Shown here in pieces: positions 1 through 64,000 of a DNA stretch of 64,000 nucleotides; within the stretch, counting starts at the first letter, position 1; every line of letters starts with the position of its first letter. The stretch spans positions 4,650,001-4,714,000 of the forward strand of contig NZ_FNSC01000001.1 in NCBI RefSeq assembly GCF_900105355.1, written 5' to 3'. The notes beneath the pieces were generated by a model. The model saw nothing but the letters and a program-made list of their open reading frames with translations, did no database searches and was not told the DNA's origin. The stretch comes from Pseudomonas anguilliseptica. GTDB lineage: Bacteria; Pseudomonadota; Gammaproteobacteria; Pseudomonadales; Pseudomonadaceae. The translations under genes were made by a program, and so were the position numbers.

Positions 1-720
1 CCAGCCAATTTTATTGGCCTCGGCCAGTTGATTCAGCGCCTGCCACAGCGCCGGCGGGAACGCCGCCGAATGACGAAGGAAGGTCGCCGAAATAGGCGCG
101 ACACGCTCGCTAAAGCTGACTGCCTCAGGCAACGCACCGAGCTGTTCACGCCAGTAGTCGCGAGCCGCAGCCGTGCGCCCCTGGTTTTCACGCTCGGCGT
201 CTTCGGCAAGTACTACGGCGTAGTCACCGAACTCGCAAGGTGCGGCCGGTTCACCGCGCGTTGCCGCGCCATACAACTGTGCAACGCGCTGATAGAGCAG
301 GTTGCTGCCATAACCATCGAGGGCGATGTGGTGAATGCAGCCGTAGAGAAAATCCACCTGCTCGCCCTGCAGCAGAGTGAAGCGGCAGGGCAGCTCGCAT
401 TCCAGATCGAACGGCTGGCGAATCTCGCTCATGCCCCACTGCTGCACCCAGGCCTGAGCATCGACCCCGACCGGTATTTTCACCTGCGCCACGCTGAGCG
501 GCAGCTCGGCAGGGTTGAACCACAGCTGCTCGCCATCGACCACGAAATGCCCGGACAGCGCTTCGCACTCGCTGACCGCCTGGCGCAACGCGGCGAGCAG
601 CGGCGGCGCCTGGATCTTGCCGGCGAAGGCAATGCATTCGGCGGTGTTGAACATGGCACGGTCTTCATTCAGCACATAGCCGTGCCACAGGCCCTGCTGG
701 GCGACACCTGGCGACCTCAT
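1..720 (-). CDS. NRPS, N-terminal condensation domain (EntF/VibF-like), partial
   Basis: The first 240 residues of a nonribosomal peptide synthetase that continues beyond position 1. They form the start of a condensation domain: the active-site motif HHIALDG (HHxxxDG type) lies near residue 135. By family this domain joins an aryl acid, loaded on the upstream carrier protein, to an amino acid. The ATG (718-720) overlaps the TGA of the isochorismatase gene (ATGA), so translation is probably coupled and this is the next gene of the siderophore operon. Adenylation and carrier domains lie outside the window, so the amino acid used and the final siderophore cannot be told. Reading frame is open throughout. 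Confidence 0.85.
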   Translation of the reverse strand, partial: MRSPGVAQQGLWHGYVLNEDRAMFNTAECIAFAGKIQAPPLLAALRQAVSECEALSGHFVVDGEQLWFNPAELPLSVAQVKIPVGVDAQAWVQQWGMSEIRQPFDLECELPCRFTLLQGEQVDFLYGCIHHIALDGYGSNLLYQRVAQLYGAATRGEPAAPCEFGDYAVVLAEDAERENQGRTAAARDYWREQLGALPEAVSFSERVAPISATFLRHSAAFPPALWQALNQLAEANKIGW

Positions 721-1590
721 GCGGCACCGCCATGCTGTTCGATCAGGCTCCACCAGCCGTTCAGCGTCGGCGTCTTGGCCAGGTCGGTAAAGCTCAGTTC
801 CAGGCCTTGCGCGCGCCACTCGCTGAGCAGCGCCATCACCTGGATCGAGTCCAGACCGTAATCCATCAGGTTCTCGTCGGGGTCGAAAGGTTCGTCCAGC
901 TCATCCAGCAAGCTCAGCAACCGCGCCTGCAAGGCGGCGCGGGTCCAGGCCGGTGCGGTGGCGCGGCCCAGGCCGAGTACGTCGGCACAGCCAATCACCT
1001 GGCCGCAGCGGGTAGCTACATAGTTAAGCGCCATCTGGTGGTCGGCCTGATTGAAGTCGGCCACGCCATCGGCCAGCAGGAACGGCTGGATGTCGCGCAT
1101 AAAGGCGTCGCAGGCGGTCATCAGGCAGCCGATATGGGCGTAGATCCCGCCAATGATCAGTTGATCGCGACCCAGCTCAGTCATCATGTGCTCCAGCGGC
1201 GAGCGCTGAAAGGCGCTGTAGCGCCACTTCACCAACACCGTGTCGTCGGGCTCCGGGGCCAGCCCTGCGATGATCGCCTGACGCTCGGGATGCTGGGTAA
1301 TGCCCGGGCCCCACATATCGTTAAGTAGGGCGCGCTCGGCATCGCTTTGCACACCCGGCTGTGCGGTATAAACCACCGGAATACCCAGCGCCTTGCACTG
1401 CATACGTACAGCGGCGAGGCGCTCAACCAGGGCACTGACAAAGGCGCTGTCGGCCTCCCAGAAGTCGGCGAAGTACGCCTGCATATCGTGAATCAACAGC
1501 ACCGCACGGGCTGGATCAAGGGTCCACTTGACCTTGTTCGGCGTCCATTCGCTGGGGGGGTTGGTAGGGCTGCAGAGCCGGAATAGCCAT
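717..1590 (-). pseudogene. Isochorismatase / aryl carrier protein (EntB/VibB-like), frameshifted
   Basis: Hydrolyses isochorismate to 2,3-dihydro-2,3-DHB and carries the activated aryl acid. Isochorismatase residues are LLIHDMQAYF, VLVKWRYSAF and the GGIYAHIGC region. The C-terminal carrier domain has the phosphopantetheine serine in GLDSI. From the ATG at 1588-1590 the protein reads MAIPALQPYQPP and then meets a run of seven G (plus strand 1554-1560). With six G the frame continues as SEWTPNKVKWTLDPARAVL into the open frame; as written it reaches a stop. The restored length is 290 aa, close to E. coli EntB (285 aa). The run could be a sequencing error, a real knock-out or a phase-variable/slippage tract. 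The remaining open frame begins only at the HDMQ motif. Confidence 0.85.
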
Positions 1591-1603
1591 GAAAATAAAA
1601 TCC

Positions 1604-3229
1604 TTATGCAATAGAAGTCAGGTGCGCGGCGATACGCTGGCGCAAACGGGTCTTGTCGACCTTGCCGACGGCGGTCATGGGCAGCTGGTCGAGTTGCTCG
1701 AAACGGTCGGGCAGCTTGTAATCAGCCACACCCAAGCCGCGCAGAAATTTGCGCAGAGCGATGCTCTTGAGCGCCGGGTCACGGCTGACCACGAAGGCGC
1801 AGCTCTTCTCGCCCAGGGCCGTGTCAGGCATGGCCACCAGCGCCGCGTGGGTGATCGCGGGATGGGCCATCAGCAGGTTCTCGACCTCTTCGGCGGCGAT
1901 CTTTTCGCCGCCGCGGTTGATCTGATCCTTAATCCGCCCGACCACCTCCAGGTAGCCATCGGCGCGCAGTCGCACCAGATCGCCGGAGCGATAAAAGCCC
2001 TCGGCATCGAAGGCCTGGGCGTTGTGCGCCGGGCTCTGGAAGTAACCGCGAATGGTGTAGGGACCACGGGTCAGCAGCGCACCGACCTCGCCAACCGCCA
2101 CCGGTTTGTCGTCACGGTCGAGCACGCGCACTTCATCCGCAGGGCTCATCGGGCAACCCTGAGTGCCGTAGACATGCGCCTCGTCATCGTCGAGGCGGGT
2201 GTAATTGACCAAGCCTTCGGCCATACCGAACACCTGCTGCAAGCGGCAGCCAAGCTCGTTGCCGATGCGCCGTGCCTGCGCTTCGGGCAAGCGCGCGCCG
2301 CCGACCTGCAACAGCTGCAGGCTGGCCAGCTCCGCCCTGTGTTCGCTTGCGGTCTGCAGCCACAGCGACAGTGCTGGCGGCACCAGCGCACTGACATTCA
2401 CCTGATGGCGGGCGATCAACGGAAAGCAGGTCGCCGGCCCCGGGTCGGCAGCCAGCACCACGCAGCCACCAGCATGGAACACCCCCAATGCGCCGGGCGA
2501 ACTCAAGGGAAAGTTATGCGCCGCCGGCAGCGCGCAGAGGTAGCGTGTGTCACGGTCGAAATCACAGACCTCGACGCTGCGGCGCACGCTGTAGGCGTAA
2601 TCGTCATGGGTGCGCGGAATCAGCTTCGGCGTACCGGTGCTGCCGCCAGACAGCTGGAAGAACGCCACCTGATCGGCTGGCGTCGGCGCATAGGCACGCT
2701 GCGCGGCGGCCGGCTGCAGCCAGGCGTTTAGTGACCGCGCAGGATCGGCATCGCCCTCGAGCAGCAGCGTATCTAGTTCAGGGATAACGGCCTGCAACTC
2801 ATCGAGAAAACTATCATCGACAAACAGCGGATGCTGACGGCTGCCAATAAATAGCCGTGGACGCACCTGCCCGGCGTAGGCCATTAGCTCCAGGCGGCTA
2901 TGGCTGAACAACGCGTTGACCGGCGCAATTCCCGCCTTGAGCAGGGCAAAGAAGACGATATAGAACTCAGCCTGATTACCCAGCTGGACCAACGCCCGAT
3001 CACCCGGAGCGAAGCCCTGATTGGCCAAATGCTGAGCCAGATGAGCGGCCTGCGCATCCACGTCGGCGTAGCTCAGCTGGCGATCACCACAAATCAGCGC
3101 AATGGCTTCGGGCTGCGTCTGCGCCTGAGCTTCAAGCAGTTGTGTCAGCGGCTCACCGCGCCAATAACCGGCCTGGCGATAGCGCGCGGCAAATTCCGCT
3201 GGCCAGGGCGTGAACGGCACCAGACTCAT
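1604..3229 (-). CDS. 2,3-dihydroxybenzoate-AMP ligase (EntE/DhbE-like)
   Basis: Adenylates 2,3-dihydroxybenzoate with ATP and loads it on the aryl carrier protein of the next gene. The length of 541 aa is normal for the family. The ANL-family core is visible: SGGSTGTPK (P-loop-like A3), [11 protein letters not shown] (A8 region) and the C-terminal catalytic lysine in AVGKVDK. The substrate-pocket stretch [11 protein letters not shown] has Asn and two Ser. In this family Ser at that place goes with DHB and Cys with salicylate, so a catecholate product is inferred. The start ATG (3227-3229) overlaps the TGA of the isochorismate synthase gene; 13 bp separate its stop from the isochorismatase start. 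A longer upstream reading of the frame is spurious. Confidence 0.9.
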
Positions 3230-4383
3230 AGCGCCTCCCGTTCCAGGCCGAATGCCGAGAGCATGGTGCCGAGCTTGTTGCCGGTTTCCTGCCACTCCGA
3301 TTCCGGGCAAGACGCGGTAACCAGCCCCGCGCCGGCAAACAGACGGACCCGTGTGTGCTCGACGATTCCGCAACGGATCACCACCGCCCACTCGCCGTTG
3401 CCATCGGCATCACTCCAACCGACGATGCCGCCAAACACGCCGCGGTCGAACGGCTCCAGTTCGGCGATCAGACGTTTGGCCGCAGCCGTCGGAAAGCCGC
3501 ACAGCGCCGGCGTCGGATGCAGCCGGCAAGCCAGGCTCAAGGCGGAAGCAGGCGTATCCAGCTCGCCAGCGATCTGCGTCGACAGGTGCCAGAGTCGCGC
3601 GGTCTGCAGCAGCGATGGCGCATCGGCCATGCTCAGGCTGCGGCACAGCGGGCGCAACTGGCGATCCAGCTCCTGGATCACCAGACGATGCTCATGCAGG
3701 TCCTTGGCCGATTGCAGCAGCGCCTGCGCCACCTGATTGTCGGCAGCCGGGTCAGCCAGCCGTTTGGCCGAACCTGCCAGCGGATTGGAGGTAAAGTGCC
3801 GCCCCTGCTGACGCAGCAACAGCTCAGGACTTGCGCCGATCAGTACACCGCCACCCGGCAAGTCCATGGAAAAGTGGTAGGCCTCGGGGTTCTGCTGACG
3901 CAACCCCTGGAATACCGTGGCGGCGCAGGGTGCGTTGTCGAACTCGAGCTGCAACAAGCGCGACAGCACCACCTTACTCACCTGACCGCCACGCAATACG
4001 TCTACCGCACGGCCGACAGCCTGTTTGAAGCCAGCTTGGTCCGGCTGCTCGATACATTGCCGGGCCTTGCCGCAGGGCAAACCGCAAACCCGGGTCGGCG
4101 GCGCGACTGGCAACAGGCGCGAAACATGGCGCGGGACAAACAGACTGGACGGCTGCTGCTTGTCGAAGGGAATCACCCCGACCACCATTGGCTGGCTCAA
4201 GCCAGCCACCTTGGCCTCGGTAAAGGCCGCCTCTACCGCCCGTTCAACGCCGTGGCCATCCTCACCAGCCGGTGTCTCGATGGCCTTGAAACAACCGCCG
4301 GCCTCAACCCCGCCTTCGGGTGAATAGAACCTATAAGTGGGTGCATAGATATCGCCCCACGGGGAGCCCCCCACGAGCGACAC
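3226..4383 (-). CDS. Isochorismate synthase (EntC/DhbC-like)
   Basis: Converts chorismate to isochorismate, the first committed step to 2,3-DHB. It has a chorismate-binding fold with the conserved PSSLFVP region near residue 80, then [25 protein letters not shown] and the C-terminal FAGAGLV. First gene of the minus-strand siderophore operon. The start is uncertain. GTG at 4383 has no clear ribosome site. A well-placed GGAGG lies before a GTG about 27 bp further upstream, but that GTG is in another frame. It would join this frame if the six-C run at 4367-4372 had five. The N-terminus may therefore hide a second homopolymer indel like that in the isochorismatase gene. The Fur-like box lies just upstream. 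Confidence 0.88.
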
Positions 4384-4418
4384 GCGTCAATGCATTCACT
4401 CCAACCTCCACATTTAAC

Positions 4419-4437
4419 GCTAATATGAACAATTAGC
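4419..4437. promoter_or_regulatory. Inverted repeat, possible Fur box before siderophore operon
   Basis: GCTAAT and ATTAGC form a perfect 6-bp inverted repeat around a 7-bp AT-rich centre, 36 bp upstream of the isochorismate synthase start. By eye 11 of 19 positions agree with the classical Fur 19-mer. Iron repression is expected for such an operon, but an AraC-type site is also possible. Confidence 0.5.
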
Positions 4438-4672
4438 ATTTATAGAAAGGAGGCAAAACTAACCACTCGCAGAAGTTGCGTCAATTTATTTCTAAGGCTC
4501 TAGCACGAGGGGTACTGAGACGAAATGATTGGATTTGCAGCCATCCGCAGCGAACCTGCAGCTCGCGCGCGGCTTTGGTCGACAAGTGCAGCGATCCCGT
4601 CTGAGCGAATGAGCAAAGGTGATATTGCCAATCTGCCAACGACATCGCAGCGCTGACACAGGTCGGGAACTT

Positions 4673-6586
4673 CTACTTACCCCGCCCTGCCAGGATGCGC
4701 GTTGCCCCCTGGGTTTTCTGGCAGTACCAGAACACCCGGCTGACACCACGGGTGACGGCCACATAGGCCAGGCGCAGGCTTTCATCCTGCATGGCCTGGT
4801 CGTAGCTGTTGCTGAAAAAGCCCGAGTAGGCGTACAGCGCATTACGCAGCGGATGTGCTTCTGGCGGGTGACAGTCGTCGAGGATGATCGCCACTTCGGC
4901 CTGCAGGCCTTTGGCGCGGTGAATGGTGTAAGCCTTGACCGGCAGTTTCTTGTCCAGCTGCGCGGAGATGGCTTGCAACGGCTCATTACGCCGACTGAGC
5001 AGCAGCACGGCATTGCGTTCACGGCTGTTGCGCTCGGCGGCGTACGCGTACTGCTCGCGGATCTGCTTGAGCAGCTCCGGCAAACGCGCCTTACTGTCGA
5101 AACGCTGAATCAGGCGCACGCCATGCTCGCCCGGCTGCGTGATCTTGATGGCCTGGCTGGCTTTGGCCTGCTTGTGCTGCACGTCGCCCAGCAGCGTTTC
5201 GGCGTCACGGATAATCGGTTCAATCGAGCGGTAGTTATTGGCCAGGGTCAGCACTGCGCTGTGCTTTGCCCGTCCCTTGCCCGGAAAGTGTCGGTCGAAG
5301 TCGATAAACAGTTCCGGCGAGCTACCGCGCCAGCCGTAGATCGACTGCCAGTCATCGCCGATCGCCATCAGACTGACCGCAGCCCCCTGACCGGCCAGCG
5401 TGCGCTGCACGGCCTGTAGCCACTGCACGATCTGCGGCGAGATGTCCTGAAATTCGTCGATGAGCAGATGGCTAAATGGCGCCAGCAATTGTGGCGAAAC
5501 ACTCTGCTCACCGGCATTTAGCTGCGCCGTCAGCCGAGTAAAGGCGGCGTTAAACGTCAGCAGCCCCTGCTCTTGCAAGGCACGCTGGAAATAGGGCCAG
5601 AACAGCAGCAACGCTTCAAGGAACTCACGCACGGGCGCCGCAGTGTCGAGGCGTTGCGGTTGCATCGTCGACAGCTCAATGCCGATGCTCTCGGCAAATC
5701 CGGCCTGGGCGTAGAAGGCTTCATACAGCGGCACGCCGCTGAACTCGCCTACAAGTTTGAACAGATCAAGCGGGGCCTTGGGCAGGCGCTTAGCAGTGTC
5801 GGACGGTGGCGGCAGCTGCAGCAGGCTATGCACCTTTTGCCGAAACACCAGCTGCTCGGCATAGCACTGCTGGTAGGCCTACTTGAGCAGACGCTGCTGG
5901 GCAGGTCGCAGTCGCCCGGCGCTCAGCGGGTTATCCAGTTCGCGACTCGCCGCCTGCGGGTCATCCAGCTGTTCGAACCTGCGCGGATTGTTCAGCACGC
6001 TCTTGGCCACGCCGCCCATGGCCGCATGGAAGGTGCGCACGCACTGGCGCGCCTGCGCGGCATCGAAGGGGTAGTTGAAGAAGCCCAATACCTTGAGCAG
6101 CTGCTCGCGCAGCTCGGCGCAGGACGCATTGGTAAAGGAAATCACCGTCAGCTGTTCGGGCTTGATGCCCAGGTGGCAGAGCATAAACGCCACCCGCAGT
6201 ACCAACGTGGTGGATTTGCCCGAGCCGGCCCCGGCGAAGATGCGCGTCAGCGGATGATGGCTGAGAATCATCGCCCACTGCTCATCCGATGGCGCACTGA
6301 GCAACCCAGCCGTCACAGCCCGCGCCACCTGCTCACGCATGGCCTGGGCTTGTGCGGCCTCGACCGTCAGCATGGCCGGACCGTAAATACCTTGAGTGCG
6401 CGGTTTAGCGGGCCGCTTCGTGTTAGCCGACGGGCCCTTGGCAGGCGCTTTTTTCGCCCGAGGTGCTGGCTTGTTTAGCTGCGCAGCCGCATTACGCTCG
6501 GCGCGCAGGTAGGCTGTGGTATGGGGGAAATAACGCGCCAGAGCGGCGGATAAGAGCCGCTTGTAACGTTGAACAGCAGATGGCAT
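4673..6586 (-). pseudogene. UvrD/Rep-type superfamily 1 helicase with in-frame amber codon
   Basis: A 638-codon frame holds all SF1A helicase motifs in order: Walker A GAGSGKST, SFTNASCAELR (Ia), Walker B LLIDEFQD, GDDWQSIYGWRG (III), NNYRSIEP (IV), TIHRAKGLQAE (V) and VAVTRG (VI). Such enzymes unwind DNA 3'-5' in repair or replication restart. The frame is broken by TAG at 5879-5881, between RLLK and AYQQCYAEQ; the codons on either side stay in the same frame, so this is a base substitution and not an indel. The product would stop after motif Ia (about 235 aa), and the distal part lacks Walker A. The start ATG at 6586 was chosen because the extension upstream looks non-coding. The 289-bp gap (4384-4672) to the siderophore operon holds only the Fur-like box and no gene. 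Confidence 0.85.
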
Positions 6587-6701
6587 TCGCGACCCAGGCA
6601 GAAGATAGATCGTTGAATGATAAGTGCTTTTTACGGCGAGCTGGCGGCTGAGCGGTGAGAAAGCGCAACGCCTCTCACCGCTCAGTCCACCCGACGGGCT
6701 G

Positions 6702-7304
6702 TCAGTCAAGCATGCCGATATAGCGAGGGTGGCTGGCAACCCGTGCCAGCCAGGTGCGGATAGCCGGATATGGAGCCAAATCGAAGCCGCCTTCGTCCGC
6801 CACGTGGGTGTATGCATACAGCGCAATATCGGCAATCGAGAAGTTCTCCCCGACCAGATACGGCGTGCGCTGCAGCTGCTTCTCCATCACCTTGAGCGCC
6901 TTGTGCCCGCGCACATGGCACTCCTCGTACTCGCTGCAGCGCGCTTCAGGCAGGCCCTGGTAAAGCTGGATAAAACGCGCCACCGCGACATAAGGCTCGT
7001 GGCTGTATTGCTCGAAGAACTGCCACTGCAGCACCTGGGTGCGCAGGCGCGGCTCACTGGGCAGAAACGCGCTGCTGTCGGCGAGGAAGTTGAGGATGGC
7101 ATTGGACTCCCACAGGCAGGTGCCGTCTTCCAGCTCCAATACCGGGATCTTGCCGTTGGGGTTCTTGGTCAGAAAGGCGTCGCTCTGGGTCTCGCCCTTG
7201 AGGATATCAATCGGGATCCACTCATAGGGCTGATCCAGCAGGTGCAGCATCAGCTTGACCTTGTAGCAGTTGCCCGAGCGATAATCGCCATAAACCTTGT
7301 ACAT
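6702..7304 (-). CDS. Glutathione S-transferase family protein
   Basis: 200-aa cytosolic GST. The N-terminal thioredoxin-like domain has the glutathione-site elements PNGKIPVLELEDG and WESNAIL (the E-S pair that binds the gamma-glutamyl group). The C-terminal helical domain ends with the usual YLVGENFSIADIALYAY. The substrate is unknown. GGAGGGG lies 5 bp before the ATG at 7304, a strong ribosome site. It stands 33 bp from the end of the aminotransferase gene on the same strand, so it may be co-transcribed with it. Confidence 0.88.
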   Translation of the reverse strand: MYKVYGDYRSGNCYKVKLMLHLLDQPYEWIPIDILKGETQSDAFLTKNPNGKIPVLELEDGTCLWESNAILNFLADSSAFLPSEPRLRTQVLQWQFFEQYSHEPYVAVARFIQLYQGLPEARCSEYEECHVRGHKALKVMEKQLQRTPYLVGENFSIADIALYAYTHVADEGGFDLAPYPAIRTWLARVASHPRYIGMLD

Positions 7305-7337
7305 ATCCCCTCCTCCTAACCTGCTTAAACGCGTGGA

Positions 7338-8495
7338 CTAGCTTGCTTGCGCCTGACGAATCACCTCGGCCAGACGCTTGAGACCTTCGCTCAGGCGCTC
7401 CGGTGCGACGTGGCTGAAGTTAAGCCGCAAATGCCCTGGATTGGCGTCCGGGTCGATAAAGAACGGCTCGCCCGGCATAAAGGCGACGTTCTGCGCCAGC
7501 GCTGGCGCCAGCAACGTGCGCGTATCCAGCGGCTGCTTGAGGGTCAACCAGAAGAACAAACCACCCTGGGGCACCTGCCAGTCGGCCAGGTCACTGAAAT
7601 GCTCTTCCAGCACCGCTTGCATGGCATCACGACGGATGCGATAGAAGTCGCGCAGCTCGGCCAGGTGGCCGCGGTATTTCTCGCTGCCCAGCCACTGCAG
7701 GGCCTGCCACTGGCCAATGCGATTGGTGTGCAGGTCCGCTGACTGTTTGAGACGCAGCAGGTAAGGAAACAGATCCGGAGTGGCGATCAGATAGCCAACT
7801 CGCAAGCCCGGAAGCAGGGTTTTTGACACAGTGCCGGTGTAGATCCAGCTGGCCTTTTGCAGGCGGCTGACAATCGGCGTGGCGCTGCCATCATCGAATA
7901 CCAGCTCGCGATAAGGTTCGTCTTCGATCAGGGTCACACCGAACTCGTCCAACAATGCCGCTACTGCATCGCGCTTGGCTTCGCTGTAACGCACCGCCGA
8001 GGGGTTCTGGAAGGTCGGGATCAGGTAGGCAAAAGCCGGCTTGTGGTTCTGCAGACGCTGACGCAGGGCATCAATCTGCGGGCCGTCAGCTTCCTGCGGC
8101 ACGGCGATGCAATCAGCGCCGAACAGCTGGAAGGCCTGTAGCGCGGCCAGGTAGGTCGGCGCCTCCAGCAGCACCTCGGTGCCCGGATCGATAAACAGCT
8201 TGCTGGCCAAGTCCAGCGTCTGCTGCGAGCCGCTGACGATCAGCACCTGGCTGGCATCGCACGGCACGCCCAGAGTACGGGCCTCGGCAGCTATCGCCTC
8301 ACGCAACGCCGGCTCGCCTTCGCTCATGCCGTACTGGCCCATGCTCGCCGGCATCTCGGCCCACTCGACCTTCGGCAACATCGGCTCGGCCGGCAGGCCA
8401 CCAGCAAACGACATCACTTCCGGACGCTGCGCCGCAGCAAGGATTTCACGGATCAGGGAGCTTTTCAGGCGGGCAACACGTTCGGAGAAGGCCAT
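7338..8495 (-). CDS. PLP-dependent class I/II aminotransferase (LysN/ARO8-like)
   Basis: 385-aa fold-type I aminotransferase without the GntR domain of MocR proteins. Features seen are FAGGLPAEPMLP at the N-terminus, the SGSQQTLDLASKLF segment, IEDEPYRELVFDD (PLP-binding Asp/Tyr) and the Schiff-base lysine in GTVSKTLLPGLRVGY. Relatives act on 2-aminoadipate, aromatic or branched amino acids; the substrate is not clear here. The start at 8495 (MAFSERVARLKS) fits the family; a 13-residue upstream extension is unlikely. It is divergent from the MarR gene, with a 15-bp palindrome between. Confidence 0.87.
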   Translation of the reverse strand: MAFSERVARLKSSLIREILAAAQRPEVMSFAGGLPAEPMLPKVEWAEMPASMGQYGMSEGEPALREAIAAEARTLGVPCDASQVLIVSGSQQTLDLASKLFIDPGTEVLLEAPTYLAALQAFQLFGADCIAVPQEADGPQIDALRQRLQNHKPAFAYLIPTFQNPSAVRYSEAKRDAVAALLDEFGVTLIEDEPYRELVFDDGSATPIVSRLQKASWIYTGTVSKTLLPGLRVGYLIATPDLFPYLLRLKQSADLHTNRIGQWQALQWLGSEKYRGHLAELRDFYRIRRDAMQAVLEEHFSDLADWQVPQGGLFFWLTLKQPLDTRTLLAPALAQNVAFMPGEPFFIDPDANPGHLRLNFSHVAPERLSEGLKRLAEVIRQAQAS

Positions 8496-8529
8496 GGATA
8501 TCACCAGTAGCAAAGGCAAATAAAAATAG

Positions 8530-8544
8530 GTCAAACTGTTTGAC
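8530..8544. promoter_or_regulatory. 15-bp palindrome between aminotransferase and MarR gene
   Basis: GTCAAAC-T-GTTTGAC is a perfect 7-bp inverted repeat around one base, between two divergent genes. MarR proteins bind palindromes of this size and usually control themselves and the neighbour. Related half-sites (CTTGACC) recur at 8597 and 8609. Confidence 0.55.
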
Positions 8545-8606
8545 TGAAATTCTGTTTGCCTGAAACTACGACGATCAACCCGAATACGTCAATAGGCTTG
8601 ACCTTA

Positions 8607-9050
8607 ATGCTTGACCTCAAGAACACAACCACCCAGCAAACCGCCATGGAAGCCTTCTTCTTCGGCTACCAGGCGTTTACCGCCAAGGCTGATGAAATGC
8701 TGGCGCGCCGGGGGCTGTCACGGGTGCACCACCGCATTCTGTTTTTTATCGCCAAATACCCAGGGCTGAGCATGAAAGAGCTACTCGGATATCTGGGTGT
8801 AAGCAAGCAGGCGCTCAACACCCCACTGCGCCAACTACTGGAAATGAACCTGGTGCAGAGCCTTGCCGCCGAAGACGACAAGCGTAAACGCCTGCTCGGC
8901 TTTACTGCCGAAGGCGCAAAGCTGGAACAGGCCCTGCGCCGTGAACAGGCCAAGCTGCTGCAGCGAGCGTTCAGCGAAGCCGGGGAAACCGCCGTCAGCG
9001 GTTGGTTACAGGTCAACCAAACCCTGCACAACAGTGCAAGTGAAGGCTGA
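8607..9050 (+). CDS. MarR-family transcriptional regulator
   Basis: 147-aa winged-helix regulator. HHRILFFIAKYPGLSMKELL leads into the recognition helix VSKQALNTPLRQL, followed by the wing (AEDDKRKRLLGFT). It probably represses or senses a ligand for the divergent aminotransferase gene through the palindrome at 8530-8544. The start is taken at ATG 8607 (MLDLKNTTTQQ); 8646 is also possible and the frame is open further upstream to 8556. The effector is unknown. Confidence 0.82.
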   Translation: MLDLKNTTTQQTAMEAFFFGYQAFTAKADEMLARRGLSRVHHRILFFIAKYPGLSMKELLGYLGVSKQALNTPLRQLLEMNLVQSLAAEDDKRKRLLGFTAEGAKLEQALRREQAKLLQRAFSEAGETAVSGWLQVNQTLHNSASEG

Positions 9051-9065
9051 CAGAGCGCTCCCGAC

Positions 9066-9131
9066 AAAACTGTACTGACGCTACGATCGAGCCACCTAAA
9101 ACTGTACTGCTCATTGCCAGCATTGCTGTAC
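9066..9131 (+). repeat. Direct repeats with CTGTAC core upstream of lysE-benE
   Basis: The 12-mer AAAACTGTACTG occurs at 9066-9077 and again at 9098-9109, exactly 32 bp apart (about three helical turns). A third CTGTAC core is at 9126-9131. They lie 60-125 bp before the LysE-family gene. This looks like a regulator-binding array; MocR-type regulators often bind such direct repeats. Confidence 0.5.
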
Positions 9132-9189
9132 CGCGACGCTTTGAGCATCTGCCCCTAGGCTGAGCAGCACTGTCCCTGAGTGCTGCGCC

Positions 9190-9801
9190 ATGACCACCGA
9201 ACTGCTGCTCGCCTTTATTGCCTTTGCCTTTGTCACCTCGGTAACGCCGGGGCCGAACAACACCATGCTGCTCGCCTCCGGGGCAAATTTCGGCCTGCGC
9301 CGAACCCTGCCGCACATGCTGGGTATCAGCCTGGGACTGATGCTACTGGTTCTATCGGTCGGTCTGGGGCTCGGTCAGCTGTTCGAACAGGTGCCACTGC
9401 TTTATACCGTGCTGCGTTATGTGGGCGCGGCGTATCTGCTCTACTTGGCCTGGAAGATCGCCAAAGCCGGCGCACCAAACGGCCAGGCCTCAGCCAGCGG
9501 TAAACCTTTTAGTTTTCTGCAAGCTGCTGCCTTCCAGTGGGTCAATCCGAAGGCTTGGATCATGGCGATCGGTGCGATCACCACCTACACACCGCAGGAA
9601 AATTTCGTGACCAATGTGCTGCTGATTTCAGCGCTGTTTGCCTTGGTCAATTGCCCGACGATGAGTGTCTGGACTGTCGTCGGTAGCCTGTTGCGCAACT
9701 GGCTGCAGGATGCACGTCGCTTGCGCGTGTTTAATATCGGTATGGCCCTGCTGCTGGTCGCCTCGCTCTACCCCATCTTCGCCGACACCGAACTGCTCTG
9801 A
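9190..9801 (+). CDS. LysE/RhtB-family amino acid exporter
   Basis: 203-aa inner-membrane protein with the LysE family signature TPGPNNTMLLASGANFG near residue 20 and about six hydrophobic segments. Members export amino acids or their derivatives, driven by the proton gradient. Its TGA (9799-9801) shares one base with the ATG of the BenE gene, so the two are translationally coupled. The CTGTAC repeats upstream suggest control by a regulator not encoded beside it. The substrate cannot be told. Confidence 0.85.
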   Translation: MTTELLLAFIAFAFVTSVTPGPNNTMLLASGANFGLRRTLPHMLGISLGLMLLVLSVGLGLGQLFEQVPLLYTVLRYVGAAYLLYLAWKIAKAGAPNGQASASGKPFSFLQAAAFQWVNPKAWIMAIGAITTYTPQENFVTNVLLISALFALVNCPTMSVWTVVGSLLRNWLQDARRLRVFNIGMALLLVASLYPIFADTELL

Positions 9802-10997
9802 TGCACGATCTGCCGCAAACCCGCCTACGGCCGCTGGCTGACACCTCGACCTCGGCGGTAGTCGCCGGCTTTATCGCCATGCTCACCGGCTACACCAGCT
9901 CGCTGGTGCTGATGTTCCAGGCTGGCCAGGCCGCCGGGCTGACTAACGGACAGATTTCCTCGTGGATCTGGGCGCTGTCGATTGGCATGGCGCTCTGCTG
10001 TATCGGTCTGTCGCTGCGCTACCGTGCGCCGATCATGATCGCCTGGTCCACCCCCGGCGCAGCCCTGCTGATCACCAGCCTGCCTGACGTGCCCTACAGC
10101 GAGGCAATTGGTGCCTATATCTTCGCCTCGGGGCTGATTGTGCTGATCGGTTTGACCGGCACCTTCGACCGCATCATGCGCCGCATCCCCGCCTCCATCG
10201 CCGCCGCGCTACTGGCCGGTGTGCTGTTCAAGATTGGCCTGGAAATCTGCGTAGCTGCCGAGCAGCAACCGGTGCTGGTGGTGGCCATGCTGCTGGCTTA
10301 CCTGTTTGGTAAACGCCTGCTGCCGCGCTATGCCGTATTGGCGGCACTGATTGTCGGCAGCGTGCTGGCTGCGCTCTTCGGCCTGCTCAACTTCGAGCAT
10401 TTCGAGCTGCAACTGGCGGTACCGGAATGGACCACGCCAAGTTTCTCCCTGGCGGCAGCCATCAGCATCGGCATCCCGCTGTTTATCGTCGCCATGGCCT
10501 CACAGAACCTGCCGGGCATGGCCGTGCTGCGCGCCAACGGTTATGACGTGCCTGCCAGCCCGCTGCTCACCAGCACCGGACTGACGTCCATGCTGCTGGC
10601 CCCTTTCGGCAGCCACGGCATCCATATGGCGGCCATCAGCGCAGCGATCTGCGCCGGCCCAGAAGCCCACGAAGACCCGAAAAAACGCTACACCGCCGCC
10701 ATCTGGTGCGGCGTGTTCTACGGCATCGCCGGCATCTTCGGCGCAACCCTCGCGGCGCTATTTACCGCGCTACCCAAGGCTTTGATCCTGTCCATCGCTG
10801 CGCTTGCCCTGTTCGCCTCGATCATCGGCGGCCTAACCCAGGCCATGAGTGAGCCGAAAGAACGCGAAGCGGCGCTGATCACTTTTCTGGTGACGGCTTC
10901 GGGCATGACCCTATTCTCGGTCGGTTCGGCGTTCTGGGGGATTGTTGCGGGGCTGCTAACCCTGGCGATTCTTAATTGGGGGAAGCGGGACGCGTAG
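9801..10997 (+). CDS. BenE-family benzoate/H+ symporter-like transporter
   Basis: 398-aa integral membrane protein with 10-12 hydrophobic segments. The BenE-type N-terminus is GFIAMLTGYTSSLVLMFQA and the segment IAWSTPGAALL carries the conserved transporter motif. Characterised members take up benzoate, but many homologues such as E. coli YdcO have no known substrate. There is no ben/cat catabolic gene nearby, so benzoate transport is only a family guess. It overlaps the upstream LysE gene by 1 nt, and its stop lies inside a palindromic repeat. Confidence 0.85.
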   Translation: MHDLPQTRLRPLADTSTSAVVAGFIAMLTGYTSSLVLMFQAGQAAGLTNGQISSWIWALSIGMALCCIGLSLRYRAPIMIAWSTPGAALLITSLPDVPYSEAIGAYIFASGLIVLIGLTGTFDRIMRRIPASIAAALLAGVLFKIGLEICVAAEQQPVLVVAMLLAYLFGKRLLPRYAVLAALIVGSVLAALFGLLNFEHFELQLAVPEWTTPSFSLAAAISIGIPLFIVAMASQNLPGMAVLRANGYDVPASPLLTSTGLTSMLLAPFGSHGIHMAAISAAICAGPEAHEDPKKRYTAAIWCGVFYGIAGIFGATLAALFTALPKALILSIAALALFASIIGGLTQAMSEPKEREAALITFLVTASGMTLFSVGSAFWGIVAGLLTLAILNWGKRDA

Positions 10998-11078
10998 GTT
11001 GGCGCTGAGCGCAGCGAAGCCCAACAGGCGATGTGTGACTCGTTGGGCTTCGTCGCGTTGCTCCTCAACCCAACCTAC
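10994..11078. repeat. Palindromic REP-like intergenic element
   Basis: An imperfect 85-bp inverted repeat: outer arms GTAGGTTGG / CCAACCTAC and inner arms CGAAGCCCAAC / GTTGGGCTTCG. It begins inside the stop codon of the BenE gene. Such elements are common between Pseudomonas genes and can stabilise or terminate transcripts. Confidence 0.7.
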
Positions 11079-11118
11079 CCAATTAATTAATAATGATCAT
11101 GGATGGCAGCCCACAAAA

Positions 11119-11149
11119 AACGGGCGTATGCACAACGCATAAGCCCGTT
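11119..11149. terminator. Bidirectional rho-independent terminator
   Basis: Stem AACGGGC-TATGC with loop ACAAC and the matching arm ending GCCCGTT, with A/T runs on both sides. It sits between the BenE gene (plus) and the DAHP synthase gene (minus). Confidence 0.85.
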
Positions 11150-11168
11150 TTTGTTACGGCCGGCGGAA

Positions 11169-12257
11169 TCAGCCGCGCTGACGCTTCGGCAGCACGTCCT
11201 TGAGCTTGACGTGCATGCCGCGCAGGGTTTTCTCGGTGCTTTCCCAATCGATGCAGGCATCGGTGATCGACACGCCGTATTTGAGCTGGCTAAGGTCCTT
11301 GGGAATCGACTGGTTGCCCCAGCCCAGGTGGCTTTCCACCATCAGGCCGACAATCGACTGGTTACCCTCGAGAATCTGGTTGGCAACGTTGTCCATCACC
11401 AGCGGTTGCAGGGCCGGGTCCTTGTTGGAGTTGGCGTGGCTGCAATCGACCATGATGTTCGGGCGGATTCCGGCTTTGGTCAGTTCCTGCTCACAAACGG
11501 CAACACTCACCGAGTCGTAGTTCGGCTTGCCGTTGCCACCGCGCAGCACCACGTGACCGTAGGCATTGCCTTTGGTGGTGACGATGGACACGCCACCTTC
11601 CTGGTTGATGCCGAGGAAACGGTGCGGACTGGAGACCGACTGCAGGGCGTTGATCGCCACGGTCAGACCACCGTCGGTACCGTTCTTGAAGCCCACAGCC
11701 GAAGACAGGCCCGAGGCCATCTCGCGGTGAGTCTGTGATTCGGTGGTACGCGCACCAATGGCCGACCAGCTGATCAGGTCCTGCAGGTACTGCGGTGAAA
11801 TCGGATCGAGGGCTTCAGTGGCAGTCGGCAGGCCCATTTCAGCCAGGTCACGCAGCAACTGACGACCGATGTGCAGACCGTCCTGGATCTTGAACGAGTC
11901 ATCCATAAACGGGTCGTTGATCAGGCCTTTCCAGCCAACGGTTGTACGCGGCTTCTCGAAATACACCCGCATGACCAGATACAGGCTGTCCGACAGTTCG
12001 GCAGCCAGCGCTTTGAGGCGCTCGGCATACTCGTGGGCGGCCTTGATATCGTGGATCGAGCACGGGCCAACCACCACGAACAGGCGGTGATCCTTGCCAT
12101 CGAGAATATTGCGGATTACCTCACGACCACTGGCAACCGTGCGCAGGGCAGCTTCGGTCAGCGGAATTTCACGCTTGAGCCGTGCGGGGGTGATCAGGGT
12201 TTCGTTGGAGGCAACGTTCAGGTCATCAATCGGTAAATCAGCCATCGTGCTATTCAT
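11169..12257 (-). CDS. Class I 3-deoxy-7-phosphoheptulonate (DAHP) synthase
   Basis: Condenses PEP with erythrose 4-phosphate, the first step of the shikimate pathway. The 362-aa protein has the class I markers VVGPCSIHD near residue 88, VYFEKPRTTVGWKGLINDP, GARTTESQTHREMASG and MVDCSHANSNKDP. It belongs to the AroF/AroG/AroH type; which amino acid inhibits it cannot be read safely. ATG at 12257 or 12245 (MADLPIDDLNV) are both possible, and the second matches homologues I remember. A second, class II DAHP synthase lies at 55143. Together they feed chorismate to aromatic amino acids and to the catechol siderophore. Confidence 0.93.
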   Translation of the reverse strand: MNSTMADLPIDDLNVASNETLITPARLKREIPLTEAALRTVASGREVIRNILDGKDHRLFVVVGPCSIHDIKAAHEYAERLKALAAELSDSLYLVMRVYFEKPRTTVGWKGLINDPFMDDSFKIQDGLHIGRQLLRDLAEMGLPTATEALDPISPQYLQDLISWSAIGARTTESQTHREMASGLSSAVGFKNGTDGGLTVAINALQSVSSPHRFLGINQEGGVSIVTTKGNAYGHVVLRGGNGKPNYDSVSVAVCEQELTKAGIRPNIMVDCSHANSNKDPALQPLVMDNVANQILEGNQSIVGLMVESHLGWGNQSIPKDLSQLKYGVSITDACIDWESTEKTLRGMHVKLKDVLPKRQRG

Positions 12258-12413
12258 CAGTCAGAGTCATCAGGTCACGGGGGCCGGCCGCCAGCGATCC
12301 CCGTGTGGCGGAGCACAGCAATATGAGCACAGCGGGGAAGCCGAACCTTAGCGCGTATAGGCCTGGCTCGACAATGGGCTAGGCGGCTTAGCCACGCCAC
12401 TTGGACGATTCAA

Positions 12414-12833
12414 CTAATTCAGGCTGGCGCGGGAAAACTCGGCAGCATGCTGGCTGATCCACTCCTGCGCCACCGTTTCGATCGGCAAACTGCAGCCCAG
12501 CTCCTGCTCGCGCTGATGGCGATAATGTTCGATCTGACAGACCTGCTCGACCATGCGTGCGCGAAACAGCGTGTCCTCATCAACAAAGGCGATACCCACC
12601 AGGTATTTGTCTTCCTGCTTGCGACACCAGGCCACCAGGCCCGGATAACACGCATGCTCGCCGAACAGCGGGATGCGTAACTCGATGGCTGTGCCTCGGC
12701 GAAAAGCGCGGTTGGAGTTGCAAGCCACACCGCCGAGGCTGATATTGTTGAGCCGCTCTTTGGGTACAAATGCCTGTTTGCGCAACACTAATTCAACCGG
12801 CATATCACTGGGATGACGCAGAAAGTGACGCAT
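12414..12833 (-). CDS. PilZ-domain protein (c-di-GMP binding)
   Basis: 139-aa soluble protein. The PilZ motif is complete: RxxxR in RHFLR at residues 2-6, then NISLGG ([D/N]xSxxG) near residue 30. It is therefore predicted to bind cyclic di-GMP and pass the signal to an unknown partner. The C-terminal 50 residues are charged and probably helical. It diverges from the thioredoxin-like gene with only about 50 bp between the starts. Confidence 0.85.
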   Translation of the reverse strand: MRHFLRHPSDMPVELVLRKQAFVPKERLNNISLGGVACNSNRAFRRGTAIELRIPLFGEHACYPGLVAWCRKQEDKYLVGIAFVDEDTLFRARMVEQVCQIEHYRHQREQELGCSLPIETVAQEWISQHAAEFSRASLN

Positions 12834-12882
12834 CTATGACCACCTCGGATGCCATCAATTTGATACCACATTGGCCAGTATA

Positions 12883-13218
12883 GTGACTGAACTGGAACTG
12901 ACCGATTTAGATGCAGATCGCCATCTACTCGACTTGCCTGGCACTTCACTGCTGATATTTACCAGCATAGGTTGTGCCAGTTGCCGTTGGGCGCGACGTG
13001 AGCTGCCTAATTCGCCGCTGCCGATACAGCGCCTGGCCTGGGTCGACGCGGCCAACAGCGGCGGTTTAGTGACGCGTTATGAGGTATTTCATCTACCCGC
13101 GTTATTCGTGGTTCAGGATGGCCAATTTTATGGCGCATTGCAGAGCAGCCTGCATCCCGCCGCACTTATTCAGGCGCTGGAAACTGCCCTGTCGCGCCCC
13201 GCAGAGGAATTACCCTGA
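12883..13218 (+). CDS. Thioredoxin-like protein with CxxC
   Basis: 111-aa thioredoxin fold: TSLLIFTSIGCASCRWARRE has the CxxC redox pair near residues 32-35 and HLPALFVV the cis-proline. It lacks a signal peptide, so it is cytosolic. The start is uncertain: GTG 12883 is preferred by similarity to remembered homologues, and TTG 12871 is the alternative. Its TGA overlaps the ATG of the panE-like gene by one base. Partner unknown. Confidence 0.75.
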   Translation: MTELELTDLDADRHLLDLPGTSLLIFTSIGCASCRWARRELPNSPLPIQRLAWVDAANSGGLVTRYEVFHLPALFVVQDGQFYGALQSSLHPAALIQALETALSRPAEELP

Positions 13219-14162
13219 TGAATGCAGCACCCCGTATCGGCATTATCGGCTCCGGCGCGATTGGCGGCTTTTATGGCCTGATGCTGGCCCGCGCCGGCTT
13301 TGATGTGCACTTTCTGCTGCGCAGCGAATTCACCGCAGTCACCAGCCAGGGCCTGCAGGTCAATAGCACCCTGCACGGCAAGCTGCACCTGCAACCGGTG
13401 CAGGCTTACCAGTCGGTTGCCGATATGCCACCGTGCGACTGGTTGCTGATTGGCGCCAAGACCACCAGCAATATCGAACTGGCTCCGCTGATCAGCCAAG
13501 CCGCAGCGCCAGGCGCCAAGGTGGTGCTGATGCAGAACGGCCTGGCCGTGGAAGACGAACTGCGACCGCTGCTGCCGGACTCACTGCACCTGCTCGGCGG
13601 CCTCTGTTATATCTGCGCCCATCGCAGCGCGCCGGGAGTGATCGAGCACCAGGCCCTGGGTAACGTCAACCTGGGCTATCACTCAGGACCGGCGAGCGAT
13701 GCCGAGAGCCGTCAGCAGATCCTCGAACAAGGTTGCGCGCTGTTTCAGGCAGCGGGACTGGACTCCATCGCCATGGCTGAGCTGAACCAGGCGCGCTGGC
13801 AGAAGCTGGTATGGAACGTGCCCTACAATGGCCTGGCCGTGCTGCTGAACAGCGCCACCACGGCGCTGATGGGTAACGCTGACAGCCGCGCGCTGATTGA
13901 GGCGATCATGCAGGAAGTGGTGGATGCTGCCGGCGCCTGTGGCTATCAGTTACCCGCAGGCTTTGCCGGCAAGCTGCTAGCGGCCACCGACCGCATGCCG
14001 AATTATCTACCCAGCATGTACCACGACCATGCCCTGCAGCGCCCGCTCGAACTGCACGCCATCTACGCCGCGCCATTAGCCGCTGCGGCCCAGGCCGGCT
14101 GCGCCATGCCGCGTACCGAAATGCTTTATCAGACCCTGCGTTTTTTCGAACAACGCGCGTAA
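13218..14162 (+). CDS. panE: 2-dehydropantoate 2-reductase (ketopantoate reductase)
   Basis: Reduces ketopantoate to pantoate with NADPH in vitamin B5/CoA synthesis. The 314-aa protein has the N-terminal Rossmann motif GIIGSGAIGGFYG and the family's lysine segment LLIGAKTTSN. QNGLAVED follows, and the C-terminal helical domain carries the conserved lysine in RWQKLVWNVPYNG. It is translationally coupled to the thioredoxin-like gene and stands 12 bp before the 5'-nucleotidase gene. Some family members reduce other 2-oxo acids, so the exact substrate is inferred. Confidence 0.88.
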   Translation: MNAAPRIGIIGSGAIGGFYGLMLARAGFDVHFLLRSEFTAVTSQGLQVNSTLHGKLHLQPVQAYQSVADMPPCDWLLIGAKTTSNIELAPLISQAAAPGAKVVLMQNGLAVEDELRPLLPDSLHLLGGLCYICAHRSAPGVIEHQALGNVNLGYHSGPASDAESRQQILEQGCALFQAAGLDSIAMAELNQARWQKLVWNVPYNGLAVLLNSATTALMGNADSRALIEAIMQEVVDAAGACGYQLPAGFAGKLLAATDRMPNYLPSMYHDHALQRPLELHAIYAAPLAAAAQAGCAMPRTEMLYQTLRFFEQRA

Positions 14163-14174
14163 TAGGAAACCGTC

Positions 14175-15080
14175 ATGAGCAAGGGATTAGGCGACAAACT
14201 GGTGCTGGCGATTTCCTCGCGGGCGCTGTTCGACCTGCGCGACAGCCACCAGATTTATGAAAGCCAGGGCGTCGAGGCCTATCGCCAATACCAGATCGAG
14301 CATGAGGACGAAATCCTCCCCCCTGGCGATGCCTTTCCCCTGGTCGAGAAGCTGCTGCAGATCAACACCACCCTCAAGCAGCAGCGCGTTGAAGTGATTT
14401 TGGTCTCACGCAACAGCGCCGACACAGGCCTGCGCGCGTTCAACTCAATCCAGCACTACGGCCTGGGCATCTCCCGCGCGGCCTTTGTCGGCGGGCGCAG
14501 CCCCGATCCGTATTTGGCTGCATTTGGCTGTCACCTGTTTCTCTCCACTCACGCCGAAGATGTGCGCAGCGCGCTGCGGGCCGGCTTCGGTGCGGCGACC
14601 ATCCTCTCCGGCGGCGCACGGCGAGCGGCAAGTAACGAGCTGCGTATTGCTTTCGACGGCGATGCCGTGCTGTTTTCCGATGAATCCGAGCGGGTCTATC
14701 AGCAGGCCGGCCTGGAAGCCTTTCAGAGCCATGAGCGGCAGTCGGCCCGCGAGCTGCTCGGCGGCGGCCCATTCAAACCCTTCCTCGCCGCCCTGCACCG
14801 CTTGCAACAGGAGTTTCCCGAAGAGCAGTGCCCTATTCGTACCGCACTGGTGACCGCACGCTCGGCGCCGGCCCATGAGCGAGTGATTCGCACACTGCGC
14901 GAGTGGAATATCCGCCTGGATGAGTCGTTCTTCCTCGGTGGTCTGGAAAAATCCGCAATTCTGGAAACCTTCGGCGCCGACGTATTTTTCGACGACCAAA
15001 CCGGCCACTGCGAAAAAGCCAACAAGGTCGTACCCACCGGCCATGTGCCACACGGCATCAGCAACGAACCGCAGCTCTAA
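14175..15080 (+). CDS. Cytosolic 5'-nucleotidase family protein (PF06189 type)
   Basis: 301-aa protein of the bacterial 5'-nucleotidase family related to eukaryotic cN-I. Motifs seen are the N-terminal LVLAISSRALFDL (atypical nucleophile region), VILVSRNSADTGLRAFNSI and RIAFDGDAVLFSDESERVY (acidic HAD-type site). ETFGADVFFDDQTGHCE near the C-terminus completes the site. It probably dephosphorylates nucleoside monophosphates. It lies in the same transcription unit as the panE-like gene (12-bp gap, AGGAAA before the ATG). Confidence 0.85.
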   Translation: MSKGLGDKLVLAISSRALFDLRDSHQIYESQGVEAYRQYQIEHEDEILPPGDAFPLVEKLLQINTTLKQQRVEVILVSRNSADTGLRAFNSIQHYGLGISRAAFVGGRSPDPYLAAFGCHLFLSTHAEDVRSALRAGFGAATILSGGARRAASNELRIAFDGDAVLFSDESERVYQQAGLEAFQSHERQSARELLGGGPFKPFLAALHRLQQEFPEEQCPIRTALVTARSAPAHERVIRTLREWNIRLDESFFLGGLEKSAILETFGADVFFDDQTGHCEKANKVVPTGHVPHGISNEPQL

Positions 15081-15235
15081 TCCCCCGCGCGAGGGCGCTC
15101 AACCGCCCTCGCCGCTTAGCCCCCTATCTCCCTGCGTTATAACCATTCGTCCTCAAAACTTCGGCTTTCTTTGACTTATCGATGGCGCTGCTAAGCTCAG
15201 ATCAGGCCCGCCAGTCAGGCAGTCAAGGAGGCCGC

Positions 15236-15736
15236 ATGATTCGCTCGATTCTCTATGCCACTGATCTAGGCCTGTACGCCCCCTACATTCTGCAACACGC
15301 TCTGGCGCTCACCCGTTCCTTCAATGCCAGCCTGTATGTGGTGCACGCGGTGGAACCCATGGGCCTGTTTGCCGAGTCGGTGCTGCAAACCTATCTGGAT
15401 GAAGAACGCCTCAAGGACCTGCGTGCCAACGGCCTGAGCACGGTGATGGCGAGCATCGAGCAGCGGGGGCTGGAGGGCTTTCGCGATGAGATCGGCGAAG
15501 CGCTGCATGATCTGGAGTTGATCAAGGCGGTACGCGTGGTACAGGGCGATCCACCGCTGGTGATACTCGATGAGGCGCAGCAACTCGGCGTGGATTTGCT
15601 GGTCCTAGGTAGCCACAGCCACGGCACCGATATGGATATTCCACTGGGGCGTACCGCCTCGCGCCTGGTGCAGTTGTCCGAAGTACCGGTGTACCTGGTG
15701 CCAATGCTTCAACACCGCAGCCGCGGTGACCTTTAA
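15236..15736 (+). CDS. Universal stress protein (UspA family)
   Basis: 166-aa UspA-fold protein. The N-terminus IRSILYATDLGLYAPYILQ and the C-terminal nucleotide-binding motif VLGSHSHGTDMDIPLGRTAS (GxxGHG/9x/GS type) are both clear. By family it acts in stress survival and may bind ATP. The start at 15236 was chosen because AAGGAGG sits just ahead. Frame open to 15182 is not used. It lies 113 bp upstream of cysB, as in other pseudomonads from memory. Confidence 0.88.
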   Translation: MIRSILYATDLGLYAPYILQHALALTRSFNASLYVVHAVEPMGLFAESVLQTYLDEERLKDLRANGLSTVMASIEQRGLEGFRDEIGEALHDLELIKAVRVVQGDPPLVILDEAQQLGVDLLVLGSHSHGTDMDIPLGRTASRLVQLSEVPVYLVPMLQHRSRGDL

Positions 15737-15839
15737 ACAAGCGCTGCACTTTCTAATTTTTGGTCTAGATTTAATGCTTCAATCATCATTATGGTTATAT
15801 AAAACGCCGGTAACCTGAACGGCTGTCTTTTTGCTTTGA

Positions 15840-16823
<984 letters not shown>

Positions 16824-16838
16824 TCCAACCAGAAGACA

Positions 16839-16871
16839 TAAAAAAGCCCGTCCAAGTGACGGGCTTTTTTA
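16839..16871 (+). terminator. Terminator of cysB
   Basis: Stem GCCCGTC / GACGGGC with loop CAAGT, followed by six T. A second A/T-rich hairpin (AAAAATGAC / GTCATTTTT) at 16922-16944 probably ends the convergent BASS transporter transcript. Confidence 0.88.
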
Positions 16872-16959
16872 TGGCCTGCCATCCATGGCGGCCACCCTAC
16901 GGGCCATCGCTACGCGATGTTAAAAATGACTCCCGGTCATTTTTTATGCTCGGATATGC

Positions 16960-17841
16960 CTATTCGGTCGCCTTTAGCTCTTTGCCATGGGCGAAGTTCA
17001 CCCACCAGCCAAAGGCCGCGGCGGTAAAGAACATGATGATGCTGTAGATCGCCGCCGGAATGGACATGGTCGCGTTGTTCAGCAGCATCGGGCTGAGTGC
17101 CAGGGCAATCGCCAGGGTGCCGTTGTGGATGCCAATTTCCATGCCGATGGCAATCGACTGGCGCTGGCTCAGCTTGCACAGGCGCGGCACCCAGTAGCCT
17201 ACCGCCAGACTGATCAAGTTGAAGGCGAGCGCCGCCCCACCCACCAGCGGTGCGTAATCGACGAAGGTCTGCCAATCCTTGACCACCGCCAGGATGATGA
17301 CCAACAGAAACAACGCGGAGATGATCTTTACCGGCTTTTCCATACGTGCGGCAAAGCCAGGGAAGCGGCTGCGTATCCAGATGCCGATGGCCACCGGGCC
17401 AAGCACGATGACAAACACCTGCACCACCTTGGTGAACTGCAACGGCAAGACCTGATCGCCTTCCATAAAGTAGGCCAGAGACAGGTTGACGATCAGCGGC
17501 ATGGTCAGCACCGCAATCACCGAATTGACCGCCGTCAGGGTGATATTCAGCGCCACATCACCATGCGCCAAGTGGCTGTAGAGATTGGCCGTGGTGCCGC
17601 CAGGCGAGGCGGCCAGGAGCATCAGACCAACCGCAAGCGCCGGAGCCAGACCAAAGGCCTTGGCCAGGAAGAAACACACCAGTGGCAGCAGCAACAACTG
17701 GCAAGCCAGGCCGATCAGCACTGGTTTAGGGAATTTCACCACCCGGGCAAAATCCGCCAGGGTCAGCGACAAACCCAGGCCAAGCATGATGATGCCCAGA
17801 GCAATGGGCAGGAACAGAGTCAATAACGGATCAGCAGTCAC
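16960..17841 (-). CDS. Bile acid:sodium symporter (BASS) family transporter
   Basis: 293-aa membrane protein with nine to ten hydrophobic segments. The BASS hallmarks are LLAASPGGTTANLYSHLAHGDVA near residue 75 (crossover region) and MEIGIHNGTLAIALALSP near residue 240. Sodium-coupled uptake of an organic anion is expected; bacterial substrates are mostly unknown, with pantoate and 2-keto acids among those reported for the family. It lies downstream of the SDR gene on the same strand, with a terminator between them. A second, different BASS protein is at 49596. Confidence 0.87.
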   Translation of the reverse strand: MTADPLLTLFLPIALGIIMLGLGLSLTLADFARVVKFPKPVLIGLACQLLLLPLVCFFLAKAFGLAPALAVGLMLLAASPGGTTANLYSHLAHGDVALNITLTAVNSVIAVLTMPLIVNLSLAYFMEGDQVLPLQFTKVVQVFVIVLGPVAIGIWIRSRFPGFAARMEKPVKIISALFLLVIILAVVKDWQTFVDYAPLVGGAALAFNLISLAVGYWVPRLCKLSQRQSIAIGMEIGIHNGTLAIALALSPMLLNNATMSIPAAIYSIIMFFTAAAFGWWVNFAHGKELKATE

Positions 17842-17944
17842 GGCTTTTTACTCCTTGATCAAAGCGCAGGGCGATCTTGAACAGCGGCGTAGAACACTGC
17901 AGTGACTTTAGTGGCCAATCGTGTGAAAGAAATGGCGAGCTATA

Positions 17945-17972
17945 AAAAAAGCGCCCATATGGGCGCCTTTTT
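17945..17972 (-). terminator. Terminator after the SDR gene
   Basis: GCGCCC-ATAT-GGGCGC stem flanked by A7 and T5. It ends the minus-strand SDR transcript that stops at 17987. Confidence 0.82.
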
Positions 17973-17986
17973 ATTACTGAAGGAAA

Positions 17987-18748
17987 TCAGATGGCGGTGG
18001 CGCCGCCATCTACCGCCAGCGCCTGGCCGGTGGTGAAGGCCGCGTTGTCACAGCACAGGTACAGTACAGCGGCGGCGATTTCCTCGACCTTGCCGATACG
18101 CCCGACCGGATGCATGCCGGCGACAAACTCGGCCTTCTTCGGATCAGACTCGGCGGCGCGGCGCCACATATCGGTGTCGATCACCGCCGGGCACACCGCG
18201 TTGACCCGCACCTTCTTCTTCGCATACTCGACTGCAGCCGACTTGGTCAGGCCGATCACGGCATGCTTGGACGCGGCATAGATACTCATCTTCGGCGCAG
18301 CGCCCAGGCCCGCCACCGACGCGGTGTTGACGATGGCGCCGCCACCTTGAGCCAGCAACAGCGGGATCTGGTGCTTCATGCACAGCCACACGCCTTTGAC
18401 ATTGACGCCCATGATGGCGTCGAACTCGCTTTCGCTGCCCTCAGCCAGCTTGCCCTTCTCGATCTCGATACCGGCGTTGTTGAAGGCATAATCCAGACGG
18501 CCGTAGGCGCCCAACGTACGCTCCATCAGCACCTTGACCTCGGCATCGCGGGTCACGTCGCAGCGCACGAACAGTGCATCGCCGCCGGCCTCACGGATCA
18601 GCGCCACAGTCGCCTCGCCGCCCGCCACATCGACGTCAGACACCACCACCTGCAGGCCTTCGTTGGCGAATGCCAGTGCAGTGGCACGACCAATACCCGC
18701 TGCACCGCCGGTGACCAGGGCAACCCGGCCGGAAAAGCTCAAGCTCAT
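17987..18748 (-). CDS. Short-chain dehydrogenase/reductase (glucose 1-DH-like)
   Basis: 253-aa classical SDR. The cofactor motif TGGAAGIG lies near residue 12, NNAG near 90, and the active site has Ser (NTASVAG) and YAASK. The aspartate after the second strand (VVSDVD) favours NAD+. The C-terminus YLCCDNAAFTTGQALAVDGG is typical of the 3-oxoacyl-ACP reductase/glucose dehydrogenase branch. Substrate unknown. The start at 18748 follows a purine-rich GCGAGGA; the frame is open upstream but out of family. IS copy 1 lies 186 bp upstream. Confidence 0.87.
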   Translation of the reverse strand: MSLSFSGRVALVTGGAAGIGRATALAFANEGLQVVVSDVDVAGGEATVALIREAGGDALFVRCDVTRDAEVKVLMERTLGAYGRLDYAFNNAGIEIEKGKLAEGSESEFDAIMGVNVKGVWLCMKHQIPLLLAQGGGAIVNTASVAGLGAAPKMSIYAASKHAVIGLTKSAAVEYAKKKVRVNAVCPAVIDTDMWRRAAESDPKKAEFVAGMHPVGRIGKVEEIAAAVLYLCCDNAAFTTGQALAVDGGATAI

Positions 18749-18930
18749 CTGCGTGTCCTCGCAAGGATTAAAAACTGCATTGAGTCTAATCAGCTCCATG
18801 GCTCCAAGGCAGCACTATCAAACTGCTGGTGATGACCTCATTGAAATGAGTGATTAACACCCCAGCACAGCTATCACTCGAATCGATTTACAAGCATTCG
18901 TCCCGCTGGCAAATCTTGCCCATCACGCAG

Positions 18931-20130
18931 CTAAGGAAACCCTGAAGAAGACTTCCTGAATTTGGCAAAATACCTGAACTCCACCCGCCGAGTTTTCCGA
19001 TGAAGCAGATGACCTTCGCCGACGCCGAGTACGCCGGCAAGCGCAAGCAAACCCGCAAAGAGCTGTTCCTGATCGAGATGGATCAGGTTGTGCCGTGGAA
19101 GGGTTTGATTGCCTTGATCGAACCGCATTACCCCAAGGGTGAAGGCGGACGTCCAGCCTATCCGCTGATGGCGATGTTACGGGTTCATTTGATGCAGAAC
19201 TGGTTCGGCTACAGCGACCCGGCGATGGAGGAGTCTCTGTACGAGACCACCATCCTGCGCCAGTTTGCGGGTCTGAGCCTGGAGCGCATTCCCGACGAAA
19301 CCACCATCCTCAACTTCCGCCGATTGCTGGAGAAACACGAACTGGCTGCGGGCATCTTGGCCGTCATCAATGGCTATTTGGGTGACCGCGGTTTGTCATT
19401 GCGCCAAGGCACCATCGTCGATGCCACGCTGATCAATGCGCCGAGTTCGACCAAGAACAAGGACGGTAAGCGTGACCCGGAAATGCACCAGACCAAGAAG
19501 GGAAACCAGTATTACTTCGGCATGAAGGCGCACATCGGCGTCGATGACGAGTCGGGTTTAGTGCATAGCGTGGTCGGCACGGCAGCCAATGTTGCAGACG
19601 TTACTCAGGTCGACAAGCTGCTACACGGCAAAGAAAACATGGTGGGTGCCGACGCGGGTTACACCGGCGTAGAGAAGCGGCCAGAACATGAAGGCCGTGA
19701 AGTGATCTGGCAGATCGCAGCCCGCCGCAGTACGTACAACACGTTGAGTAAGCGCAGCGCGCTGTACAAAGCCAAGCGCAAGATCGAGAAGGCCAAGGCG
19801 CAAGTTCGCGCCAAGGTCGAGCACCCGTTCCGGGTGATCAAGCGTCAGTTCGGTTATGTGAAGACGCGTTTCCGTGGCCTGGCCAAAAACACCGCACAAC
19901 TGGTAACGCTGTTCGCCCTGTCGAACCTGTGGATGGCCCGTCGACATTTGCTGACGAATGCAGGAGAGGTGCGCCTGTAATGTGGGAAATGACCGCTGCG
20001 AGGTGCTCGCGGCGGCCAGAAACACCGAAATGAGCGGATGACTTGATCGTTTTTGATCAGTTTTCCGCTTTCAAAATCAGCGGAGGCTGAAGTTGACCGG
20101 AAATACAGGGCTACTTCAGACCATCCCTAA
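18931..20130 (+). mobile_element. IS5-family insertion sequence, copy 1, with CTAA target duplication
   Basis: A 1192-bp element (18935-20126) flanked by CTAA at 18931-18934 and 20127-20130. The ends are imperfect inverted repeats: GGAAACCCTGAAGAAG at the left and the complement of GGATGGTCTGAAGTAG at the right. It carries one transposase gene. It sits between the SDR gene and the CurA-like gene, which are divergent, so the reductase now starts only 39 bp from the element and may have lost or changed its promoter. Confidence 0.92.
19000..19980 (+). CDS. IS5-family transposase, copy 1
   Basis: 326-aa DDE transposase of the IS5 group. The N-terminus MKQMTFADAEYAGKRKQTRK, the first catalytic Asp in GTIVDATLINAPSSTK, the second in ADAGYTG and the Glu in KVEHPFRVIKRQFG are all present, so it may be active. 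It differs from copies 2 and 3 at scattered residues (for example HGKENMVGADAG here, HGDENVVCTDAG in copy 2), so the copies are not recent duplicates of one another. Confidence 0.95.
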   Translation: MKQMTFADAEYAGKRKQTRKELFLIEMDQVVPWKGLIALIEPHYPKGEGGRPAYPLMAMLRVHLMQNWFGYSDPAMEESLYETTILRQFAGLSLERIPDETTILNFRRLLEKHELAAGILAVINGYLGDRGLSLRQGTIVDATLINAPSSTKNKDGKRDPEMHQTKKGNQYYFGMKAHIGVDDESGLVHSVVGTAANVADVTQVDKLLHGKENMVGADAGYTGVEKRPEHEGREVIWQIAARRSTYNTLSKRSALYKAKRKIEKAKAQVRAKVEHPFRVIKRQFGYVKTRFRGLAKNTAQLVTLFALSNLWMARRHLLTNAGEVRL

Positions 20131-20168
20131 GGGCTATCAACAGGCTTTCCGTTCAGTGAGTACCTGCC

Positions 20169-21176
20169 ATGACTGCCCCACTCAATCGCCAGTTCCTGCT
20201 TGCCCAACGCCCGGTCGGCCTGCCCAGCCGAGAAACCTTCAGCTATGTAGAAACCAGCGTCGGCGAACCCGGTCCTGGGCAGATTCTGGTGAAGAACGCC
20301 TACCTGTCGCTGGACCCTGCCATGCGTGGCTGGATGAACGATGCCAAATCCTATATCCCGCCAGTCGGCATTGGCGAAGTGATGCGCGCCCTTGGCGTCG
20401 GTGAAGTGATCGCCTCGCAGCACCCGGACTTTGCCGTCGGTGATCATGTAAACGGCGCCCTCGGCGTGCAGGACTATTTCCTCGGTGAGCCCAAGGGCTT
20501 CTACAAGGTCGACCCCAAGCGCGCGCCGCTGCCGCTGTACCTCTCGGCACTGGGCATTACCGGGATGACCGCCTACTTCGCCCTGCTCGATGTCGGCGCG
20601 CCGAAAGCCGGTGAAACCGTGGTGATTTCCGGCGCAGCCGGCGCGGTCGGCAGCGTCGCCGGGCAGATCGCCAAGCTCAAGGGCTGCCGGGTGGTCGGCA
20701 TCGCCGGCGGTGCGGACAAGTGCAAGTTCCTGGTTGGTGAGCTGGGCCTCGACGGTGCCATCGACTACAAGAACGAAGACGTGATCGCCGGTCTCAAGCG
20801 CGAATGCCCGAAAGGCGTGGATGTGTATTTCGACAACGTCGGCGGTGACATTCTCGATGCGGTGCCCACCCGTCTGGCCTTCAAGGCGCGAGTGATCATC
20901 TGCGGCGCGATCAGCCAGTACAACAACAAACAGGCGGTCAAAGGCCCGGCCAACTACCTCAATCTGCTGGTCAACAGCGCACGCATGGAAGGCATGGTGG
21001 TGATGACCTACGCCCCGCGCTTCGCCGAAGCGGCGCAGGAAATGGGTGGCTGGCTGGCCAGCGGCAAGCTGAAGTCCAAGGAAGATATCGTCGAGGGCCT
21101 GCAAACCTTCCCGGAAACCCTGCTGAAACTGTTCAGCGGCGAGAACTTCGGCAAGCTGGTGCTGAAGGTCGAGTAA
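20169..21176 (+). CDS. NADP-dependent oxidoreductase (CurA/MDR enoyl-reductase type)
   Basis: 335-aa zinc-independent medium-chain reductase. It has the family N-terminus ending LSLDPAMRGWM and the nucleotide-binding loop VISGAAGAVGSVAGQIAKLKG near residue 155. GVDVYFDNVGGDILD near 220 and the C-terminal LVLKVE are also typical. Relatives reduce the C=C bond of alpha,beta-unsaturated ketones, including curcumin and 2-alkenals. Its upstream region is cut by IS copy 1 (39 bp away), so present expression is doubtful. A REP element follows the gene. Confidence 0.9.
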   Translation: MTAPLNRQFLLAQRPVGLPSRETFSYVETSVGEPGPGQILVKNAYLSLDPAMRGWMNDAKSYIPPVGIGEVMRALGVGEVIASQHPDFAVGDHVNGALGVQDYFLGEPKGFYKVDPKRAPLPLYLSALGITGMTAYFALLDVGAPKAGETVVISGAAGAVGSVAGQIAKLKGCRVVGIAGGADKCKFLVGELGLDGAIDYKNEDVIAGLKRECPKGVDVYFDNVGGDILDAVPTRLAFKARVIICGAISQYNNKQAVKGPANYLNLLVNSARMEGMVVMTYAPRFAEAAQEMGGWLASGKLKSKEDIVEGLQTFPETLLKLFSGENFGKLVLKVE

Positions 21177-21179
21177 CAC

Positions 21180-21252
21180 TTGTGGGAGGGGGCTTTAGCC
21201 GCGATGCCTCCTATCGCGGCTAAAGCGGAACGCCGCCCGGCCCCTCCCACAG
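21180..21252. repeat. Pseudomonas REP palindrome
   Basis: TGTGGGAGGGGGCTTTAGCCGCGA with its partner TCGCGGCTAAAGC and a closing GGCCCCTCCCACA. This is the usual form of Pseudomonas REP sequences, placed between convergent genes. It may form a hairpin that protects or ends both transcripts. Confidence 0.85.
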
Positions 21253-21263
21253 GTTCATATGCT

Positions 21264-24200
21264 CTACGCCACAGCTGTCTCTAACGCATCCTGTCTAATC
21301 GGCCGCCAACGGCGCAGCAGCATATACAGAGTCGGGATCACAAAAAGAGTGAAGAAGGTGCCGACCAGCAGGCCACCGACGATCACCATACCAATCTGCT
21401 GACGGCTTTCCGCACCCGCGCCCGTGGCAATCGCCAGTGGCAAGGAACCCAGCACCATCGCACCGGTGGTCATCAGAATCGGCCGCAGGCGCTGCACCGA
21501 CGCCTCGATCACCGCACCACGCAGTTCATGGCCCTGACGCAACAGCACGTTGGCAAACTCGACGATGAGGATGCCGTGCTTGGTAATCAGGCCGATCAGC
21601 GTCACCAGGCCGATCTGCGAGTAGATATTCAGGGTGTCGCCGAACAACGTCAGCGCCAGCAAGGCCCCGGCCATCGACAGCGGCACGCTGAACAGGATGA
21701 TCAACGGGTCGGTAAAGCTTTCGAACTGCGCCGCCAGCACCAGGAAGATAAACGCCAGGGCCAGGGCGAAGATCAGCGCAATGCCGGCGCTGGATTCCTT
21801 GAAGTCCCGCGAAGTACCGGTGTAGTCGTACTGAGTCTCCGCCGGGAACACCGTGCGCGCCGTGCTTTCCAAATGTGCCAGGGCTTCACCCAGGGTGTAG
21901 CCGGAGCCGACGTTGGCACTTACCGTCACTGCACGCAGCTGGTTGAAGTGGTTGAGCTCGCGCGGCGCCACAGTCTCGCGCACCTCAATCAGGTTGGACA
22001 GCTGCACCATGCTCTCATCGCGGCCACGCACATAAACGCGGTCGAGATCCTGCGGGTTGCTGCGGTCCACGCCCTGCAACTGCACCAGCACGTCGTACTG
22101 CTCGCCGTTCTGCTTGAAGCGCGTCACCTGACGGCTGCCGAACAGACTTTCCAGGCTGCGGCCAATGGTTGCCACGTCAGTGCCCACAGCCACCGCCTGC
22201 TCGCGATTGACCGCTACCTTGAGCTGCGGCGCGTTGAGCTTGAGATCGCTGTCCAGGCTTTCCAGCCCCGGATAATCGCGTAGCGAATTAAGCAATTCAT
22301 CGACATAACCCTGCAGCTCGCTGTACTCCATCGACGAGCGAATCACGAAGTTCACCGGCTGGTTACGCGCGCTTTGCCCAAGCGGCGGCCGGTTGACCGG
22401 GAAGGCCCGCACCCCGGCGATATCCTGCAGCTTGGGCAGTAACTCGTTGCGAATCTCGAACTGGCTGCGCGAACGGTCAGCCCAGTCTTCCAGCTTCATA
22501 AAGGAAATGCCCTGGGCCACCGTGGGGAAGCCGGCGATGACCATATAGCGGTTGGTCTCAGGGATGCTGGCGTAAGCGGCTTCGATCTCACGGGCATAAC
22601 GCCCGGTGTAATTGATGGTGGCACCGTCCGGGCCGTTGAATACACCGATGATGGTGCCGGTGTCCTCGGTGGGTGCCAGCTCGGACTTAAGCCCGGAGAA
22701 CAGCAGCACGCAGGCCGCCACCGTGAGCAACAGCACGCCTACCACCAGCCCCCAGGCACTCAGCGCCTTGGCTAGCAGGTGCTTGTAGCTGTAGGTCAGA
22801 CCGTTGAGAAAATCCTCGATCAGGTTGTACACCCGGTTATGCCGCTCGCCGGCCTGATGCGGCTTGAGTAGCAGCGCGCACATCATCGGCGTCAGGGTCA
22901 GGGCGACAAAACCCGACACCAGCACCGCGCCGGCCAGGGTCCAGGCGAATTCGGTAAACAGCTTGCCCGTGGTGCCCTGCATAAAGCCGATGGGGGCAAT
23001 TACCGCGGCCAGGGTCAGGGTCATGGCGATCACCGCAAAGGCAATTTCGCGACTGCCCTTGAGCGCCGCCTGCAGTGGCTGCATGCCCTCCTCGATATGC
23101 CGGTGGATGTTCTCCAGCATCACGATGGCATCGTCCACCACCAGACCGATGGCCAGCACCATGGCCAGCAGCGTCAGGGTATTGATGGTGAAACCCATCA
23201 GGCTCATCAGAGCAAATGCGCCGATCAGTGAAACCGGAATGGTCACCAGCGGAATGAGGGTAGCGCGTAGCGAACGTAGGAAGATAAAGATGATCAGGAT
23301 GACCAGCCCCACTGCTTCCCAGATGGTGATAAACACGTTGTCGATCGACTCGCGGATAAACAGCGAGTTGTCGTTAGCTACCGCCATCTGCATGCCTTCT
23401 GGCAGAATTCGCGCACATCCGGCAAGGCCTCAGCCAGGCCATCGGAAATGTCCAGCGGATTGGCGGTGGCCTGCTTGATCATGCCCATCGACACGGCCGA
23501 CTGGCCCTTGTAACGGACGATACTGCGCTCGTCCGCAGCGCCGATTTCGGCGTAACCGACATCCGCCAGGCGCAGCAGATAACCGCGTGAGTCGTCGAGG
23601 ATCAGTTGATTGAACTGCTCCGGGATGTTCATGTCGGTTTCCGAGAGCACGGTGAATTCACGCTGCTGCGATTCGATGCGCCCGGCGGGAATCTCAACGT
23701 TCTGCCGACGCAGGGCGTCTTCCACGTCCTGCACGGTAAGGTTGTGCGCGGCGAGCTTTTCCGGGTCCAGCCAGATGCGCATGGCGAAGGTGCGCGCGCC
23801 GCGAATCTGCACTTCAGAAACGCCAGGGATGGTCTGCAGGCGATCCTTGATCACCCGCTCCAGCACATCGGTGATCTCCATGGCGCTGTAGAAGGCCAGC
23901 CAGATCACCGGCTGGGCATCGGCCTCGACCTTCTGCACGATGGGCTCGGCGATTTCATCCGGCAGCAGGCCGCGCACCCGGCCCAGGTGATCGCGTACAT
24001 CGTTGGCGGCTTCATCGGAGTTACTGCCCAGGCGGAACTGCGCGGTGATCTGGGTGTTTTCCGAGCGGCTGATGGAGCTGACAAAATCCAGCCCGTCGAT
24101 GCCCGACAGCACATCCTCGATCGGCTGGGCGACCTGCGATTCCATGATCTCCGGGCTGGCACCCGGGTAGGTGACATTGACCGTGACAATCGGCACATCG

Positions 24201-24319
24201 ATATTCGGATACTCGCGCACGGCCAGTCGGTCATAGGCCATCAAACCGAGCAACACCACAATCAGCGACAGTACGGTGGCAAATACCGGCCGGCGGATGC
24301 AGATATCCGACAGGGTCAT
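21264..24319 (-). pseudogene. RND multidrug efflux permease (AcrB/MexB-like), frameshifted
   Basis: Proton-driven inner-membrane pump of the HAE-1 family. The proximal 313 aa are the N-terminus RRPVFATVLSLIVVLLG, REYPNIDVPIVTV and the first porter domain. The distal 709 aa run from MQMAVANDNSLFI through the transmembrane block with VGLVVDDAIVMLENI (proton-relay aspartates) to the C-terminus. At 23405-23409 the plus strand reads AGAATTCG. One extra base there (AAATT in coding sense) joins the frames as REILPEGMQMAVAND, giving 1018 aa, the usual size. The start overlaps the adaptor stop (ATGA). No outer-membrane channel gene is present. Without repair the pump is not made. Confidence 0.88.
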
Positions 24320-25348
24320 GGCGCTTGCTCCACCACCTTGGTGCGTACTGGCGCGCCGGCGCGAACCTTCTGCCAGCCAGCGCTGATCAGGGTTTCATCA
24401 CCCTGCAGGCCTTCCAGCACCTCGACCTTACCAGCCAGGCGCTTGCCCAGCTTGAGCTCGCGCACTTCGACCTTGCCTGCCACCACCAGGTTGACCAGCA
24501 GCTTGTCGCCCACCGGCATGATGGCTTCTTCTGGAATCACCAGGGCATTCGGCCGCTCGGCGAGGATCACCGAAACCCGCACGAACTGCCCTGGGCTCAG
24601 GCGCCCATCGCTGTTGCTGATATGCGCGCGAATCGCCTGGCTGCGTCCGGCTTCATCCAGACGTGGGTTGATGGCGAAAATCTCACCGTTAAAGCGTTCG
24701 CCCGGGTAAGCATCCAGACTGACTTCAATAAGCTGCTTGAGGCGGATCTGGCTGACGGCTTTCTGCGGAATGCGGAAATCCACTTTGAGTGGATCAAGCA
24801 CTTCCAGATTGACGATGTCCTGACCTTCGCTGAGGTAATCGCCGGGGCTGACGGCGCGTAAACCCAGCACGCCATCGTAGGGCGCAAGGATACGTGTCTT
24901 GTCCAGGCGTGCCTGGGAAAGCGCTAGGCTGGTTCGGGAGGCCTGCTGCTGAGCACTGGCTTCATCCAGCGCCTGAGCGTTACTGGCGCCGCGCTTGAAC
25001 AGCATCTGCGCACGTTGAAAGTTCTTTTCCGCGAGGTTCAGGTTGGCCTGCGCCTGTGCCAGTTCGGCGCGGGCAATTGCATCATCCAGGCTGACCAGCA
25101 GCGCACCGGCTTCAACCCGCTGGCCTTCACGAAAATGCAGTTGCGCCACTCGCCCGGCAATTTCCGGACGGATCATCCACCGACTCGTCGGGGCGCAGCG
25201 AACTGAAAGTCACCAGTTCATCACGCACCAGGCTCCGCTCGGGCTTGACCACCTCAACCAGTGGCCCTTCATTGGCCTGCACCTGCCCACTGGCGAGCGA
25301 ACACAACAGAACAGCTGTACCGAGCAGAGCAGGTACACGGGCAAACAT
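24316..25348 (-). pseudogene. RND periplasmic adaptor (membrane fusion protein), frameshifted
   Basis: Partner of the pump downstream. It begins with a signal peptide (MFARVPALLGTAVLLCSLAS) and ends with the beta-barrel region LVIPEEAIMPVGDKLLVN. The lipoyl half-motif IAGRVAQLHFREGQRVEAGALL and the hairpin follow after the break. At about 25177-25180 one extra base (GTGGATG for GTGATG in coding sense) shifts the frame after RPDESV. Removing it continues as MIRPEIAGRV and gives 343-345 aa, normal for the family. Both genes of this operon thus carry independent single-base indels. The 3' frame alone lacks the signal peptide. Confidence 0.87.
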
Positions 25349-25439
25349 ATACAACCCCTAGTTCTTTGTAGAGGCCGAGTCTAACGGCCGAGCCGCACAG
25401 ATCAGCCGTTAAAAATGTTTCCCGATATTGGCTGTCCGG

Positions 25440-26234
25440 TTACTGGCGCATGCCCCGACCGCTAACCAGCAAGCGGATGCACACGGCATACAGCACAGCG
25501 GTGGCAACCAACATAAAGGCGATGGCCACACCGATGCGGATATCGGAAACACCGAGAATGCCATAACGGAAAGCGTTGACCATATGCAGCACCGGGTTGG
25601 CCAGCGACACCGTCTGCCAGAACTGCGGCAACAGGCTGATCGAATAGAACACCCCGCCCAGGTAGGTCAGGGGAGTCAGCACAAAGGTCGGGATGATCGA
25701 AATATCATCAAAATTGCGCGCATACACGGCGTTGATAAAGCCGCCAAGGGAGAAGATGGTCGCCGTCAGCAGCACCACCAGCACCGTCACACCGAGGTGA
25801 TGAACCTGCAAGTGAGTGAAGAACAGCGACAGCAAGGTGACGATAAACCCCACCGCCAGACCGCGCAGCACGCCACCGATCACGTAACCGGTGAGGATGA
25901 TATGCGGCGACACAGGCGAGACCATCAACTCCTCGATGGAGCGCTGGAACTTGCTGCCGAAGAAGCTCGATACCACGTTGCCGTAGGAGTTGGTGATCAC
26001 CGACATCATGATCAGCCCTGGCACGATGTACTCCATATAGGTGAAGCCACCCATGTCGCCGATCTGGCTGCCGATCAGGTTGCCGAAGATCACGAAGTAC
26101 AGAACCATGGTGATTGCCGGCGGCAGCAGGGTCTGTGGCCAGATGCGGGTAAAACGGCGGATTTCGCGGTAGACGATGGTGCGCAGCGCGACCATGTTGG
26201 CGGTGAATTCGGAATTCAGATAAGCCGTGCTCAT
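25440..26234 (-). CDS. ABC-2 type transporter permease (YadH-like)
   Basis: 264-aa inner-membrane permease with six hydrophobic segments. The ABC-2 signature region FGSKFQRSIEELMVSPVSP (cytoplasmic loop) and PLTYLGGVFYSISLLP are visible. It pairs with the ATPase encoded just upstream, whose stop overlaps this ATG. By family the pair exports an unknown lipid, drug or polysaccharide. Gene order with the following genes resembles PA2811-PA2812 of P. aeruginosa as I remember it. Confidence 0.88.
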   Translation of the reverse strand: MSTAYLNSEFTANMVALRTIVYREIRRFTRIWPQTLLPPAITMVLYFVIFGNLIGSQIGDMGGFTYMEYIVPGLIMMSVITNSYGNVVSSFFGSKFQRSIEELMVSPVSPHIILTGYVIGGVLRGLAVGFIVTLLSLFFTHLQVHHLGVTVLVVLLTATIFSLGGFINAVYARNFDDISIIPTFVLTPLTYLGGVFYSISLLPQFWQTVSLANPVLHMVNAFRYGILGVSDIRIGVAIAFMLVATAVLYAVCIRLLVSGRGMRQ

Positions 26235-27163
26235 ACCGCCACCTTCGCCAGATTCTTCTCGACCAGAGAGACAAACAGCTCCTCCAGACGGTTGGTTTTA
26301 TTGCGCAAGCTGAGTACCTCGATGTTCTGCAAGGCCAGCTGGCGGAACAACTCGGTAATGCCCTGAGCCTTGTCCACCTGCACTTCCAGGATATGCCCGT
26401 CGAGCAGCTGCGCCGGGTAGCCAATCAGTTGCGGCGCGACCAGCAGCGACTCCTTGAGGTCGAGCAGGAAGGTTTCCACATGCAGCTTCTTCAGCAGGTC
26501 CTTCATGCTGGTGTTCTCGACAATCCGTCCGTGGTCGATGATGCCGATATTGCGGCACAGCTGTTCGGCCTCTTCCAGGTAGTGGGTGGTGAGAATGATG
26601 GTGATGCCCTGCTCGTTCAGGTCGGTGAGAAAGCTCCACATCGAGCGGCGCAGTTCGATGTCAACCCCGGCAGTCGGCTCATCGAGAATCAACAAACGCG
26701 GCTGATGCACCAGCGCGCGGGCGATCATCAAGCGGCGTTTCATCCCGCCGGACAGCTCGCGTGACGGCACATTGTGCTTGCCCCACAGGCCAAGCTGGTT
26801 GAGGTACTGCTCGGCGCGTTCCTTGGCGATTTTTGCCGGGATACCGTAGTAACCAGCCTGGGTTACGACGATGTCGAAGGCCTTTTCGAACTGGTTGAAA
26901 TTGAACTCCTGCGGCACCACGCCCAAGCAGCGCTTGAGCGCCGAGGGCTGCTGGTCCAGGTCATGGCCGAACACATTGACCGTGCCGCTGCTTTTGGTCA
27001 CCAGGGTGGACAGAATGCCAATGGTGGTGGATTTGCCGGCACCGTTGGGACCGAGCAAGGCGAAGAAATCACCTTCAGCCACTTCCAGGTCTATGCCGTG
27101 CAGCGCCTGGAAGCCGTTGCCATAGGTCTTGGTCAACTGGCGAATGGACAGAGCGGTACTCAT
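26231..27163 (-). CDS. ABC transporter ATP-binding protein (YadG-like)
   Basis: 310-aa ATPase with Walker A LLGPNGAGKSTT near residue 40, Q-loop VVPQE, signature SGGMKRRL, Walker B LLILDEPTAGVD and the H-loop TTHYLEEAE. A C-terminal 90-residue regulatory tail follows. It energises the permease encoded downstream (ATGA overlap). The start at 27163 (MSTALSIRQL) is preferred to 27175 because it fits the family length. The 190 bp upstream contain no gene. Confidence 0.92.
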   Translation of the reverse strand: MSTALSIRQLTKTYGNGFQALHGIDLEVAEGDFFALLGPNGAGKSTTIGILSTLVTKSSGTVNVFGHDLDQQPSALKRCLGVVPQEFNFNQFEKAFDIVVTQAGYYGIPAKIAKERAEQYLNQLGLWGKHNVPSRELSGGMKRRLMIARALVHQPRLLILDEPTAGVDIELRRSMWSFLTDLNEQGITIILTTHYLEEAEQLCRNIGIIDHGRIVENTSMKDLLKKLHVETFLLDLKESLLVAPQLIGYPAQLLDGHILEVQVDKAQGITELFRQLALQNIEVLSLRNKTNRLEELFVSLVEKNLAKVAV

Positions 27164-27368
27164 AAAAATGCGCACACCTGATCAGATAAAAGAAATTCGA
27201 GAGGGCTGCGCCTACGCGCGAAGTGGCCCAAGTCTAGCGTCTGGAACCTCTCCACCACAGCATCTTTGCGCAAAACTGCCGCCCCCGCGACTGGGCAGCA
27301 GCCTACCAGCGCCAGGTGCAGATTAAACCCGGCAGTTGCCGATGGTGCTTATCAACCCTGTCGATAAA

Positions 27369-28028
27369 TCATCCAGGCACGGCCTCAGCGGCGAAGTCGC
27401 CACTGATCAACAACGCGTCATCGGCAAACAGATGTGGGTAGCAAGCGGCCAGATGACCGAAGAACAGCTGCTCCGGCACATCGGCAAACTGGCCGTGGTC
27501 ATGCAAGTATTCCATATAGCGTTCGCCCTGCTGATTGAACGGGTGAAATACGCTGTCACTCAGGCCATCGAACTCCAGCGGCGCCACCTTGAATACCCGA
27601 CACAGCGCCAAATTGAACGCCGGCGTAGCCTTGACCCAACGGTCGTCGAGAAACAACTCGGTGTAGCCATGCATGGCGAACACTTCACTGCGGAGCATTT
27701 CCAGCAGCCGTGGAGTGGCCAGATGATTACGCACATCGGCCAGACCGATGCGCGCCGGGATACCGCAATGGCGGGCGCAGGCGGCGAGCAAAGTGGCCTT
27801 GGGCACGCAGTAACTCTCCCCTGCCTGCGATGCATGGCTGGCCTTCAGCGTGTCAGCGTCGCGGCTAAATACATAGGGGTTGTAGCGAATTTCATCACGT
27901 ACCGCGTAGTACAGGCTGACGGCCTGTTCGCGCGGTTCTCGACTGGCGCCACGAAACTTTTCTGCGAACTCCACCAGCGCGGGGTGGTCACTATCGATGA
28001 AGCGGCCGGGCTCGAGGTATTCACGCAT
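27369..28028 (-). CDS. Transglutaminase-like domain protein
   Basis: 219-aa soluble protein with a transglutaminase/protease-like core. The candidate nucleophile is the Cys in GESYCVPKATLLAA, followed by RHCGIPARIGLADVRNH. The His in FAMHGYTELFLDDRWVKATP and the Asp that follows complete the triad. Family members are cysteine peptidases or amidases; no substrate is known. GGAG lies 8 bp before the ATG at 28028; the open frame further upstream is not coding. It diverges from the fadE-like gene. Confidence 0.8.
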   Translation of the reverse strand: MREYLEPGRFIDSDHPALVEFAEKFRGASREPREQAVSLYYAVRDEIRYNPYVFSRDADTLKASHASQAGESYCVPKATLLAACARHCGIPARIGLADVRNHLATPRLLEMLRSEVFAMHGYTELFLDDRWVKATPAFNLALCRVFKVAPLEFDGLSDSVFHPFNQQGERYMEYLHDHGQFADVPEQLFFGHLAACYPHLFADDALLISGDFAAEAVPG

Positions 28029-28180
28029 CGGGGTTTCTCCATAACTGAGAATCCAGTCTAACGACGCGGCTCCGGCCAATGTCACGACGATTCGGCCAAG
28101 CTCACCGCTCTTGTCGCCATCAATGACGACTACGCTCGTGATGGTGCGTACACACGCATTGTCATCATGGAGGATTCTGC

Positions 28181-29623
28181 ATGCTCGCTCTCTGGTTACT
28201 CGCCCTGCTGCTCGGCACGGCTTTTCTCGCTCACCGGCGTACCGCTCCCCTACCCGCACTTGGCCTGGTGGCCGGCTTTCTGGTTTTGATGGGCATGTTC
28301 AGCCATGCCCCCGCCTGGCTGATGGGGCTGTTCTGGCTGTTTCTGCTGGCCGTGGGCTTGCCACTGCTGCTGCCCGAGCAACGCCGCAATCTGTTCACTG
28401 CGCCGCTGTTTGCCTTCGAAGGCATTCAGGAAGCCCTCGCGCGCATTGGCGGTAACGCCTGGCTGATGGACAGCGCACGTATCCTCACGGCCAATGCGGT
28501 GGATCTGGGCGAGAAGCCCTCGGTGCTCTCGGCCATTCTCAAGTACCACCTGACCGAACGCGGCCGCGAATGCATCAGCCACGCCATGGACGTACACGGC
28601 GGCAAAGGCATCGTCATGGGCCCGAACAACTACCTGGCCCGCTCGTGGCAAGGTGCGCCGATCTTTATCACCGTGGAGGGGGCCAATATCCTCTCGCGCA
28701 ACCTGATGATCTTTGGTCAGGGCGCGATTCGCTGCCACCCCTACGTACTCAAGGAAATGGCCCTGGCCAGCCGCGAGGATCAGGACCAGGCACTGCAGGA
28801 GTTCGATGCACTGCTGCTGCATATCGGCTTTGCCGTCAGCAACGCCGCCAGCAGCCTGCTGCTCAGCCTCGGCTTTGGCGTTTTCAGCCAGGTACCTGGC
28901 GATCGCATCAGCCGCCCTTATTTCCGCGCACTCAACCGCTTGGCCGCGTCCTTTGCCCTACTCGCTGACACCAGCATGATGTTGCTCGGCGGCGAACTGA
29001 AACGCCGCGAACGCCTATCGGCGCGCCTGGGTGATGTACTCAGCCACCTGTACCTGGCTTCGGCGGCGCTCAAGCGCTACCACGACCTCGGTTACCCCGA
29101 GCATTCACAGCCCATGCTGCGCTGGGCTGTGGAGGAAAGCCTGGGCAAGGCCGAACAGGCGCTGGAAGAACTGCTCAGCAACTTCCCCAGCAAACTGCTC
29201 GGTTGCGCCCTGCGCCTGCTGGTACTGCCGCTGGGCCGCCGTCACAAAGGCCCAAGCGACAAACTGGACGCCGAAGTGGCTAGCATTATCGGCCGTAACA
29301 GCGGCGACCCCGCACTGGAGGAACTGCTCGAAGGCTGCTACCGCCCACAAGCTGAACAGGACCCCGTGGGGGCTCTGCAATATGCGATGAACCTGCTGCA
29401 GGACGTACAGGGCCTGCAGAAGAAACTGCACAAGGCCGTCAAGGCCGGCCAGGTACAGGAACTGCCAGGCCAAAGCCTGATCGATGCCGCGCTGACTGCT
29501 GGAGTGCTCAGCGCCGATGAAGCGCACAGCCTGCAACAGGCCGAAGCCGCACGCCGGGTGGTGATTGATGTCGACGACTTCGCCAAGGAGGAACTGACCT
29601 TGGGCTCCGGCAAGGTCCGTTAA
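28181..29623 (+). CDS. FadE-like acyl-CoA dehydrogenase with large internal in-frame deletion
   Basis: 480 aa in one open frame, against about 815 aa for FadE. Residues 1-80 match the membrane-bound N-terminus (three hydrophobic segments to LFTAPLFA). The next residues are FEGIQEALARIGGNAWLMD, which in FadE lie about 330 residues later. The C-terminal acyl-CoA dehydrogenase helical domain with the catalytic-base glutamate in ITVEGANILSRNL and the long FadE tail are intact. The N-terminal alpha and central beta domains, which bind FAD and substrate, are missing. The protein cannot be a normal dehydrogenase. The start has GAGGA ahead. Whether the deletion is real or an assembly collapse is not known. 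Confidence 0.88.
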   Translation: MLALWLLALLLGTAFLAHRRTAPLPALGLVAGFLVLMGMFSHAPAWLMGLFWLFLLAVGLPLLLPEQRRNLFTAPLFAFEGIQEALARIGGNAWLMDSARILTANAVDLGEKPSVLSAILKYHLTERGRECISHAMDVHGGKGIVMGPNNYLARSWQGAPIFITVEGANILSRNLMIFGQGAIRCHPYVLKEMALASREDQDQALQEFDALLLHIGFAVSNAASSLLLSLGFGVFSQVPGDRISRPYFRALNRLAASFALLADTSMMLLGGELKRRERLSARLGDVLSHLYLASAALKRYHDLGYPEHSQPMLRWAVEESLGKAEQALEELLSNFPSKLLGCALRLLVLPLGRRHKGPSDKLDAEVASIIGRNSGDPALEELLEGCYRPQAEQDPVGALQYAMNLLQDVQGLQKKLHKAVKAGQVQELPGQSLIDAALTAGVLSADEAHSLQQAEAARRVVIDVDDFAKEELTLGSGKVR

Positions 29624-29689
29624 ACCGACGGGACAGCGGGCGACGCGAGCCTTATACTGGCGCGCCCGTTTTACCTACAGGATTGCCCC

Positions 29690-30100
29690 ATGGCCAACAC
29701 CCACATCGACCATCACCTCACTCTGCTGCAGCACCTGCGCACCATCCTGGTCGCCCTGGGCGAAGCCGAGCAGATTCTCGATGACAGCCACGCCATGTAC
29801 CTGGAGCGCTACGACGAGCTGCTCAGCGACCTGCCGAGCGACCCGGAAGCCAGCCTCTACCTGGGCCAGGACCTGATCAGCCAGATATTCCAACGCTACC
29901 CGCAGATCGCCCACCTGGTACCGCGTGACCTGCTGTGGTTCTTCGGCGGTGATTGCCTGCACTTCATGCCGGACGAAGAAATCGAGATGTACCAGGCCCT
30001 CGAAGAACGCCGCTTCTACGCCGAAGAAAATGACGAGCCCTTCGACTGGAATCAGGAAAAACAGCTGCTGAGCATGCCCGCTCAGGGTGGCACACACTAA
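29690..30100 (+). CDS. Conserved protein of the PA2817 family
   Basis: 136-aa acidic, soluble, mostly helical protein found beside fadE and the tRNA-Gly/Glu cluster in pseudomonads, as I remember it. No catalytic motif is visible. Notable segments are GQDLISQIFQRYPQIAHLVP and LLWFFGGDCLHFMPDEEI. It is 66 bp downstream of the fadE-like gene and followed by a terminator. Its function is unknown; recognition rests on position and overall sequence only. Confidence 0.72.
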   Translation: MANTHIDHHLTLLQHLRTILVALGEAEQILDDSHAMYLERYDELLSDLPSDPEASLYLGQDLISQIFQRYPQIAHLVPRDLLWFFGGDCLHFMPDEEIEMYQALEERRFYAEENDEPFDWNQEKQLLSMPAQGGTH

Positions 30101-30116
30101 GCCACAGCCCAAAATA

Positions 30117-30151
30117 GAAAAGCCCGCACGGCATAACCGGCGGGCTTTTTT
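30117..30151 (+). terminator. Terminator after the PA2817-family gene
   Basis: AGCCCGC / GCGGGCT stem (30121-30127 and 30140-30146) followed by six T. Confidence 0.88.
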
Positions 30152-30175
30152 GTAGGCACTAAAAACAGCAGAAAC

Positions 30176-30204
30176 GAAAACGCCGCTCAGTGAGCGGCGT
30201 TTTC
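30176..30204 (-). terminator. Terminator of the tRNA operon
   Basis: AACGCCGCTCA / TGAGCGGCGTT is a near-perfect palindrome with A/T runs on both sides, 23 bp beyond the 3' end of the last tRNA on the minus strand. Confidence 0.82.
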
Positions 30205-30226
30205 GATGCTTTCTATCGAAAGAAAA

Positions 30227-30302
<76 letters not shown>

Positions 30303-30324
30303 ATACAACTTGGTACAACAAAAA

Positions 30325-30400
30325 TGGCGTCCCCTAGGGGACTCGAACCCCTGTTACCGCCGTGAAAGGGCGGTGTCCTAGGCCACTAGACGAAGGGGAC
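30325..30400 (-). tRNA. tRNA-Glu (TTC), copy A
   Basis: 76 nt including encoded CCA. The minus strand begins GTCCCCTTCGTCTAG, has anticodon loop CTTTCAC (TTC) and T-arm GGGGTTCGAGTCCCC. Separated by 22 bp from tRNA-Gly copy A. Confidence 0.97.
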
Positions 30401-30443
30401 CTTGGAACTTTTCGGCTACCTGCCGGAGCAGATCACCTTAATT

Positions 30444-30519
<76 letters not shown>

Positions 30520-30557
30520 ATACAACTTGGTTTTCAGCAGCACACTTCATAAAGAAG

Positions 30558-30633
30558 TGGCGTCCCCTAGGGGACTCGAACCCCTGTTACCGCCGTGAAA
30601 GGGCGGTGTCCTAGGCCACTAGACGAAGGGGAC
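30558..30633 (-). tRNA. tRNA-Glu (TTC), copy B
   Basis: Identical by eye to copy A over its 76 nt. First gene of the minus-strand tRNA operon; its promoter must lie in 30634-30850, a 220-bp AT-richer gap without a gene. Confidence 0.97.
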
Positions 30634-30856
30634 GCAGCCCGGAAACTACAACTTCTATCCGGCTCCTACACGTTTTGCCGTGAGGCATTGCGCTACGAAG
30701 TGGCGCGCATTCTATGGAGCCTTGAAAGGCCCGTCAACCTCTGTGTAAAAATTTTTATAAATCAACGACTTCAGCTGCGAATGTGAGGCAGCTCTATCAG
30801 CCTCCCGACTAAGGCACTACACTCGGACGAAAACTGGTGATCGAGAGGCTCCCCCC

Positions 30857-31624
30857 ATGTCCCCACTCGTGATTACCATATTGATTGTTTCTGGCATCAT
30901 CGCGTTGATCGCCATTGCCTACATCAATCATATGGTCGAGAACAACAAACTGGAGAAGGCGCGCATCAAGGCTGACCTCAATGATCGCCTGCGCCGCTGC
31001 ACGGACCTCGCCGAAGCCCTCCCCGGACAGTTGATGACCCCGGCACTGAAGCTGATGCTCAGTCGCCTGCAATTGCACTTCAGTGAACGCATGCTGCCTT
31101 TGGAAAAGGGCAATAACGCCCTCAAGGCGCGTATTGAAGAACTGCGCAAACTGATCGCCCAAGGCGAATCGATTGCCGTAAGCAATCCGCCGCAACCCAT
31201 CCTCAATGAAGCCAAAGCCAAGGAAGTGCGTTTTCAGCTGGAAAACCTTCATGGCCAACTGACCCGCTGCGCCAAAGACGGGATTATCCCGGCCAACGAG
31301 GCCAAGCAATGGCTCAAAGAAGTGCGCCATATGCTGACCCAGGTGCATATCGAATTTTTCGGTAACCTCGGCCAGCAGGCCTTGCAGCAGAACCAGCCAG
31401 GCCAGGCGCGCCTGGCGTTCGAGCGCGGCGTGCAATACCTGCGCAAACAACCCGACCCCACCCCTTACCAGAACGCCCTGAAGAAATTCGAAGAGCAACT
31501 AGCCCGCGCCAACGCCATGGTTCTTGAAAGCAGCAAGCCCGCCCCCGACCAACCCAGCGAACTGGACGCAGGCCTTGAATCTCTCGGCGATGACGAGTGG
31601 AAGAAGAAGAACATCTACGACTAA
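30857..31624 (+). CDS. Conserved membrane-anchored protein of unknown function
   Basis: 255 aa. One N-terminal membrane segment (about residues 4-24, ITILIVSGIIALIAIAYI) is followed by a long, charged, helical cytoplasmic part rich in Lys, Arg, Glu and Gln. A coiled-coil stretch covers roughly 28-110, and a TPR-like segment (GNLGQQALQQNQPGQARLAF) lies near 170. The C-terminus ends acidic (LESLGDDEWKKKNIYD). I do not recognise a named family. It stands 52 bp before a GST gene in the same direction and probably shares its transcript. Confidence 0.75.
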   Translation: MSPLVITILIVSGIIALIAIAYINHMVENNKLEKARIKADLNDRLRRCTDLAEALPGQLMTPALKLMLSRLQLHFSERMLPLEKGNNALKARIEELRKLIAQGESIAVSNPPQPILNEAKAKEVRFQLENLHGQLTRCAKDGIIPANEAKQWLKEVRHMLTQVHIEFFGNLGQQALQQNQPGQARLAFERGVQYLRKQPDPTPYQNALKKFEEQLARANAMVLESSKPAPDQPSELDAGLESLGDDEWKKKNIYD

Positions 31625-31675
31625 CCCTGCCAGCGCGCGACTTGCGCGCTATCGCCCTGCCTACGAGTGCCGTGC

Positions 31676-32338
31676 ATGAGCCTGACTGTTTATGGTGCCC
31701 CGCTGTCGCCCTTCGTCCGTAAGGTTCGCCTGTTTCTGGCTGAAAAGAACATGGACTATCAGCTGGAAATCATCCTGCCGTTCGGCCAGCCGACCTGGTA
31801 TCGCGAGCTGAGCCCGCTAGGGCGTATTCCGGCCATGAGGGATGGCGATTTCACCCTCGCCGACTCCAGCGTGATCTGCCAATACCTGGACGACAAACAC
31901 CCCGAGCGCCCCTCCCTGCTTGGACAGAGTGCCGAACAATGCGCGCGGGTACGTTGGCTGGAGAAGTATGCCGACTATGAACTGGCTCCGCTGTGCACCT
32001 TCAGTGTATTTCGCAACCGCGCACTGAAGCCCAGCATGGGCCAGAGCTGCGACGAAGCCGCAGTGCAGAAAGCCCTGCACGAAAAGCTGCCGGCGCATTT
32101 CGACTACCTGGAGCAGACCCTCGGCTCAGCCGACTATCTGGTCGGCGATAGCCTGACCCTGGCCGACCTGGCTCTGGCTTGCCAGCTGATCAATATGCAA
32201 CATGGCGGCGAGCAACTAGATGCACAGCGCTGGCCCAACCTGAGTGCGCACTATGCGCGAATCACCGCGCGGGACTCGGTGCAGACTGTGTTGCCCGGCG
32301 AGCTGAAGATGCTCGCCAAGATGGCCGCCAAAGCCTGA
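31676..32338 (+). CDS. Glutathione S-transferase family protein
   Basis: 220-aa GST. The N-terminal thioredoxin-like domain has YGAPLSPFVRKVRLFLAEK (catalytic Ser/Tyr region), the cis-proline in LGRIPAM and DSSVICQYLD for glutathione binding. The C-terminal helical domain contains YLVGDSLTLADLALAC. The start at ATG 31676 gives MSLTVYGAP, as usual for the family. Followed by a bidirectional terminator. Substrate unknown; unrelated in detail to the GST at 6702. Confidence 0.88.
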   Translation: MSLTVYGAPLSPFVRKVRLFLAEKNMDYQLEIILPFGQPTWYRELSPLGRIPAMRDGDFTLADSSVICQYLDDKHPERPSLLGQSAEQCARVRWLEKYADYELAPLCTFSVFRNRALKPSMGQSCDEAAVQKALHEKLPAHFDYLEQTLGSADYLVGDSLTLADLALACQLINMQHGGEQLDAQRWPNLSAHYARITARDSVQTVLPGELKMLAKMAAKA

Positions 32339-32354
32339 GTAATCGCTGCCCCCA

Positions 32355-32386
32355 ATAAAAAGCCCGGCAATTGCCGGGCTTTTTAC
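32355..32386. terminator. Bidirectional terminator between GST and fRMsr genes
   Basis: AGCCCGGCAA and TTGCCGGGCT form a perfect 20-bp palindrome (32361-32380) with A4-5 before and T5 after it. Confidence 0.88.
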
Positions 32387-32404
32387 CTTACGTTGATGAG
32401 CGGC

Positions 32405-32887
32405 TCAGCAATCCGTCAGCTCGACAAACACCTCAATCAGCCGCTCGATACCGGCCTGATCCGCTGCGCTAAACCGCGCCAGCGACGGACTGTCGAGATC
32501 CAGCACACCGAGCAAGCGGCCGTCCTTGAACAGCGGCACCACCAGCTCGCTATTGGATGCACTGTCGCAAGCGATATGCCCGGCAAAGGCATGCACATCA
32601 TCGACTCGCTGGGTCTGCCCAGTCGCCGCAGCGGCGCCGCAGACACCGCGACCGAACGGAATCCGCACGCAGGCCACTTTACCCTGAAAAGGCCCAAGCA
32701 CCAGTTCCTCGCCACGGGCCAGATAGAATCCCACCCAGTTCAGGTCGCTCAGCTCCTGAAACAGAAACGCCGAAAACTACGCTGCATTGGCAATAAAGTC
32801 GCGCTCCCCGGCCAACAGCGCCTGAAGTTGCGCCACCAGCAGTGGATAGCCGTCGAGCCCCTGCCCGCTTTGTTGTAGATCAATCAT
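32405..32887 (-). pseudogene. msrC: Free methionine-(R)-sulfoxide reductase (GAF domain), in-frame amber
   Basis: A 160-residue frame matching MsrC/YebR. GAF-domain catalytic cysteines appear in CVRIPFGRGVCG and GHIACDSASNSELVVP, and the C-terminal LGVLDLDSPSLARF is typical. It would reduce free Met-R-sulfoxide with thioredoxin. A TAG codon lies at about residue 37, between NAA and FSAFLFQELSDLNWVG, and is most simply a CAG to TAG change. The frame continues on both sides. The ATG (32887) overlaps the ATPase gene by 8 bp, so it is the second gene of that operon; IS copy 2 broke the first gene, which may explain relaxed selection here. Confidence 0.85.
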
Positions 32888-33761
32888 CGTGCTTGCTCAG
32901 TAGTTGCAGCCCCACCCAGTCGCGGGCGAATTGATAGGCGCAGCGCCCATTACTATTGCCACGCCCCAAGGCCCAGCGTATCGCAGCCTTTTCCAGCTCA
33001 TCGTGCCACTGCCAAGCCAAGCCGGCCTGCGCGGCATGCACCCCGACCCAGTGGCGGACCACGTCGAGGAAATGCTCCTGAGTGAAAGGGTAGAACGACA
33101 GCCACAGGCCAAAGCGGTCGGACAGCGCAATCTTGTCTTCCACCGCCTCATTGGGATGCAGTTCACCATCGACTCGCTGCCAGTTTTCGTTGTCGCTCTG
33201 CTTCTCCGGCAGCAGATGGCGACGGTTGGAGGTGGCATACAGCAGCATATTGTCCGGCGCGCGCTCCAGGGAGCCATCGAGCACGGTTTTCAGCATGCGG
33301 TAATCGCCCTCGCCGGCCTCGAACGACAGGTCATCGCAGAACAGCACGAAACGCTGCGGTAGCTCGCTCAGCTGCTCGACAATTCGCGGCAGATCGGCCA
33401 GATGATCACGCTCGATCTCAACCAGGCGCAGCCCCGCTGCCGCATGCTCGGTCAATAATGCCCGCACCAGCGATGACTTACCCGTACCGCGCGCGCCCCA
33501 GAGCAACGCGTGGTTGGCCGGCAATTCCTGGATAAACTGCTGGGTATTGCGCGCCAACTGGGCACGCTGACGATCTACCCCGATCAGATCATCCAGACTC
33601 ACATCCAGACTGACCTGCAGCGGCGCGAGAAAGCCGCTGCGGCCATCGCGCCGCCAACGTGCCGCCAGGCTCTGCTGCCAGTCGATAACCGGACGCTGTA
33701 CCGGCAATAAGGGCTCTAAGCGGGCAAGTACAGCCTCAGCGCGCAACAAAAAATCACTTAA
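32880..33761 (-). pseudogene. DUF815-type AAA ATPase, 5' end cut off by IS copy 2
   Basis: A 290-residue P-loop ATPase of the DUF815 family: Walker A WGARGTGKSSL near residue 85, Walker B FVLFCDDLSFE, sensor LLYATSNRRHLLPE and the GRCAYQFARDWVGLQLL tail. Function in the cell is unknown. The frame runs into IS copy 2 (TSD 33758-33761). On the far side, 34969-34958 encodes GTG GAT TCG CGT with GGAG 6 bp before. Joining across one TTAA restores VDSRLSDFLLRAEAVLARLE and 297 aa. Only a weak TTG start (33749) remains on this side, so expression is doubtful. Confidence 0.85.
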
Positions 33762-34957
33762 GGATGGTCTGAAGTAGCCCTGTATTTCCGGTCAACTTCA
33801 GCCTCCGCTGATTTTGAAAGCGGAAAACTGATCAAAAACGATCAAGTCATCCGCTCATTTCGGTGTTTCTGGCCGCCGCGAGCACCTCGCAGCGGTCATT
33901 TCCCACATTACAGGCGCACCTCTCCTGCATTCGTCAGCAAATGTCGACGGGCCATCCACAGGTTCGACAGGGCGAACAGCGTTACCAGTTGTGCGGTGTT
34001 TTTGGCCAGGCCACGGAAGCGCGTCTTCACATAACCGAACTGGCGCTTGATCACGCGAAACGGATGCTCGACCTTGGCGCGCACTTGGGCTTTGGCCTTC
34101 TCGATCTTGCGCTTGGCTTTGTATAACCCGCTGCGCTTATCGAGCTTCCTGTAGGTGCTGCGGCGTGCCGCCACCTGCCAGATTACCTTCCGACCTTCAT
34201 GCTCCGGACGCTTTTCGACACCGGTGTAACCTGCGTCAGTACACACCACGTTTTCGTCGCCGTGCAGCAGTTTGTCTACCTGGGTGACATCCGCCACGTT
34301 GGCTGCCGTGCCTACTACGCTGTGCACCAGACCCGACTCGTCATCCACGCCGATGTGCGCCTTCATGCCGAAGTAGTACTGGTTGCCCTTCTTTGTTTGG
34401 TGCATTTCCGGATCGCGCTTACGGTCCTTGTTCTTGGTCGAACTCGGCGCATTGATCAACGTGGCATCGACGATGGTGCCCTGGCGCAGTGACAGACCAC
34501 GGTCGCCCAGGTAGCCGTTAATCACGGCCAAGATGCCTGCAGCCAGCTCGTGTTTCTCCAGCAAGCGACGGAAGTTGAGGATGGTGGTTTCATCGGGAAT
34601 GCGCTCCAGGCTTAAGCCGGCGAACTGGCGCAGGATGGTGGTCTCGTACAGCGTTTCCTCCATCGCCGGATCGCTGTAACCGAACCAGTTTTGCATCAGA
34701 TGCACACGCAGCATCGCCATCAGCGCATAGGCGGGCCTGCCACCTTCGCCCTTCGGGTAGTGCGGATCGATCAGGGTGACCAATCCTTCCCACGGCACTA
34801 CTCGATCCATCTCGATCAGGAACAACTCTTTGCGGGTCTGCTTGCGCTTGCCTGCGTACTCGGCGTCGGCGAAGGTCATCTGCTTCATCGGAAAACTCGA
34901 CGGGTGGAATCCGGGTATTTTGCCAAAATCAGGAAGTCTTCTTCAGAGTTTCCTTAA
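33758..34957 (-). mobile_element. IS5-family insertion sequence, copy 2, with TTAA target duplication
   Basis: A 1192-bp element (33762-34953) of the same kind and length as copy 1, flanked by TTAA at 33758-33761 and 34954-34957. It is inserted after the fourth codon of the ATPase gene, in the same direction. Its ends are GGATGGTCTGAAGTAG and the complement of GGAAACTCTGAAGAAG. Confidence 0.92.
33908..34888 (-). CDS. IS5-family transposase, copy 2
   Basis: 326 aa, DDE motif complete as in copy 1. It is the most diverged of the three, for example MDRVVPWEGLVTLIDPHY, HGDENVVCTDAGYTG and STYRKLDKRSGLYK. The frame is open, so it may be functional. Confidence 0.95.
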   Translation of the reverse strand: MKQMTFADAEYAGKRKQTRKELFLIEMDRVVPWEGLVTLIDPHYPKGEGGRPAYALMAMLRVHLMQNWFGYSDPAMEETLYETTILRQFAGLSLERIPDETTILNFRRLLEKHELAAGILAVINGYLGDRGLSLRQGTIVDATLINAPSSTKNKDRKRDPEMHQTKKGNQYYFGMKAHIGVDDESGLVHSVVGTAANVADVTQVDKLLHGDENVVCTDAGYTGVEKRPEHEGRKVIWQVAARRSTYRKLDKRSGLYKAKRKIEKAKAQVRAKVEHPFRVIKRQFGYVKTRFRGLAKNTAQLVTLFALSNLWMARRHLLTNAGEVRL

Positions 34958-34969
34958 ACGCGAATCCAC
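34958..34969 (-). pseudogene. Separated first four codons of the DUF815 ATPase gene
   Basis: GTG GAT TCG CGT on the minus strand, preceded by GGAG at 34976-34979. It is the start of the ATPase gene left on the far side of IS copy 2; the native promoter in the 99 bp before sagS now fires into the element. Confidence 0.7.
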
Positions 34970-35068
34970 AACACACTCCAGGGTTTTCGAGCCGTTCTGC
35001 CACTGCCGCCCAGCAAAACAGATGGGCTATGCTTGGCAAGCGACTCAACACGAGAACAACCGGCCCAT

Positions 35069-37381
35069 ATGGATATAGCGCTAACCCAACGCCTGTCATT
35101 CAAACAGGCCGGCCTGACCGTATTGGTAGCCTTTATCCTCGGCACGGCGCTCAGCTTGATACAAGTGGGCATCGATTATGCCAGCGAAGATGCCTCCATC
35201 AACCGCGAGATCAACGCACTGATGGAAATCAGCCACAACCCGGCTGCACGCATCGCCTACAACATCGACGCCGAACTGGCCCAGGAACTGGTGCTGGGGC
35301 TGCTGCGTTCTCCAGCGGTGATCAGCGCACAGATCATCGACAACAACCAGCTGACGCTGGCCAGCGTCAGTCGCCCGGCCATGGAAAGCCGCTACAGAGT
35401 CATTAGCGATTTTATGTTCGGCAAGCGCCGGCACTTCGAAACAGCCCTGTTCGTCAGTCACTCGCCCAATGAAGCCCTCGGCAAACTGAGCCTGGAAGTC
35501 GATACCTACGCCTTTGGTAGCCACTTCCTCAACCGCTCGCTACTGACCCTGCTGACCGGCTTCGCCCGCAGCCTGCTGCTGTCGCTGATCCTGCTGGTGC
35601 TGTTCTATTTCATGCTGACCAAACCGCTGACCGGCTTTATCCGCGCCCTAAGCGAGCGAGACCTGCGCAGCTCCAACAACGCCAAGCTGCCCTATCCGCC
35701 CAACCATGAACGCGACGAGATCGGCGTACTGGTCGATGTGACCAACCACCAGCTGAGCAGCATCGCCAGCGAGATCGAGCAGCGCCAGCAAGCCGAAGCC
35801 CGGCTGACCCGCTACCTAGCTGAACTGGAAGACATGGTCTCGGCTCGCACCGAGCAGTTGGAGGCCGCCAACAGCCGCCTGCTCGACTCAAACCGCGAGC
35901 TGGAACAAGCCAAACGCACGGCCCTGGATATGGCCCAGGCGCGCTCGGCCTTCCTCGCCAATATGAGCCACGAGATTCGCACCCCGCTCAACGGTCTGCT
36001 GGGCATGCTCGCGCTGTCGCTGGACGGGCCGCTGAATAACGAACAGCGGCAACAGCTGTCGATTGCCCACGATTCTGGCAAGGTGCTGGTCGAACTGCTC
36101 AACGACATTCTCGACCTGTCGAAATTTGAAGCTGGGCAGCTGGAACTGGAACAGATTCCCTTCGACCTCGGCAGCATGGTCGAAGACACCGCCAATCTGC
36201 TGTCACAAAACGCCGCGCCGGGCGTTGAACTGACCTGCCTGATCGACCCACTGCTACCCAACCAATTGCTCGGCGACCCGACGCGGGTCAGGCAGATCGT
36301 CAGCAATCTGCTGTCCAATGCCTTGAAGTTCACCCGCTTTGGCCGCGTTGATATCAGCGTAAGCTCCCAGGCCAGTGGCGTCAGGATCATTGTCCGCGAC
36401 ACCGGCATCGGTATTGCTGAAGATGCCCAGGCGCGGATTTTCCATCCGTTTGCCCAGGCCGGAGTTGGCATCACCCGGCAATTTGGCGGCACCGGCCTGG
36501 GTCTGACCCTGACGCGTCGCCTTTGCGAAGCCATGCACGGCCAGTTGAGCCTGGAAACACGGGAAGGCTTCGGCAGCACCTTCTGCGTCGACCTGCCGCT
36601 GCCTGGCCAGACCAGTACTAAGCAACTTCCCCTGTTACACGGGCGCGTTATCGGATTCAGTCCGGCCAGCTCGGGGCTAAGCGAACAGCTGGCAAGCCTG
36701 CTGCCGAGCTGGGGCCTGCAGTATCAGCACCTGGACGCCGATGCCGCGCTGGGCACGCTTGATGCCGACCTGCTGATCAGCGATTGCCCACAGCGCCTGA
36801 ATGAGCTGCGCACACTCTGCAACCTGCCGATCCTGTTGGTCAGCGCCTACGGCAACTTTCTCAGCAGCGAGCAGGTGGAAAAACTCTCACCCATCGAACA
36901 ACTGGCCCGACCGCTGTCACGCCAGGCGCTGCTGCAGGCCCTGCGCCACACCCTCGGTCAGGGGGAGGCGCACGCCGCCGAACAGCACAGCGAGCCGCAG
37001 CGCAACCGCCAGGCGCGCGTACTGCTGGTGGAAGACAACCCGGTCAATCAGCTGGTAGCCAAGGGCATGCTGGGCAAACTCGGCTGCGAGGTGCTGCTGG
37101 CCAATCATGGTGGCGAAGCCCTGACCCTGCTGGAAACCCAAGCTGTCGATCTGATTCTGATGGACTGCAATATGCCGGTCATGGATGGCTATGAAACCAC
37201 CCGGCGGATTCGCCAGAAAGCAGAGTTCGCCGAGCTGCCGATCGTCGCCCTGACGGCCAACGCACTATCCGATGAGCGCGAGCGCTGCCGCGCTGCGGGA
37301 ATGGACGACTACCTGGCCAAGCCCTTCCGCAAGGATGAGCTGGCGGCCCTGCTCGATCAGTGGTTAAGCGCCATAAACTGA
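35069..37381 (+). CDS. sagS: Hybrid sensor histidine kinase, SagS-like
   Basis: 770-aa membrane hybrid kinase. Order: membrane segment near residue 20, a periplasmic sensor domain (about 35-160), second membrane segment (about 165-190) and HAMP/coiled coil. HisKA follows with the phospho-His in [12 protein letters not shown], then HATPase ([24 protein letters not shown]), a degenerate receiver-like linker and a C-terminal receiver with Asp in [13 protein letters not shown]. In P. aeruginosa SagS sits beside ospR-gpx and steers biofilm commitment through HptB; identity here rests on the same neighbours. Its 3' end overlaps ospR by 25 bp on opposite strands. Confidence 0.88.
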
Positions 37382-37836
37382 TCAAGTAGCACGCCCACCT
37401 GGCTACGCAACACGGCAACCTGATCAAGATCAACCCCGCGCTCACACAACAACTGGCTTTTCAGCGGCAGCACCTGTTCACGCAAGGCGCCGCCGGCTGG
37501 AGTCAGCGCCAGATGCACCTCACGCTCGTCACTGGCCGACCGCTTACGCTGCAACAAGCCTTGCAGCTCAAGGCGTTTGAGCAGCGGCGTCAGCGTGCCG
37601 GAATCCAGTAACAGGCGCTCGCCCAATGCCTTGACCGTCGGCAACGCCGGCGGTTGCGGTTGCTGCTGCCACTCCCACAGCACCAGCATGGCCAGATACT
37701 GCGGATAGGTCAGGCCGAGCTGATCGAGCATCGGCTTGTAGGCGCGGATCACCGCCCGTGAAGCGGCGTAGAGTTTGAAGCACAGCTGGTTATCCAGCTG
37801 TAGCCCCTCGTCCACGTGCAGGCTGGCCTGGATCAT
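37357..37836 (-). CDS. ospR: MarR/OhrR-family peroxide-sensing repressor OspR
   Basis: 159-aa winged-helix regulator. The N-terminal [14 protein letters not shown] carries the redox cysteine (residue 19) placed as in Ohr[15 protein letters not shown] and [20 protein letters not shown] (recognition helix) follow, then the wing [10 protein letters not shown]. It is second in the gpx-ospR operon (ATGA overlap) and probably represses it through the palindrome at 38362-38385, releasing when the cysteine is oxidised. Confidence 0.88.
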
Positions 37837-38318
37837 TTCAGCAGTGCTTCGATCTCTGCAGTCAGGTCTTCAGGCTTGGTGGTCGGGGCAAAGCGCTTGA
37901 TCACCGTGCCGTCGGCACTCAGCAGAAACTTGGTGAAGTTCCACTTGATGCCCTGGCTACCGAGCAGGCCCGGCGCGCTCTTCTTCAGGTTGACGAACAG
38001 CGGGTGGGCATCGCTGCCGTTCACATCAACCTTCTTGAACAGCGGGAAGCTCACACCGAAGTTCAACTCGCAGAATTCGCTGATCGCTCCCTCATCGCCC
38101 GGCTCCTGCTTGCCAAACTGGTTGCAGGGGAAGCCCAGCACCACCAGACCTTGATCTTTGTACTGTTGCCAGACGTTTTCCAAGCCTTTGTACTGCGGAG
38201 TGAAACCGCACTTGCTGGCGGTGTTGACCACCAATACGGCCTTCCCACCGAAATCGGCCAGGGTCTTCTGCTCGCCCTTGATGGTGGTAACCGGAATATC
38301 GAAGAGTGCGTTGCTCAT
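37833..38318 (-). CDS. Glutathione peroxidase family protein (Cys type)
   Basis: 161-aa thiol peroxidase. The catalytic tetrad is visible: Cys in NTASKCGFTPQY (Cys, not selenocysteine), Gln in GFPCNQFGKQEPG, and Trp/Asn in IKWNFTKFLL. It reduces H2O2 and organic peroxides, most likely with thioredoxin. ATG 38318 is chosen as MSNALFDIPV; the 15-residue extension upstream overlaps the operator and is rejected. First gene of the operon with ospR. Confidence 0.92.
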   Translation of the reverse strand: MSNALFDIPVTTIKGEQKTLADFGGKAVLVVNTASKCGFTPQYKGLENVWQQYKDQGLVVLGFPCNQFGKQEPGDEGAISEFCELNFGVSFPLFKKVDVNGSDAHPLFVNLKKSAPGLLGSQGIKWNFTKFLLSADGTVIKRFAPTTKPEDLTAEIEALLK

Positions 38319-38361
38319 GCTGGTCGTCCTGATAAGTAAGAGTGGATGCAAGATAGCGAGC

Positions 38362-38385
38362 AATTAAATTGCATGCAATTTAATT
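38362..38385. promoter_or_regulatory. 24-bp perfect palindrome, OspR/OhrR-type operator
   Basis: AATTAAATTGCA followed directly by its exact complement TGCAATTTAATT. It lies 44 bp before the gpx start. AT-rich palindromes with a CAAATT/AATTTG-like core are typical OhrR/OspR sites, so self-repression of gpx-ospR is inferred. Confidence 0.8.
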
Positions 38386-38396
38386 AAAGCAAAATA

Positions 38397-38417
38397 AGGC
38401 CCGCTGATAGCGGGCCT
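38397..38417 (-). terminator. Terminator of msrB
   Basis: AGGCCCGCT / AGCGGGCCT stem with a 3-base loop, followed on the minus strand by TTATTTT. Confidence 0.78.
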
Positions 38418-38428
38418 GTGCAATGGCA

Positions 38429-38824
38429 TTAAGCCTTAGGCACCAGCTTGAGCGATGCCGAGTTGATGCAATAACGCAGCCCCGTCGGCGCTGGCCCGTC
38501 GGGGAACACATGCCCAAGATGAGCATCACACTTGGCGCATTTGACTTCGATGCGGTGCATACCGTGATTGAAGTCATCCAGGCTACTGATAGCTTCACTG
38601 CTGACCGGCTGGAAGTAACTCGGCCAACCGCTGCCGGAGTCGTACTTGGCATCCGAGTCGAACAACTCAGCCTGGCAGCAGGCGCAGCGGTATATACCCG
38701 GTTCCTTGCTGTCGTGATACTGCCCGGTAAAAGCGCGTTCAGTGCCGCCCAGGCGGCAAACATGAAACTGCTCGTCGGAAAGCTCTTCGCGCCAGGCTTC
38801 CAGGGGTTTTTCCAGCTTGTCCAT
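38429..38824 (-). CDS. msrB: Peptide-methionine (R)-S-oxide reductase MsrB
   Basis: Repairs Met-R-sulfoxide in proteins. The 131-aa protein has both zinc CxxC pairs (CACC and CAKC), the [11 protein letters not shown] substrate loop and the catalytic cysteine in [10 protein letters not shown]. The start ATG 38824 gives [13 protein letters not shown], the usual N-terminus. It lies upstream of gpx-ospR on the same strand but with a terminator and operator between, so it is probably a separate unit. With the free-Met-sulfoxide reductase at 32405 broken, this may be the only R-specific Msr in the window. Confidence 0.94.
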
Positions 38825-39147
38825 GGTCAGAATCCTCAATAAAAACGCCAAAAGCGATATTCAATATCACGTGACAACGACCTAAATGGAGCCACGAAGA
38901 CGCACAGGTGGCGGCCATGGATGGCACAGCACAAAACGCCAGGAGCGCTTTTGCGCGCAGCCCCGAAGGGGTGAAGCACATGGATGTGCTGAGCACAAAA
39001 AAGCCCAACCAGTACCTTTGCCAAGGTCGGGCTGCCACGTATCATTCGACCCCAGTCTGTCACCGGCGTTACAACCTGCCAAGGCGCGTCATATCGCGAC
39101 TGCTTACAGGGTAATTCAGCGACGTTTCTCCATTCGGGATCACTTAC
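38825..39147. promoter_or_regulatory. 323-bp gap between divergent msrB and alaA
   Basis: No open frame with coding character. It contains short palindromes (GGCCATGGATGGC near 38916, CACATGGATGTG near 38979) and must hold both promoters. The GGCCATGGATGGC-like motif also occurs after cysB near 16880. GGGATC with no clear ribosome site lies before the alaA ATG. Confidence 0.45.
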
Positions 39148-40359
39148 ATGCAGTTCAGCAAATCGAACAAGCTCGCCAACGTCTGCTACGACATCCGCGG
39201 GCCGGTGCTCAAGCACGCCAAGCGCCTGGAAGAGGAAGGTCACCGCATCCTCAAGCTGAACATCGGCAACCCGGCACCGTTTGGTTTCGAAGCGCCTGAA
39301 GAGATTCTCCAGGACGTGATCCGCAATCTGCCCACCGCCCAGGGTTACAGCGACTCCAAGGGCCTGTTCAGCGCACGCAAGGCGGTGATGCAGTACTACC
39401 AGCAGAAGCAGGTGGAAGGCGTTGGCATCGAGGATATCTACCTGGGCAACGGCGTGTCCGAGCTGATCGTAATGGCCATGCAGGCGCTGCTCAATAACGG
39501 TGACGAAGTGCTGATCCCGGCACCGGATTACCCGCTGTGGACTGCAGCCGTGGCTTTGGCTGGCGGCAAGCCGGTGCATTACCTGTGCGACGAGCAGGCA
39601 GGCTGGTTCCCCGATATCGCCGACATGAAGGCCAAGATCACCCCGAACACCAAGGCGCTGGTGCTGATCAACCCGAACAACCCCACCGGTGCGGTGTATT
39701 CCAAAGAAGTGCTACTGGATATCGTCGAACTGGCCCGCCAGCACAACTTGGTGCTGTTCTCCGATGAGATCTACGACAAGATCCTCTACGACGAAGCCCA
39801 GCATATTTCTACAGCCTCGCTGGCACCAGATATGCTCTGCCTGACCTTCAACGGCCTGTCGAAGTCCTACCGCGTGGCCGGTTTCCGCTCCGGCTGGGTA
39901 GCGATTTCCGGGCCCAAGCACCGCGCACAGAGCTATATCGAAGGCATCGACATCCTCGCTAACATGCGCCTGTGCGCCAACGTGCCGAGCCAGCATGCAA
40001 TCCAGACCGCACTCGGCGGCTACCAGAGCATCAATGATCTGGTGCTGCCGCAAGGCCGTCTGCTGGAGCAGCGCAATCGCACCTGGGAGTTGCTCAACGA
40101 CATTCCAGGGGTCAGCTGCGTCAAGCCGATGGGCGCGCTGTATGCCTTCCCGAAGATCGACCCGAAAGTCTGCCCGATCCATAACGACGAGAAATTCGTC
40201 CTCGATCTGCTGCTCTCGGAAAAGCTGCTGATCGTCCAGGGCACCGCCTTCAACTGGCCGTGGCCAGATCACTTCCGCGTGGTCACCCTGCCGCGGGTGG
40301 ATGAGCTGGAAATGGCCATCGGCCGCATCGGTAGCTTCCTCAAGACTTACCAACAGTAA
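39148..40359 (+). CDS. alaA: Alanine transaminase AlaA-type aminotransferase
   Basis: Makes alanine from pyruvate with glutamate as donor. The 403-aa fold-type I protein begins QFSKSNKLANVCYDIRGPV, has the PLP elements NPNNPTGAVYS and FSDEIYDKILYD, the Schiff-base Lys in NGLSKSYRVAGFRSGW and the C-terminal FRVVTLPRVDELE. It matches E. coli AlaA in layout. It leads a probable operon with the SDR and the small conserved gene (gaps of 12 and 2 bp). Confidence 0.92.
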   Translation: MQFSKSNKLANVCYDIRGPVLKHAKRLEEEGHRILKLNIGNPAPFGFEAPEEILQDVIRNLPTAQGYSDSKGLFSARKAVMQYYQQKQVEGVGIEDIYLGNGVSELIVMAMQALLNNGDEVLIPAPDYPLWTAAVALAGGKPVHYLCDEQAGWFPDIADMKAKITPNTKALVLINPNNPTGAVYSKEVLLDIVELARQHNLVLFSDEIYDKILYDEAQHISTASLAPDMLCLTFNGLSKSYRVAGFRSGWVAISGPKHRAQSYIEGIDILANMRLCANVPSQHAIQTALGGYQSINDLVLPQGRLLEQRNRTWELLNDIPGVSCVKPMGALYAFPKIDPKVCPIHNDEKFVLDLLLSEKLLIVQGTAFNWPWPDHFRVVTLPRVDELEMAIGRIGSFLKTYQQ

Positions 40360-40371
40360 TCGGAGCAACCC

Positions 40372-41118
40372 ATGAGCCAGGGCAAACGCTATCTGCTGAC
40401 CGGAGCCAGTTCGGGCATCGGTGCTGCCCTGGCCCGCGAGTTGGCGGCCAAGGGTTACGACCTGGCGCTGGCCGCACGCCGCGAGGACAGCCTGCACCTG
40501 CTGGCCGCCGAGCTGCAGGCGCGCTTTCAGCGCAAGGTGGTGGTGTTGCCGCTGGATGTAACAGATTACGCGGCCTGTCAGGACGCCGTCGGCATGGCCG
40601 CCAATGCACTCGGCGGGCTCGACGGGATAATTGCCAATGCCGGTATTGGTCTCGCCGGTCAGGCCGGGACCGGACGCTTTGATCGCTACCGGCAAACGCT
40701 GGAAACCAACCTGCTAGGTGCCATCGCCTGCCTGGATGGGGCCACTCAGCTGTTCCTTGAACAGGGTCACGGCCACCTGGTAGCCATCGCCTCGGTGGCC
40801 GGCAAGCGCGGCCTACCCGCTTCTGCGGGTTATTCGGCCAGCAAAGCCGGACTGATCAGCTACATGGAGTCCCTGGAGCTGGAACTGTACCGCACCGCCC
40901 TGGATACCACCCTGATCCTGCCGGGCTACATCGACACACCGATCAATCAGGGCACCGGCCCGCGTCCTTTTCTGATCGACGTTGAACGCGGCGCCGCACT
41001 TATCGCCCGCCATATTGAAAAACGCAGTAGCAGCGCTTACGTCCCCGGCTGGCCCTGGGCATTGATTGGCCGCCTGCTGCCCTGGTTACCCACCACACTG
41101 ATTGCCAGAGCGCTCTAA
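40372..41118 (+). CDS. Short-chain dehydrogenase/reductase
   Basis: 248-aa SDR with TGASSGIG near residue 11, NAGIGLAG near 88 and catalytic Ser/Tyr/Lys in ASVAGKRGLPASAGYSASKAG. Arg residues after the second strand (AARRED) favour NADP(H). The hydrophobic C-terminus (WPWALIGRLLPWLP) is common in lipid-acting SDRs of this group. Substrate unknown. It lies 12 bp after alaA. Confidence 0.85.
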   Translation: MSQGKRYLLTGASSGIGAALARELAAKGYDLALAARREDSLHLLAAELQARFQRKVVVLPLDVTDYAACQDAVGMAANALGGLDGIIANAGIGLAGQAGTGRFDRYRQTLETNLLGAIACLDGATQLFLEQGHGHLVAIASVAGKRGLPASAGYSASKAGLISYMESLELELYRTALDTTLILPGYIDTPINQGTGPRPFLIDVERGAALIARHIEKRSSSAYVPGWPWALIGRLLPWLPTTLIARAL

Positions 41119-41120
41119 GC

Positions 41121-41564
41121 ATGGACCTGCAGATCGACGACTTCTACAAGGATGCCGCCGCTGGCATGCTGACCCTGTACCAGGCGTTCCCCAGCAAAGT
41201 CGCGCTGTATGTCGAAGACCTGATCGGCCGCGAAGAGCCGGACGAGTTCGGCCTGCCCACGCCACGCCATCAAAGCTGCCTAGGCGCCCTGCTGTGGCTG
41301 GCCGAGGAAGGCTATATCCGCTTCGACTCGACCATCGGTTACGACGCCCTGGATCAAGCCGTACTCAGCGAAAAAGGCTTTCTGCGCCTGACTCGCGGTG
41401 TGCCCCACGCCCTGCGCGAGGGCGATGCCTTGCCGCCCAGCGTGCGCCGCGTACATGCGACCCTGGCCTTTCAGCTGCGCGAAGCACTGGGCCAGCGCCA
41501 TGGCGAACGCGTCGCCCGCCTGCTGTTCGAATCCAGCCTGAACAGCGCAAACGACATAGTTTGA
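41121..41564 (+). CDS. Conserved protein of unknown function (between alaA and htpX)
   Basis: 147-aa soluble protein starting 2 bp after the SDR stop. The central part (LGALLWLAEEGYIRFDSTI followed by ALDQAVLSEKGFLRL) resembles a winged-helix fold, with DALDQAVLSEKG like the wing approach in MarR/PadR proteins. No enzyme motif is visible. Homologues sit at the same place before htpX in pseudomonads as I remember. Function unknown. Confidence 0.75.
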   Translation: MDLQIDDFYKDAAAGMLTLYQAFPSKVALYVEDLIGREEPDEFGLPTPRHQSCLGALLWLAEEGYIRFDSTIGYDALDQAVLSEKGFLRLTRGVPHALREGDALPPSVRRVHATLAFQLREALGQRHGERVARLLFESSLNSANDIV

Positions 41565-41707
41565 AATAGTCGCCAGGTTGAAGTGCCTGGGGGGCGCCCT
41601 TATATAGCCGTCATAACCAATAGTGGCCGTTGAAAACCAGGCGAAGCAGCCAACACAGGGTTTTCAGCGGCCTGATAGATCTTTCCCGTGAGGAGTCTCA
41701 ATACACC

Positions 41708-42583
41708 ATGATGCGCATTATGCTGTTCCTGGCCACCAACATTGCGGTGTTAATCATCGCCAGCATCACCCTGAAGTTGCTTGGGGTCGACCGCTTTACC
41801 GGCCAGAACTATGGCAGCCTGCTGGTTTTCTGCGCCGTGTTCGGTTTCGCCGGCTCGCTGATTTCGCTGCTGCTGTCCAAGTGGATGGCGAAGATGAGCA
41901 CCAAAACCGAAATCATCACCCAGCCACGCACCCGTCATGAACAGTGGCTGCTGCAGACCGTGGAGGAGCTTTCCCGCGAAGCCGGGATCAAGATGCCGGA
42001 AGTGGGTATCTTCCCGGCCTATGAGTCCAACGCCTTCGCCACCGGCTGGAACAAGAACGATGCCCTGGTAGCTGTCAGCCAGGGCCTGCTGGAACGTTTC
42101 TCGCCTGATGAAGTGCGCGCCGTACTGGCCCACGAAATCGGCCACGTGGCCAACGGTGACATGGTCACCCTGGCACTGATCCAAGGCGTCGTGAACACCT
42201 TTGTGATGTTCTTCGCACGGATCTTCGGCAACTTCGTTGACCGCGTAATTCTGAAAAACGAAGGTGAGGGCCACGGTATCGGCTACATCGTGGCAACCAT
42301 CTTCGCCGAGCTTGTTCTGGGCATCCTGGCCAGCATCATCGTTATGTGGTTCTCGCGTAAGCGCGAATTCAAGGCTGACGAAGCCGGTGCACGCCTGGCC
42401 GGCACTGGCGCGATGATCGCCGCCCTGCAACGCCTGCGCGCTGAACAGGAAGTGCCTGTGACCATGCCTAACAGCCTGACCGCCTTCGGCATCAACGGCG
42501 GCCTGAAAGGCGGCCTGGCTGGCCTGCTGATGACTCACCCGCCACTGGAAGTGCGTATCGAAGCCCTGCGTCAGCGCGGCTAA
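41708..42583 (+). CDS. htpX: Membrane-bound zinc protease HtpX
   Basis: 291-aa M48 metalloprotease of the inner membrane that degrades misfolded membrane proteins. It has two N-terminal membrane segments (about residues 4-22 and 38-56), the zinc motif HEIGH near residue 140, two further membrane segments and the third zinc ligand Glu in [12 protein letters not shown]. The C-terminal [12 protein letters not shown] is typical. The start at 41708 ([11 protein letters not shown]) follows GAGGAG; the 26-residue extension upstream is not family-like. Confidence 0.95.
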
Positions 42584-42594
42584 GTAGCAGAAGC

Positions 42595-42626
42595 AAAAAG
42601 GGCGACTCTTGAGTCGCCCTTTTTTG
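42595..42626 (+). terminator. Terminator of htpX
   Basis: AGGGCGACTC / GAGTCGCCCT stem followed by T6. It ends 11 bp before the stop of the convergent tpm gene. Confidence 0.88.
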
Positions 42627-42636
42627 TGGCTGTGAT

Positions 42637-43292
42637 TCAGTCTTTACGCAGCCGATAGACCCGCTCATCCAGGCGTTCAAGGCCGCGCTTGAGAAACTTC
42701 CAGTTGTCACCCAGCAATCACCGCACGCCAGCTCCTCGAGCTGCCAATCGGGCGTAAACAGCCGCTGCACCTCATCATCCGCAACGGCGAAGGGCGGGCC
42801 GTCCATCCGCGCCTGCTCATAGTCCAGACTCACCAGTACCCCCTGACAGCCGCTGGGTAGAAGTTGCATCAAATAGGCCACATAACGCGCGCGCATTTCT
42901 GGCGGCAATGCAATCAGTGCCGCACGATCATACAGCGCGGCGCAGCCGGCAAGCTGCTGCGCCGTCAGGGCAAAGAAATCACCGCAATAGATCTCTACAG
43001 CGCCAGCCCGATACAGCCTGAACGCACCGACTTCATTGACCTCCGGCTGCAGCTCGTGCTCGGCGAAGAAGTCCTCCACTGCACGCTGCGCCAGTTCAAC
43101 ACCGACGACTTGATAGCCCTGCCCCGCCAACCAGGCCAAATCCAGGCTCTTGCCACACAGCGGCACCAGCACCCGCGCGCCAATCGGCAAACCCAGCGCC
43201 GGCCAGTACTGCTGCAGATAGGGATTGACCTCAGGCAGATGAAAGCCGATCTCACTGCGTGCCCAACGCGCCTGCCAGAATTCTGCGTGCAT
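42637..43292 (-). pseudogene. tpm: Thiopurine/tellurite S-methyltransferase, 3' frameshift
   Basis: SAM-dependent methyltransferase; in pseudomonads Tpm methylates tellurite, selenite or thiopurines. Residues 1-190 match: [20 protein letters not shown], the SAM loop [20 protein letters not shown] and [14 protein letters not shown]. Near 42712-42720 one base is missing (coding GGTGATTGCTGG for GATnTGCTGG). Adding it gives [28 protein letters not shown] and a stop at 42637, exactly 218 aa, the family length. As written the frame runs to 42492 with an unrelated 75-residue tail. The lost part is the C-terminal substrate-side strand, so activity is unlikely. Confidence 0.87.
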
Positions 43293-43463
43293 ATCGCCTC
43301 CAGTAGATAATCAGCCAAAGATCCTGCCGTAACACAGCCAATAAGGCCAAGGAATTCAGTCCGTATAAACCCATCTATTAAAACGATACAAACACCCAGA
43401 CTTTTGCGCTTATATGCACAGATTGGCTGATGGAAAATGCAAGCAATCCATCAGGAGTCTGTC

Positions 43464-44234
43464 ATGTCATTACCCAGCCTGTTTATCTCCCACGGCTCCC
43501 CCATGCTGGCCTTGCAACCCGGTGCCAGCGGTCCAGCCCTCGCCCGCTTAGCCAGCCAATTGCCCAAGCCACGCGCGATTGTGGTGGTTTCGGCGCACTG
43601 GGAAAGCCGCGAGTTGCAGGTAGGCAGTGCGGCACAACCGCGAACCTGGCATGACTTTGGCGGTTTTCCTGCCGAGCTCTACCAAGTGCAATACCCAGCG
43701 CCTGGCAACCCAACGCTGGCGGCGGAAATAATCCAACTGCTGGCCGCAGCCAACTTGCCAGCACAGCTCAACGCTGAGCGACCGCTGGATCACGGCGCCT
43801 GGGTACCGCTGTCGTTGATGTACCCGCAAGCCGATATACCCGTGGTGCAGGTCTCGCTACCTAGCCAGCAAGGCCCAGCCCTGCAACGCCAGGTCGGCCA
43901 GGCTCTGACCAACCTGCGCGCACAGGGCGTACTGTTGATCGGTTCCGGTAGCATCACCCACAACCTGGGCGAACTGAACTGGCAAGCCGGACCGGAACAG
44001 ATCAAACCCTGGACCCAAGCCTTCCGTGACTGGGTGGTGAACACGCTGGCCGAGCCGAACAACGCCGCCCTCGACGATTACCGCCGGCAGGCCCCTTACG
44101 CCGAACGCAACCACCCCAGCGACGAACACCTGCTGCCACTGTTCTTTGCCGCAGGCGCTGGCGGGCAGTTCAGGGTCGAGCACAGCGGTTTCACGCTTGG
44201 CGCGCTAGGCATGGATATCTACAGCTTCACGTAA
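43464..44234 (+). CDS. DODA-type extradiol ring-opening dioxygenase (YgiD-like)
   Basis: 256-aa class III extradiol dioxygenase family protein. The metal-site histidines are in LFISHGSPMLAL, HGAWVPLSLMYP and GSGSITHNLGEL, and VVSAHWESRELQVG is conserved. Relatives open the ring of 4,5-DOPA and other catechols. The start at 43464 has CAGGAG ahead; an ATG 27 bp upstream is less likely. It stands alone, with a terminator after it. Confidence 0.87.
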   Translation: MSLPSLFISHGSPMLALQPGASGPALARLASQLPKPRAIVVVSAHWESRELQVGSAAQPRTWHDFGGFPAELYQVQYPAPGNPTLAAEIIQLLAAANLPAQLNAERPLDHGAWVPLSLMYPQADIPVVQVSLPSQQGPALQRQVGQALTNLRAQGVLLIGSGSITHNLGELNWQAGPEQIKPWTQAFRDWVVNTLAEPNNAALDDYRRQAPYAERNHPSDEHLLPLFFAAGAGGQFRVEHSGFTLGALGMDIYSFT

Positions 44235-44264
44235 GCCATACGCCCAACACGTAACAGCAATAAA

Positions 44265-44287
44265 AAGCCCCGCACTAGGCGGGGCTT
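44265..44287. terminator. Terminator between YgiD-like and DEAD-box genes
   Basis: AAGCCCCGC-ACTAG-GCGGGGCTT stem with A5 before and T-rich sequence after; it can serve both convergent transcripts. Confidence 0.85.
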
Positions 44288-44304
44288 GTTTATTCAACGA
44301 AGAA

Positions 44305-45987
44305 TCAATCTTCGCGATAACGACGCAGCTTCAGCGGTTTGCCACCGACGCGGGTGTCTTTCAGCTTGGCCAGCAGACGCTCCAGACCTTCTTCCGGCAG
44401 CTCAACCAGGCTGAAGCTTTCGCGTACCTGGATGCGGCCGATAGCTTCGCGAACCAGGCCGCCTTCGTTGAGGATGGCGCCGAGCAGGTTCTTCGCGGCA
44501 ATACCATCACGCGCGCCCAGCGCGGTGCGGCAACGGGCACGGCCTTCGGCCAGCGGCACCGGAGCACGACGCTCACGGCTGCCTTCACGATCAGGACGCT
44601 CAGAACGGTCACCGCGCTCACTACGCTCACGCGGGCCACTGCTACCAGGAACCAGTGGCTGGTCACGTTCAACTTCAGCCAGGGTCAGCGCTTGGCCATT
44701 GGTGGCCTTGCGCAGCAGGGCTGCGGCCAGAGCACGCGGACTGCAACCAATGTCAGCAGTCAGACGATCGAGCAGATCACCGTGGCTGGCTTCGGCATCA
44801 GCCACCAGCGGCGCCAGGCTGTTGGTGAGCTTCTTGATGCGCGCGTCCATCACTTGCTGAGCGTTCGGCAACTTGACCTCGCCAACCTTCTGCCCGGTTA
44901 CACGCTCAATCACCTGCAGCATGCGGCGCTCACGCGGCGTTACCAGCAGCAGCGCGCGACCGGTACGGCCAGCACGGCCAGTACGGCCGATACGGTGTAC
45001 GTAGGATTCAGGGTCATACGGCATATCCACGTTCATCACGTGGGTGATACGCGGCACGTCGAGGCCGCGAGCAGCAACGTCGGTGGCGATCACGATGTCC
45101 AGACGGCCATCTTTCAGCGAGTCGATCACCCGCTCACGCTGGTTCTGCGCGATGTCGCCGTTCAGAGCAGCGGCCTTGTAGCCCTTGGCTTCCAGCGCGG
45201 CGGCCAGGTCCAGGGTGGCTTGCTTGGTACGCACGAAACCGATCAGCGCATCGAACTCTTCAACTTCCAGCAGACGCAGGACGGCGGCGTGCTTCTGGTC
45301 AGCGTGAACCATCAGGTGCGCCTGCTCGATGGCAGTCACAGTCTGGGTTTTCGAGGCGATCTTGATGTGTTGCGGCTCGCGCAGGTGTTTCTCTGCGATG
45401 GCGCGGATCGAGTGCGGCAGGGTCGCGGAGAACAGCACGCTCTGACGGCTGGCCGGCATGGCTTCGAAGATCACTTCGAGGTCATCCATAAAGCCCAGCT
45501 TGAGCATTTCGTCGGCTTCGTCGAGCACCAGATACTGGATAGTCGACAGCACTTTCTCGTCGCGACGCAGGTGGTCAACCAGACGGCCCGGAGTGGCGAC
45601 GATAACTTGCGCGCCCTGGCGGATGGCTTTCAGCTGCGGGCCCATCGGCGCGCCGCCGTAAACGGCCACTACGTTGAGGCCAGGCATCTGCTTGGAATAG
45701 GTTTCAAAGGCGGTGGCCACTTGCAGGGCCAGCTCACGGGTCGGCGCGAGGATCAGCGCCTGCGGCTCGCGCTTGGCCGGGTCGATCTTCGACAGGATCG
45801 GCAGAGCGAAGGCGGCGGTCTTGCCGGTGCCGGTCTGCGCCTGACCGATCATGTCCTGACCGGACAGGATCACAGGAATGGCCTGCGCCTGAATCGGCGA
45901 CGGCTCTTCGTAACCAACAGCGGTCAGTGCAGCGAGAATATTGGAATTGAGTCCGAGTGCGGCGAAGCCGCCGGTTTCCTGGGTCAT
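44305..45987 (-). CDS. deaD: ATP-dependent DEAD-box RNA helicase DeaD/CsdA
   Basis: 560-aa RNA helicase acting in ribosome assembly and mRNA turnover, chiefly in the cold. It has Q-motif EEPSPIQAQAIP, AQTGTGKTAAF (I), PTRELALQV (Ia), LDEADEML (II), SATLP (III), ATDVAARGLDVP (V) and HRIGRTGRAGR (VI). An Arg/Glu/Ser-rich linker (about 450-490) and a C-terminal DbpA-type RNA-binding domain follow (LGAILNEGGLVREAIGRIQV). The start is ATG 45987. The 374 bp upstream, shared with the crotonase gene, contain no gene and may include a long 5' leader, as is usual for this cold-shock gene. Confidence 0.94.
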   Translation of the reverse strand: MTQETGGFAALGLNSNILAALTAVGYEEPSPIQAQAIPVILSGQDMIGQAQTGTGKTAAFALPILSKIDPAKREPQALILAPTRELALQVATAFETYSKQMPGLNVVAVYGGAPMGPQLKAIRQGAQVIVATPGRLVDHLRRDEKVLSTIQYLVLDEADEMLKLGFMDDLEVIFEAMPASRQSVLFSATLPHSIRAIAEKHLREPQHIKIASKTQTVTAIEQAHLMVHADQKHAAVLRLLEVEEFDALIGFVRTKQATLDLAAALEAKGYKAAALNGDIAQNQRERVIDSLKDGRLDIVIATDVAARGLDVPRITHVMNVDMPYDPESYVHRIGRTGRAGRTGRALLLVTPRERRMLQVIERVTGQKVGEVKLPNAQQVMDARIKKLTNSLAPLVADAEASHGDLLDRLTADIGCSPRALAAALLRKATNGQALTLAEVERDQPLVPGSSGPRERSERGDRSERPDREGSRERRAPVPLAEGRARCRTALGARDGIAAKNLLGAILNEGGLVREAIGRIQVRESFSLVELPEEGLERLLAKLKDTRVGGKPLKLRRYRED

Positions 45988-46361
45988 GGGTCTGCCTCTA
46001 GTGCATCCGCAAAGACCCATGTTCCAAAGCTGCGCATGCCGTGTAAGACCCGAAGGTCACCCTGGCAGCTCTGTAGGCGGGGATTTGCGAAAACATGGTG
46101 ATAAATGAATCGTCAAGGATAGCCCGCTTTGCGGACTGGCTGCCGAAGTCAAGCTTCGGGCGATTTGCACTACCTGAACGTGGCCAAAAATTGACCGGCG
46201 CGCACTATACCGGAAAACCTGGCCGATGTGCCTGATTTTCTCTAAATAAGCCACAAATAGAGCCTGTGCCGTGCCGAATGGTCATCCTCTGGTAGCCTGC
46301 AAATGGCACGCTGCAGTAGCACAGCGCACACTTTCATAACCTGCCACAAGGACTCACCGCC

Positions 46362-47186
46362 ATGACCCAAAGCACCAGCGGCCGCGTCAGCCGTGAAAAA
46401 CGCGGCCAGATCATGTTGATCGGCCTGGACCGAGCGAGCAAACGCAACGCTTTCGACATGCCCATGCTTGATGACATGTGCCTGGCCTATGGTGAGTTCG
46501 AACGCGACAGCGAGGCGCGGGTGGCACTGGTATTTGCCCATGGTGAACACTTTACCGCTGGCTTGGACCTGGCCAATGTGGCGGCGCAGTTCGCCGCCGG
46601 CTGGAAGATACCTGAAGGCGGTTGCGATCCCTGGGGCGTGTTCGGCGGGCCACGGGTGAGCAAACCGGTGATCGTCGCCGCGCAAGGCTACTGCTACACC
46701 ATTGGCATCGAGCTGATGCTCGCCTCGGATATCAACCTGTGCGCCAGCAATACCCGTTTCGCCCAGATGGAAGTGCAGCGCGGCATCTTCCCCTTCGGCG
46801 GTGCCACTTTGCGCATGCATCAGACCGCTGGCTGGGGCAACGCCATGCGTTGGCTGCTGACGGGCGATGAGTTCGATGCTCACGAAGCCTATCGCCTGGG
46901 CTTTATCCAGCAGGTGGTGGCCAGTGAAGAACTGCTGCCCAAGGCGCTGTGGCTCGCCGAACGCATTGCCGCACAGGCCCCGCTGGGTGTGCAGGCAACC
47001 CTGGCCTCAGCACGTCAGGCCGTGGTCGAAGGCCCGGCTGCCGCAGCCGCAAACCTGCACCCCACCGTTACCCGTCTGATGGCCAGTGAAGATGCGCAGG
47101 AAGGTGTGCGAGCGATGCTGGAACGTCGCCCAGGTGATTTGCAAAGGACGCTGAGTTTCATAATCCGCGAGCTGTTAAGAACCTGA
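46362..47186 (+). CDS. Enoyl-CoA hydratase/isomerase (crotonase) family protein
   Basis: 274-aa crotonase-fold protein. Oxyanion-hole segments are GEHFTAGLDLANV and AAQGYCYTIGIELMLASDI, and FAQMEVQRGIFPFGGATLR holds the acidic active-site region. The substrate is unknown. The C-terminus looks altered: after RRPGD the text reads LQRTLSFIIRELLRT into a palindromic repeat. Removing one A from the AAA at 47143-47145 would give DLQGR and a stop at 47154 (263 aa), which fits the usual short RRPxxFxGR ending. The catalytic part is intact, so function may persist. The start has ACAAGGA ahead. Confidence 0.87.
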   Translation: MTQSTSGRVSREKRGQIMLIGLDRASKRNAFDMPMLDDMCLAYGEFERDSEARVALVFAHGEHFTAGLDLANVAAQFAAGWKIPEGGCDPWGVFGGPRVSKPVIVAAQGYCYTIGIELMLASDINLCASNTRFAQMEVQRGIFPFGGATLRMHQTAGWGNAMRWLLTGDEFDAHEAYRLGFIQQVVASEELLPKALWLAERIAAQAPLGVQATLASARQAVVEGPAAAAANLHPTVTRLMASEDAQEGVRAMLERRPGDLQRTLSFIIRELLRT

Positions 47187-47319
47187 TTTACGGTATTGCG
47201 AGCTAGGGTCATGCAAGGCAAAAGCAGGCGAGGAAGCGGAGTTTACTGGCGTAAATGAGCATTCCGAGCCTGCTTTTAACGCAGCAGGGCCGACGCGCAG
47301 CAGACCGAAAACAGGTTCT
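47178..47319. repeat. 142-bp palindromic intergenic repeat
   Basis: Ends AGAACCTG and CAGGTTCT form a perfect 8-bp inverted repeat. Inside, GCAGGCGAGGAAGCGGAG-TTTAC and GTAAATGAGCATTCCGAGCCTGC form a long imperfect hairpin. It fills the space between the convergent crotonase and spermidine-synthase-like genes and touches both stop codons. It resembles dispersed intergenic repeats I remember from other Pseudomonas genomes; no other copy was seen in this window. Confidence 0.65.
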
Positions 47320-48092
47320 CAGGTCGCCGGCCGCACTGCTTTGATCAACGATTCCAGCGAATAACCGAACTGCGGCGCCAATAGCGCATCACGGCGGCGC
47401 AGTTCGTCGAAGTCGATTTCCTGCTCCAGATCCGCCGGCACCAGCAACACCACATTGCCCTCCTTCACCGGGCACTCCCAGTAATGCCGATGGTAGAGAC
47501 CGCGCAGCAGCGGCGCGCCAAGCGGCTTGCCGTCGTTGCCGGCCCACTGGTTGATGATCAGCCAGCCGCCGAGATTGAGCTGCTTCTGGCAGTTTTCCAG
47601 AAAGCGCCAGGCCAGATGCCCAGTCGCCGGACCGTGATCGGTATACAGGTCGACAAACAGCAGGTCGGTCTTTTCCGCGCTTTCCAGCAGTTCCAGCGCA
47701 TCGCCGATACGGATGGTCAGGCGCGGATCATCGGTGAGCCCCATATGTTCCATGGCCAGACGAGGCACATCGGCGCGCAGCTCGATCACCTCGACATCAT
47801 CCAGCGGCAGAAACTTCAGGCAGGCCTGGGTCAGGTTGCCGGCACCAAGGCCGAGAAACAGCGCGCTTTCCGGCTGCTCGTGGCACAGCGCGCCAAGCAG
47901 CATGGCGCGGGTGTAGTCGTATTCCAGCCAGCTGGGGTCCGGCATATAGACGCAGCTCTGCTCAATCGCCTCACCAAATTCGAGAAAGCGGTACGCGCCC
48001 ATTTCGACCACCTGAATCACCCCGAAAGCATCGTGCACTTCGGCGATCAGCAGCGGATCCGGCATCTGCCCAACCGGAGGTAAACCTGGCAT
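47319..48092 (-). CDS. Spermidine synthase-like methyltransferase-fold protein
   Basis: 257-aa Rossmann-fold protein of the polyamine-synthase family. The cofactor loop is LFLGLGAGNLTQACLKFL near residue 80, followed by VEVIELRADVPRLA (acidic ligand) and DLLFVDLYTDHGPATG, which replaces the usual SpeE acceptor-site motif. It lacks the N-terminal beta-barrel of true spermidine synthases, so aminopropyl transfer is not certain. ATG 48092 is chosen for its GGAG at 8 bp; GTG 48101 is the alternative. Divergent from the monooxygenase operon. Confidence 0.8.
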   Translation of the reverse strand: MPGLPPVGQMPDPLLIAEVHDAFGVIQVVEMGAYRFLEFGEAIEQSCVYMPDPSWLEYDYTRAMLLGALCHEQPESALFLGLGAGNLTQACLKFLPLDDVEVIELRADVPRLAMEHMGLTDDPRLTIRIGDALELLESAEKTDLLFVDLYTDHGPATGHLAWRFLENCQKQLNLGGWLIINQWAGNDGKPLGAPLLRGLYHRHYWECPVKEGNVVLLVPADLEQEIDFDELRRRDALLAPQFGYSLESLIKAVRPAT

Positions 48093-48255
48093 CCCGCACA
48101 CTCCACCGTGACATCCCCGACCATTTCGGCCAGAGGAAAGGCGCTAATTGTCATTGAGGCACCCTCCCCCGGTCACGCGATAATTTGCCGCAGTCGGGGG
48201 CGCCGAGTTTATCGTTCTGCGACTACAACAATAAAAACGATTATCGAGGTTTACC

Positions 48256-49596
48256 ATGTACGCCATTATCGGTGCCGGCCCCATGGGGCTGTGTACAGCA
48301 CGTCAGCTGCACAAGCACGGTATCGACTTTGTCGGTTTCGAACTGCACGCGGATGTCGGCGGCCTGTGGGACATCGATAATCCGCACAGCACCATGTACG
48401 ACTCAGCGCACCTGATTTCCTCCAAGGGCACCACCCAGTTCAGCGAATTCCCGATGCGCGCCGAGGTGGCCCCTTACCCGCATCACAGTGAGATGCGCCA
48501 TTACTTCCGCGACTACGCCAAGCACTTCGGCCTGTATACGCACTACCAATTCAATACCCGCGTGGTGGAAATTCAGCGCCTGGACAAGGGCTGGAAGCTG
48601 ATCAGCGAACACAACGGCGTACAGCGTGAATGGCTGTTCGACGGCGTACTGATGGCCAACGGCACCCTGCATACGCCTAACCAGCCAGCACTGCCTGGCA
48701 CGTTTACCGGCGAGCGGATGCACTCCAGCGACTACCGCTCGGCAGCGATGTTCGACGGCAAGCGCGTACTGGTGATCGGCTGCGGCAACTCGGCCTGCGA
48801 TATCGCCGTGGATGCTGTGCATCGCGCCGCCTCGGTGGACCTGTCGGTGCGCCGTGGCTATTACTTTCTGCCCAAGTTCACCCTGGGCCGCCCGACCGAC
48901 ACCCTCGGCGGTGCGATCAAACTGCCGCGCCCGCTCAAACAATTTCTCGACGGCCTGCTAGTGCGCGCGCTGGTCGGCAAGCCGTCGCAGTACGGCCTGC
49001 CCGACCCGGATTACAAACTCTACGAATCACACCCGGTGATGAACTCCCTGGTGCTGCATTACCTCGGCCATGGCGATATCAAGGCGCGCCGCGATGTGGC
49101 CAAGGTGGAAGAGAAACTCGTCACCTTTAGCGATGGCGAGCAGGCCGAGTACGACCTGATTCTGCAAGGCACCGGCTACAAGCTCGACTACCCCTTTATC
49201 GACCGCGCGCACCTTAACTGGCCAAGCAATGCCGGGGCGCCGCAGCTCTACCTCAACGTGTTCCACCCCGAGTACGACGACTTGTTTATGTTGGGCATGG
49301 TCGAAGCCTCGGGCCTCGGCTGGCAGGGCCGCGACGAGCAGGCCGAGCTGGTGGCGCTGTATATCAAGGGCCTGCAAGCCGGTAGCCAGGCGGCCAAAGA
49401 CTTCCAGGCGCTCAAACGCGAACGCGCCGGCATACGCCTGGACGGCGGCTACCAGTACCTGCAACTGGAGCGCATGGCCTACTACGTGCACAAGGACAGC
49501 TATCGTCAGAGCATCGCGCAGCACAGCAATAGCCTGCGCGCCGGTTTGGCTGCGCGGCCCGCTGTCGCCAGCCGTCCTGCCGAAGGAAGCCTGTGA
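48256..49596 (+). CDS. Flavin-containing monooxygenase (FMO/BVMO-like)
   Basis: 446-aa group B flavoprotein monooxygenase. The FAD motif is YAIIGAGPMGLCTARQL at residues 2-18. An FMO-type linker (VGGLWDIDNPHSTMYDSAHL) and the NADPH motif VLVIGCGNSACDIAVD near residue 170 follow, then a conserved LILQGTGYKLDYPF. It would oxygenate a nucleophilic N or S, or a ketone (Baeyer-Villiger), with O2 and NADPH. First gene of a five-gene operon in which each stop overlaps the next start; TGA 49594-49596 shares one base with the ATG of the BASS gene. The substrate is unknown. Confidence 0.87.
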   Translation: MYAIIGAGPMGLCTARQLHKHGIDFVGFELHADVGGLWDIDNPHSTMYDSAHLISSKGTTQFSEFPMRAEVAPYPHHSEMRHYFRDYAKHFGLYTHYQFNTRVVEIQRLDKGWKLISEHNGVQREWLFDGVLMANGTLHTPNQPALPGTFTGERMHSSDYRSAAMFDGKRVLVIGCGNSACDIAVDAVHRAASVDLSVRRGYYFLPKFTLGRPTDTLGGAIKLPRPLKQFLDGLLVRALVGKPSQYGLPDPDYKLYESHPVMNSLVLHYLGHGDIKARRDVAKVEEKLVTFSDGEQAEYDLILQGTGYKLDYPFIDRAHLNWPSNAGAPQLYLNVFHPEYDDLFMLGMVEASGLGWQGRDEQAELVALYIKGLQAGSQAAKDFQALKRERAGIRLDGGYQYLQLERMAYYVHKDSYRQSIAQHSNSLRAGLAARPAVASRPAEGSL

Positions 49597-50531
49597 TGGA
49601 ACCGGTAAATATCCAGTTCGACCCCAGCAGCCTGGTGCTGATCAATATCATCCTTGCGGTGATGATGTTCGGCGTCTCGCTGGATCTGCGCCTGGATGAC
49701 TTCAAGCGCATCGTTCGCGAGCCCAAGGCACCGGTCATTGGTCTGCTCGCGCAGTTCGTTCTGCTGCCAGCGCTGACCTGCCTGGCCTGCTGGGCGCTGC
49801 GCATCGAGCCGATGCTGGCCCTAGGCATGATGCTGGTGGCGGCCTGCCCCGGCGGCAGCTTCTCCAACATCATGACCTGGATGGCCCGTGGTAACGTCGC
49901 GGTCTCGGTGAGCATGACGGCGGTATCCAGCCTCGCTGCCAGCGTGCTGACACCACTGAATTTCGGCTTCTACGCCTGGCTCAATCCGCTGACCCGGCCC
50001 CTGCTGACGCAGATCGCCATGGAGCCGGTCAGCCTGTTGCTGTTGGTGCTGCTGGTGCTCGGCCTGCCACTGATCGCCGGCATGTGGGTTGGCCGGCGCT
50101 TTCCCGGCCTGTCACTCAAGGTGGAAAAGCCGCTACGCGTCTTTGCCCTGCTGGTGATGCTGGCCTTCGTCACCCTGGCCTTCAGCCGCAATTTCGACCA
50201 GTTCATTACGCATTTCCATCTGTTCTTCTGGTTGGTGGTGGCGCACAACGCCCTGGCATTGGCGGTGGGCTACGGGTGCGCGCGGCTATCCGGGCTGCCG
50301 GCAGCAGATCGCCGGGCGATTACCCTGGAAGTCGGTATTCAGAACTCTGCCCTGGGCCTGGTGATCATCTTCACCTTCTTCCCACAGGCCAGCAGCATGT
50401 TGCTGATCGCCGCGTTCTGGGGCTGCTGGCACCTGGTCAGCGGCCTGACCCTGGCCTTTATCTGGTCCCGTCAGCCACCTGCTGGCTTGCCGCTCACACC
50501 TGCGGCTCTGGTCAGCGCTGGAGAAAAATAA
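49596..50531 (+). CDS. Bile acid:sodium symporter (BASS) family transporter
   Basis: 311-aa membrane protein with about ten hydrophobic segments. BASS signatures are LVAACPGGSFSNIMTWMARGNVAVSVSMTA (split over two lines of the crossover motif) and LEVGIQNSALGLVIIF. It probably imports the organic acid handled by the operon, with sodium. It overlaps the monooxygenase stop (TGATG) and its TAA shares a base with the SDR ATG (TAATG). It belongs to another branch than the BASS protein at 16960. Confidence 0.87.
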   Translation: MEPVNIQFDPSSLVLINIILAVMMFGVSLDLRLDDFKRIVREPKAPVIGLLAQFVLLPALTCLACWALRIEPMLALGMMLVAACPGGSFSNIMTWMARGNVAVSVSMTAVSSLAASVLTPLNFGFYAWLNPLTRPLLTQIAMEPVSLLLLVLLVLGLPLIAGMWVGRRFPGLSLKVEKPLRVFALLVMLAFVTLAFSRNFDQFITHFHLFFWLVVAHNALALAVGYGCARLSGLPAADRRAITLEVGIQNSALGLVIIFTFFPQASSMLLIAAFWGCWHLVSGLTLAFIWSRQPPAGLPLTPAALVSAGEK

Positions 50532-51313
50532 TGCACACCATCTTGATCACCGGGGCCGCCAGCGGCCTCGGCTGGGAGCTTGCGCGCGCCTATCACGGCC
50601 AAGGCTGCAACCTGCTGCTCACCGACATCAATGCAGCCGGCCTGAGCACGCGGGTAAATGAACTGGGCGCCGAACGGGTAATCGGCCTGCCCGGTGATAT
50701 CACCGACCCGCACCTGCATCAGCAATTACTGCAGGCCTGCAGCGAGCGTTTCGGCCGCCTCGACGTGCTGATCAACAACGCCGGCATCACCCACCGCTCG
50801 CCCACCCTGCACACCGACCCCGCCGTGTTTCGCAAGGTCATGGCCGTCGATTACCAGGCGCCCGTGGAACTGCCCCTGAGCGCCTTACCACTTTTGCGCC
50901 GGAGCCGTGGCCAGGTCATCGCCATTGGTTCCATGGCCGGCTGGATGCCGGTGCTCGGCCGCGCCGGCTATTGCGCGGCGAAAAGCGCTTTGGGCCAGTT
51001 CTTCGAAGTACTGCGCGCAGAAATCGCCCGCGACGGCATCAAGATGCTGCTGGTCTACCCAAGCTTTCTCGACACGCCCATCGAACAGAATGCCCTCGGT
51101 GGCGACGGCAAGCAGGCGCAACACGGCCGCTCGACCATCGGCCAGATACGCGGCGCCGACTGGATGGCCGCGCAGATTCTCCAGGCCCAAGTGCAAGGCC
51201 GCGAACGCCTGTTCCCCGACCGTGGCAGCTGGCTGGCCAGCCTGCTCTGGCGCATCGCCCCCGGTTTCTACTACCGCAAGATGAGCGCGCGCTTCGCCGG
51301 GGAGATGGGCTGA
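50531..51313 (+). CDS. Short-chain dehydrogenase/reductase in monooxygenase operon
   Basis: 260-aa SDR with TGAASGLG near residue 8, DINAAG after the second strand (NAD preference), NNAGITH near 84 and catalytic Ser/Tyr/Lys in IGSMAGWMPVLGRAGYCAAKSA. The basic C-terminus (WRIAPGFYYRKMSARF) suggests membrane contact. It may interconvert an alcohol and the ketone used by the monooxygenase; this is inference from the operon. A longer frame upstream overlaps the BASS gene and is not used. Its TGA shares a base with the next ATG. Confidence 0.86.
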   Translation: MHTILITGAASGLGWELARAYHGQGCNLLLTDINAAGLSTRVNELGAERVIGLPGDITDPHLHQQLLQACSERFGRLDVLINNAGITHRSPTLHTDPAVFRKVMAVDYQAPVELPLSALPLLRRSRGQVIAIGSMAGWMPVLGRAGYCAAKSALGQFFEVLRAEIARDGIKMLLVYPSFLDTPIEQNALGGDGKQAQHGRSTIGQIRGADWMAAQILQAQVQGRERLFPDRGSWLASLLWRIAPGFYYRKMSARFAGEMG

Positions 51314-52053
51314 TGGAGATTGTCTGGCTGGCCCTGGCCGGTTTTATCCTGCTGGCGTACACCCTGGAGGCGATCACCGGTTTCGGCAGCATCGTGATTG
51401 CCCTGTCACTGGGCGCCTTGCTGCTGCCCATTGACCAGCTGCTGCCAGTGCTGGTGCCGCTGAATATCTGCATGACCGGTTACCTGGTCTGGCGACATCG
51501 GCAGATGATCGACCGGCGCCTGCTGCTGGGCATGATCCTGCCGGGCATGGTCGTCGGCACCCTGCTCGGTTATGCCCTGCTGCCCTTCCTCGATGCGGCC
51601 CTGGCCAAGCGCCTGTTTGGCGCACTGGTGCTGTGGTTTGCCGCTCGCGAACTGTGGCGCCTGCGTCACGCAGCCGTGCAACCCGTGCACCCCCTGTGGC
51701 TCAGCCGCCTGCTCAGCCTGTGCGCTGGCGTCAGCCATGGCCTGTTTGCCTCCGGGGGGCCGCTGCTGGTGTTCGCCCTGGCCGGTACGCAACTGGACAA
51801 GGCGCGCCTGCGCGCCACCCTGGTCACGGTGTGGTTCACCCTCAACAGCCTGCTGACCCTGGCCTTTCTGCTCGACGGCCGCCTACTCCCTGCGCTGCCG
51901 CAAGTCGCCAGCTACGCGCCTCTGCTGCTGATCGGCGTGTGGCTGGGTGAGCGCCTGCACCAGCGCTTCAACGAACAGCATTTCCGCATTGCCATCTACC
52001 TGTTGCTGCTGGTCACCGGCGGCCTGCTGCTCGCGCCCTGGAGTCTGCTATGA
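51313..52053 (+). CDS. TauE/SafE (TSUP) family sulfite/organosulfonate exporter-like protein
   Basis: 246-aa membrane protein with seven to eight hydrophobic segments. The two TSUP half-repeats are seen as YTLEAITGFGSIVIALSLGAL and LCAGVSHGLFASGGPLLVFAL. The family moves sulfite, sulfoacetate and other organic anions. It overlaps both neighbours: TGATG with the SDR and ATGA with the amidohydrolase. Together with the BASS protein it gives this operon two different anion transporters. Confidence 0.85.
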   Translation: MEIVWLALAGFILLAYTLEAITGFGSIVIALSLGALLLPIDQLLPVLVPLNICMTGYLVWRHRQMIDRRLLLGMILPGMVVGTLLGYALLPFLDAALAKRLFGALVLWFAARELWRLRHAAVQPVHPLWLSRLLSLCAGVSHGLFASGGPLLVFALAGTQLDKARLRATLVTVWFTLNSLLTLAFLLDGRLLPALPQVASYAPLLLIGVWLGERLHQRFNEQHFRIAIYLLLLVTGGLLLAPWSLL

Positions 52054-53759
52054 GCTTTGACATCATCATCAAGAATGGTCTGTATTTCGATGGAACAGGC
52101 ACACCCGGTGCGCGGCGGCATATCGGCATCAAGGACGGACGTATCGATGTGCTCAGCCTCAGCCCCCTGGATGAAAGTGGCTGCCCCGAGGTGCTGGATG
52201 CCGCTGGCAAGTGGGTAACGCCAGGCTTTCTGGAAATCCACTCGCACTACGACGCCGAAGTGATCGCCGCACCCGCATTGAAGGAATCGGTGCGCCATGG
52301 CGTCACCAGCGTGACCATCGGCTCCTGCTCGATCAGTATGGTGCTGGCTGATGCAGAGGACTGCTCGGACCTGTTCACCCGCGTCGAGGCGGTGCCGCGC
52401 GAATACGTGCTGCCGATCCTGCAGGAGAAGAAGACCTGGCGCGACGCCGCCGGCTACCGCGCCTTCTACGACCAGCAGCCGCTGGGACCGAACGTCAGCT
52501 CCTTCCTCGGCCACTCCGAACTGCGCGTGGCGGTGATGGGACTGGAACGGGCCACGAGCAAGATCAAACCGACTGAAGCCGAGTTGCAGCGCATGGAACA
52601 GCTGCTGGAAGAGGCGCTGGACGCCGGCTGCATTGGCCTGTCGGTGATGACCACCAAGCTGGACAAGATGGACGGCGACCGCGCCTGGTCCAGCCCGCGG
52701 CCCTCGACCTTTGCCAGCTGGACCGAGTTCTCCCGCCTGTTTGCGGTGCTGCGCCGGCGTGGTGCGGTGCTGCAGGGCGCGCCGGACGCGGTGACCAAGG
52801 TCAACGTGTTCGCCTTCCTCTACCAGGCCCACGGCTGGTTTAGAAAGCCGCTGAAGTGCTCGATGCTCACCGCGCTGGACCTGAAATCTCAGCCGCTGCT
52901 GCACCGTTTCACCCGCCTCTCCGGCTGGCTGGCCAACCGCGTGCTGCGCGGCCATTTCCGCTGGCAGACCCTGCCCGCGCCCTTCACCCTGCGCCTGGAA
53001 GGGCTGAACGTGAACGCGTTTGAAGAGTTCGGCGCGGGCGAGATTCTGCGCAATATCAAGGACCCGGACGAGCTGTACGCCAAGGTGCTGGAGCCGGAGT
53101 TCCGTGCCCTGTTCAAGAAGCAGGTCAAGGCCGTGCTGACCAAGGGTTTGTGGCACCGCGACTTCTCCGACTGCTGGGTGACCGAATGCCCGGACGCCAG
53201 TCTAATCGGCAAGAACTTCAAGCAGCTCGGCGCCGCCTGCGGCCTGGACCCGGTGGACGCCTACTTCGAGCTGGCCTGCCAGTACCGCGAGGCGCTGAAG
53301 TGGAGCACCTGCTACGGCAACCAGCGCGAGGCGGTGATGCACAAGCTGCTGGCCAGCCCCTGGACCCAGCCGGGATTCGCCGACTCGGGCGCACACCTGC
53401 GCTCCATCGCTCAGTACAACTTCCCGCTGCGCTTCCTTAAATACGTGCGTGACGCCGAACTGGCCGGCACGCCGTTTATGGACATGGGTCGCGCTATCAA
53501 TCGCCTGAGTGGCGAGCTGGCGGACTTTATCGGGGTGGACGCCGGCACTATCCGTGTTGGCGACCGTGCTGATGTGGTGATCGTCAACCCGGCCGGGCTG
53601 ACCGATGAGCTGGACGAGATACATGAGGCGCGGATGGAGGTGCTCGGCCTGGAGCGGGTGGTCAAACGCAATGACGCGGCGGTCGACGCCACCCGGATCA
53701 ACGGCCGTATCGCCTACCGTCGCGGCAGCGAGTTCCCGCAAGAGCTAGGGATCCTCTGA
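52050..53759 (+). CDS. Amidohydrolase (N-acyl-D-amino-acid deacylase type), 3' end replaced by IS
   Basis: 569 aa as written. Metal motif EIHSHYDAE (HxH type) is near residue 66, with VTSVTIGSCSISM and ALDAGCIGLSVMT after it. The C-terminal metal and closing strands are in FADSGAHLRSIAQYNF and RVGDRADVVIVNPAGLTDE. Such enzymes cut N-acyl-D-amino acids, dihydropyrimidines or related amides. IS copy 3 is inserted at CTAG 53745-53748, and the final GIL and stop come from the junction and the IS end. Joining 53748 to 54945 restores 596 aa ending NGFRPVTT. The catalytic domain is complete, so some activity may remain. Last gene of the operon. Confidence 0.87.
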   Translation: MSFDIIIKNGLYFDGTGTPGARRHIGIKDGRIDVLSLSPLDESGCPEVLDAAGKWVTPGFLEIHSHYDAEVIAAPALKESVRHGVTSVTIGSCSISMVLADAEDCSDLFTRVEAVPREYVLPILQEKKTWRDAAGYRAFYDQQPLGPNVSSFLGHSELRVAVMGLERATSKIKPTEAELQRMEQLLEEALDAGCIGLSVMTTKLDKMDGDRAWSSPRPSTFASWTEFSRLFAVLRRRGAVLQGAPDAVTKVNVFAFLYQAHGWFRKPLKCSMLTALDLKSQPLLHRFTRLSGWLANRVLRGHFRWQTLPAPFTLRLEGLNVNAFEEFGAGEILRNIKDPDELYAKVLEPEFRALFKKQVKAVLTKGLWHRDFSDCWVTECPDASLIGKNFKQLGAACGLDPVDAYFELACQYREALKWSTCYGNQREAVMHKLLASPWTQPGFADSGAHLRSIAQYNFPLRFLKYVRDAELAGTPFMDMGRAINRLSGELADFIGVDAGTIRVGDRADVVIVNPAGLTDELDEIHEARMEVLGLERVVKRNDAAVDATRINGRIAYRRGSEFPQELGIL

Positions 53760-54944
53760 AGTAGCCATGCATTTCTGGCTGACGTCAGCCTCTGCTGATT
53801 TCGAAAGTGATAAATCGATCAAAAACGATCAGATTACCGGCTCATTTCTGTGTTTTTAGCCGCCGCGAGCACCTCGCGGCAGCCATTTCCAGCATTACGG
53901 GCGCACCTCTCCTGCATTCGTCAGTAAATGTCGGCGCGCCATCCACAGATTTGACAGCGCGAATAAAGTCACCAGTTGCGCCGTGTTTTTGACCAGGCCA
54001 CGGAAGCGCGTCTTCACATAACCGAACTGACGCTTGATCACCCGAAACGGATGCTCGACCTTGGCTCGCACTTGGGCCTTGGCCTTCTCGATTTTGCGCT
54101 TGGCTTTGTACAGCGCGCTGCGCTTACCGAGTTTCTTGTAAGTGCTACGCCGTGCTGCAACCTGCCAGATCACTTGACGGCCCTCATGCTCGGGGCGCTT
54201 CTCGACACCGGTATATCCGGCATCGGCCCCCACCATGTTTTCCTCGCCGTGCAGCAGCTTATCGACCTGGGTGACATCCGCCACGTTGGCGGCAGTACCC
54301 ACCACGCTGTGCACCAAGCCAGACTCGTCATCCACCCCGATGTGCGCCTTCATGCCGAAGTAATACTGATTGCCTTTCTTGGTTGAGTGCATCTCAGGGT
54401 CACGCTTACCGTTCTTGTTCTTGGTTGAACTCGGCGCGTTGATCAGCGTGGCATCGACGATGGTGCCTTGGCGCAGCGACAAACCACGGTCACCCAGGTA
54501 GCCATTGATCACGGCCAGGATGCCGGCAGCCAGTTCGTGTGTTTCCAGCAAGCGGCGGAAGTTGAGGATGGTGGTTTCGTCAGGAATGCGCTCCAGAGTC
54601 AGCCCGGCAAACTGGCGTAGGATGGTGGTCTCGTACAGCGCCTCTTCCATCGCCGGATCGCTGTAACCGAACCAGTTTTGCATCAGATGCACTCGCAGCA
54701 TCGCCATCAGCGGATAGGACGGTCGGCCGCCTTCACCCTTTGGATAATGCGGCTCGATCAAAGCGATCAACCCTTTCCATGGCACTACCCGATCCATCTC
54801 GATCAGGAACAATTCTTTGCGGGTCTGCTTGCGCTTGCCGGCATACTCGGCGTCGGCGAAGGTCATCTGCTTCATCGGAAAACTCGGCGGGTGGAGTGCG
54901 GATATTTTGCCAAAATCAGGAAGTCTTTTTCAGACCATCCCTAG
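53745..54944 (-). mobile_element. IS5-family insertion sequence, copy 3, with CTAG target duplication
   Basis: A 1192-bp element (53749-54940) flanked by CTAG at 53745-53748 and 54941-54944. The ends read GGATCCTCTGAAGTAG and the complement of GGATGGTCTGAAAAAG. It has replaced the last 30 codons of the amidohydrolase gene and lies opposite to that gene. Confidence 0.92.
53895..54875 (-). CDS. IS5-family transposase, copy 3
   Basis: 326 aa with all three DDE residues in the same places as copy 1. Marker differences are RPSYPLMAML, LLETHELAAG, KNKNGKRDPEMHSTKKG and the final GEVRP. Frame intact. Confidence 0.95.
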   Translation of the reverse strand: MKQMTFADAEYAGKRKQTRKELFLIEMDRVVPWKGLIALIEPHYPKGEGGRPSYPLMAMLRVHLMQNWFGYSDPAMEEALYETTILRQFAGLTLERIPDETTILNFRRLLETHELAAGILAVINGYLGDRGLSLRQGTIVDATLINAPSSTKNKNGKRDPEMHSTKKGNQYYFGMKAHIGVDDESGLVHSVVGTAANVADVTQVDKLLHGEENMVGADAGYTGVEKRPEHEGRQVIWQVAARRSTYKKLGKRSALYKAKRKIEKAKAQVRAKVEHPFRVIKRQFGYVKTRFRGLVKNTAQLVTLFALSNLWMARRHLLTNAGEVRP

Positions 54945-55036
54945 GCAAGCTGCAGGGCTTTGGCTGCTTTCTGCCGGGGCGTGACGTATTGCCACGCACG
55001 GCAACCACCAACGGCTTCAGGCCTGTCACTACCTGA
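54945..55036 (+). pseudogene. Severed 3' end of the amidohydrolase gene
   Basis: Continues the amidohydrolase frame across IS copy 3: CTA G plus GC AAG gives LGKLQGFGCFLPGRD, then VLPRTATTNGFRPVTT and TGA at 55034-55036. It has no start or ribosome site of its own. Confidence 0.85.
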
Positions 55037-55124
55037 GCCGCACGTCACCATGCAGCGGCTCTATCGCGCCTATCGGCTTGAAGCGTCCGGCTTATCGGTT
55101 ACCATGCCCGTCCGCCTAAATTGA

Positions 55125-56489
<1,365 letters not shown>

Positions 56490-56543
56490 CGGCGGCTGCT
56501 CGCCCCGCTGCTACGCTGCAAAAGGCGCAGCAGCGGGATTCAT

Positions 56544-57455
56544 TCAGGCAATCAGGCGTTCACGCAAACGTCCGAGCATGCCCAACAAACTGCCGACCTT
56601 CTCACGTTCGCGATCATCAACAGGTTGCTGCGCCAGTCGTGTGACCACCTGTGCCGGCTGCGCACGCCAGATCTGCGCCTGTTCGGCCGCTGCCAACAAG
56701 CCCTTGTCGAACAGACCGCGCCGAATCGGTTTGGGCAGGTAACGGAAAATCTGCGCCTCATTGATCAGTTTGAGCAGCGCCTGGGTATCGCAGAACGGCG
56801 TCACCACCAGACTGAGCAGACGCGGATGGGCCTGGGCCAGGCTTTTCAGCAGCGGCGCGGTGTCCTCCCCGGCGACTTGCAGGTCACTGATCAACAGATC
56901 AATCGGCTGGCTGTTAAGCAACATCACGGCGTCGCTCAGCGATGCCGCGCGCAGCAGGCGATGACCGCCGGCCACGCAGAACTCTGCCACCACATCCAGG
57001 GTCGATGCATCCTCATCCAGGAGCAGCACATTGAGCGCCGCCTGCGGTATAGCTGCAGACGCTTTCGGCGTCTGCAACTGGCGCGCGGCAATCTGCGCGG
57101 CCTGGCGCAAGGTAAAGGCCATTTCCTGCTGATCCCAGGGCTTGGTCAGGTAACGGAAGATGCCACCACTGTTGAGCGCCTCCACGGCTGCATTCAGCTC
57201 CGAGTAGCCGGTCAGCAGAATGCGCAGGGTATCGGGAGCAATCTCACGTGCCTGGGCCAGCAGTTCGGCGCCGCTCATTTGCGGCATACGCTGGTCACTG
57301 ACGATTATTTGCACACGCTCGCTTCTCAGCCGTTCCAGGGCGCGACGCGGGTCGCTCTCGGCCAGCACCTCATACTCGCGGCGAAACTGCAGGGCCAGGC
57401 TGCGCAGAATGCGCTCTTCGTCGTCGACAAACAGAATACGAATCGGCTCGCTCAT
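56544..57455 (-). CDS. Response regulator with two receiver domains
   Basis: 303 aa. Receiver 1 (residues 4-120) is complete: acidic pocket VDDEE, phospho-Asp in IIVSDQRMPQMSG, Thr in LLTGY and Lys in LTKPW, like RpfG-type receivers. Receiver 2 (about 138-255) keeps Asp in LLISDLQ and Lys in LPKPI but is degenerate. No output domain follows; the C-terminal 50 residues are helical. It is encoded just after the CBS-domain kinase (1-bp gap), its probable phosphodonor. The start is ATG 57455 (MSEPIRILFV); GTG 57464 overlaps the kinase gene. Confidence 0.86.
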   Translation of the reverse strand: MSEPIRILFVDDEERILRSLALQFRREYEVLAESDPRRALERLRSERVQIIVSDQRMPQMSGAELLAQAREIAPDTLRILLTGYSELNAAVEALNSGGIFRYLTKPWDQQEMAFTLRQAAQIAARQLQTPKASAAIPQAALNVLLLDEDASTLDVVAEFCVAGGHRLLRAASLSDAVMLLNSQPIDLLISDLQVAGEDTAPLLKSLAQAHPRLLSLVVTPFCDTQALLKLINEAQIFRYLPKPIRRGLFDKGLLAAAEQAQIWRAQPAQVVTRLAQQPVDDREREKVGSLLGMLGRLRERLIA

Positions 57456-57456
57456 A

Positions 57457-58761
57457 TCAGGCACTCCGTTGTAGTGGCAGCGCCTGCGGGCGCGGCAGGC
57501 GGATCAGAAAGCGCGTACCGCGCCCGGGCTCGGACGCTGCGCGGATCTGTCCGCCGTGGTCCTGGATGATCTTGTAGCTGATCGATAGCCCCAGCCCGGT
57601 GCCCTGACCCACTGGCTTGGTGGTAAAGAACGGATCGAAGATGCGCGCCAGCACCTCAGGCGGCATGCCACGCCCGGAATCCTGCACGGAAATGCACACG
57701 GCACTGTCGTCGGCCCAGGTTTTCACCAGAATCTGACCAAAACCATCAATGGCCTGGGCGGCGTTGTTGAGCAGGTTGAGCAGCACCTGGTTGATCTGCG
57801 ACGGCGCACAGGGAATACGCGGCAGCTCGCCCAGTTGCAGGATGGTTTCAGCCTTGTCCTTGATGCCATTGCGGGCAATTACCAGGGCGTTGCGGATGCA
57901 CTCATTGAGGTCGACCTCCTCGCTCATGGCGCGATCCAGGCGGGCGAAGTCCTTCAGCCCGACCACCAGTTCGGCAATCTGCTCCAGGCCATACAGGGTG
58001 TCGCTGAACAGTTGGGTAAAGTCCTCCACCAACAGTTCCGGTGCAGCCTTGGTGCGGGCCTCGGCGGCGGCCTCCAGGGCCATGGCCAGACGCGCCTCAT
58101 CACAGCTCGGATCGTTCAGGCAGTCGCCCAGTGTGCCCTGCGCCTCGGCCAGTTCGAACAACGGCGCACTCAGTTCGCGCAGCAGCTGCACGTTGTTTTT
58201 CACATAACCCAGCGGCGTGTTCAGTTCGTGGGCGACGCCGGCGACCATCTGCCCAAGCGAGGCCATCTTCTCTGACTGCACCAGCTGGGTCTGTGACTCC
58301 TTGAGCTCCACCAGGGCCTTGCGCAGCACCAGATTGCGCTGGGCGATGCGCGCTTCCATGGCCTTGAGCAGATCGAGCACGGTGCCCAGACCGCGATACA
58401 GGCCCTGGGCGTCGACCAGGATAAAGTCCTCGGTGATTGGGTATTGCAGCTGCCCGGTAATCTGCTTGGCGGCGTCCTCCAGGCTGGTGTCCAGACTGAC
58501 TACCAGCGGTGCCGCATTCATCACCTCTTGCACCGCGTGACGGCCACGCAAATCGCGCCCGAAGCGCTGCATAAAGATGTCCTGCAAGGTGGTGCGACTG
58601 ACCAAGCCCAGCGGCCGACCGGTGCTATCAACAATCGGCAGCGAGAGAAAAGCCTTGAGCTCCGGCGTCAGCAGCCGATCCGCCACATCTGCGATGCTCA
58701 TGTCCACAGCCAACGGCGTAACCGGCTTGAGCAAGCGCGTAAGCGCGCTGGCAGTGGTCAT
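57457..58761 (-). CDS. Soluble sensor histidine kinase with CBS-domain pair
   Basis: 434 aa without membrane segments. Two CBS domains (about residues 10-130) may sense adenosine nucleotides. A coiled coil (about 133-165) leads to HisKA with phospho-His in AGVAHELNTPLGYVKNN. HATPase has N-box NLLNNAAQAI, DSGRGMP and GTGLGLSISYKII. The four-helix linker with two insertions resembles HATPase proteins that pair with RpfG-like receivers. The start ATG 58761 follows GGGAG. It forms a two-gene operon with the double-receiver regulator. Confidence 0.88.
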   Translation of the reverse strand: MTTASALTRLLKPVTPLAVDMSIADVADRLLTPELKAFLSLPIVDSTGRPLGLVSRTTLQDIFMQRFGRDLRGRHAVQEVMNAAPLVVSLDTSLEDAAKQITGQLQYPITEDFILVDAQGLYRGLGTVLDLLKAMEARIAQRNLVLRKALVELKESQTQLVQSEKMASLGQMVAGVAHELNTPLGYVKNNVQLLRELSAPLFELAEAQGTLGDCLNDPSCDEARLAMALEAAAEARTKAAPELLVEDFTQLFSDTLYGLEQIAELVVGLKDFARLDRAMSEEVDLNECIRNALVIARNGIKDKAETILQLGELPRIPCAPSQINQVLLNLLNNAAQAIDGFGQILVKTWADDSAVCISVQDSGRGMPPEVLARIFDPFFTTKPVGQGTGLGLSISYKIIQDHGGQIRAASEPGRGTRFLIRLPRPQALPLQRSA

Positions 58762-58942
58762 GGGCAGACTCCCTGTGCGTTGGAAAGCCGCCATTCAACC
58801 AGCGCCAAGTTGCTGCCGCGTGACAGTCGTCACACTCATTTCCAGAGCCCGAGCGCTGGGCTACCCCACCGGAACACGGTTACCGTTTAATTGCCGGCCG
58901 CCGCGCGCTATGGTGGCCGCTCAACTCTGCAAGGACGGTGTT

Positions 58943-59110
58943 ATGACCTGGTATATCTGGCTGCTGATGCTTCTGGTGCTGGGCTCCATTGTGGGTGGCC
59001 TGATGGTGCTGCTACGCACTGCCAAACCGCTGCCGCTAAGCGAGGAACAGCTGGAGAAGATCCGCCAACGCCAGCTTGAGCAAGAAGCCAAGGACGCCCG
59101 CGAGCCTTAA
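58943..59110 (+). CDS. DUF2897-family small membrane protein
   Basis: 55 aa: one membrane segment (WYIWLLMLLVLGSIVGGLMV, residues 3-22) and a charged cytoplasmic tail (EEQLEKIRQRQLEQEAKD). Size and layout match DUF2897. AAGGACGG lies ahead of the ATG. Function unknown. It precedes the CPBP protease gene by 21 bp. Confidence 0.78.
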   Translation: MTWYIWLLMLLVLGSIVGGLMVLLRTAKPLPLSEEQLEKIRQRQLEQEAKDAREP

Positions 59111-59131
59111 CCGAAACGACAAGGACGTACC

Positions 59132-59890
59132 ATGCCATTGCATCTGCGCCTGCTGCTGCCTGCCCTGTGCCTGGCCAGTGGGTTTGCCCTGGGTTATATC
59201 CAGCTGGCGGGGCTGGCCGCCGGCGCTGCCCTCTGCGCATTACTGCTGGTTGCCGACAAATACCTGCCCAGTGCGCTGTGGGCCGGGCTAAGCCTGTTGG
59301 CCTGCATCAGCTTTGCTGCGCACCTGGTTCCAGAGTTTAGCGCTACACCGCTGTGGCCGCCACGCCAACTGAGTGCCGATGCCGCACCCTACGCTCTGCG
59401 CTTGTCCTGGGACAAGCTGCTGGTCGGTGTCACGCTACTGGCCTGGTGGCTGGGGCAGAAGACACCGAGCAAAGCACTGTCAAAAAGCGTCTGGCTCACC
59501 GCCGCACTGACGCTGCTCGCTGTACCGCTGCTGGCATTGACGCTGGGTTTGGTCGGCTGGCAGCCGAAATGGCCAGACGGGCTTTGGCTGTGGTTGGCGG
59601 TCAATCTGGGAGTGGCCGTGCTGGCCGAAGAACTACTGTTTCGTGGTTTGCTGCAAAGCCGACTGGTCAGCTGGCTCGGTGCTGGTGCGGGAATTGGCCT
59701 GACGACGCTGCTGTTCGCTGCCGTGCATCTGCCCTTCAGCCCGTTATTTGCCGTAGTCGCCGGGATTGCTGGCCTGGGCTATGGGCTGATCTTCCACTTC
59801 AGCGGGCGGATCAGCCTGGCTATCGCCCTCCATGGGGCGGTCAATTTGCTACATCTGCTGCTATTGAGTTATCCGCTGCGGGTGGGATGA
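59132..59890 (+). CDS. CPBP-family intramembrane glutamic endopeptidase
   Basis: 252-aa membrane protein with about seven hydrophobic segments. The CAAX/CPBP active-site motifs are present: EELLFRG (EExxxR) near residue 165, FAAVHLPF near 190 and HGAVNLLH near the C-terminus. By family it is a membrane protease or a scaffold; the target is unknown. Its last 50 bp overlap the end of the binding-protein gene on the other strand. Confidence 0.88.
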   Translation: MPLHLRLLLPALCLASGFALGYIQLAGLAAGAALCALLLVADKYLPSALWAGLSLLACISFAAHLVPEFSATPLWPPRQLSADAAPYALRLSWDKLLVGVTLLAWWLGQKTPSKALSKSVWLTAALTLLAVPLLALTLGLVGWQPKWPDGLWLWLAVNLGVAVLAEELLFRGLLQSRLVSWLGAGAGIGLTTLLFAAVHLPFSPLFAVVAGIAGLGYGLIFHFSGRISLAIALHGAVNLLHLLLLSYPLRVG

Positions 59891-60662
59891 CGGCGACCTG
59901 AAAGCGGCTGAAAATCTTCTCCAGCTGACCGTTATTGCGCAGCGTTTCATACAAAACCATAAACTGATCAGGCGTGATAGGCGCCTGCGGGTGCAACAAC
60001 ACTTGATGGCGATAGCGCTGGTCGACGCGTTCGGATACCAGCAGTTGTCCAGCGTATTGCCGATTGCGCTCGAGGAAGACACCAATATAAGAACGTGTCA
60101 CCAAGGCAATTTCAGCCCGTTTGTGCAGCACCATTAGCAGATTGCTGTCATGGGAATGGGTCAGGGTGGCGTTGAAGGTCGTGCTCAGGTATTCCGGAGA
60201 AGCATTGAAATTAGCAAAGGCATAATGATAGCCATGGTAGAGCGCTAAGCGTTTGCCTTCGAACGAATCAAAATAGCGCTGATCACGGCCCGGCTCAGCG
60301 CGGGCAACAAACACTTCAGAATCTTCCAGGTACATATCCAACGCAACATGCTGAACATCCCGCCAACCCCAATCCGGGTTTTCGAAGACAGCCAAATCAA
60401 TGCGTTGTTGCTCAAAGTCACGAAAGCGTCGCTTAACCGCAGTTGGCACCAAAACAAAGCGATAGTCAGTCTGGGCCTGATTCAGCGCGGCAACCAACTC
60501 GTCAAGTAACCCGGTGGTATGGGATTGCTCGGCTTTAAACACATACGGTGGAAAATCTACAGCGGCCAGACGCACTTCCTGCGCAGCCAGAAGCGGCCCG
60601 GCCAGCAGCAACGCCAGACTCATGCCGAAAAACCTGCCTACCCCACGCCTGATGAATCCCAT
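59841..60662 (-). CDS. Periplasmic solute-binding protein (SBP family 3), paralogue B
   Basis: 273 aa with a signal peptide (FGMSLALLLAGPLLAA). The mature part is EVRLAAVDFPPYVFK, the amino-acid-binding start, then TTGLLDELVAALNQ, IDLAVFENPDWGW and ALVTRSYIGVFL. No ABC permease or ATPase is adjacent, so it may be a receptor or an orphan. It shares clear similarity with the neighbouring gene throughout (YRF, GYHY, SHDSNL). It overlaps the CPBP gene tail-to-tail by 50 bp. Confidence 0.83.
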   Translation of the reverse strand: MGFIRRGVGRFFGMSLALLLAGPLLAAQEVRLAAVDFPPYVFKAEQSHTTGLLDELVAALNQAQTDYRFVLVPTAVKRRFRDFEQQRIDLAVFENPDWGWRDVQHVALDMYLEDSEVFVARAEPGRDQRYFDSFEGKRLALYHGYHYAFANFNASPEYLSTTFNATLTHSHDSNLLMVLHKRAEIALVTRSYIGVFLERNRQYAGQLLVSERVDQRYRHQVLLHPQAPITPDQFMVLYETLRNNGQLEKIFSRFQVAVIPPAADNSIAADVAN

Positions 60663-60733
60663 TTGACGCCAATTCCCCAATTTTTCGAGTAACTGCAGCC
60701 TAACTCAGGCAAATCTGACCGAACAGAGCATTT

Positions 60734-61519
60734 TCAGTCTTTTATCAGCACCGATGCGTCACGCAAATGGTAGCGCCCCAGTAGTTTATCCAGCAGCTTG
60801 TCGCGATTGAGCTGTTTGAGCAGCTCGGCAAAGGCTTGCGGCTGCAGCGCAGACTCAGGGCGGAACAACGCCTGGTGCTGGTAAACCTGATCAACCCGCT
60901 GGGAAACCAGCAAGGCGCTGCTCTGCTCCGGGTAACGCTGTTGGTAGGCGCGCAGGTAAGAGCGCGTGACCACCGCTACATCGGCCCGGCCACGCAGCAG
61001 CATGATCAGGTTGCTGTCGTGGGAGTAGGTCAGCACCGCATTGAATCTATCGGTGAGAAACTGCTTGTCCGAGTTGAACCCGGCAAAGCCGTAGTGATAA
61101 CCGCTGTACAGCGCCATGCGCTTGCCCTGGAGCTGATCAAAATAACGCTCGTCACGCCCCGGTTGCAGGCGTGCGGCATAGACTTCGGCATCTTCGATAT
61201 GCAGATCCAGCGCTGCAGGCGCAGTGTCCTGCCACCCCCAGGCCGGAGACTCAAACAGGATCAGGTCGAAACGGCCGCTTTGCAGATCGCGGTAGCGGCG
61301 CATGGTCGAGGTCGCTACCAGGGTAAAGCGGTAGTCGCTTTGCAGTTGATTGAGCGCCTGCAACAACTCCGGTAGCAGGCCACCAGGGCGCTCACTTTCC
61401 GGTTTAATCACATAAGGCGGGAAATGATAGGCCCCCACTCGCACGTCTTCCGCAGCCTGCGCAACGCATACCGCAGAAAGCATCAACCCGAGCAGCAAAC
61501 CTCGTAACAGGGTGGCCAA
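60734..61519 (-). CDS. Periplasmic solute-binding protein (SBP family 3), paralogue A
   Basis: 261 aa. Signal peptide LLRGLLLGLMLSAVCVAQAA, then DVRVGAYHFPPYVIKPE, GGLLPELLQALNQLQSDYRF, FDLILFESPAWGW and AVVTRSYLRAYQ. It is the tandem partner of the gene at 59841, 71 bp apart on the same strand; the pair arose by duplication and has diverged substantially. Ligand unknown; the PPY and arginine pattern fits amino acids or similar polar solutes. Confidence 0.84.
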   Translation of the reverse strand: MATLLRGLLLGLMLSAVCVAQAAEDVRVGAYHFPPYVIKPESERPGGLLPELLQALNQLQSDYRFTLVATSTMRRYRDLQSGRFDLILFESPAWGWQDTAPAALDLHIEDAEVYAARLQPGRDERYFDQLQGKRMALYSGYHYGFAGFNSDKQFLTDRFNAVLTYSHDSNLIMLLRGRADVAVVTRSYLRAYQQRYPEQSSALLVSQRVDQVYQHQALFRPESALQPQAFAELLKQLNRDKLLDKLLGRYHLRDASVLIKD

Positions 61520-61629
61520 GCAGCGAACCTCAGAGCAAAACGCAGCGACATCTTCCGTAACCTGAAACGCTCGTAATCCCTTGGCGCCAAAATACTATCA
61601 ATGTGCCACTTCAGCGTAGCTTAATTTCC

Positions 61630-62253
61630 TCAGACGTCCTTGATCACCAGTGACAGCGCCTCTTCGGCCAGCTGATCAAGGGTCATCGGACCTTCCGGGC
61701 GGAACCAGGTGGTGGTCCAGCTCAGCGCGCCAGTCAGCAGGCGACGCAGGATAAACGGATCAGCCTTGAAGTAACCGGCTGTCTTCGCCTCGTCCAGCAC
61801 CTGCAGCCAGAGTTGTTCGTAGTTGTCGCGCAGCTCAAGGATAAACGCCTGACCTGGCTCCGACAGCGAACGCCATTCATACACCAACACGGCCATGGCC
61901 TCACCGGTACCACCCATGATCGATTGCAGCTCGCAGCGGATCAGCGCCAGCACGCGGCCGCGCAGATCGCTGGCTTCGGCCAGCGAGGCCTGCATCAGCG
62001 CGGTGTTGTAGCGAATGGTCTCTTCCATCACCGAACGCAGGATTTCGTCCTTGCTCTTGAAGTGATGAAAGATGCTGCCGGACTGAATGCCCACGGCACT
62101 GGCCAGGTCACGCACCGTGGTGCGCTCATAACCCTTGCTGCGAAACAGGTGCGCTGCGGTTTGCAGCAACTTGCCGCGTGCGCTGTCCGGATCGGTGATC
62201 TGCCCGCTGGCCACCAGTTGCTGCATCACCGCCTGCGCTTGTTGATCATCCAC
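61630..62253 (-). CDS. TetR-family transcriptional regulator
   Basis: 207 aa. A 25-residue leader precedes the DNA-binding domain LLQTAAHLFRSKGYERTTVR with recognition region ASAVGIQSGSIFHHFKSKDE. The C-terminal ligand domain is of the acyl-CoA-sensing kind seen with beta-oxidation and terpene-degradation operons. GTG 62253 is taken as the start since GGAGAG precedes it; the frame is open to 62325. Divergent from the AtuA-like gene, with two operator-like palindromes between. Confidence 0.85.
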   Translation of the reverse strand: MDDQQAQAVMQQLVASGQITDPDSARGKLLQTAAHLFRSKGYERTTVRDLASAVGIQSGSIFHHFKSKDEILRSVMEETIRYNTALMQASLAEASDLRGRVLALIRCELQSIMGGTGEAMAVLVYEWRSLSEPGQAFILELRDNYEQLWLQVLDEAKTAGYFKADPFILRRLLTGALSWTTTWFRPEGPMTLDQLAEEALSLVIKDV

Positions 62254-62380
62254 GCTAAGTACTCTCCAACTCTCTTTATGCCTCGGGCCAAGCAATCCAG
62301 CCTGCAATTGCACACTGGCTCTCAACTGGATTTACCCAAGTGCTTGTCGTTATTAGTGAAATTTATGCTGCGCCAGCCAC

Positions 62381-62453
62381 CCAAGCAAGCGCTTGGCCAC
62401 ACTTTCGGTTAGAAAGATTCAACCCAGGGCTTTTCAACCAAGCGCTTGCTTGG
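62381..62453. promoter_or_regulatory. Two inverted TetR operator-like palindromes
   Basis: Site 1 (62381-62396) CCAAGCAAGCGCTTGG and site 2 (62438-62453) CCAAGCGCTTGCTTGG are exact reverse complements of each other, 57 bp apart centre to centre. Each holds the CAAGCGCTTG palindrome. They probably bind the TetR protein and control both divergent genes. Confidence 0.75.
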
Positions 62454-62496
62454 TAGCCTTCAAATCACCTTATTCATGTGTTGCGGACCTCTTCCA

Positions 62497-64000
62497 ATGA
62501 CTAAAACCGTACGCATCGGCTGCGCTTCCGCCTTCTGGGGCGACACCAGCACCGCCGCCGCCCGGCTGGTAAAGGGCAGCGAACTGGATTACCTGGTGTT
62601 CGACTACCTGGCCGAAGTCACCATGTCGATCATGGCCGGCGCGCGGATGAAGAAGCCCGATGAAGGCTATGCCCGTGACTTCGTCGAAGTGCTGACGCCG
62701 CTGCTGGAGGAGATCGCCGCCAAGAAGATCCGCGTAATCAGCAACGCCGGCGGGGTCAACCCGAGTGCCTGCGCCGCGGCACTGGCCGCTGCCTGTGAAC
62801 AAGCCGGGGTCAATCTGAAGATTGCCGTACTGCAGGGCGACAACCTGCAACCCCAGCTTAGTGAACTGGCCAAGGCTGGCACCGTAGAAATGTTTAGCGG
62901 CGCACCACTGCCGCCCTTCTGCGTTTCGGTCAACGCCTACCTCGGCGCGCCGGGTATAGTCGAAGCCCTGAAGCTCGGTGCGGATATCGTGATCACCGGT
63001 CGCGTGGTCGACAGCGCTGTGGTCAGCGCCGCCCTGGTACATGAGTTCGGTTGGAGCTGGAGCAACTACGACCAGTTGGCTCAGGCCGCGCTGGCCGGGC
63101 ATATCATCGAATGCGGCGCGCAGTGCACCGGCGGCAACTTCACCGACTGGGAAAGCGTGCCGGATTACGAACACATCGGCTTCCCGGTGGTGGAAGTGGT
63201 GGCCGACGGCAGCTTTGTCGTGACCAAGCCGGAAGGTTCCGGCGGCTTGGTCACGCCTTTTACCGTTGGCGAGCAGATGCTCTATGAGATCGGCGATCCA
63301 CGGGCCTATTACCTGCCCGATGTGCTCTGCGATTTCACTCAGGTGCAACTAAGCCAGGTCGGCGACAACCGCGTGGAGCTGAAGGGTGCGCGCGGCCTGC
63401 CGCCGACTGATCAGTACAAAGTCAGTGCCACTTACCCGGACGGTTTCCGCTGCACCGCCAGCTGTCTGATGGCCGGTATCGATGCAGTGAAGAAAGCCCA
63501 GCGAGTCAGCCAGGCGATCATCAACAAGACCGAGGAAATGTTCGCCGAGCGCGGCTGGGGGCCTTACAAGGAAGTCAGCATCGAGCTGCTCGGTTCCGAG
63601 GCCACCTACGGCCCGCATGGCCAGCGCACCGACACCCGCGAAGTCGTGATCAAGATCGCCGTGCGCCACGCCAAGAAAGAAGCCCTGGTACTGTTCTCCC
63701 GTGAAATTGCCCAGGCCGCGACCGGCATGGCACCAGGGCTGACCGGCATCGTCGGCGGTCGCCCAACGGTTTATCCGGTGATCCGTTTATTCAGCTTTTT
63801 GGCCAAGAAAAACGCCTGCGCCCTGGAGGTGGAAATCGGCGGTGAACGCACACCGGTTGCACTGCCGCAGATCGCGGTGCTGGACATCACGCAGATTGCC
63901 GCCGACACCAGTGCCCCACTGCCCAGCACTCAAGTCGACAGCACTGTGCCGCTGATCAAGCTGGCCGTGGCGCGCTCCGGCGACAAGGGCAACCACAGCA
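62497..64000 (+). CDS. AtuA-like acyclic terpene utilisation protein (DUF1446), partial
   Basis: 501 codons, open to the end of the window. The N-terminus [60 protein letters not shown] and [20 protein letters not shown] are typical of the AtuA/DUF1446 family. In P. aeruginosa atuA heads the citronellol/geraniol operon controlled by AtuR. The divergent TetR gene fits this, but other operons with this family act on branched or other acyl-CoAs. No frame break was seen over 1.5 kb. The remaining genes of the operon lie beyond the window. Confidence 0.87.

What the first reader, a model, noticed from the sequence alone, without database searches (positions are those of the whole stretch)
717..55036. 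Unusual density and variety of broken genes
About ten genes of some sixty show a visible lesion: indels in the entB-like, RND permease, adaptor, tpm and crotonase genes; amber codons in the helicase and fRMsr; a large in-frame deletion in fadE; IS insertions in the ATPase and amidohydrolase. Lengths restored by one-base corrections match family lengths (tpm 218 aa, RND 1018 aa). Substitutions, a deletion and IS insertions cannot all come from homopolymer read errors, so real decay is likely. The lost functions are mostly accessory: iron scavenging, efflux, methylation, repair.
Basis: partly seen in the sequence, partly recalled or inferred. Interest (0 to 1): 0.75.

Follow-up and report, generated by a model that had tools for sequence, protein, structure and literature searches.

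The report
IS-ridden Pseudomonas genome losing genes
Several genes in this stretch of a Pseudomonas chromosome, probably that of the fish pathogen P. anguilliseptica, are broken by real mutations that its close relatives lack, and the genome is crowded with jumping DNA, so it looks like a lineage in an early phase of gene loss.

Summary
Observation largely confirmed. Against five relatives (about 90% nt identity), 6 of 53 testable window genes are broken here and 0 of 235 tested loci in the relatives' matching regions: a UvrD-like helicase and fRMsr (ambers), an RND permease, its adaptor and tpm (frame breaks), and fadE (1,005-bp in-frame deletion). An entB-like gene has a frame break in a C7 run. 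IS elements sit at the ends of an ATPase and an amidohydrolase gene. The crotonase claim fails. Apart from entB, the one-base breaks lie at runs of 3 nt or less, so homopolymer error is unlikely. The density is unusual against relatives, not clearly against the rest of this genome (p = 0.05 and 0.25).

Size, contig number and G+C match P. anguilliseptica DSM 12111, whose published gene counts leave about 375 genes that are neither protein-coding nor tRNA/rRNA, against 61 in P. peli. Best reading: recent gene decay with concerted IS expansion, a new member of a known kind.

The parts
717..1594 (-). entB-like gene (isochorismatase + carrier domain); one-base frame break near its start, in a C7 run; effect uncertain
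   Evidence: compared with G040 and G041 only
4673..6685 (-). UvrD-like helicase gene with an internal amber codon about 40% along
   Evidence: 4 of 4 relatives intact
21264..24319 (-). RND efflux permease gene, one-base frame break near 23.4 kb
24316..25354 (-). RND periplasmic adaptor gene, one-base frame break near 25.2 kb
28181..29623 (+). fadE-type acyl-CoA dehydrogenase, in-frame deletion of 335 codons (815 to 480 aa)
32405..32887 (-). fRMsr-type GAF-domain gene with an internal amber codon
42640..43292 (-). tpm (thiopurine S-methyltransferase) gene, one-base frame break about 25 codons before the end
32880..33773 (-). DUF815 AAA-type ATPase gene with an IS at its 5' end
52050..55036 (+). 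amidohydrolase gene interrupted by an IS about 30 codons before its end
18936..20127 (+). IS5-family element, intergenic here
33762..34952 (-). IS5-family element
53738..54940 (-). IS5-family element of another subfamily
46362..47186 (+). crotonase gene: not broken, only its last residues differ from relatives

Best explanation
The window samples a genome in recent, lineage-specific gene decay alongside a concerted expansion of several unrelated IS families. Shown: the lesions, their absence from close relatives, the IS copy numbers, and near-identity of IS copies within subfamilies. Inferred: the genome is Pseudomonas anguilliseptica (most likely the type strain DSM 12111), a fish pathogen. 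Inferred: weaker effective selection on dispensable functions (bottlenecks or a changed niche) let point mutations, small indels, deletions and IS insertions in accessory genes persist, while most genes stay under normal purifying selection. Not shown: that IS activity itself caused the six breaks.
For: 6/53 broken here, 0/235 in relatives' matching regions. 13/227 loci broken over the C1 sample, 3/224 in P. peli and 3/219 in MatS1 (p = 0.019 each). One-base breaks at runs of 3 nt or less. RND permease loci: 3 of 9 interrupted, against 0/10, 0/9 and 0/11 in G038, G039, G042. IS5 probe 163 hits against 0-5 in nine genomes; IS66 64 matches against 0, 0, 1, 1 in G038-G041; other multicopy IS. IS subfamilies at least 99.4% identical inside. 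Identity: 5.23 Mb and 3 contigs, window G+C 60.5%, against 5.2 Mb, 3 contigs, 60% for P. anguilliseptica DSM 12111 in PMC12911915 Table 2; its counts (5,205 genes, 4,754 protein-coding, 64 tRNA, 12 rRNA) leave 375, against 61 for P. peli by the same subtraction. Intact genes show ordinary dN/dS (0.076; P. peli 0.079).
Against: With P. peli alone and a stricter cut the excess is 17/353 against 8/346, p = 0.10. 1-5% pseudogenes is called usual for free-living bacteria (PMC3899985, passages), and this sample's 4.8-5.7% is only at or just above that range. The broken genes' dN/dS (0.085) is close to MatS1's for the same genes (0.080). P. anguilliseptica is said to show little or no host specificity (PMC8608339, passage), which speaks against strict host restriction. 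Relatives are drafts or MAGs, which under-report repeats. Species identity rests on summary numbers, not on sequence.
Confidence: 0.85

Rival explanations
1. The one-base breaks and ambers are sequencing or assembly errors.
For: No reads were available; the entB break lies in a C7 run.
Against: Nine frame-changing differences lie at runs of 3 nt or less; the two window ambers are C-to-T changes; a deletion and IS insertions are of other kinds; reported completeness is 99.98%.
Confidence: 0.06
2. Ordinary background: a normal pseudogene load that happens to cluster in this window, with the IS load unconnected.
For: Window against rest of own genome p = 0.052 and 0.25; own against P. peli p = 0.10 in the stricter single-relative test; 1-5% pseudogenes is called usual (PMC3899985).
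Against: 0/235 in the relatives' matching regions; p = 0.019 against each relative when two must agree; published gene counts leave about 375 against 61 (if the species name holds); several IS families multicopy.
Confidence: 0.15
3. A mutator strain: loss of mismatch repair produced the breaks.
For: Several small indels and transitions.
Against: mutS and mutL are each found with an open frame; the indels are not in long homopolymer runs. Other repair genes were not tested.
Confidence: 0.03
4. The amber codons are read through by a suppressor tRNA, so those genes still work.
For: Of the five internal stops between 10% and 90% of a gene, four are TAG; the fRMsr one is TAG as well, and one RND locus elsewhere has an internal TAG.
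Against: TAG ends 45 of 301 and 33 of 281 called genes. No CTA-anticodon tRNA in the 20 of 21 pattern loci scanned (not a full tRNA scan). CAG to TAG is the expected transition in a GC-rich genome (inference).
Confidence: 0.02

Closest known systems
IS5 expansions in Pseudomonas syringae pv. aesculi and pv. lachrymans (PMC12858298; abstract and passages seen)
   Same: Recent, clade-specific growth of an IS5-family element to more than 100 copies in one genome of the genus.
   Different: Here at least five IS5 subfamilies plus IS66-, IS630- and IS30-like elements are multicopy together. The paper saw no clear correlation between IS5 and other families. It is a plant pathogen.
Aliivibrio salmonicida LFI1238 (PMC2627896; abstract and passages seen)
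   Same: Fish pathogen with 288 IS elements, 370 degenerate genes and an IS-poor sister species.
   Different: There IS insertions disrupted 183 genes; here, of the 7 IS copies with an empty site in a relative, 3 lie in genes. A different genus.
Staphylococcus aureus subsp. anaerobius (PMC8171923; abstract seen)
   Same: About 87 IS, largely intergenic, with at least 205 pseudogenes.
   Different: A clearly host-restricted clone; niche restriction is not shown here.
Photobacterium damselae subsp. piscicida (PMC9317898; passages seen)
   Same: IS proliferation with pseudogenization in a fish pathogen.
   Different: Specialised subspecies with known host adaptation; not tested here.
IS5-family elements ISPst7, ISPre1 and IS1384 on Pseudomonas plasmids
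   Same: About 87-88% nt identity over the 1,031 bp queried; IS5 transposase model NF033581 matched.
   Different: Chromosomal copy number here is far above that in the nine genomes searched.

Membership tests
Pseudogene (inactivated gene) | Reading frame interrupted relative to intact orthologues | tested here: met
   Six window genes, 4 of 4 relatives each; entB-like and the two IS-touched genes are softer cases
Pseudogene (inactivated gene) | Relaxed constraint (dN/dS rising towards 1) | tested here: inconclusive
   Slight excess for fadE (0.11 against 0.03) and the adaptor (0.10 against 0.04); none or little for helicase, RND, fRMsr, tpm; pooled 0.085, with MatS1 at 0.080. Fits recent breaks
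Pseudogene (inactivated gene) | No functional product made | not testable with these tools
   Needs proteomics or assays
IS5 family insertion sequence | IS5-family transposase and typical length | tested here: met
   NF033581 358.7 bits against a cut-off of 140; mean length 1,190 bp, 37 of 38 with an ORF of 315 aa or more
IS5 family insertion sequence | Short target-site duplication | tested here: met
   Copies are mostly flanked by CTAR-like tetramers, seen by eye in the printed flanks; several copies differ; no count made
IS-expanded decaying genome (as in A. salmonicida) | IS number far above that of close relatives | tested here: met
   163 against 1, 0, 3, 0 in G038-G041; IS66 64 against 0, 0, 1, 1; relatives are drafts
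IS-expanded decaying genome (as in A. salmonicida) | Raised pseudogene number over the genome | tested here: inconclusive
   13/227 against 3/224 and 3/219, but 17/353 against 8/346, p = 0.10; published counts point the same way if the species name holds
IS-expanded decaying genome (as in A. salmonicida) | Narrowed niche or host restriction | not testable with these tools
   No metadata for the genome; P. anguilliseptica is said to have little or no host specificity (PMC8608339)
Pseudomonas anguilliseptica (species) | ANI of 95% or more to the type strain | not tested
   No named type-strain sequence was at hand; only size, contig number, G+C and clade agree

The most novel reading that the evidence does not exclude
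This is the genome of the fish pathogen P. anguilliseptica caught early in a lifestyle change: unrelated IS families (IS5 in at least five subfamilies, IS66, IS630, IS30) burst together because selection at the level of the host population weakened, not because one element became hyperactive, and hundreds of accessory genes are being lost so recently that most have not yet diverged, so the order of losses could still be read.
Probability: 0.38. Interest if true: 0.55.

Novelty: new member of a known kind. Interest (0 to 1): 0.42.

Why it matters
Whether IS bursts are driven by the element or by the host's population biology is open. The P. syringae paper (PMC12858298, passages seen) says a population cause should make all IS families expand in concert, and it saw no clear signal. 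This genome shows several unrelated families multicopy together beside recent gene breaks, with IS-poor sister genomes at about 90% identity, so the prediction can be tested here. If the species name holds, it also adds a Pseudomonas to the fish pathogens with IS-rich, decaying genomes; the listings of my searches showed no paper on this for P. anguilliseptica.

Tried and rejected
Local hotspot: window against rest of own genome gives p = 0.052 and 0.25, so it is not claimed. Crotonase lesion: rejected. A P. peli 479-aa gene that looked frame-shifted at 38.9-40.4 kb was rejected because only P. peli's gene call extends upstream. Mutator: mutS and mutL open. Amber suppression: no CTA tRNA in 20 of 21 pattern loci.

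Rows dropped or kept: the gene cut by the window edge was dropped (54 to 53). In one search, loci flagged by only one of two relatives were not counted (own 9, P. peli 14, MatS1 12). Two of the three MatS1 breaks lie at the fetched edge, and two of the 13 own breaks are partial matches (about 10% and 53% coverage); all were left in. In one search matches under 60% coverage and genes near fetched edges were dropped by the script. Several's breaks on both sides may be start-site miscalls. The gene calls come from a simple script of mine, not from a standard gene finder.

C2, first taken for a plasmid, is a chromosomal piece: it aligns with P. peli contig C8 and carries mutS.

Species: unnamed in the tools. 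Size, contig number and G+C match P. anguilliseptica DSM 12111, and no record of that strain is among the 80 loci, where the tool says the window's own or very near records may be left out. This is inference. MatS1, filed under the same name, is a soil isolate about 90% identical here, so probably another species. PMC8941931 (passages) reports IS elements and/or integrases beside one locus in DSM 12111 and some other strains; it does not treat IS number.

Full report
Setting. The window is C1:4,650,001-4,714,000 of a 5.23-Mb, three-contig Pseudomonas genome with reported completeness 99.98%. The closest named relatives found are P. peli DSM 17833 and P. anguilliseptica MatS1, with several MAGs, at about 90-91% nt identity over the shared stretch. 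The tools give no species name. Size, contig number and G+C (60.5% in the window) match P. anguilliseptica DSM 12111 as tabulated in PMC12911915 (5.2 Mb, 3 contigs, 60%; section read). MatS1, a soil isolate (PMC12294265, passage), is probably another species.

Lesions. Predicted genes of five relatives (G038 P. peli, G039 MatS1, G040, G041, and part of G042) were compared with the window by tblastn, and each genome was then tested against the others with one script. Here 54 loci had two or more relatives and 7 were flagged; one is cut by the window edge, leaving 6 of 53. The relatives gave 0/52, 0/47, 0/53, 0/55 and 0/28. Each of the six is flagged by 4 of 4 relatives: an amber in a UvrD-like helicase, frame breaks in an RND permease, its adaptor and tpm, an in-frame deletion in fadE (815 to 480 codons, 1,005 bp), and an amber in an fRMsr-type gene.

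Softer cases. The entB-like break lies in a C7 run near the start and could be compared only with G040 and G041; its two Pfam domains still match in the downstream frame. One IS sits at the 5' end of a DUF815 ATPase gene, inside or just outside it depending on the gene call. One interrupts an amidohydrolase near its 3' end. A third is intergenic. The crotonase is intact apart from its last residues.

Error or mutation. One search examined 17 candidate frame-changed genes in the window, the larger C1 sample and C2. Nine have a frame-changing one-base difference specific to this genome, six against two or more relatives and three against P. peli alone. All nine lie at runs of 3 nt or less. The other eight are differences of one relative, upstream of the start, or not resolved by the alignment. 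The two window ambers are C-to-T changes of a codon that all compared relatives keep. With a deletion and IS insertions besides, read error is unlikely, except perhaps at entB.

Age. Pooled dN/dS against G041 over 43 unbroken window genes is 0.076 here, 0.079 for P. peli and 0.096 for MatS1, so selection is not relaxed in general. The six broken genes give 0.085 here, 0.057 for P. peli and 0.080 for MatS1. An excess is visible for fadE (0.11 against 0.03 in P. peli) and the adaptor (0.10 against 0.04), and little or none for the other four. Most breaks are therefore recent on the scale of the species split.

Is the window special? Requiring P. peli and MatS1 to agree, 13 of 227 loci are broken here (window 5/39, elsewhere 8/188), 3/224 in P. 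peli and 3/219 in MatS1. Fisher p is 0.052 for window against elsewhere, 0.019 against each relative, and 0.035 for elsewhere against both relatives. With P. peli alone and a stricter cut the counts are window 4/44, rest of the C1 sample 6/237 and C2 7/72; together 17/353 against 8/346 in P. peli (p = 0.10), and window against rest p = 0.25. So the density is high against relatives in this region, the genome-wide excess is moderate in this sample, and the window is not shown to be a hotspot. RND permease loci point to a wider effect: 3 of 9 interrupted here, against 0/10 in G038, 0/9 in G039 and 0/11 in G042. G041 has 8 whole and one in pieces; G040 has 8 whole and three partial matches (loci counted by hand).

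Published counts. By PMC12911915 Table 2, P. anguilliseptica DSM 12111 has 5,205 genes, of which 4,754 are protein-coding, 64 tRNA and 12 rRNA; 375 remain. The same subtraction leaves 61 for P. peli and 18-49 for the other four strains in the table. The remainder is mostly pseudogenes in such annotation (my reading), with some small RNAs. If the genome is that strain, this is independent support for genome-wide decay.

IS load. The window's three IS elements are of the IS5 family. A 42-bp probe with up to 3 mismatches hits 163 times here, 1, 0, 3 and 0 times in G038-G041, and 3, 0, 0, 0 and 5 times in G012, G014, G003, G010 and G005. The transposase model NF033581 gives 95 matches here (94 of 181 candidates scored) and 0-4 in eight clade genomes (23 in G012). 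In an 864-kb sample of C1, 38 full-length copies form five multicopy subfamilies of 3-13 copies and two singletons, at least 99.4% identical inside and 85-95% between; 37 of 38 keep a long ORF. IS66 transposase (PF03050) matches 64 times here, fragments included, 0, 0, 1 and 1 times in G038-G041, and 16, 6, 2 and 0 times in G012, G014, G003 and G020. Elements that look IS630- and IS30-like (named by eye from their proteins) have 8 and 3 full copies in 1.06 Mb and no match in 880 kb of P. peli or 480 kb of MatS1. Drafts under-report repeats, but the sampled contigs are 1.82 and 1.66 Mb long. Of the 38 copies, 7 have an empty site in a relative: 4 intergenic by the gene calls (the ATPase one among them) and 3 in genes, one of which is P. 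peli's own IS5 transposase gene. For 31 no empty site was found.

Explanation. Several unrelated IS families multicopy together, with recent breaks in accessory genes under otherwise ordinary selection, fit weaker effective selection on dispensable functions, from bottlenecks or a changed niche. That cause is inferred. A direct IS role in the six window breaks is not shown. Mismatch-repair genes are open. Against strict host restriction, P. anguilliseptica is said to show little or no host specificity (PMC8608339, passage), and 1-5% pseudogenes is called usual for free-living bacteria (PMC3899985, passages).

Known ground. IS5 expansion beyond 100 copies is reported in P. syringae (PMC12858298); IS expansion with decay in A. 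salmonicida (288 IS, 370 degenerate genes; PMC2627896), P. damselae subsp. piscicida (PMC9317898) and S. aureus subsp. anaerobius (PMC8171923, abstract). The case is a new member of a known kind. Its value lies in the concerted multi-family expansion, the recency of the breaks and the close IS-poor relatives.

Noticed in passing
window 47178-47323: A ~145-bp hairpin-forming intergenic repeat. No Rfam family reached threshold there.
   Followed up: partly
G000:C2 (206 kb; L249-L258): This contig is a piece of chromosome, aligned to P. peli C8, and carries the only mutS match; with 7 near-full IS5 copies and 3 pieces. An assembly break or an IS-mediated split of the chromosome are both possible.
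   Followed up: partly
G000:C1:2537511-2540490 and C1:3072114-3075203 (L005): Two further RND permease loci are interrupted, one in two pieces and one with an internal TAG.
   Followed up: no
window 40372-41118: A short-chain dehydrogenase gene with an open frame but far higher divergence from G041 (dN 0.148) than P. peli shows (0.011); perhaps replaced by recombination.
   Followed up: no
window 717-1594: The C7 run at the start of the entB-like gene could in principle be a slippage-prone switch rather than a fixed break; not tested.
   Followed up: no
G000 C1 and C2 samples: Of five internal stops between 10% and 90% of a gene, four are TAG; CAG-to-TAG transition is the likely reason.
   Followed up: partly
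window 30227-30633: A tandem tRNA cluster Gly-Glu-Gly-Glu; another Ala-Glu-Ala-Glu cluster lies near C1:3,375,700.
   Followed up: no
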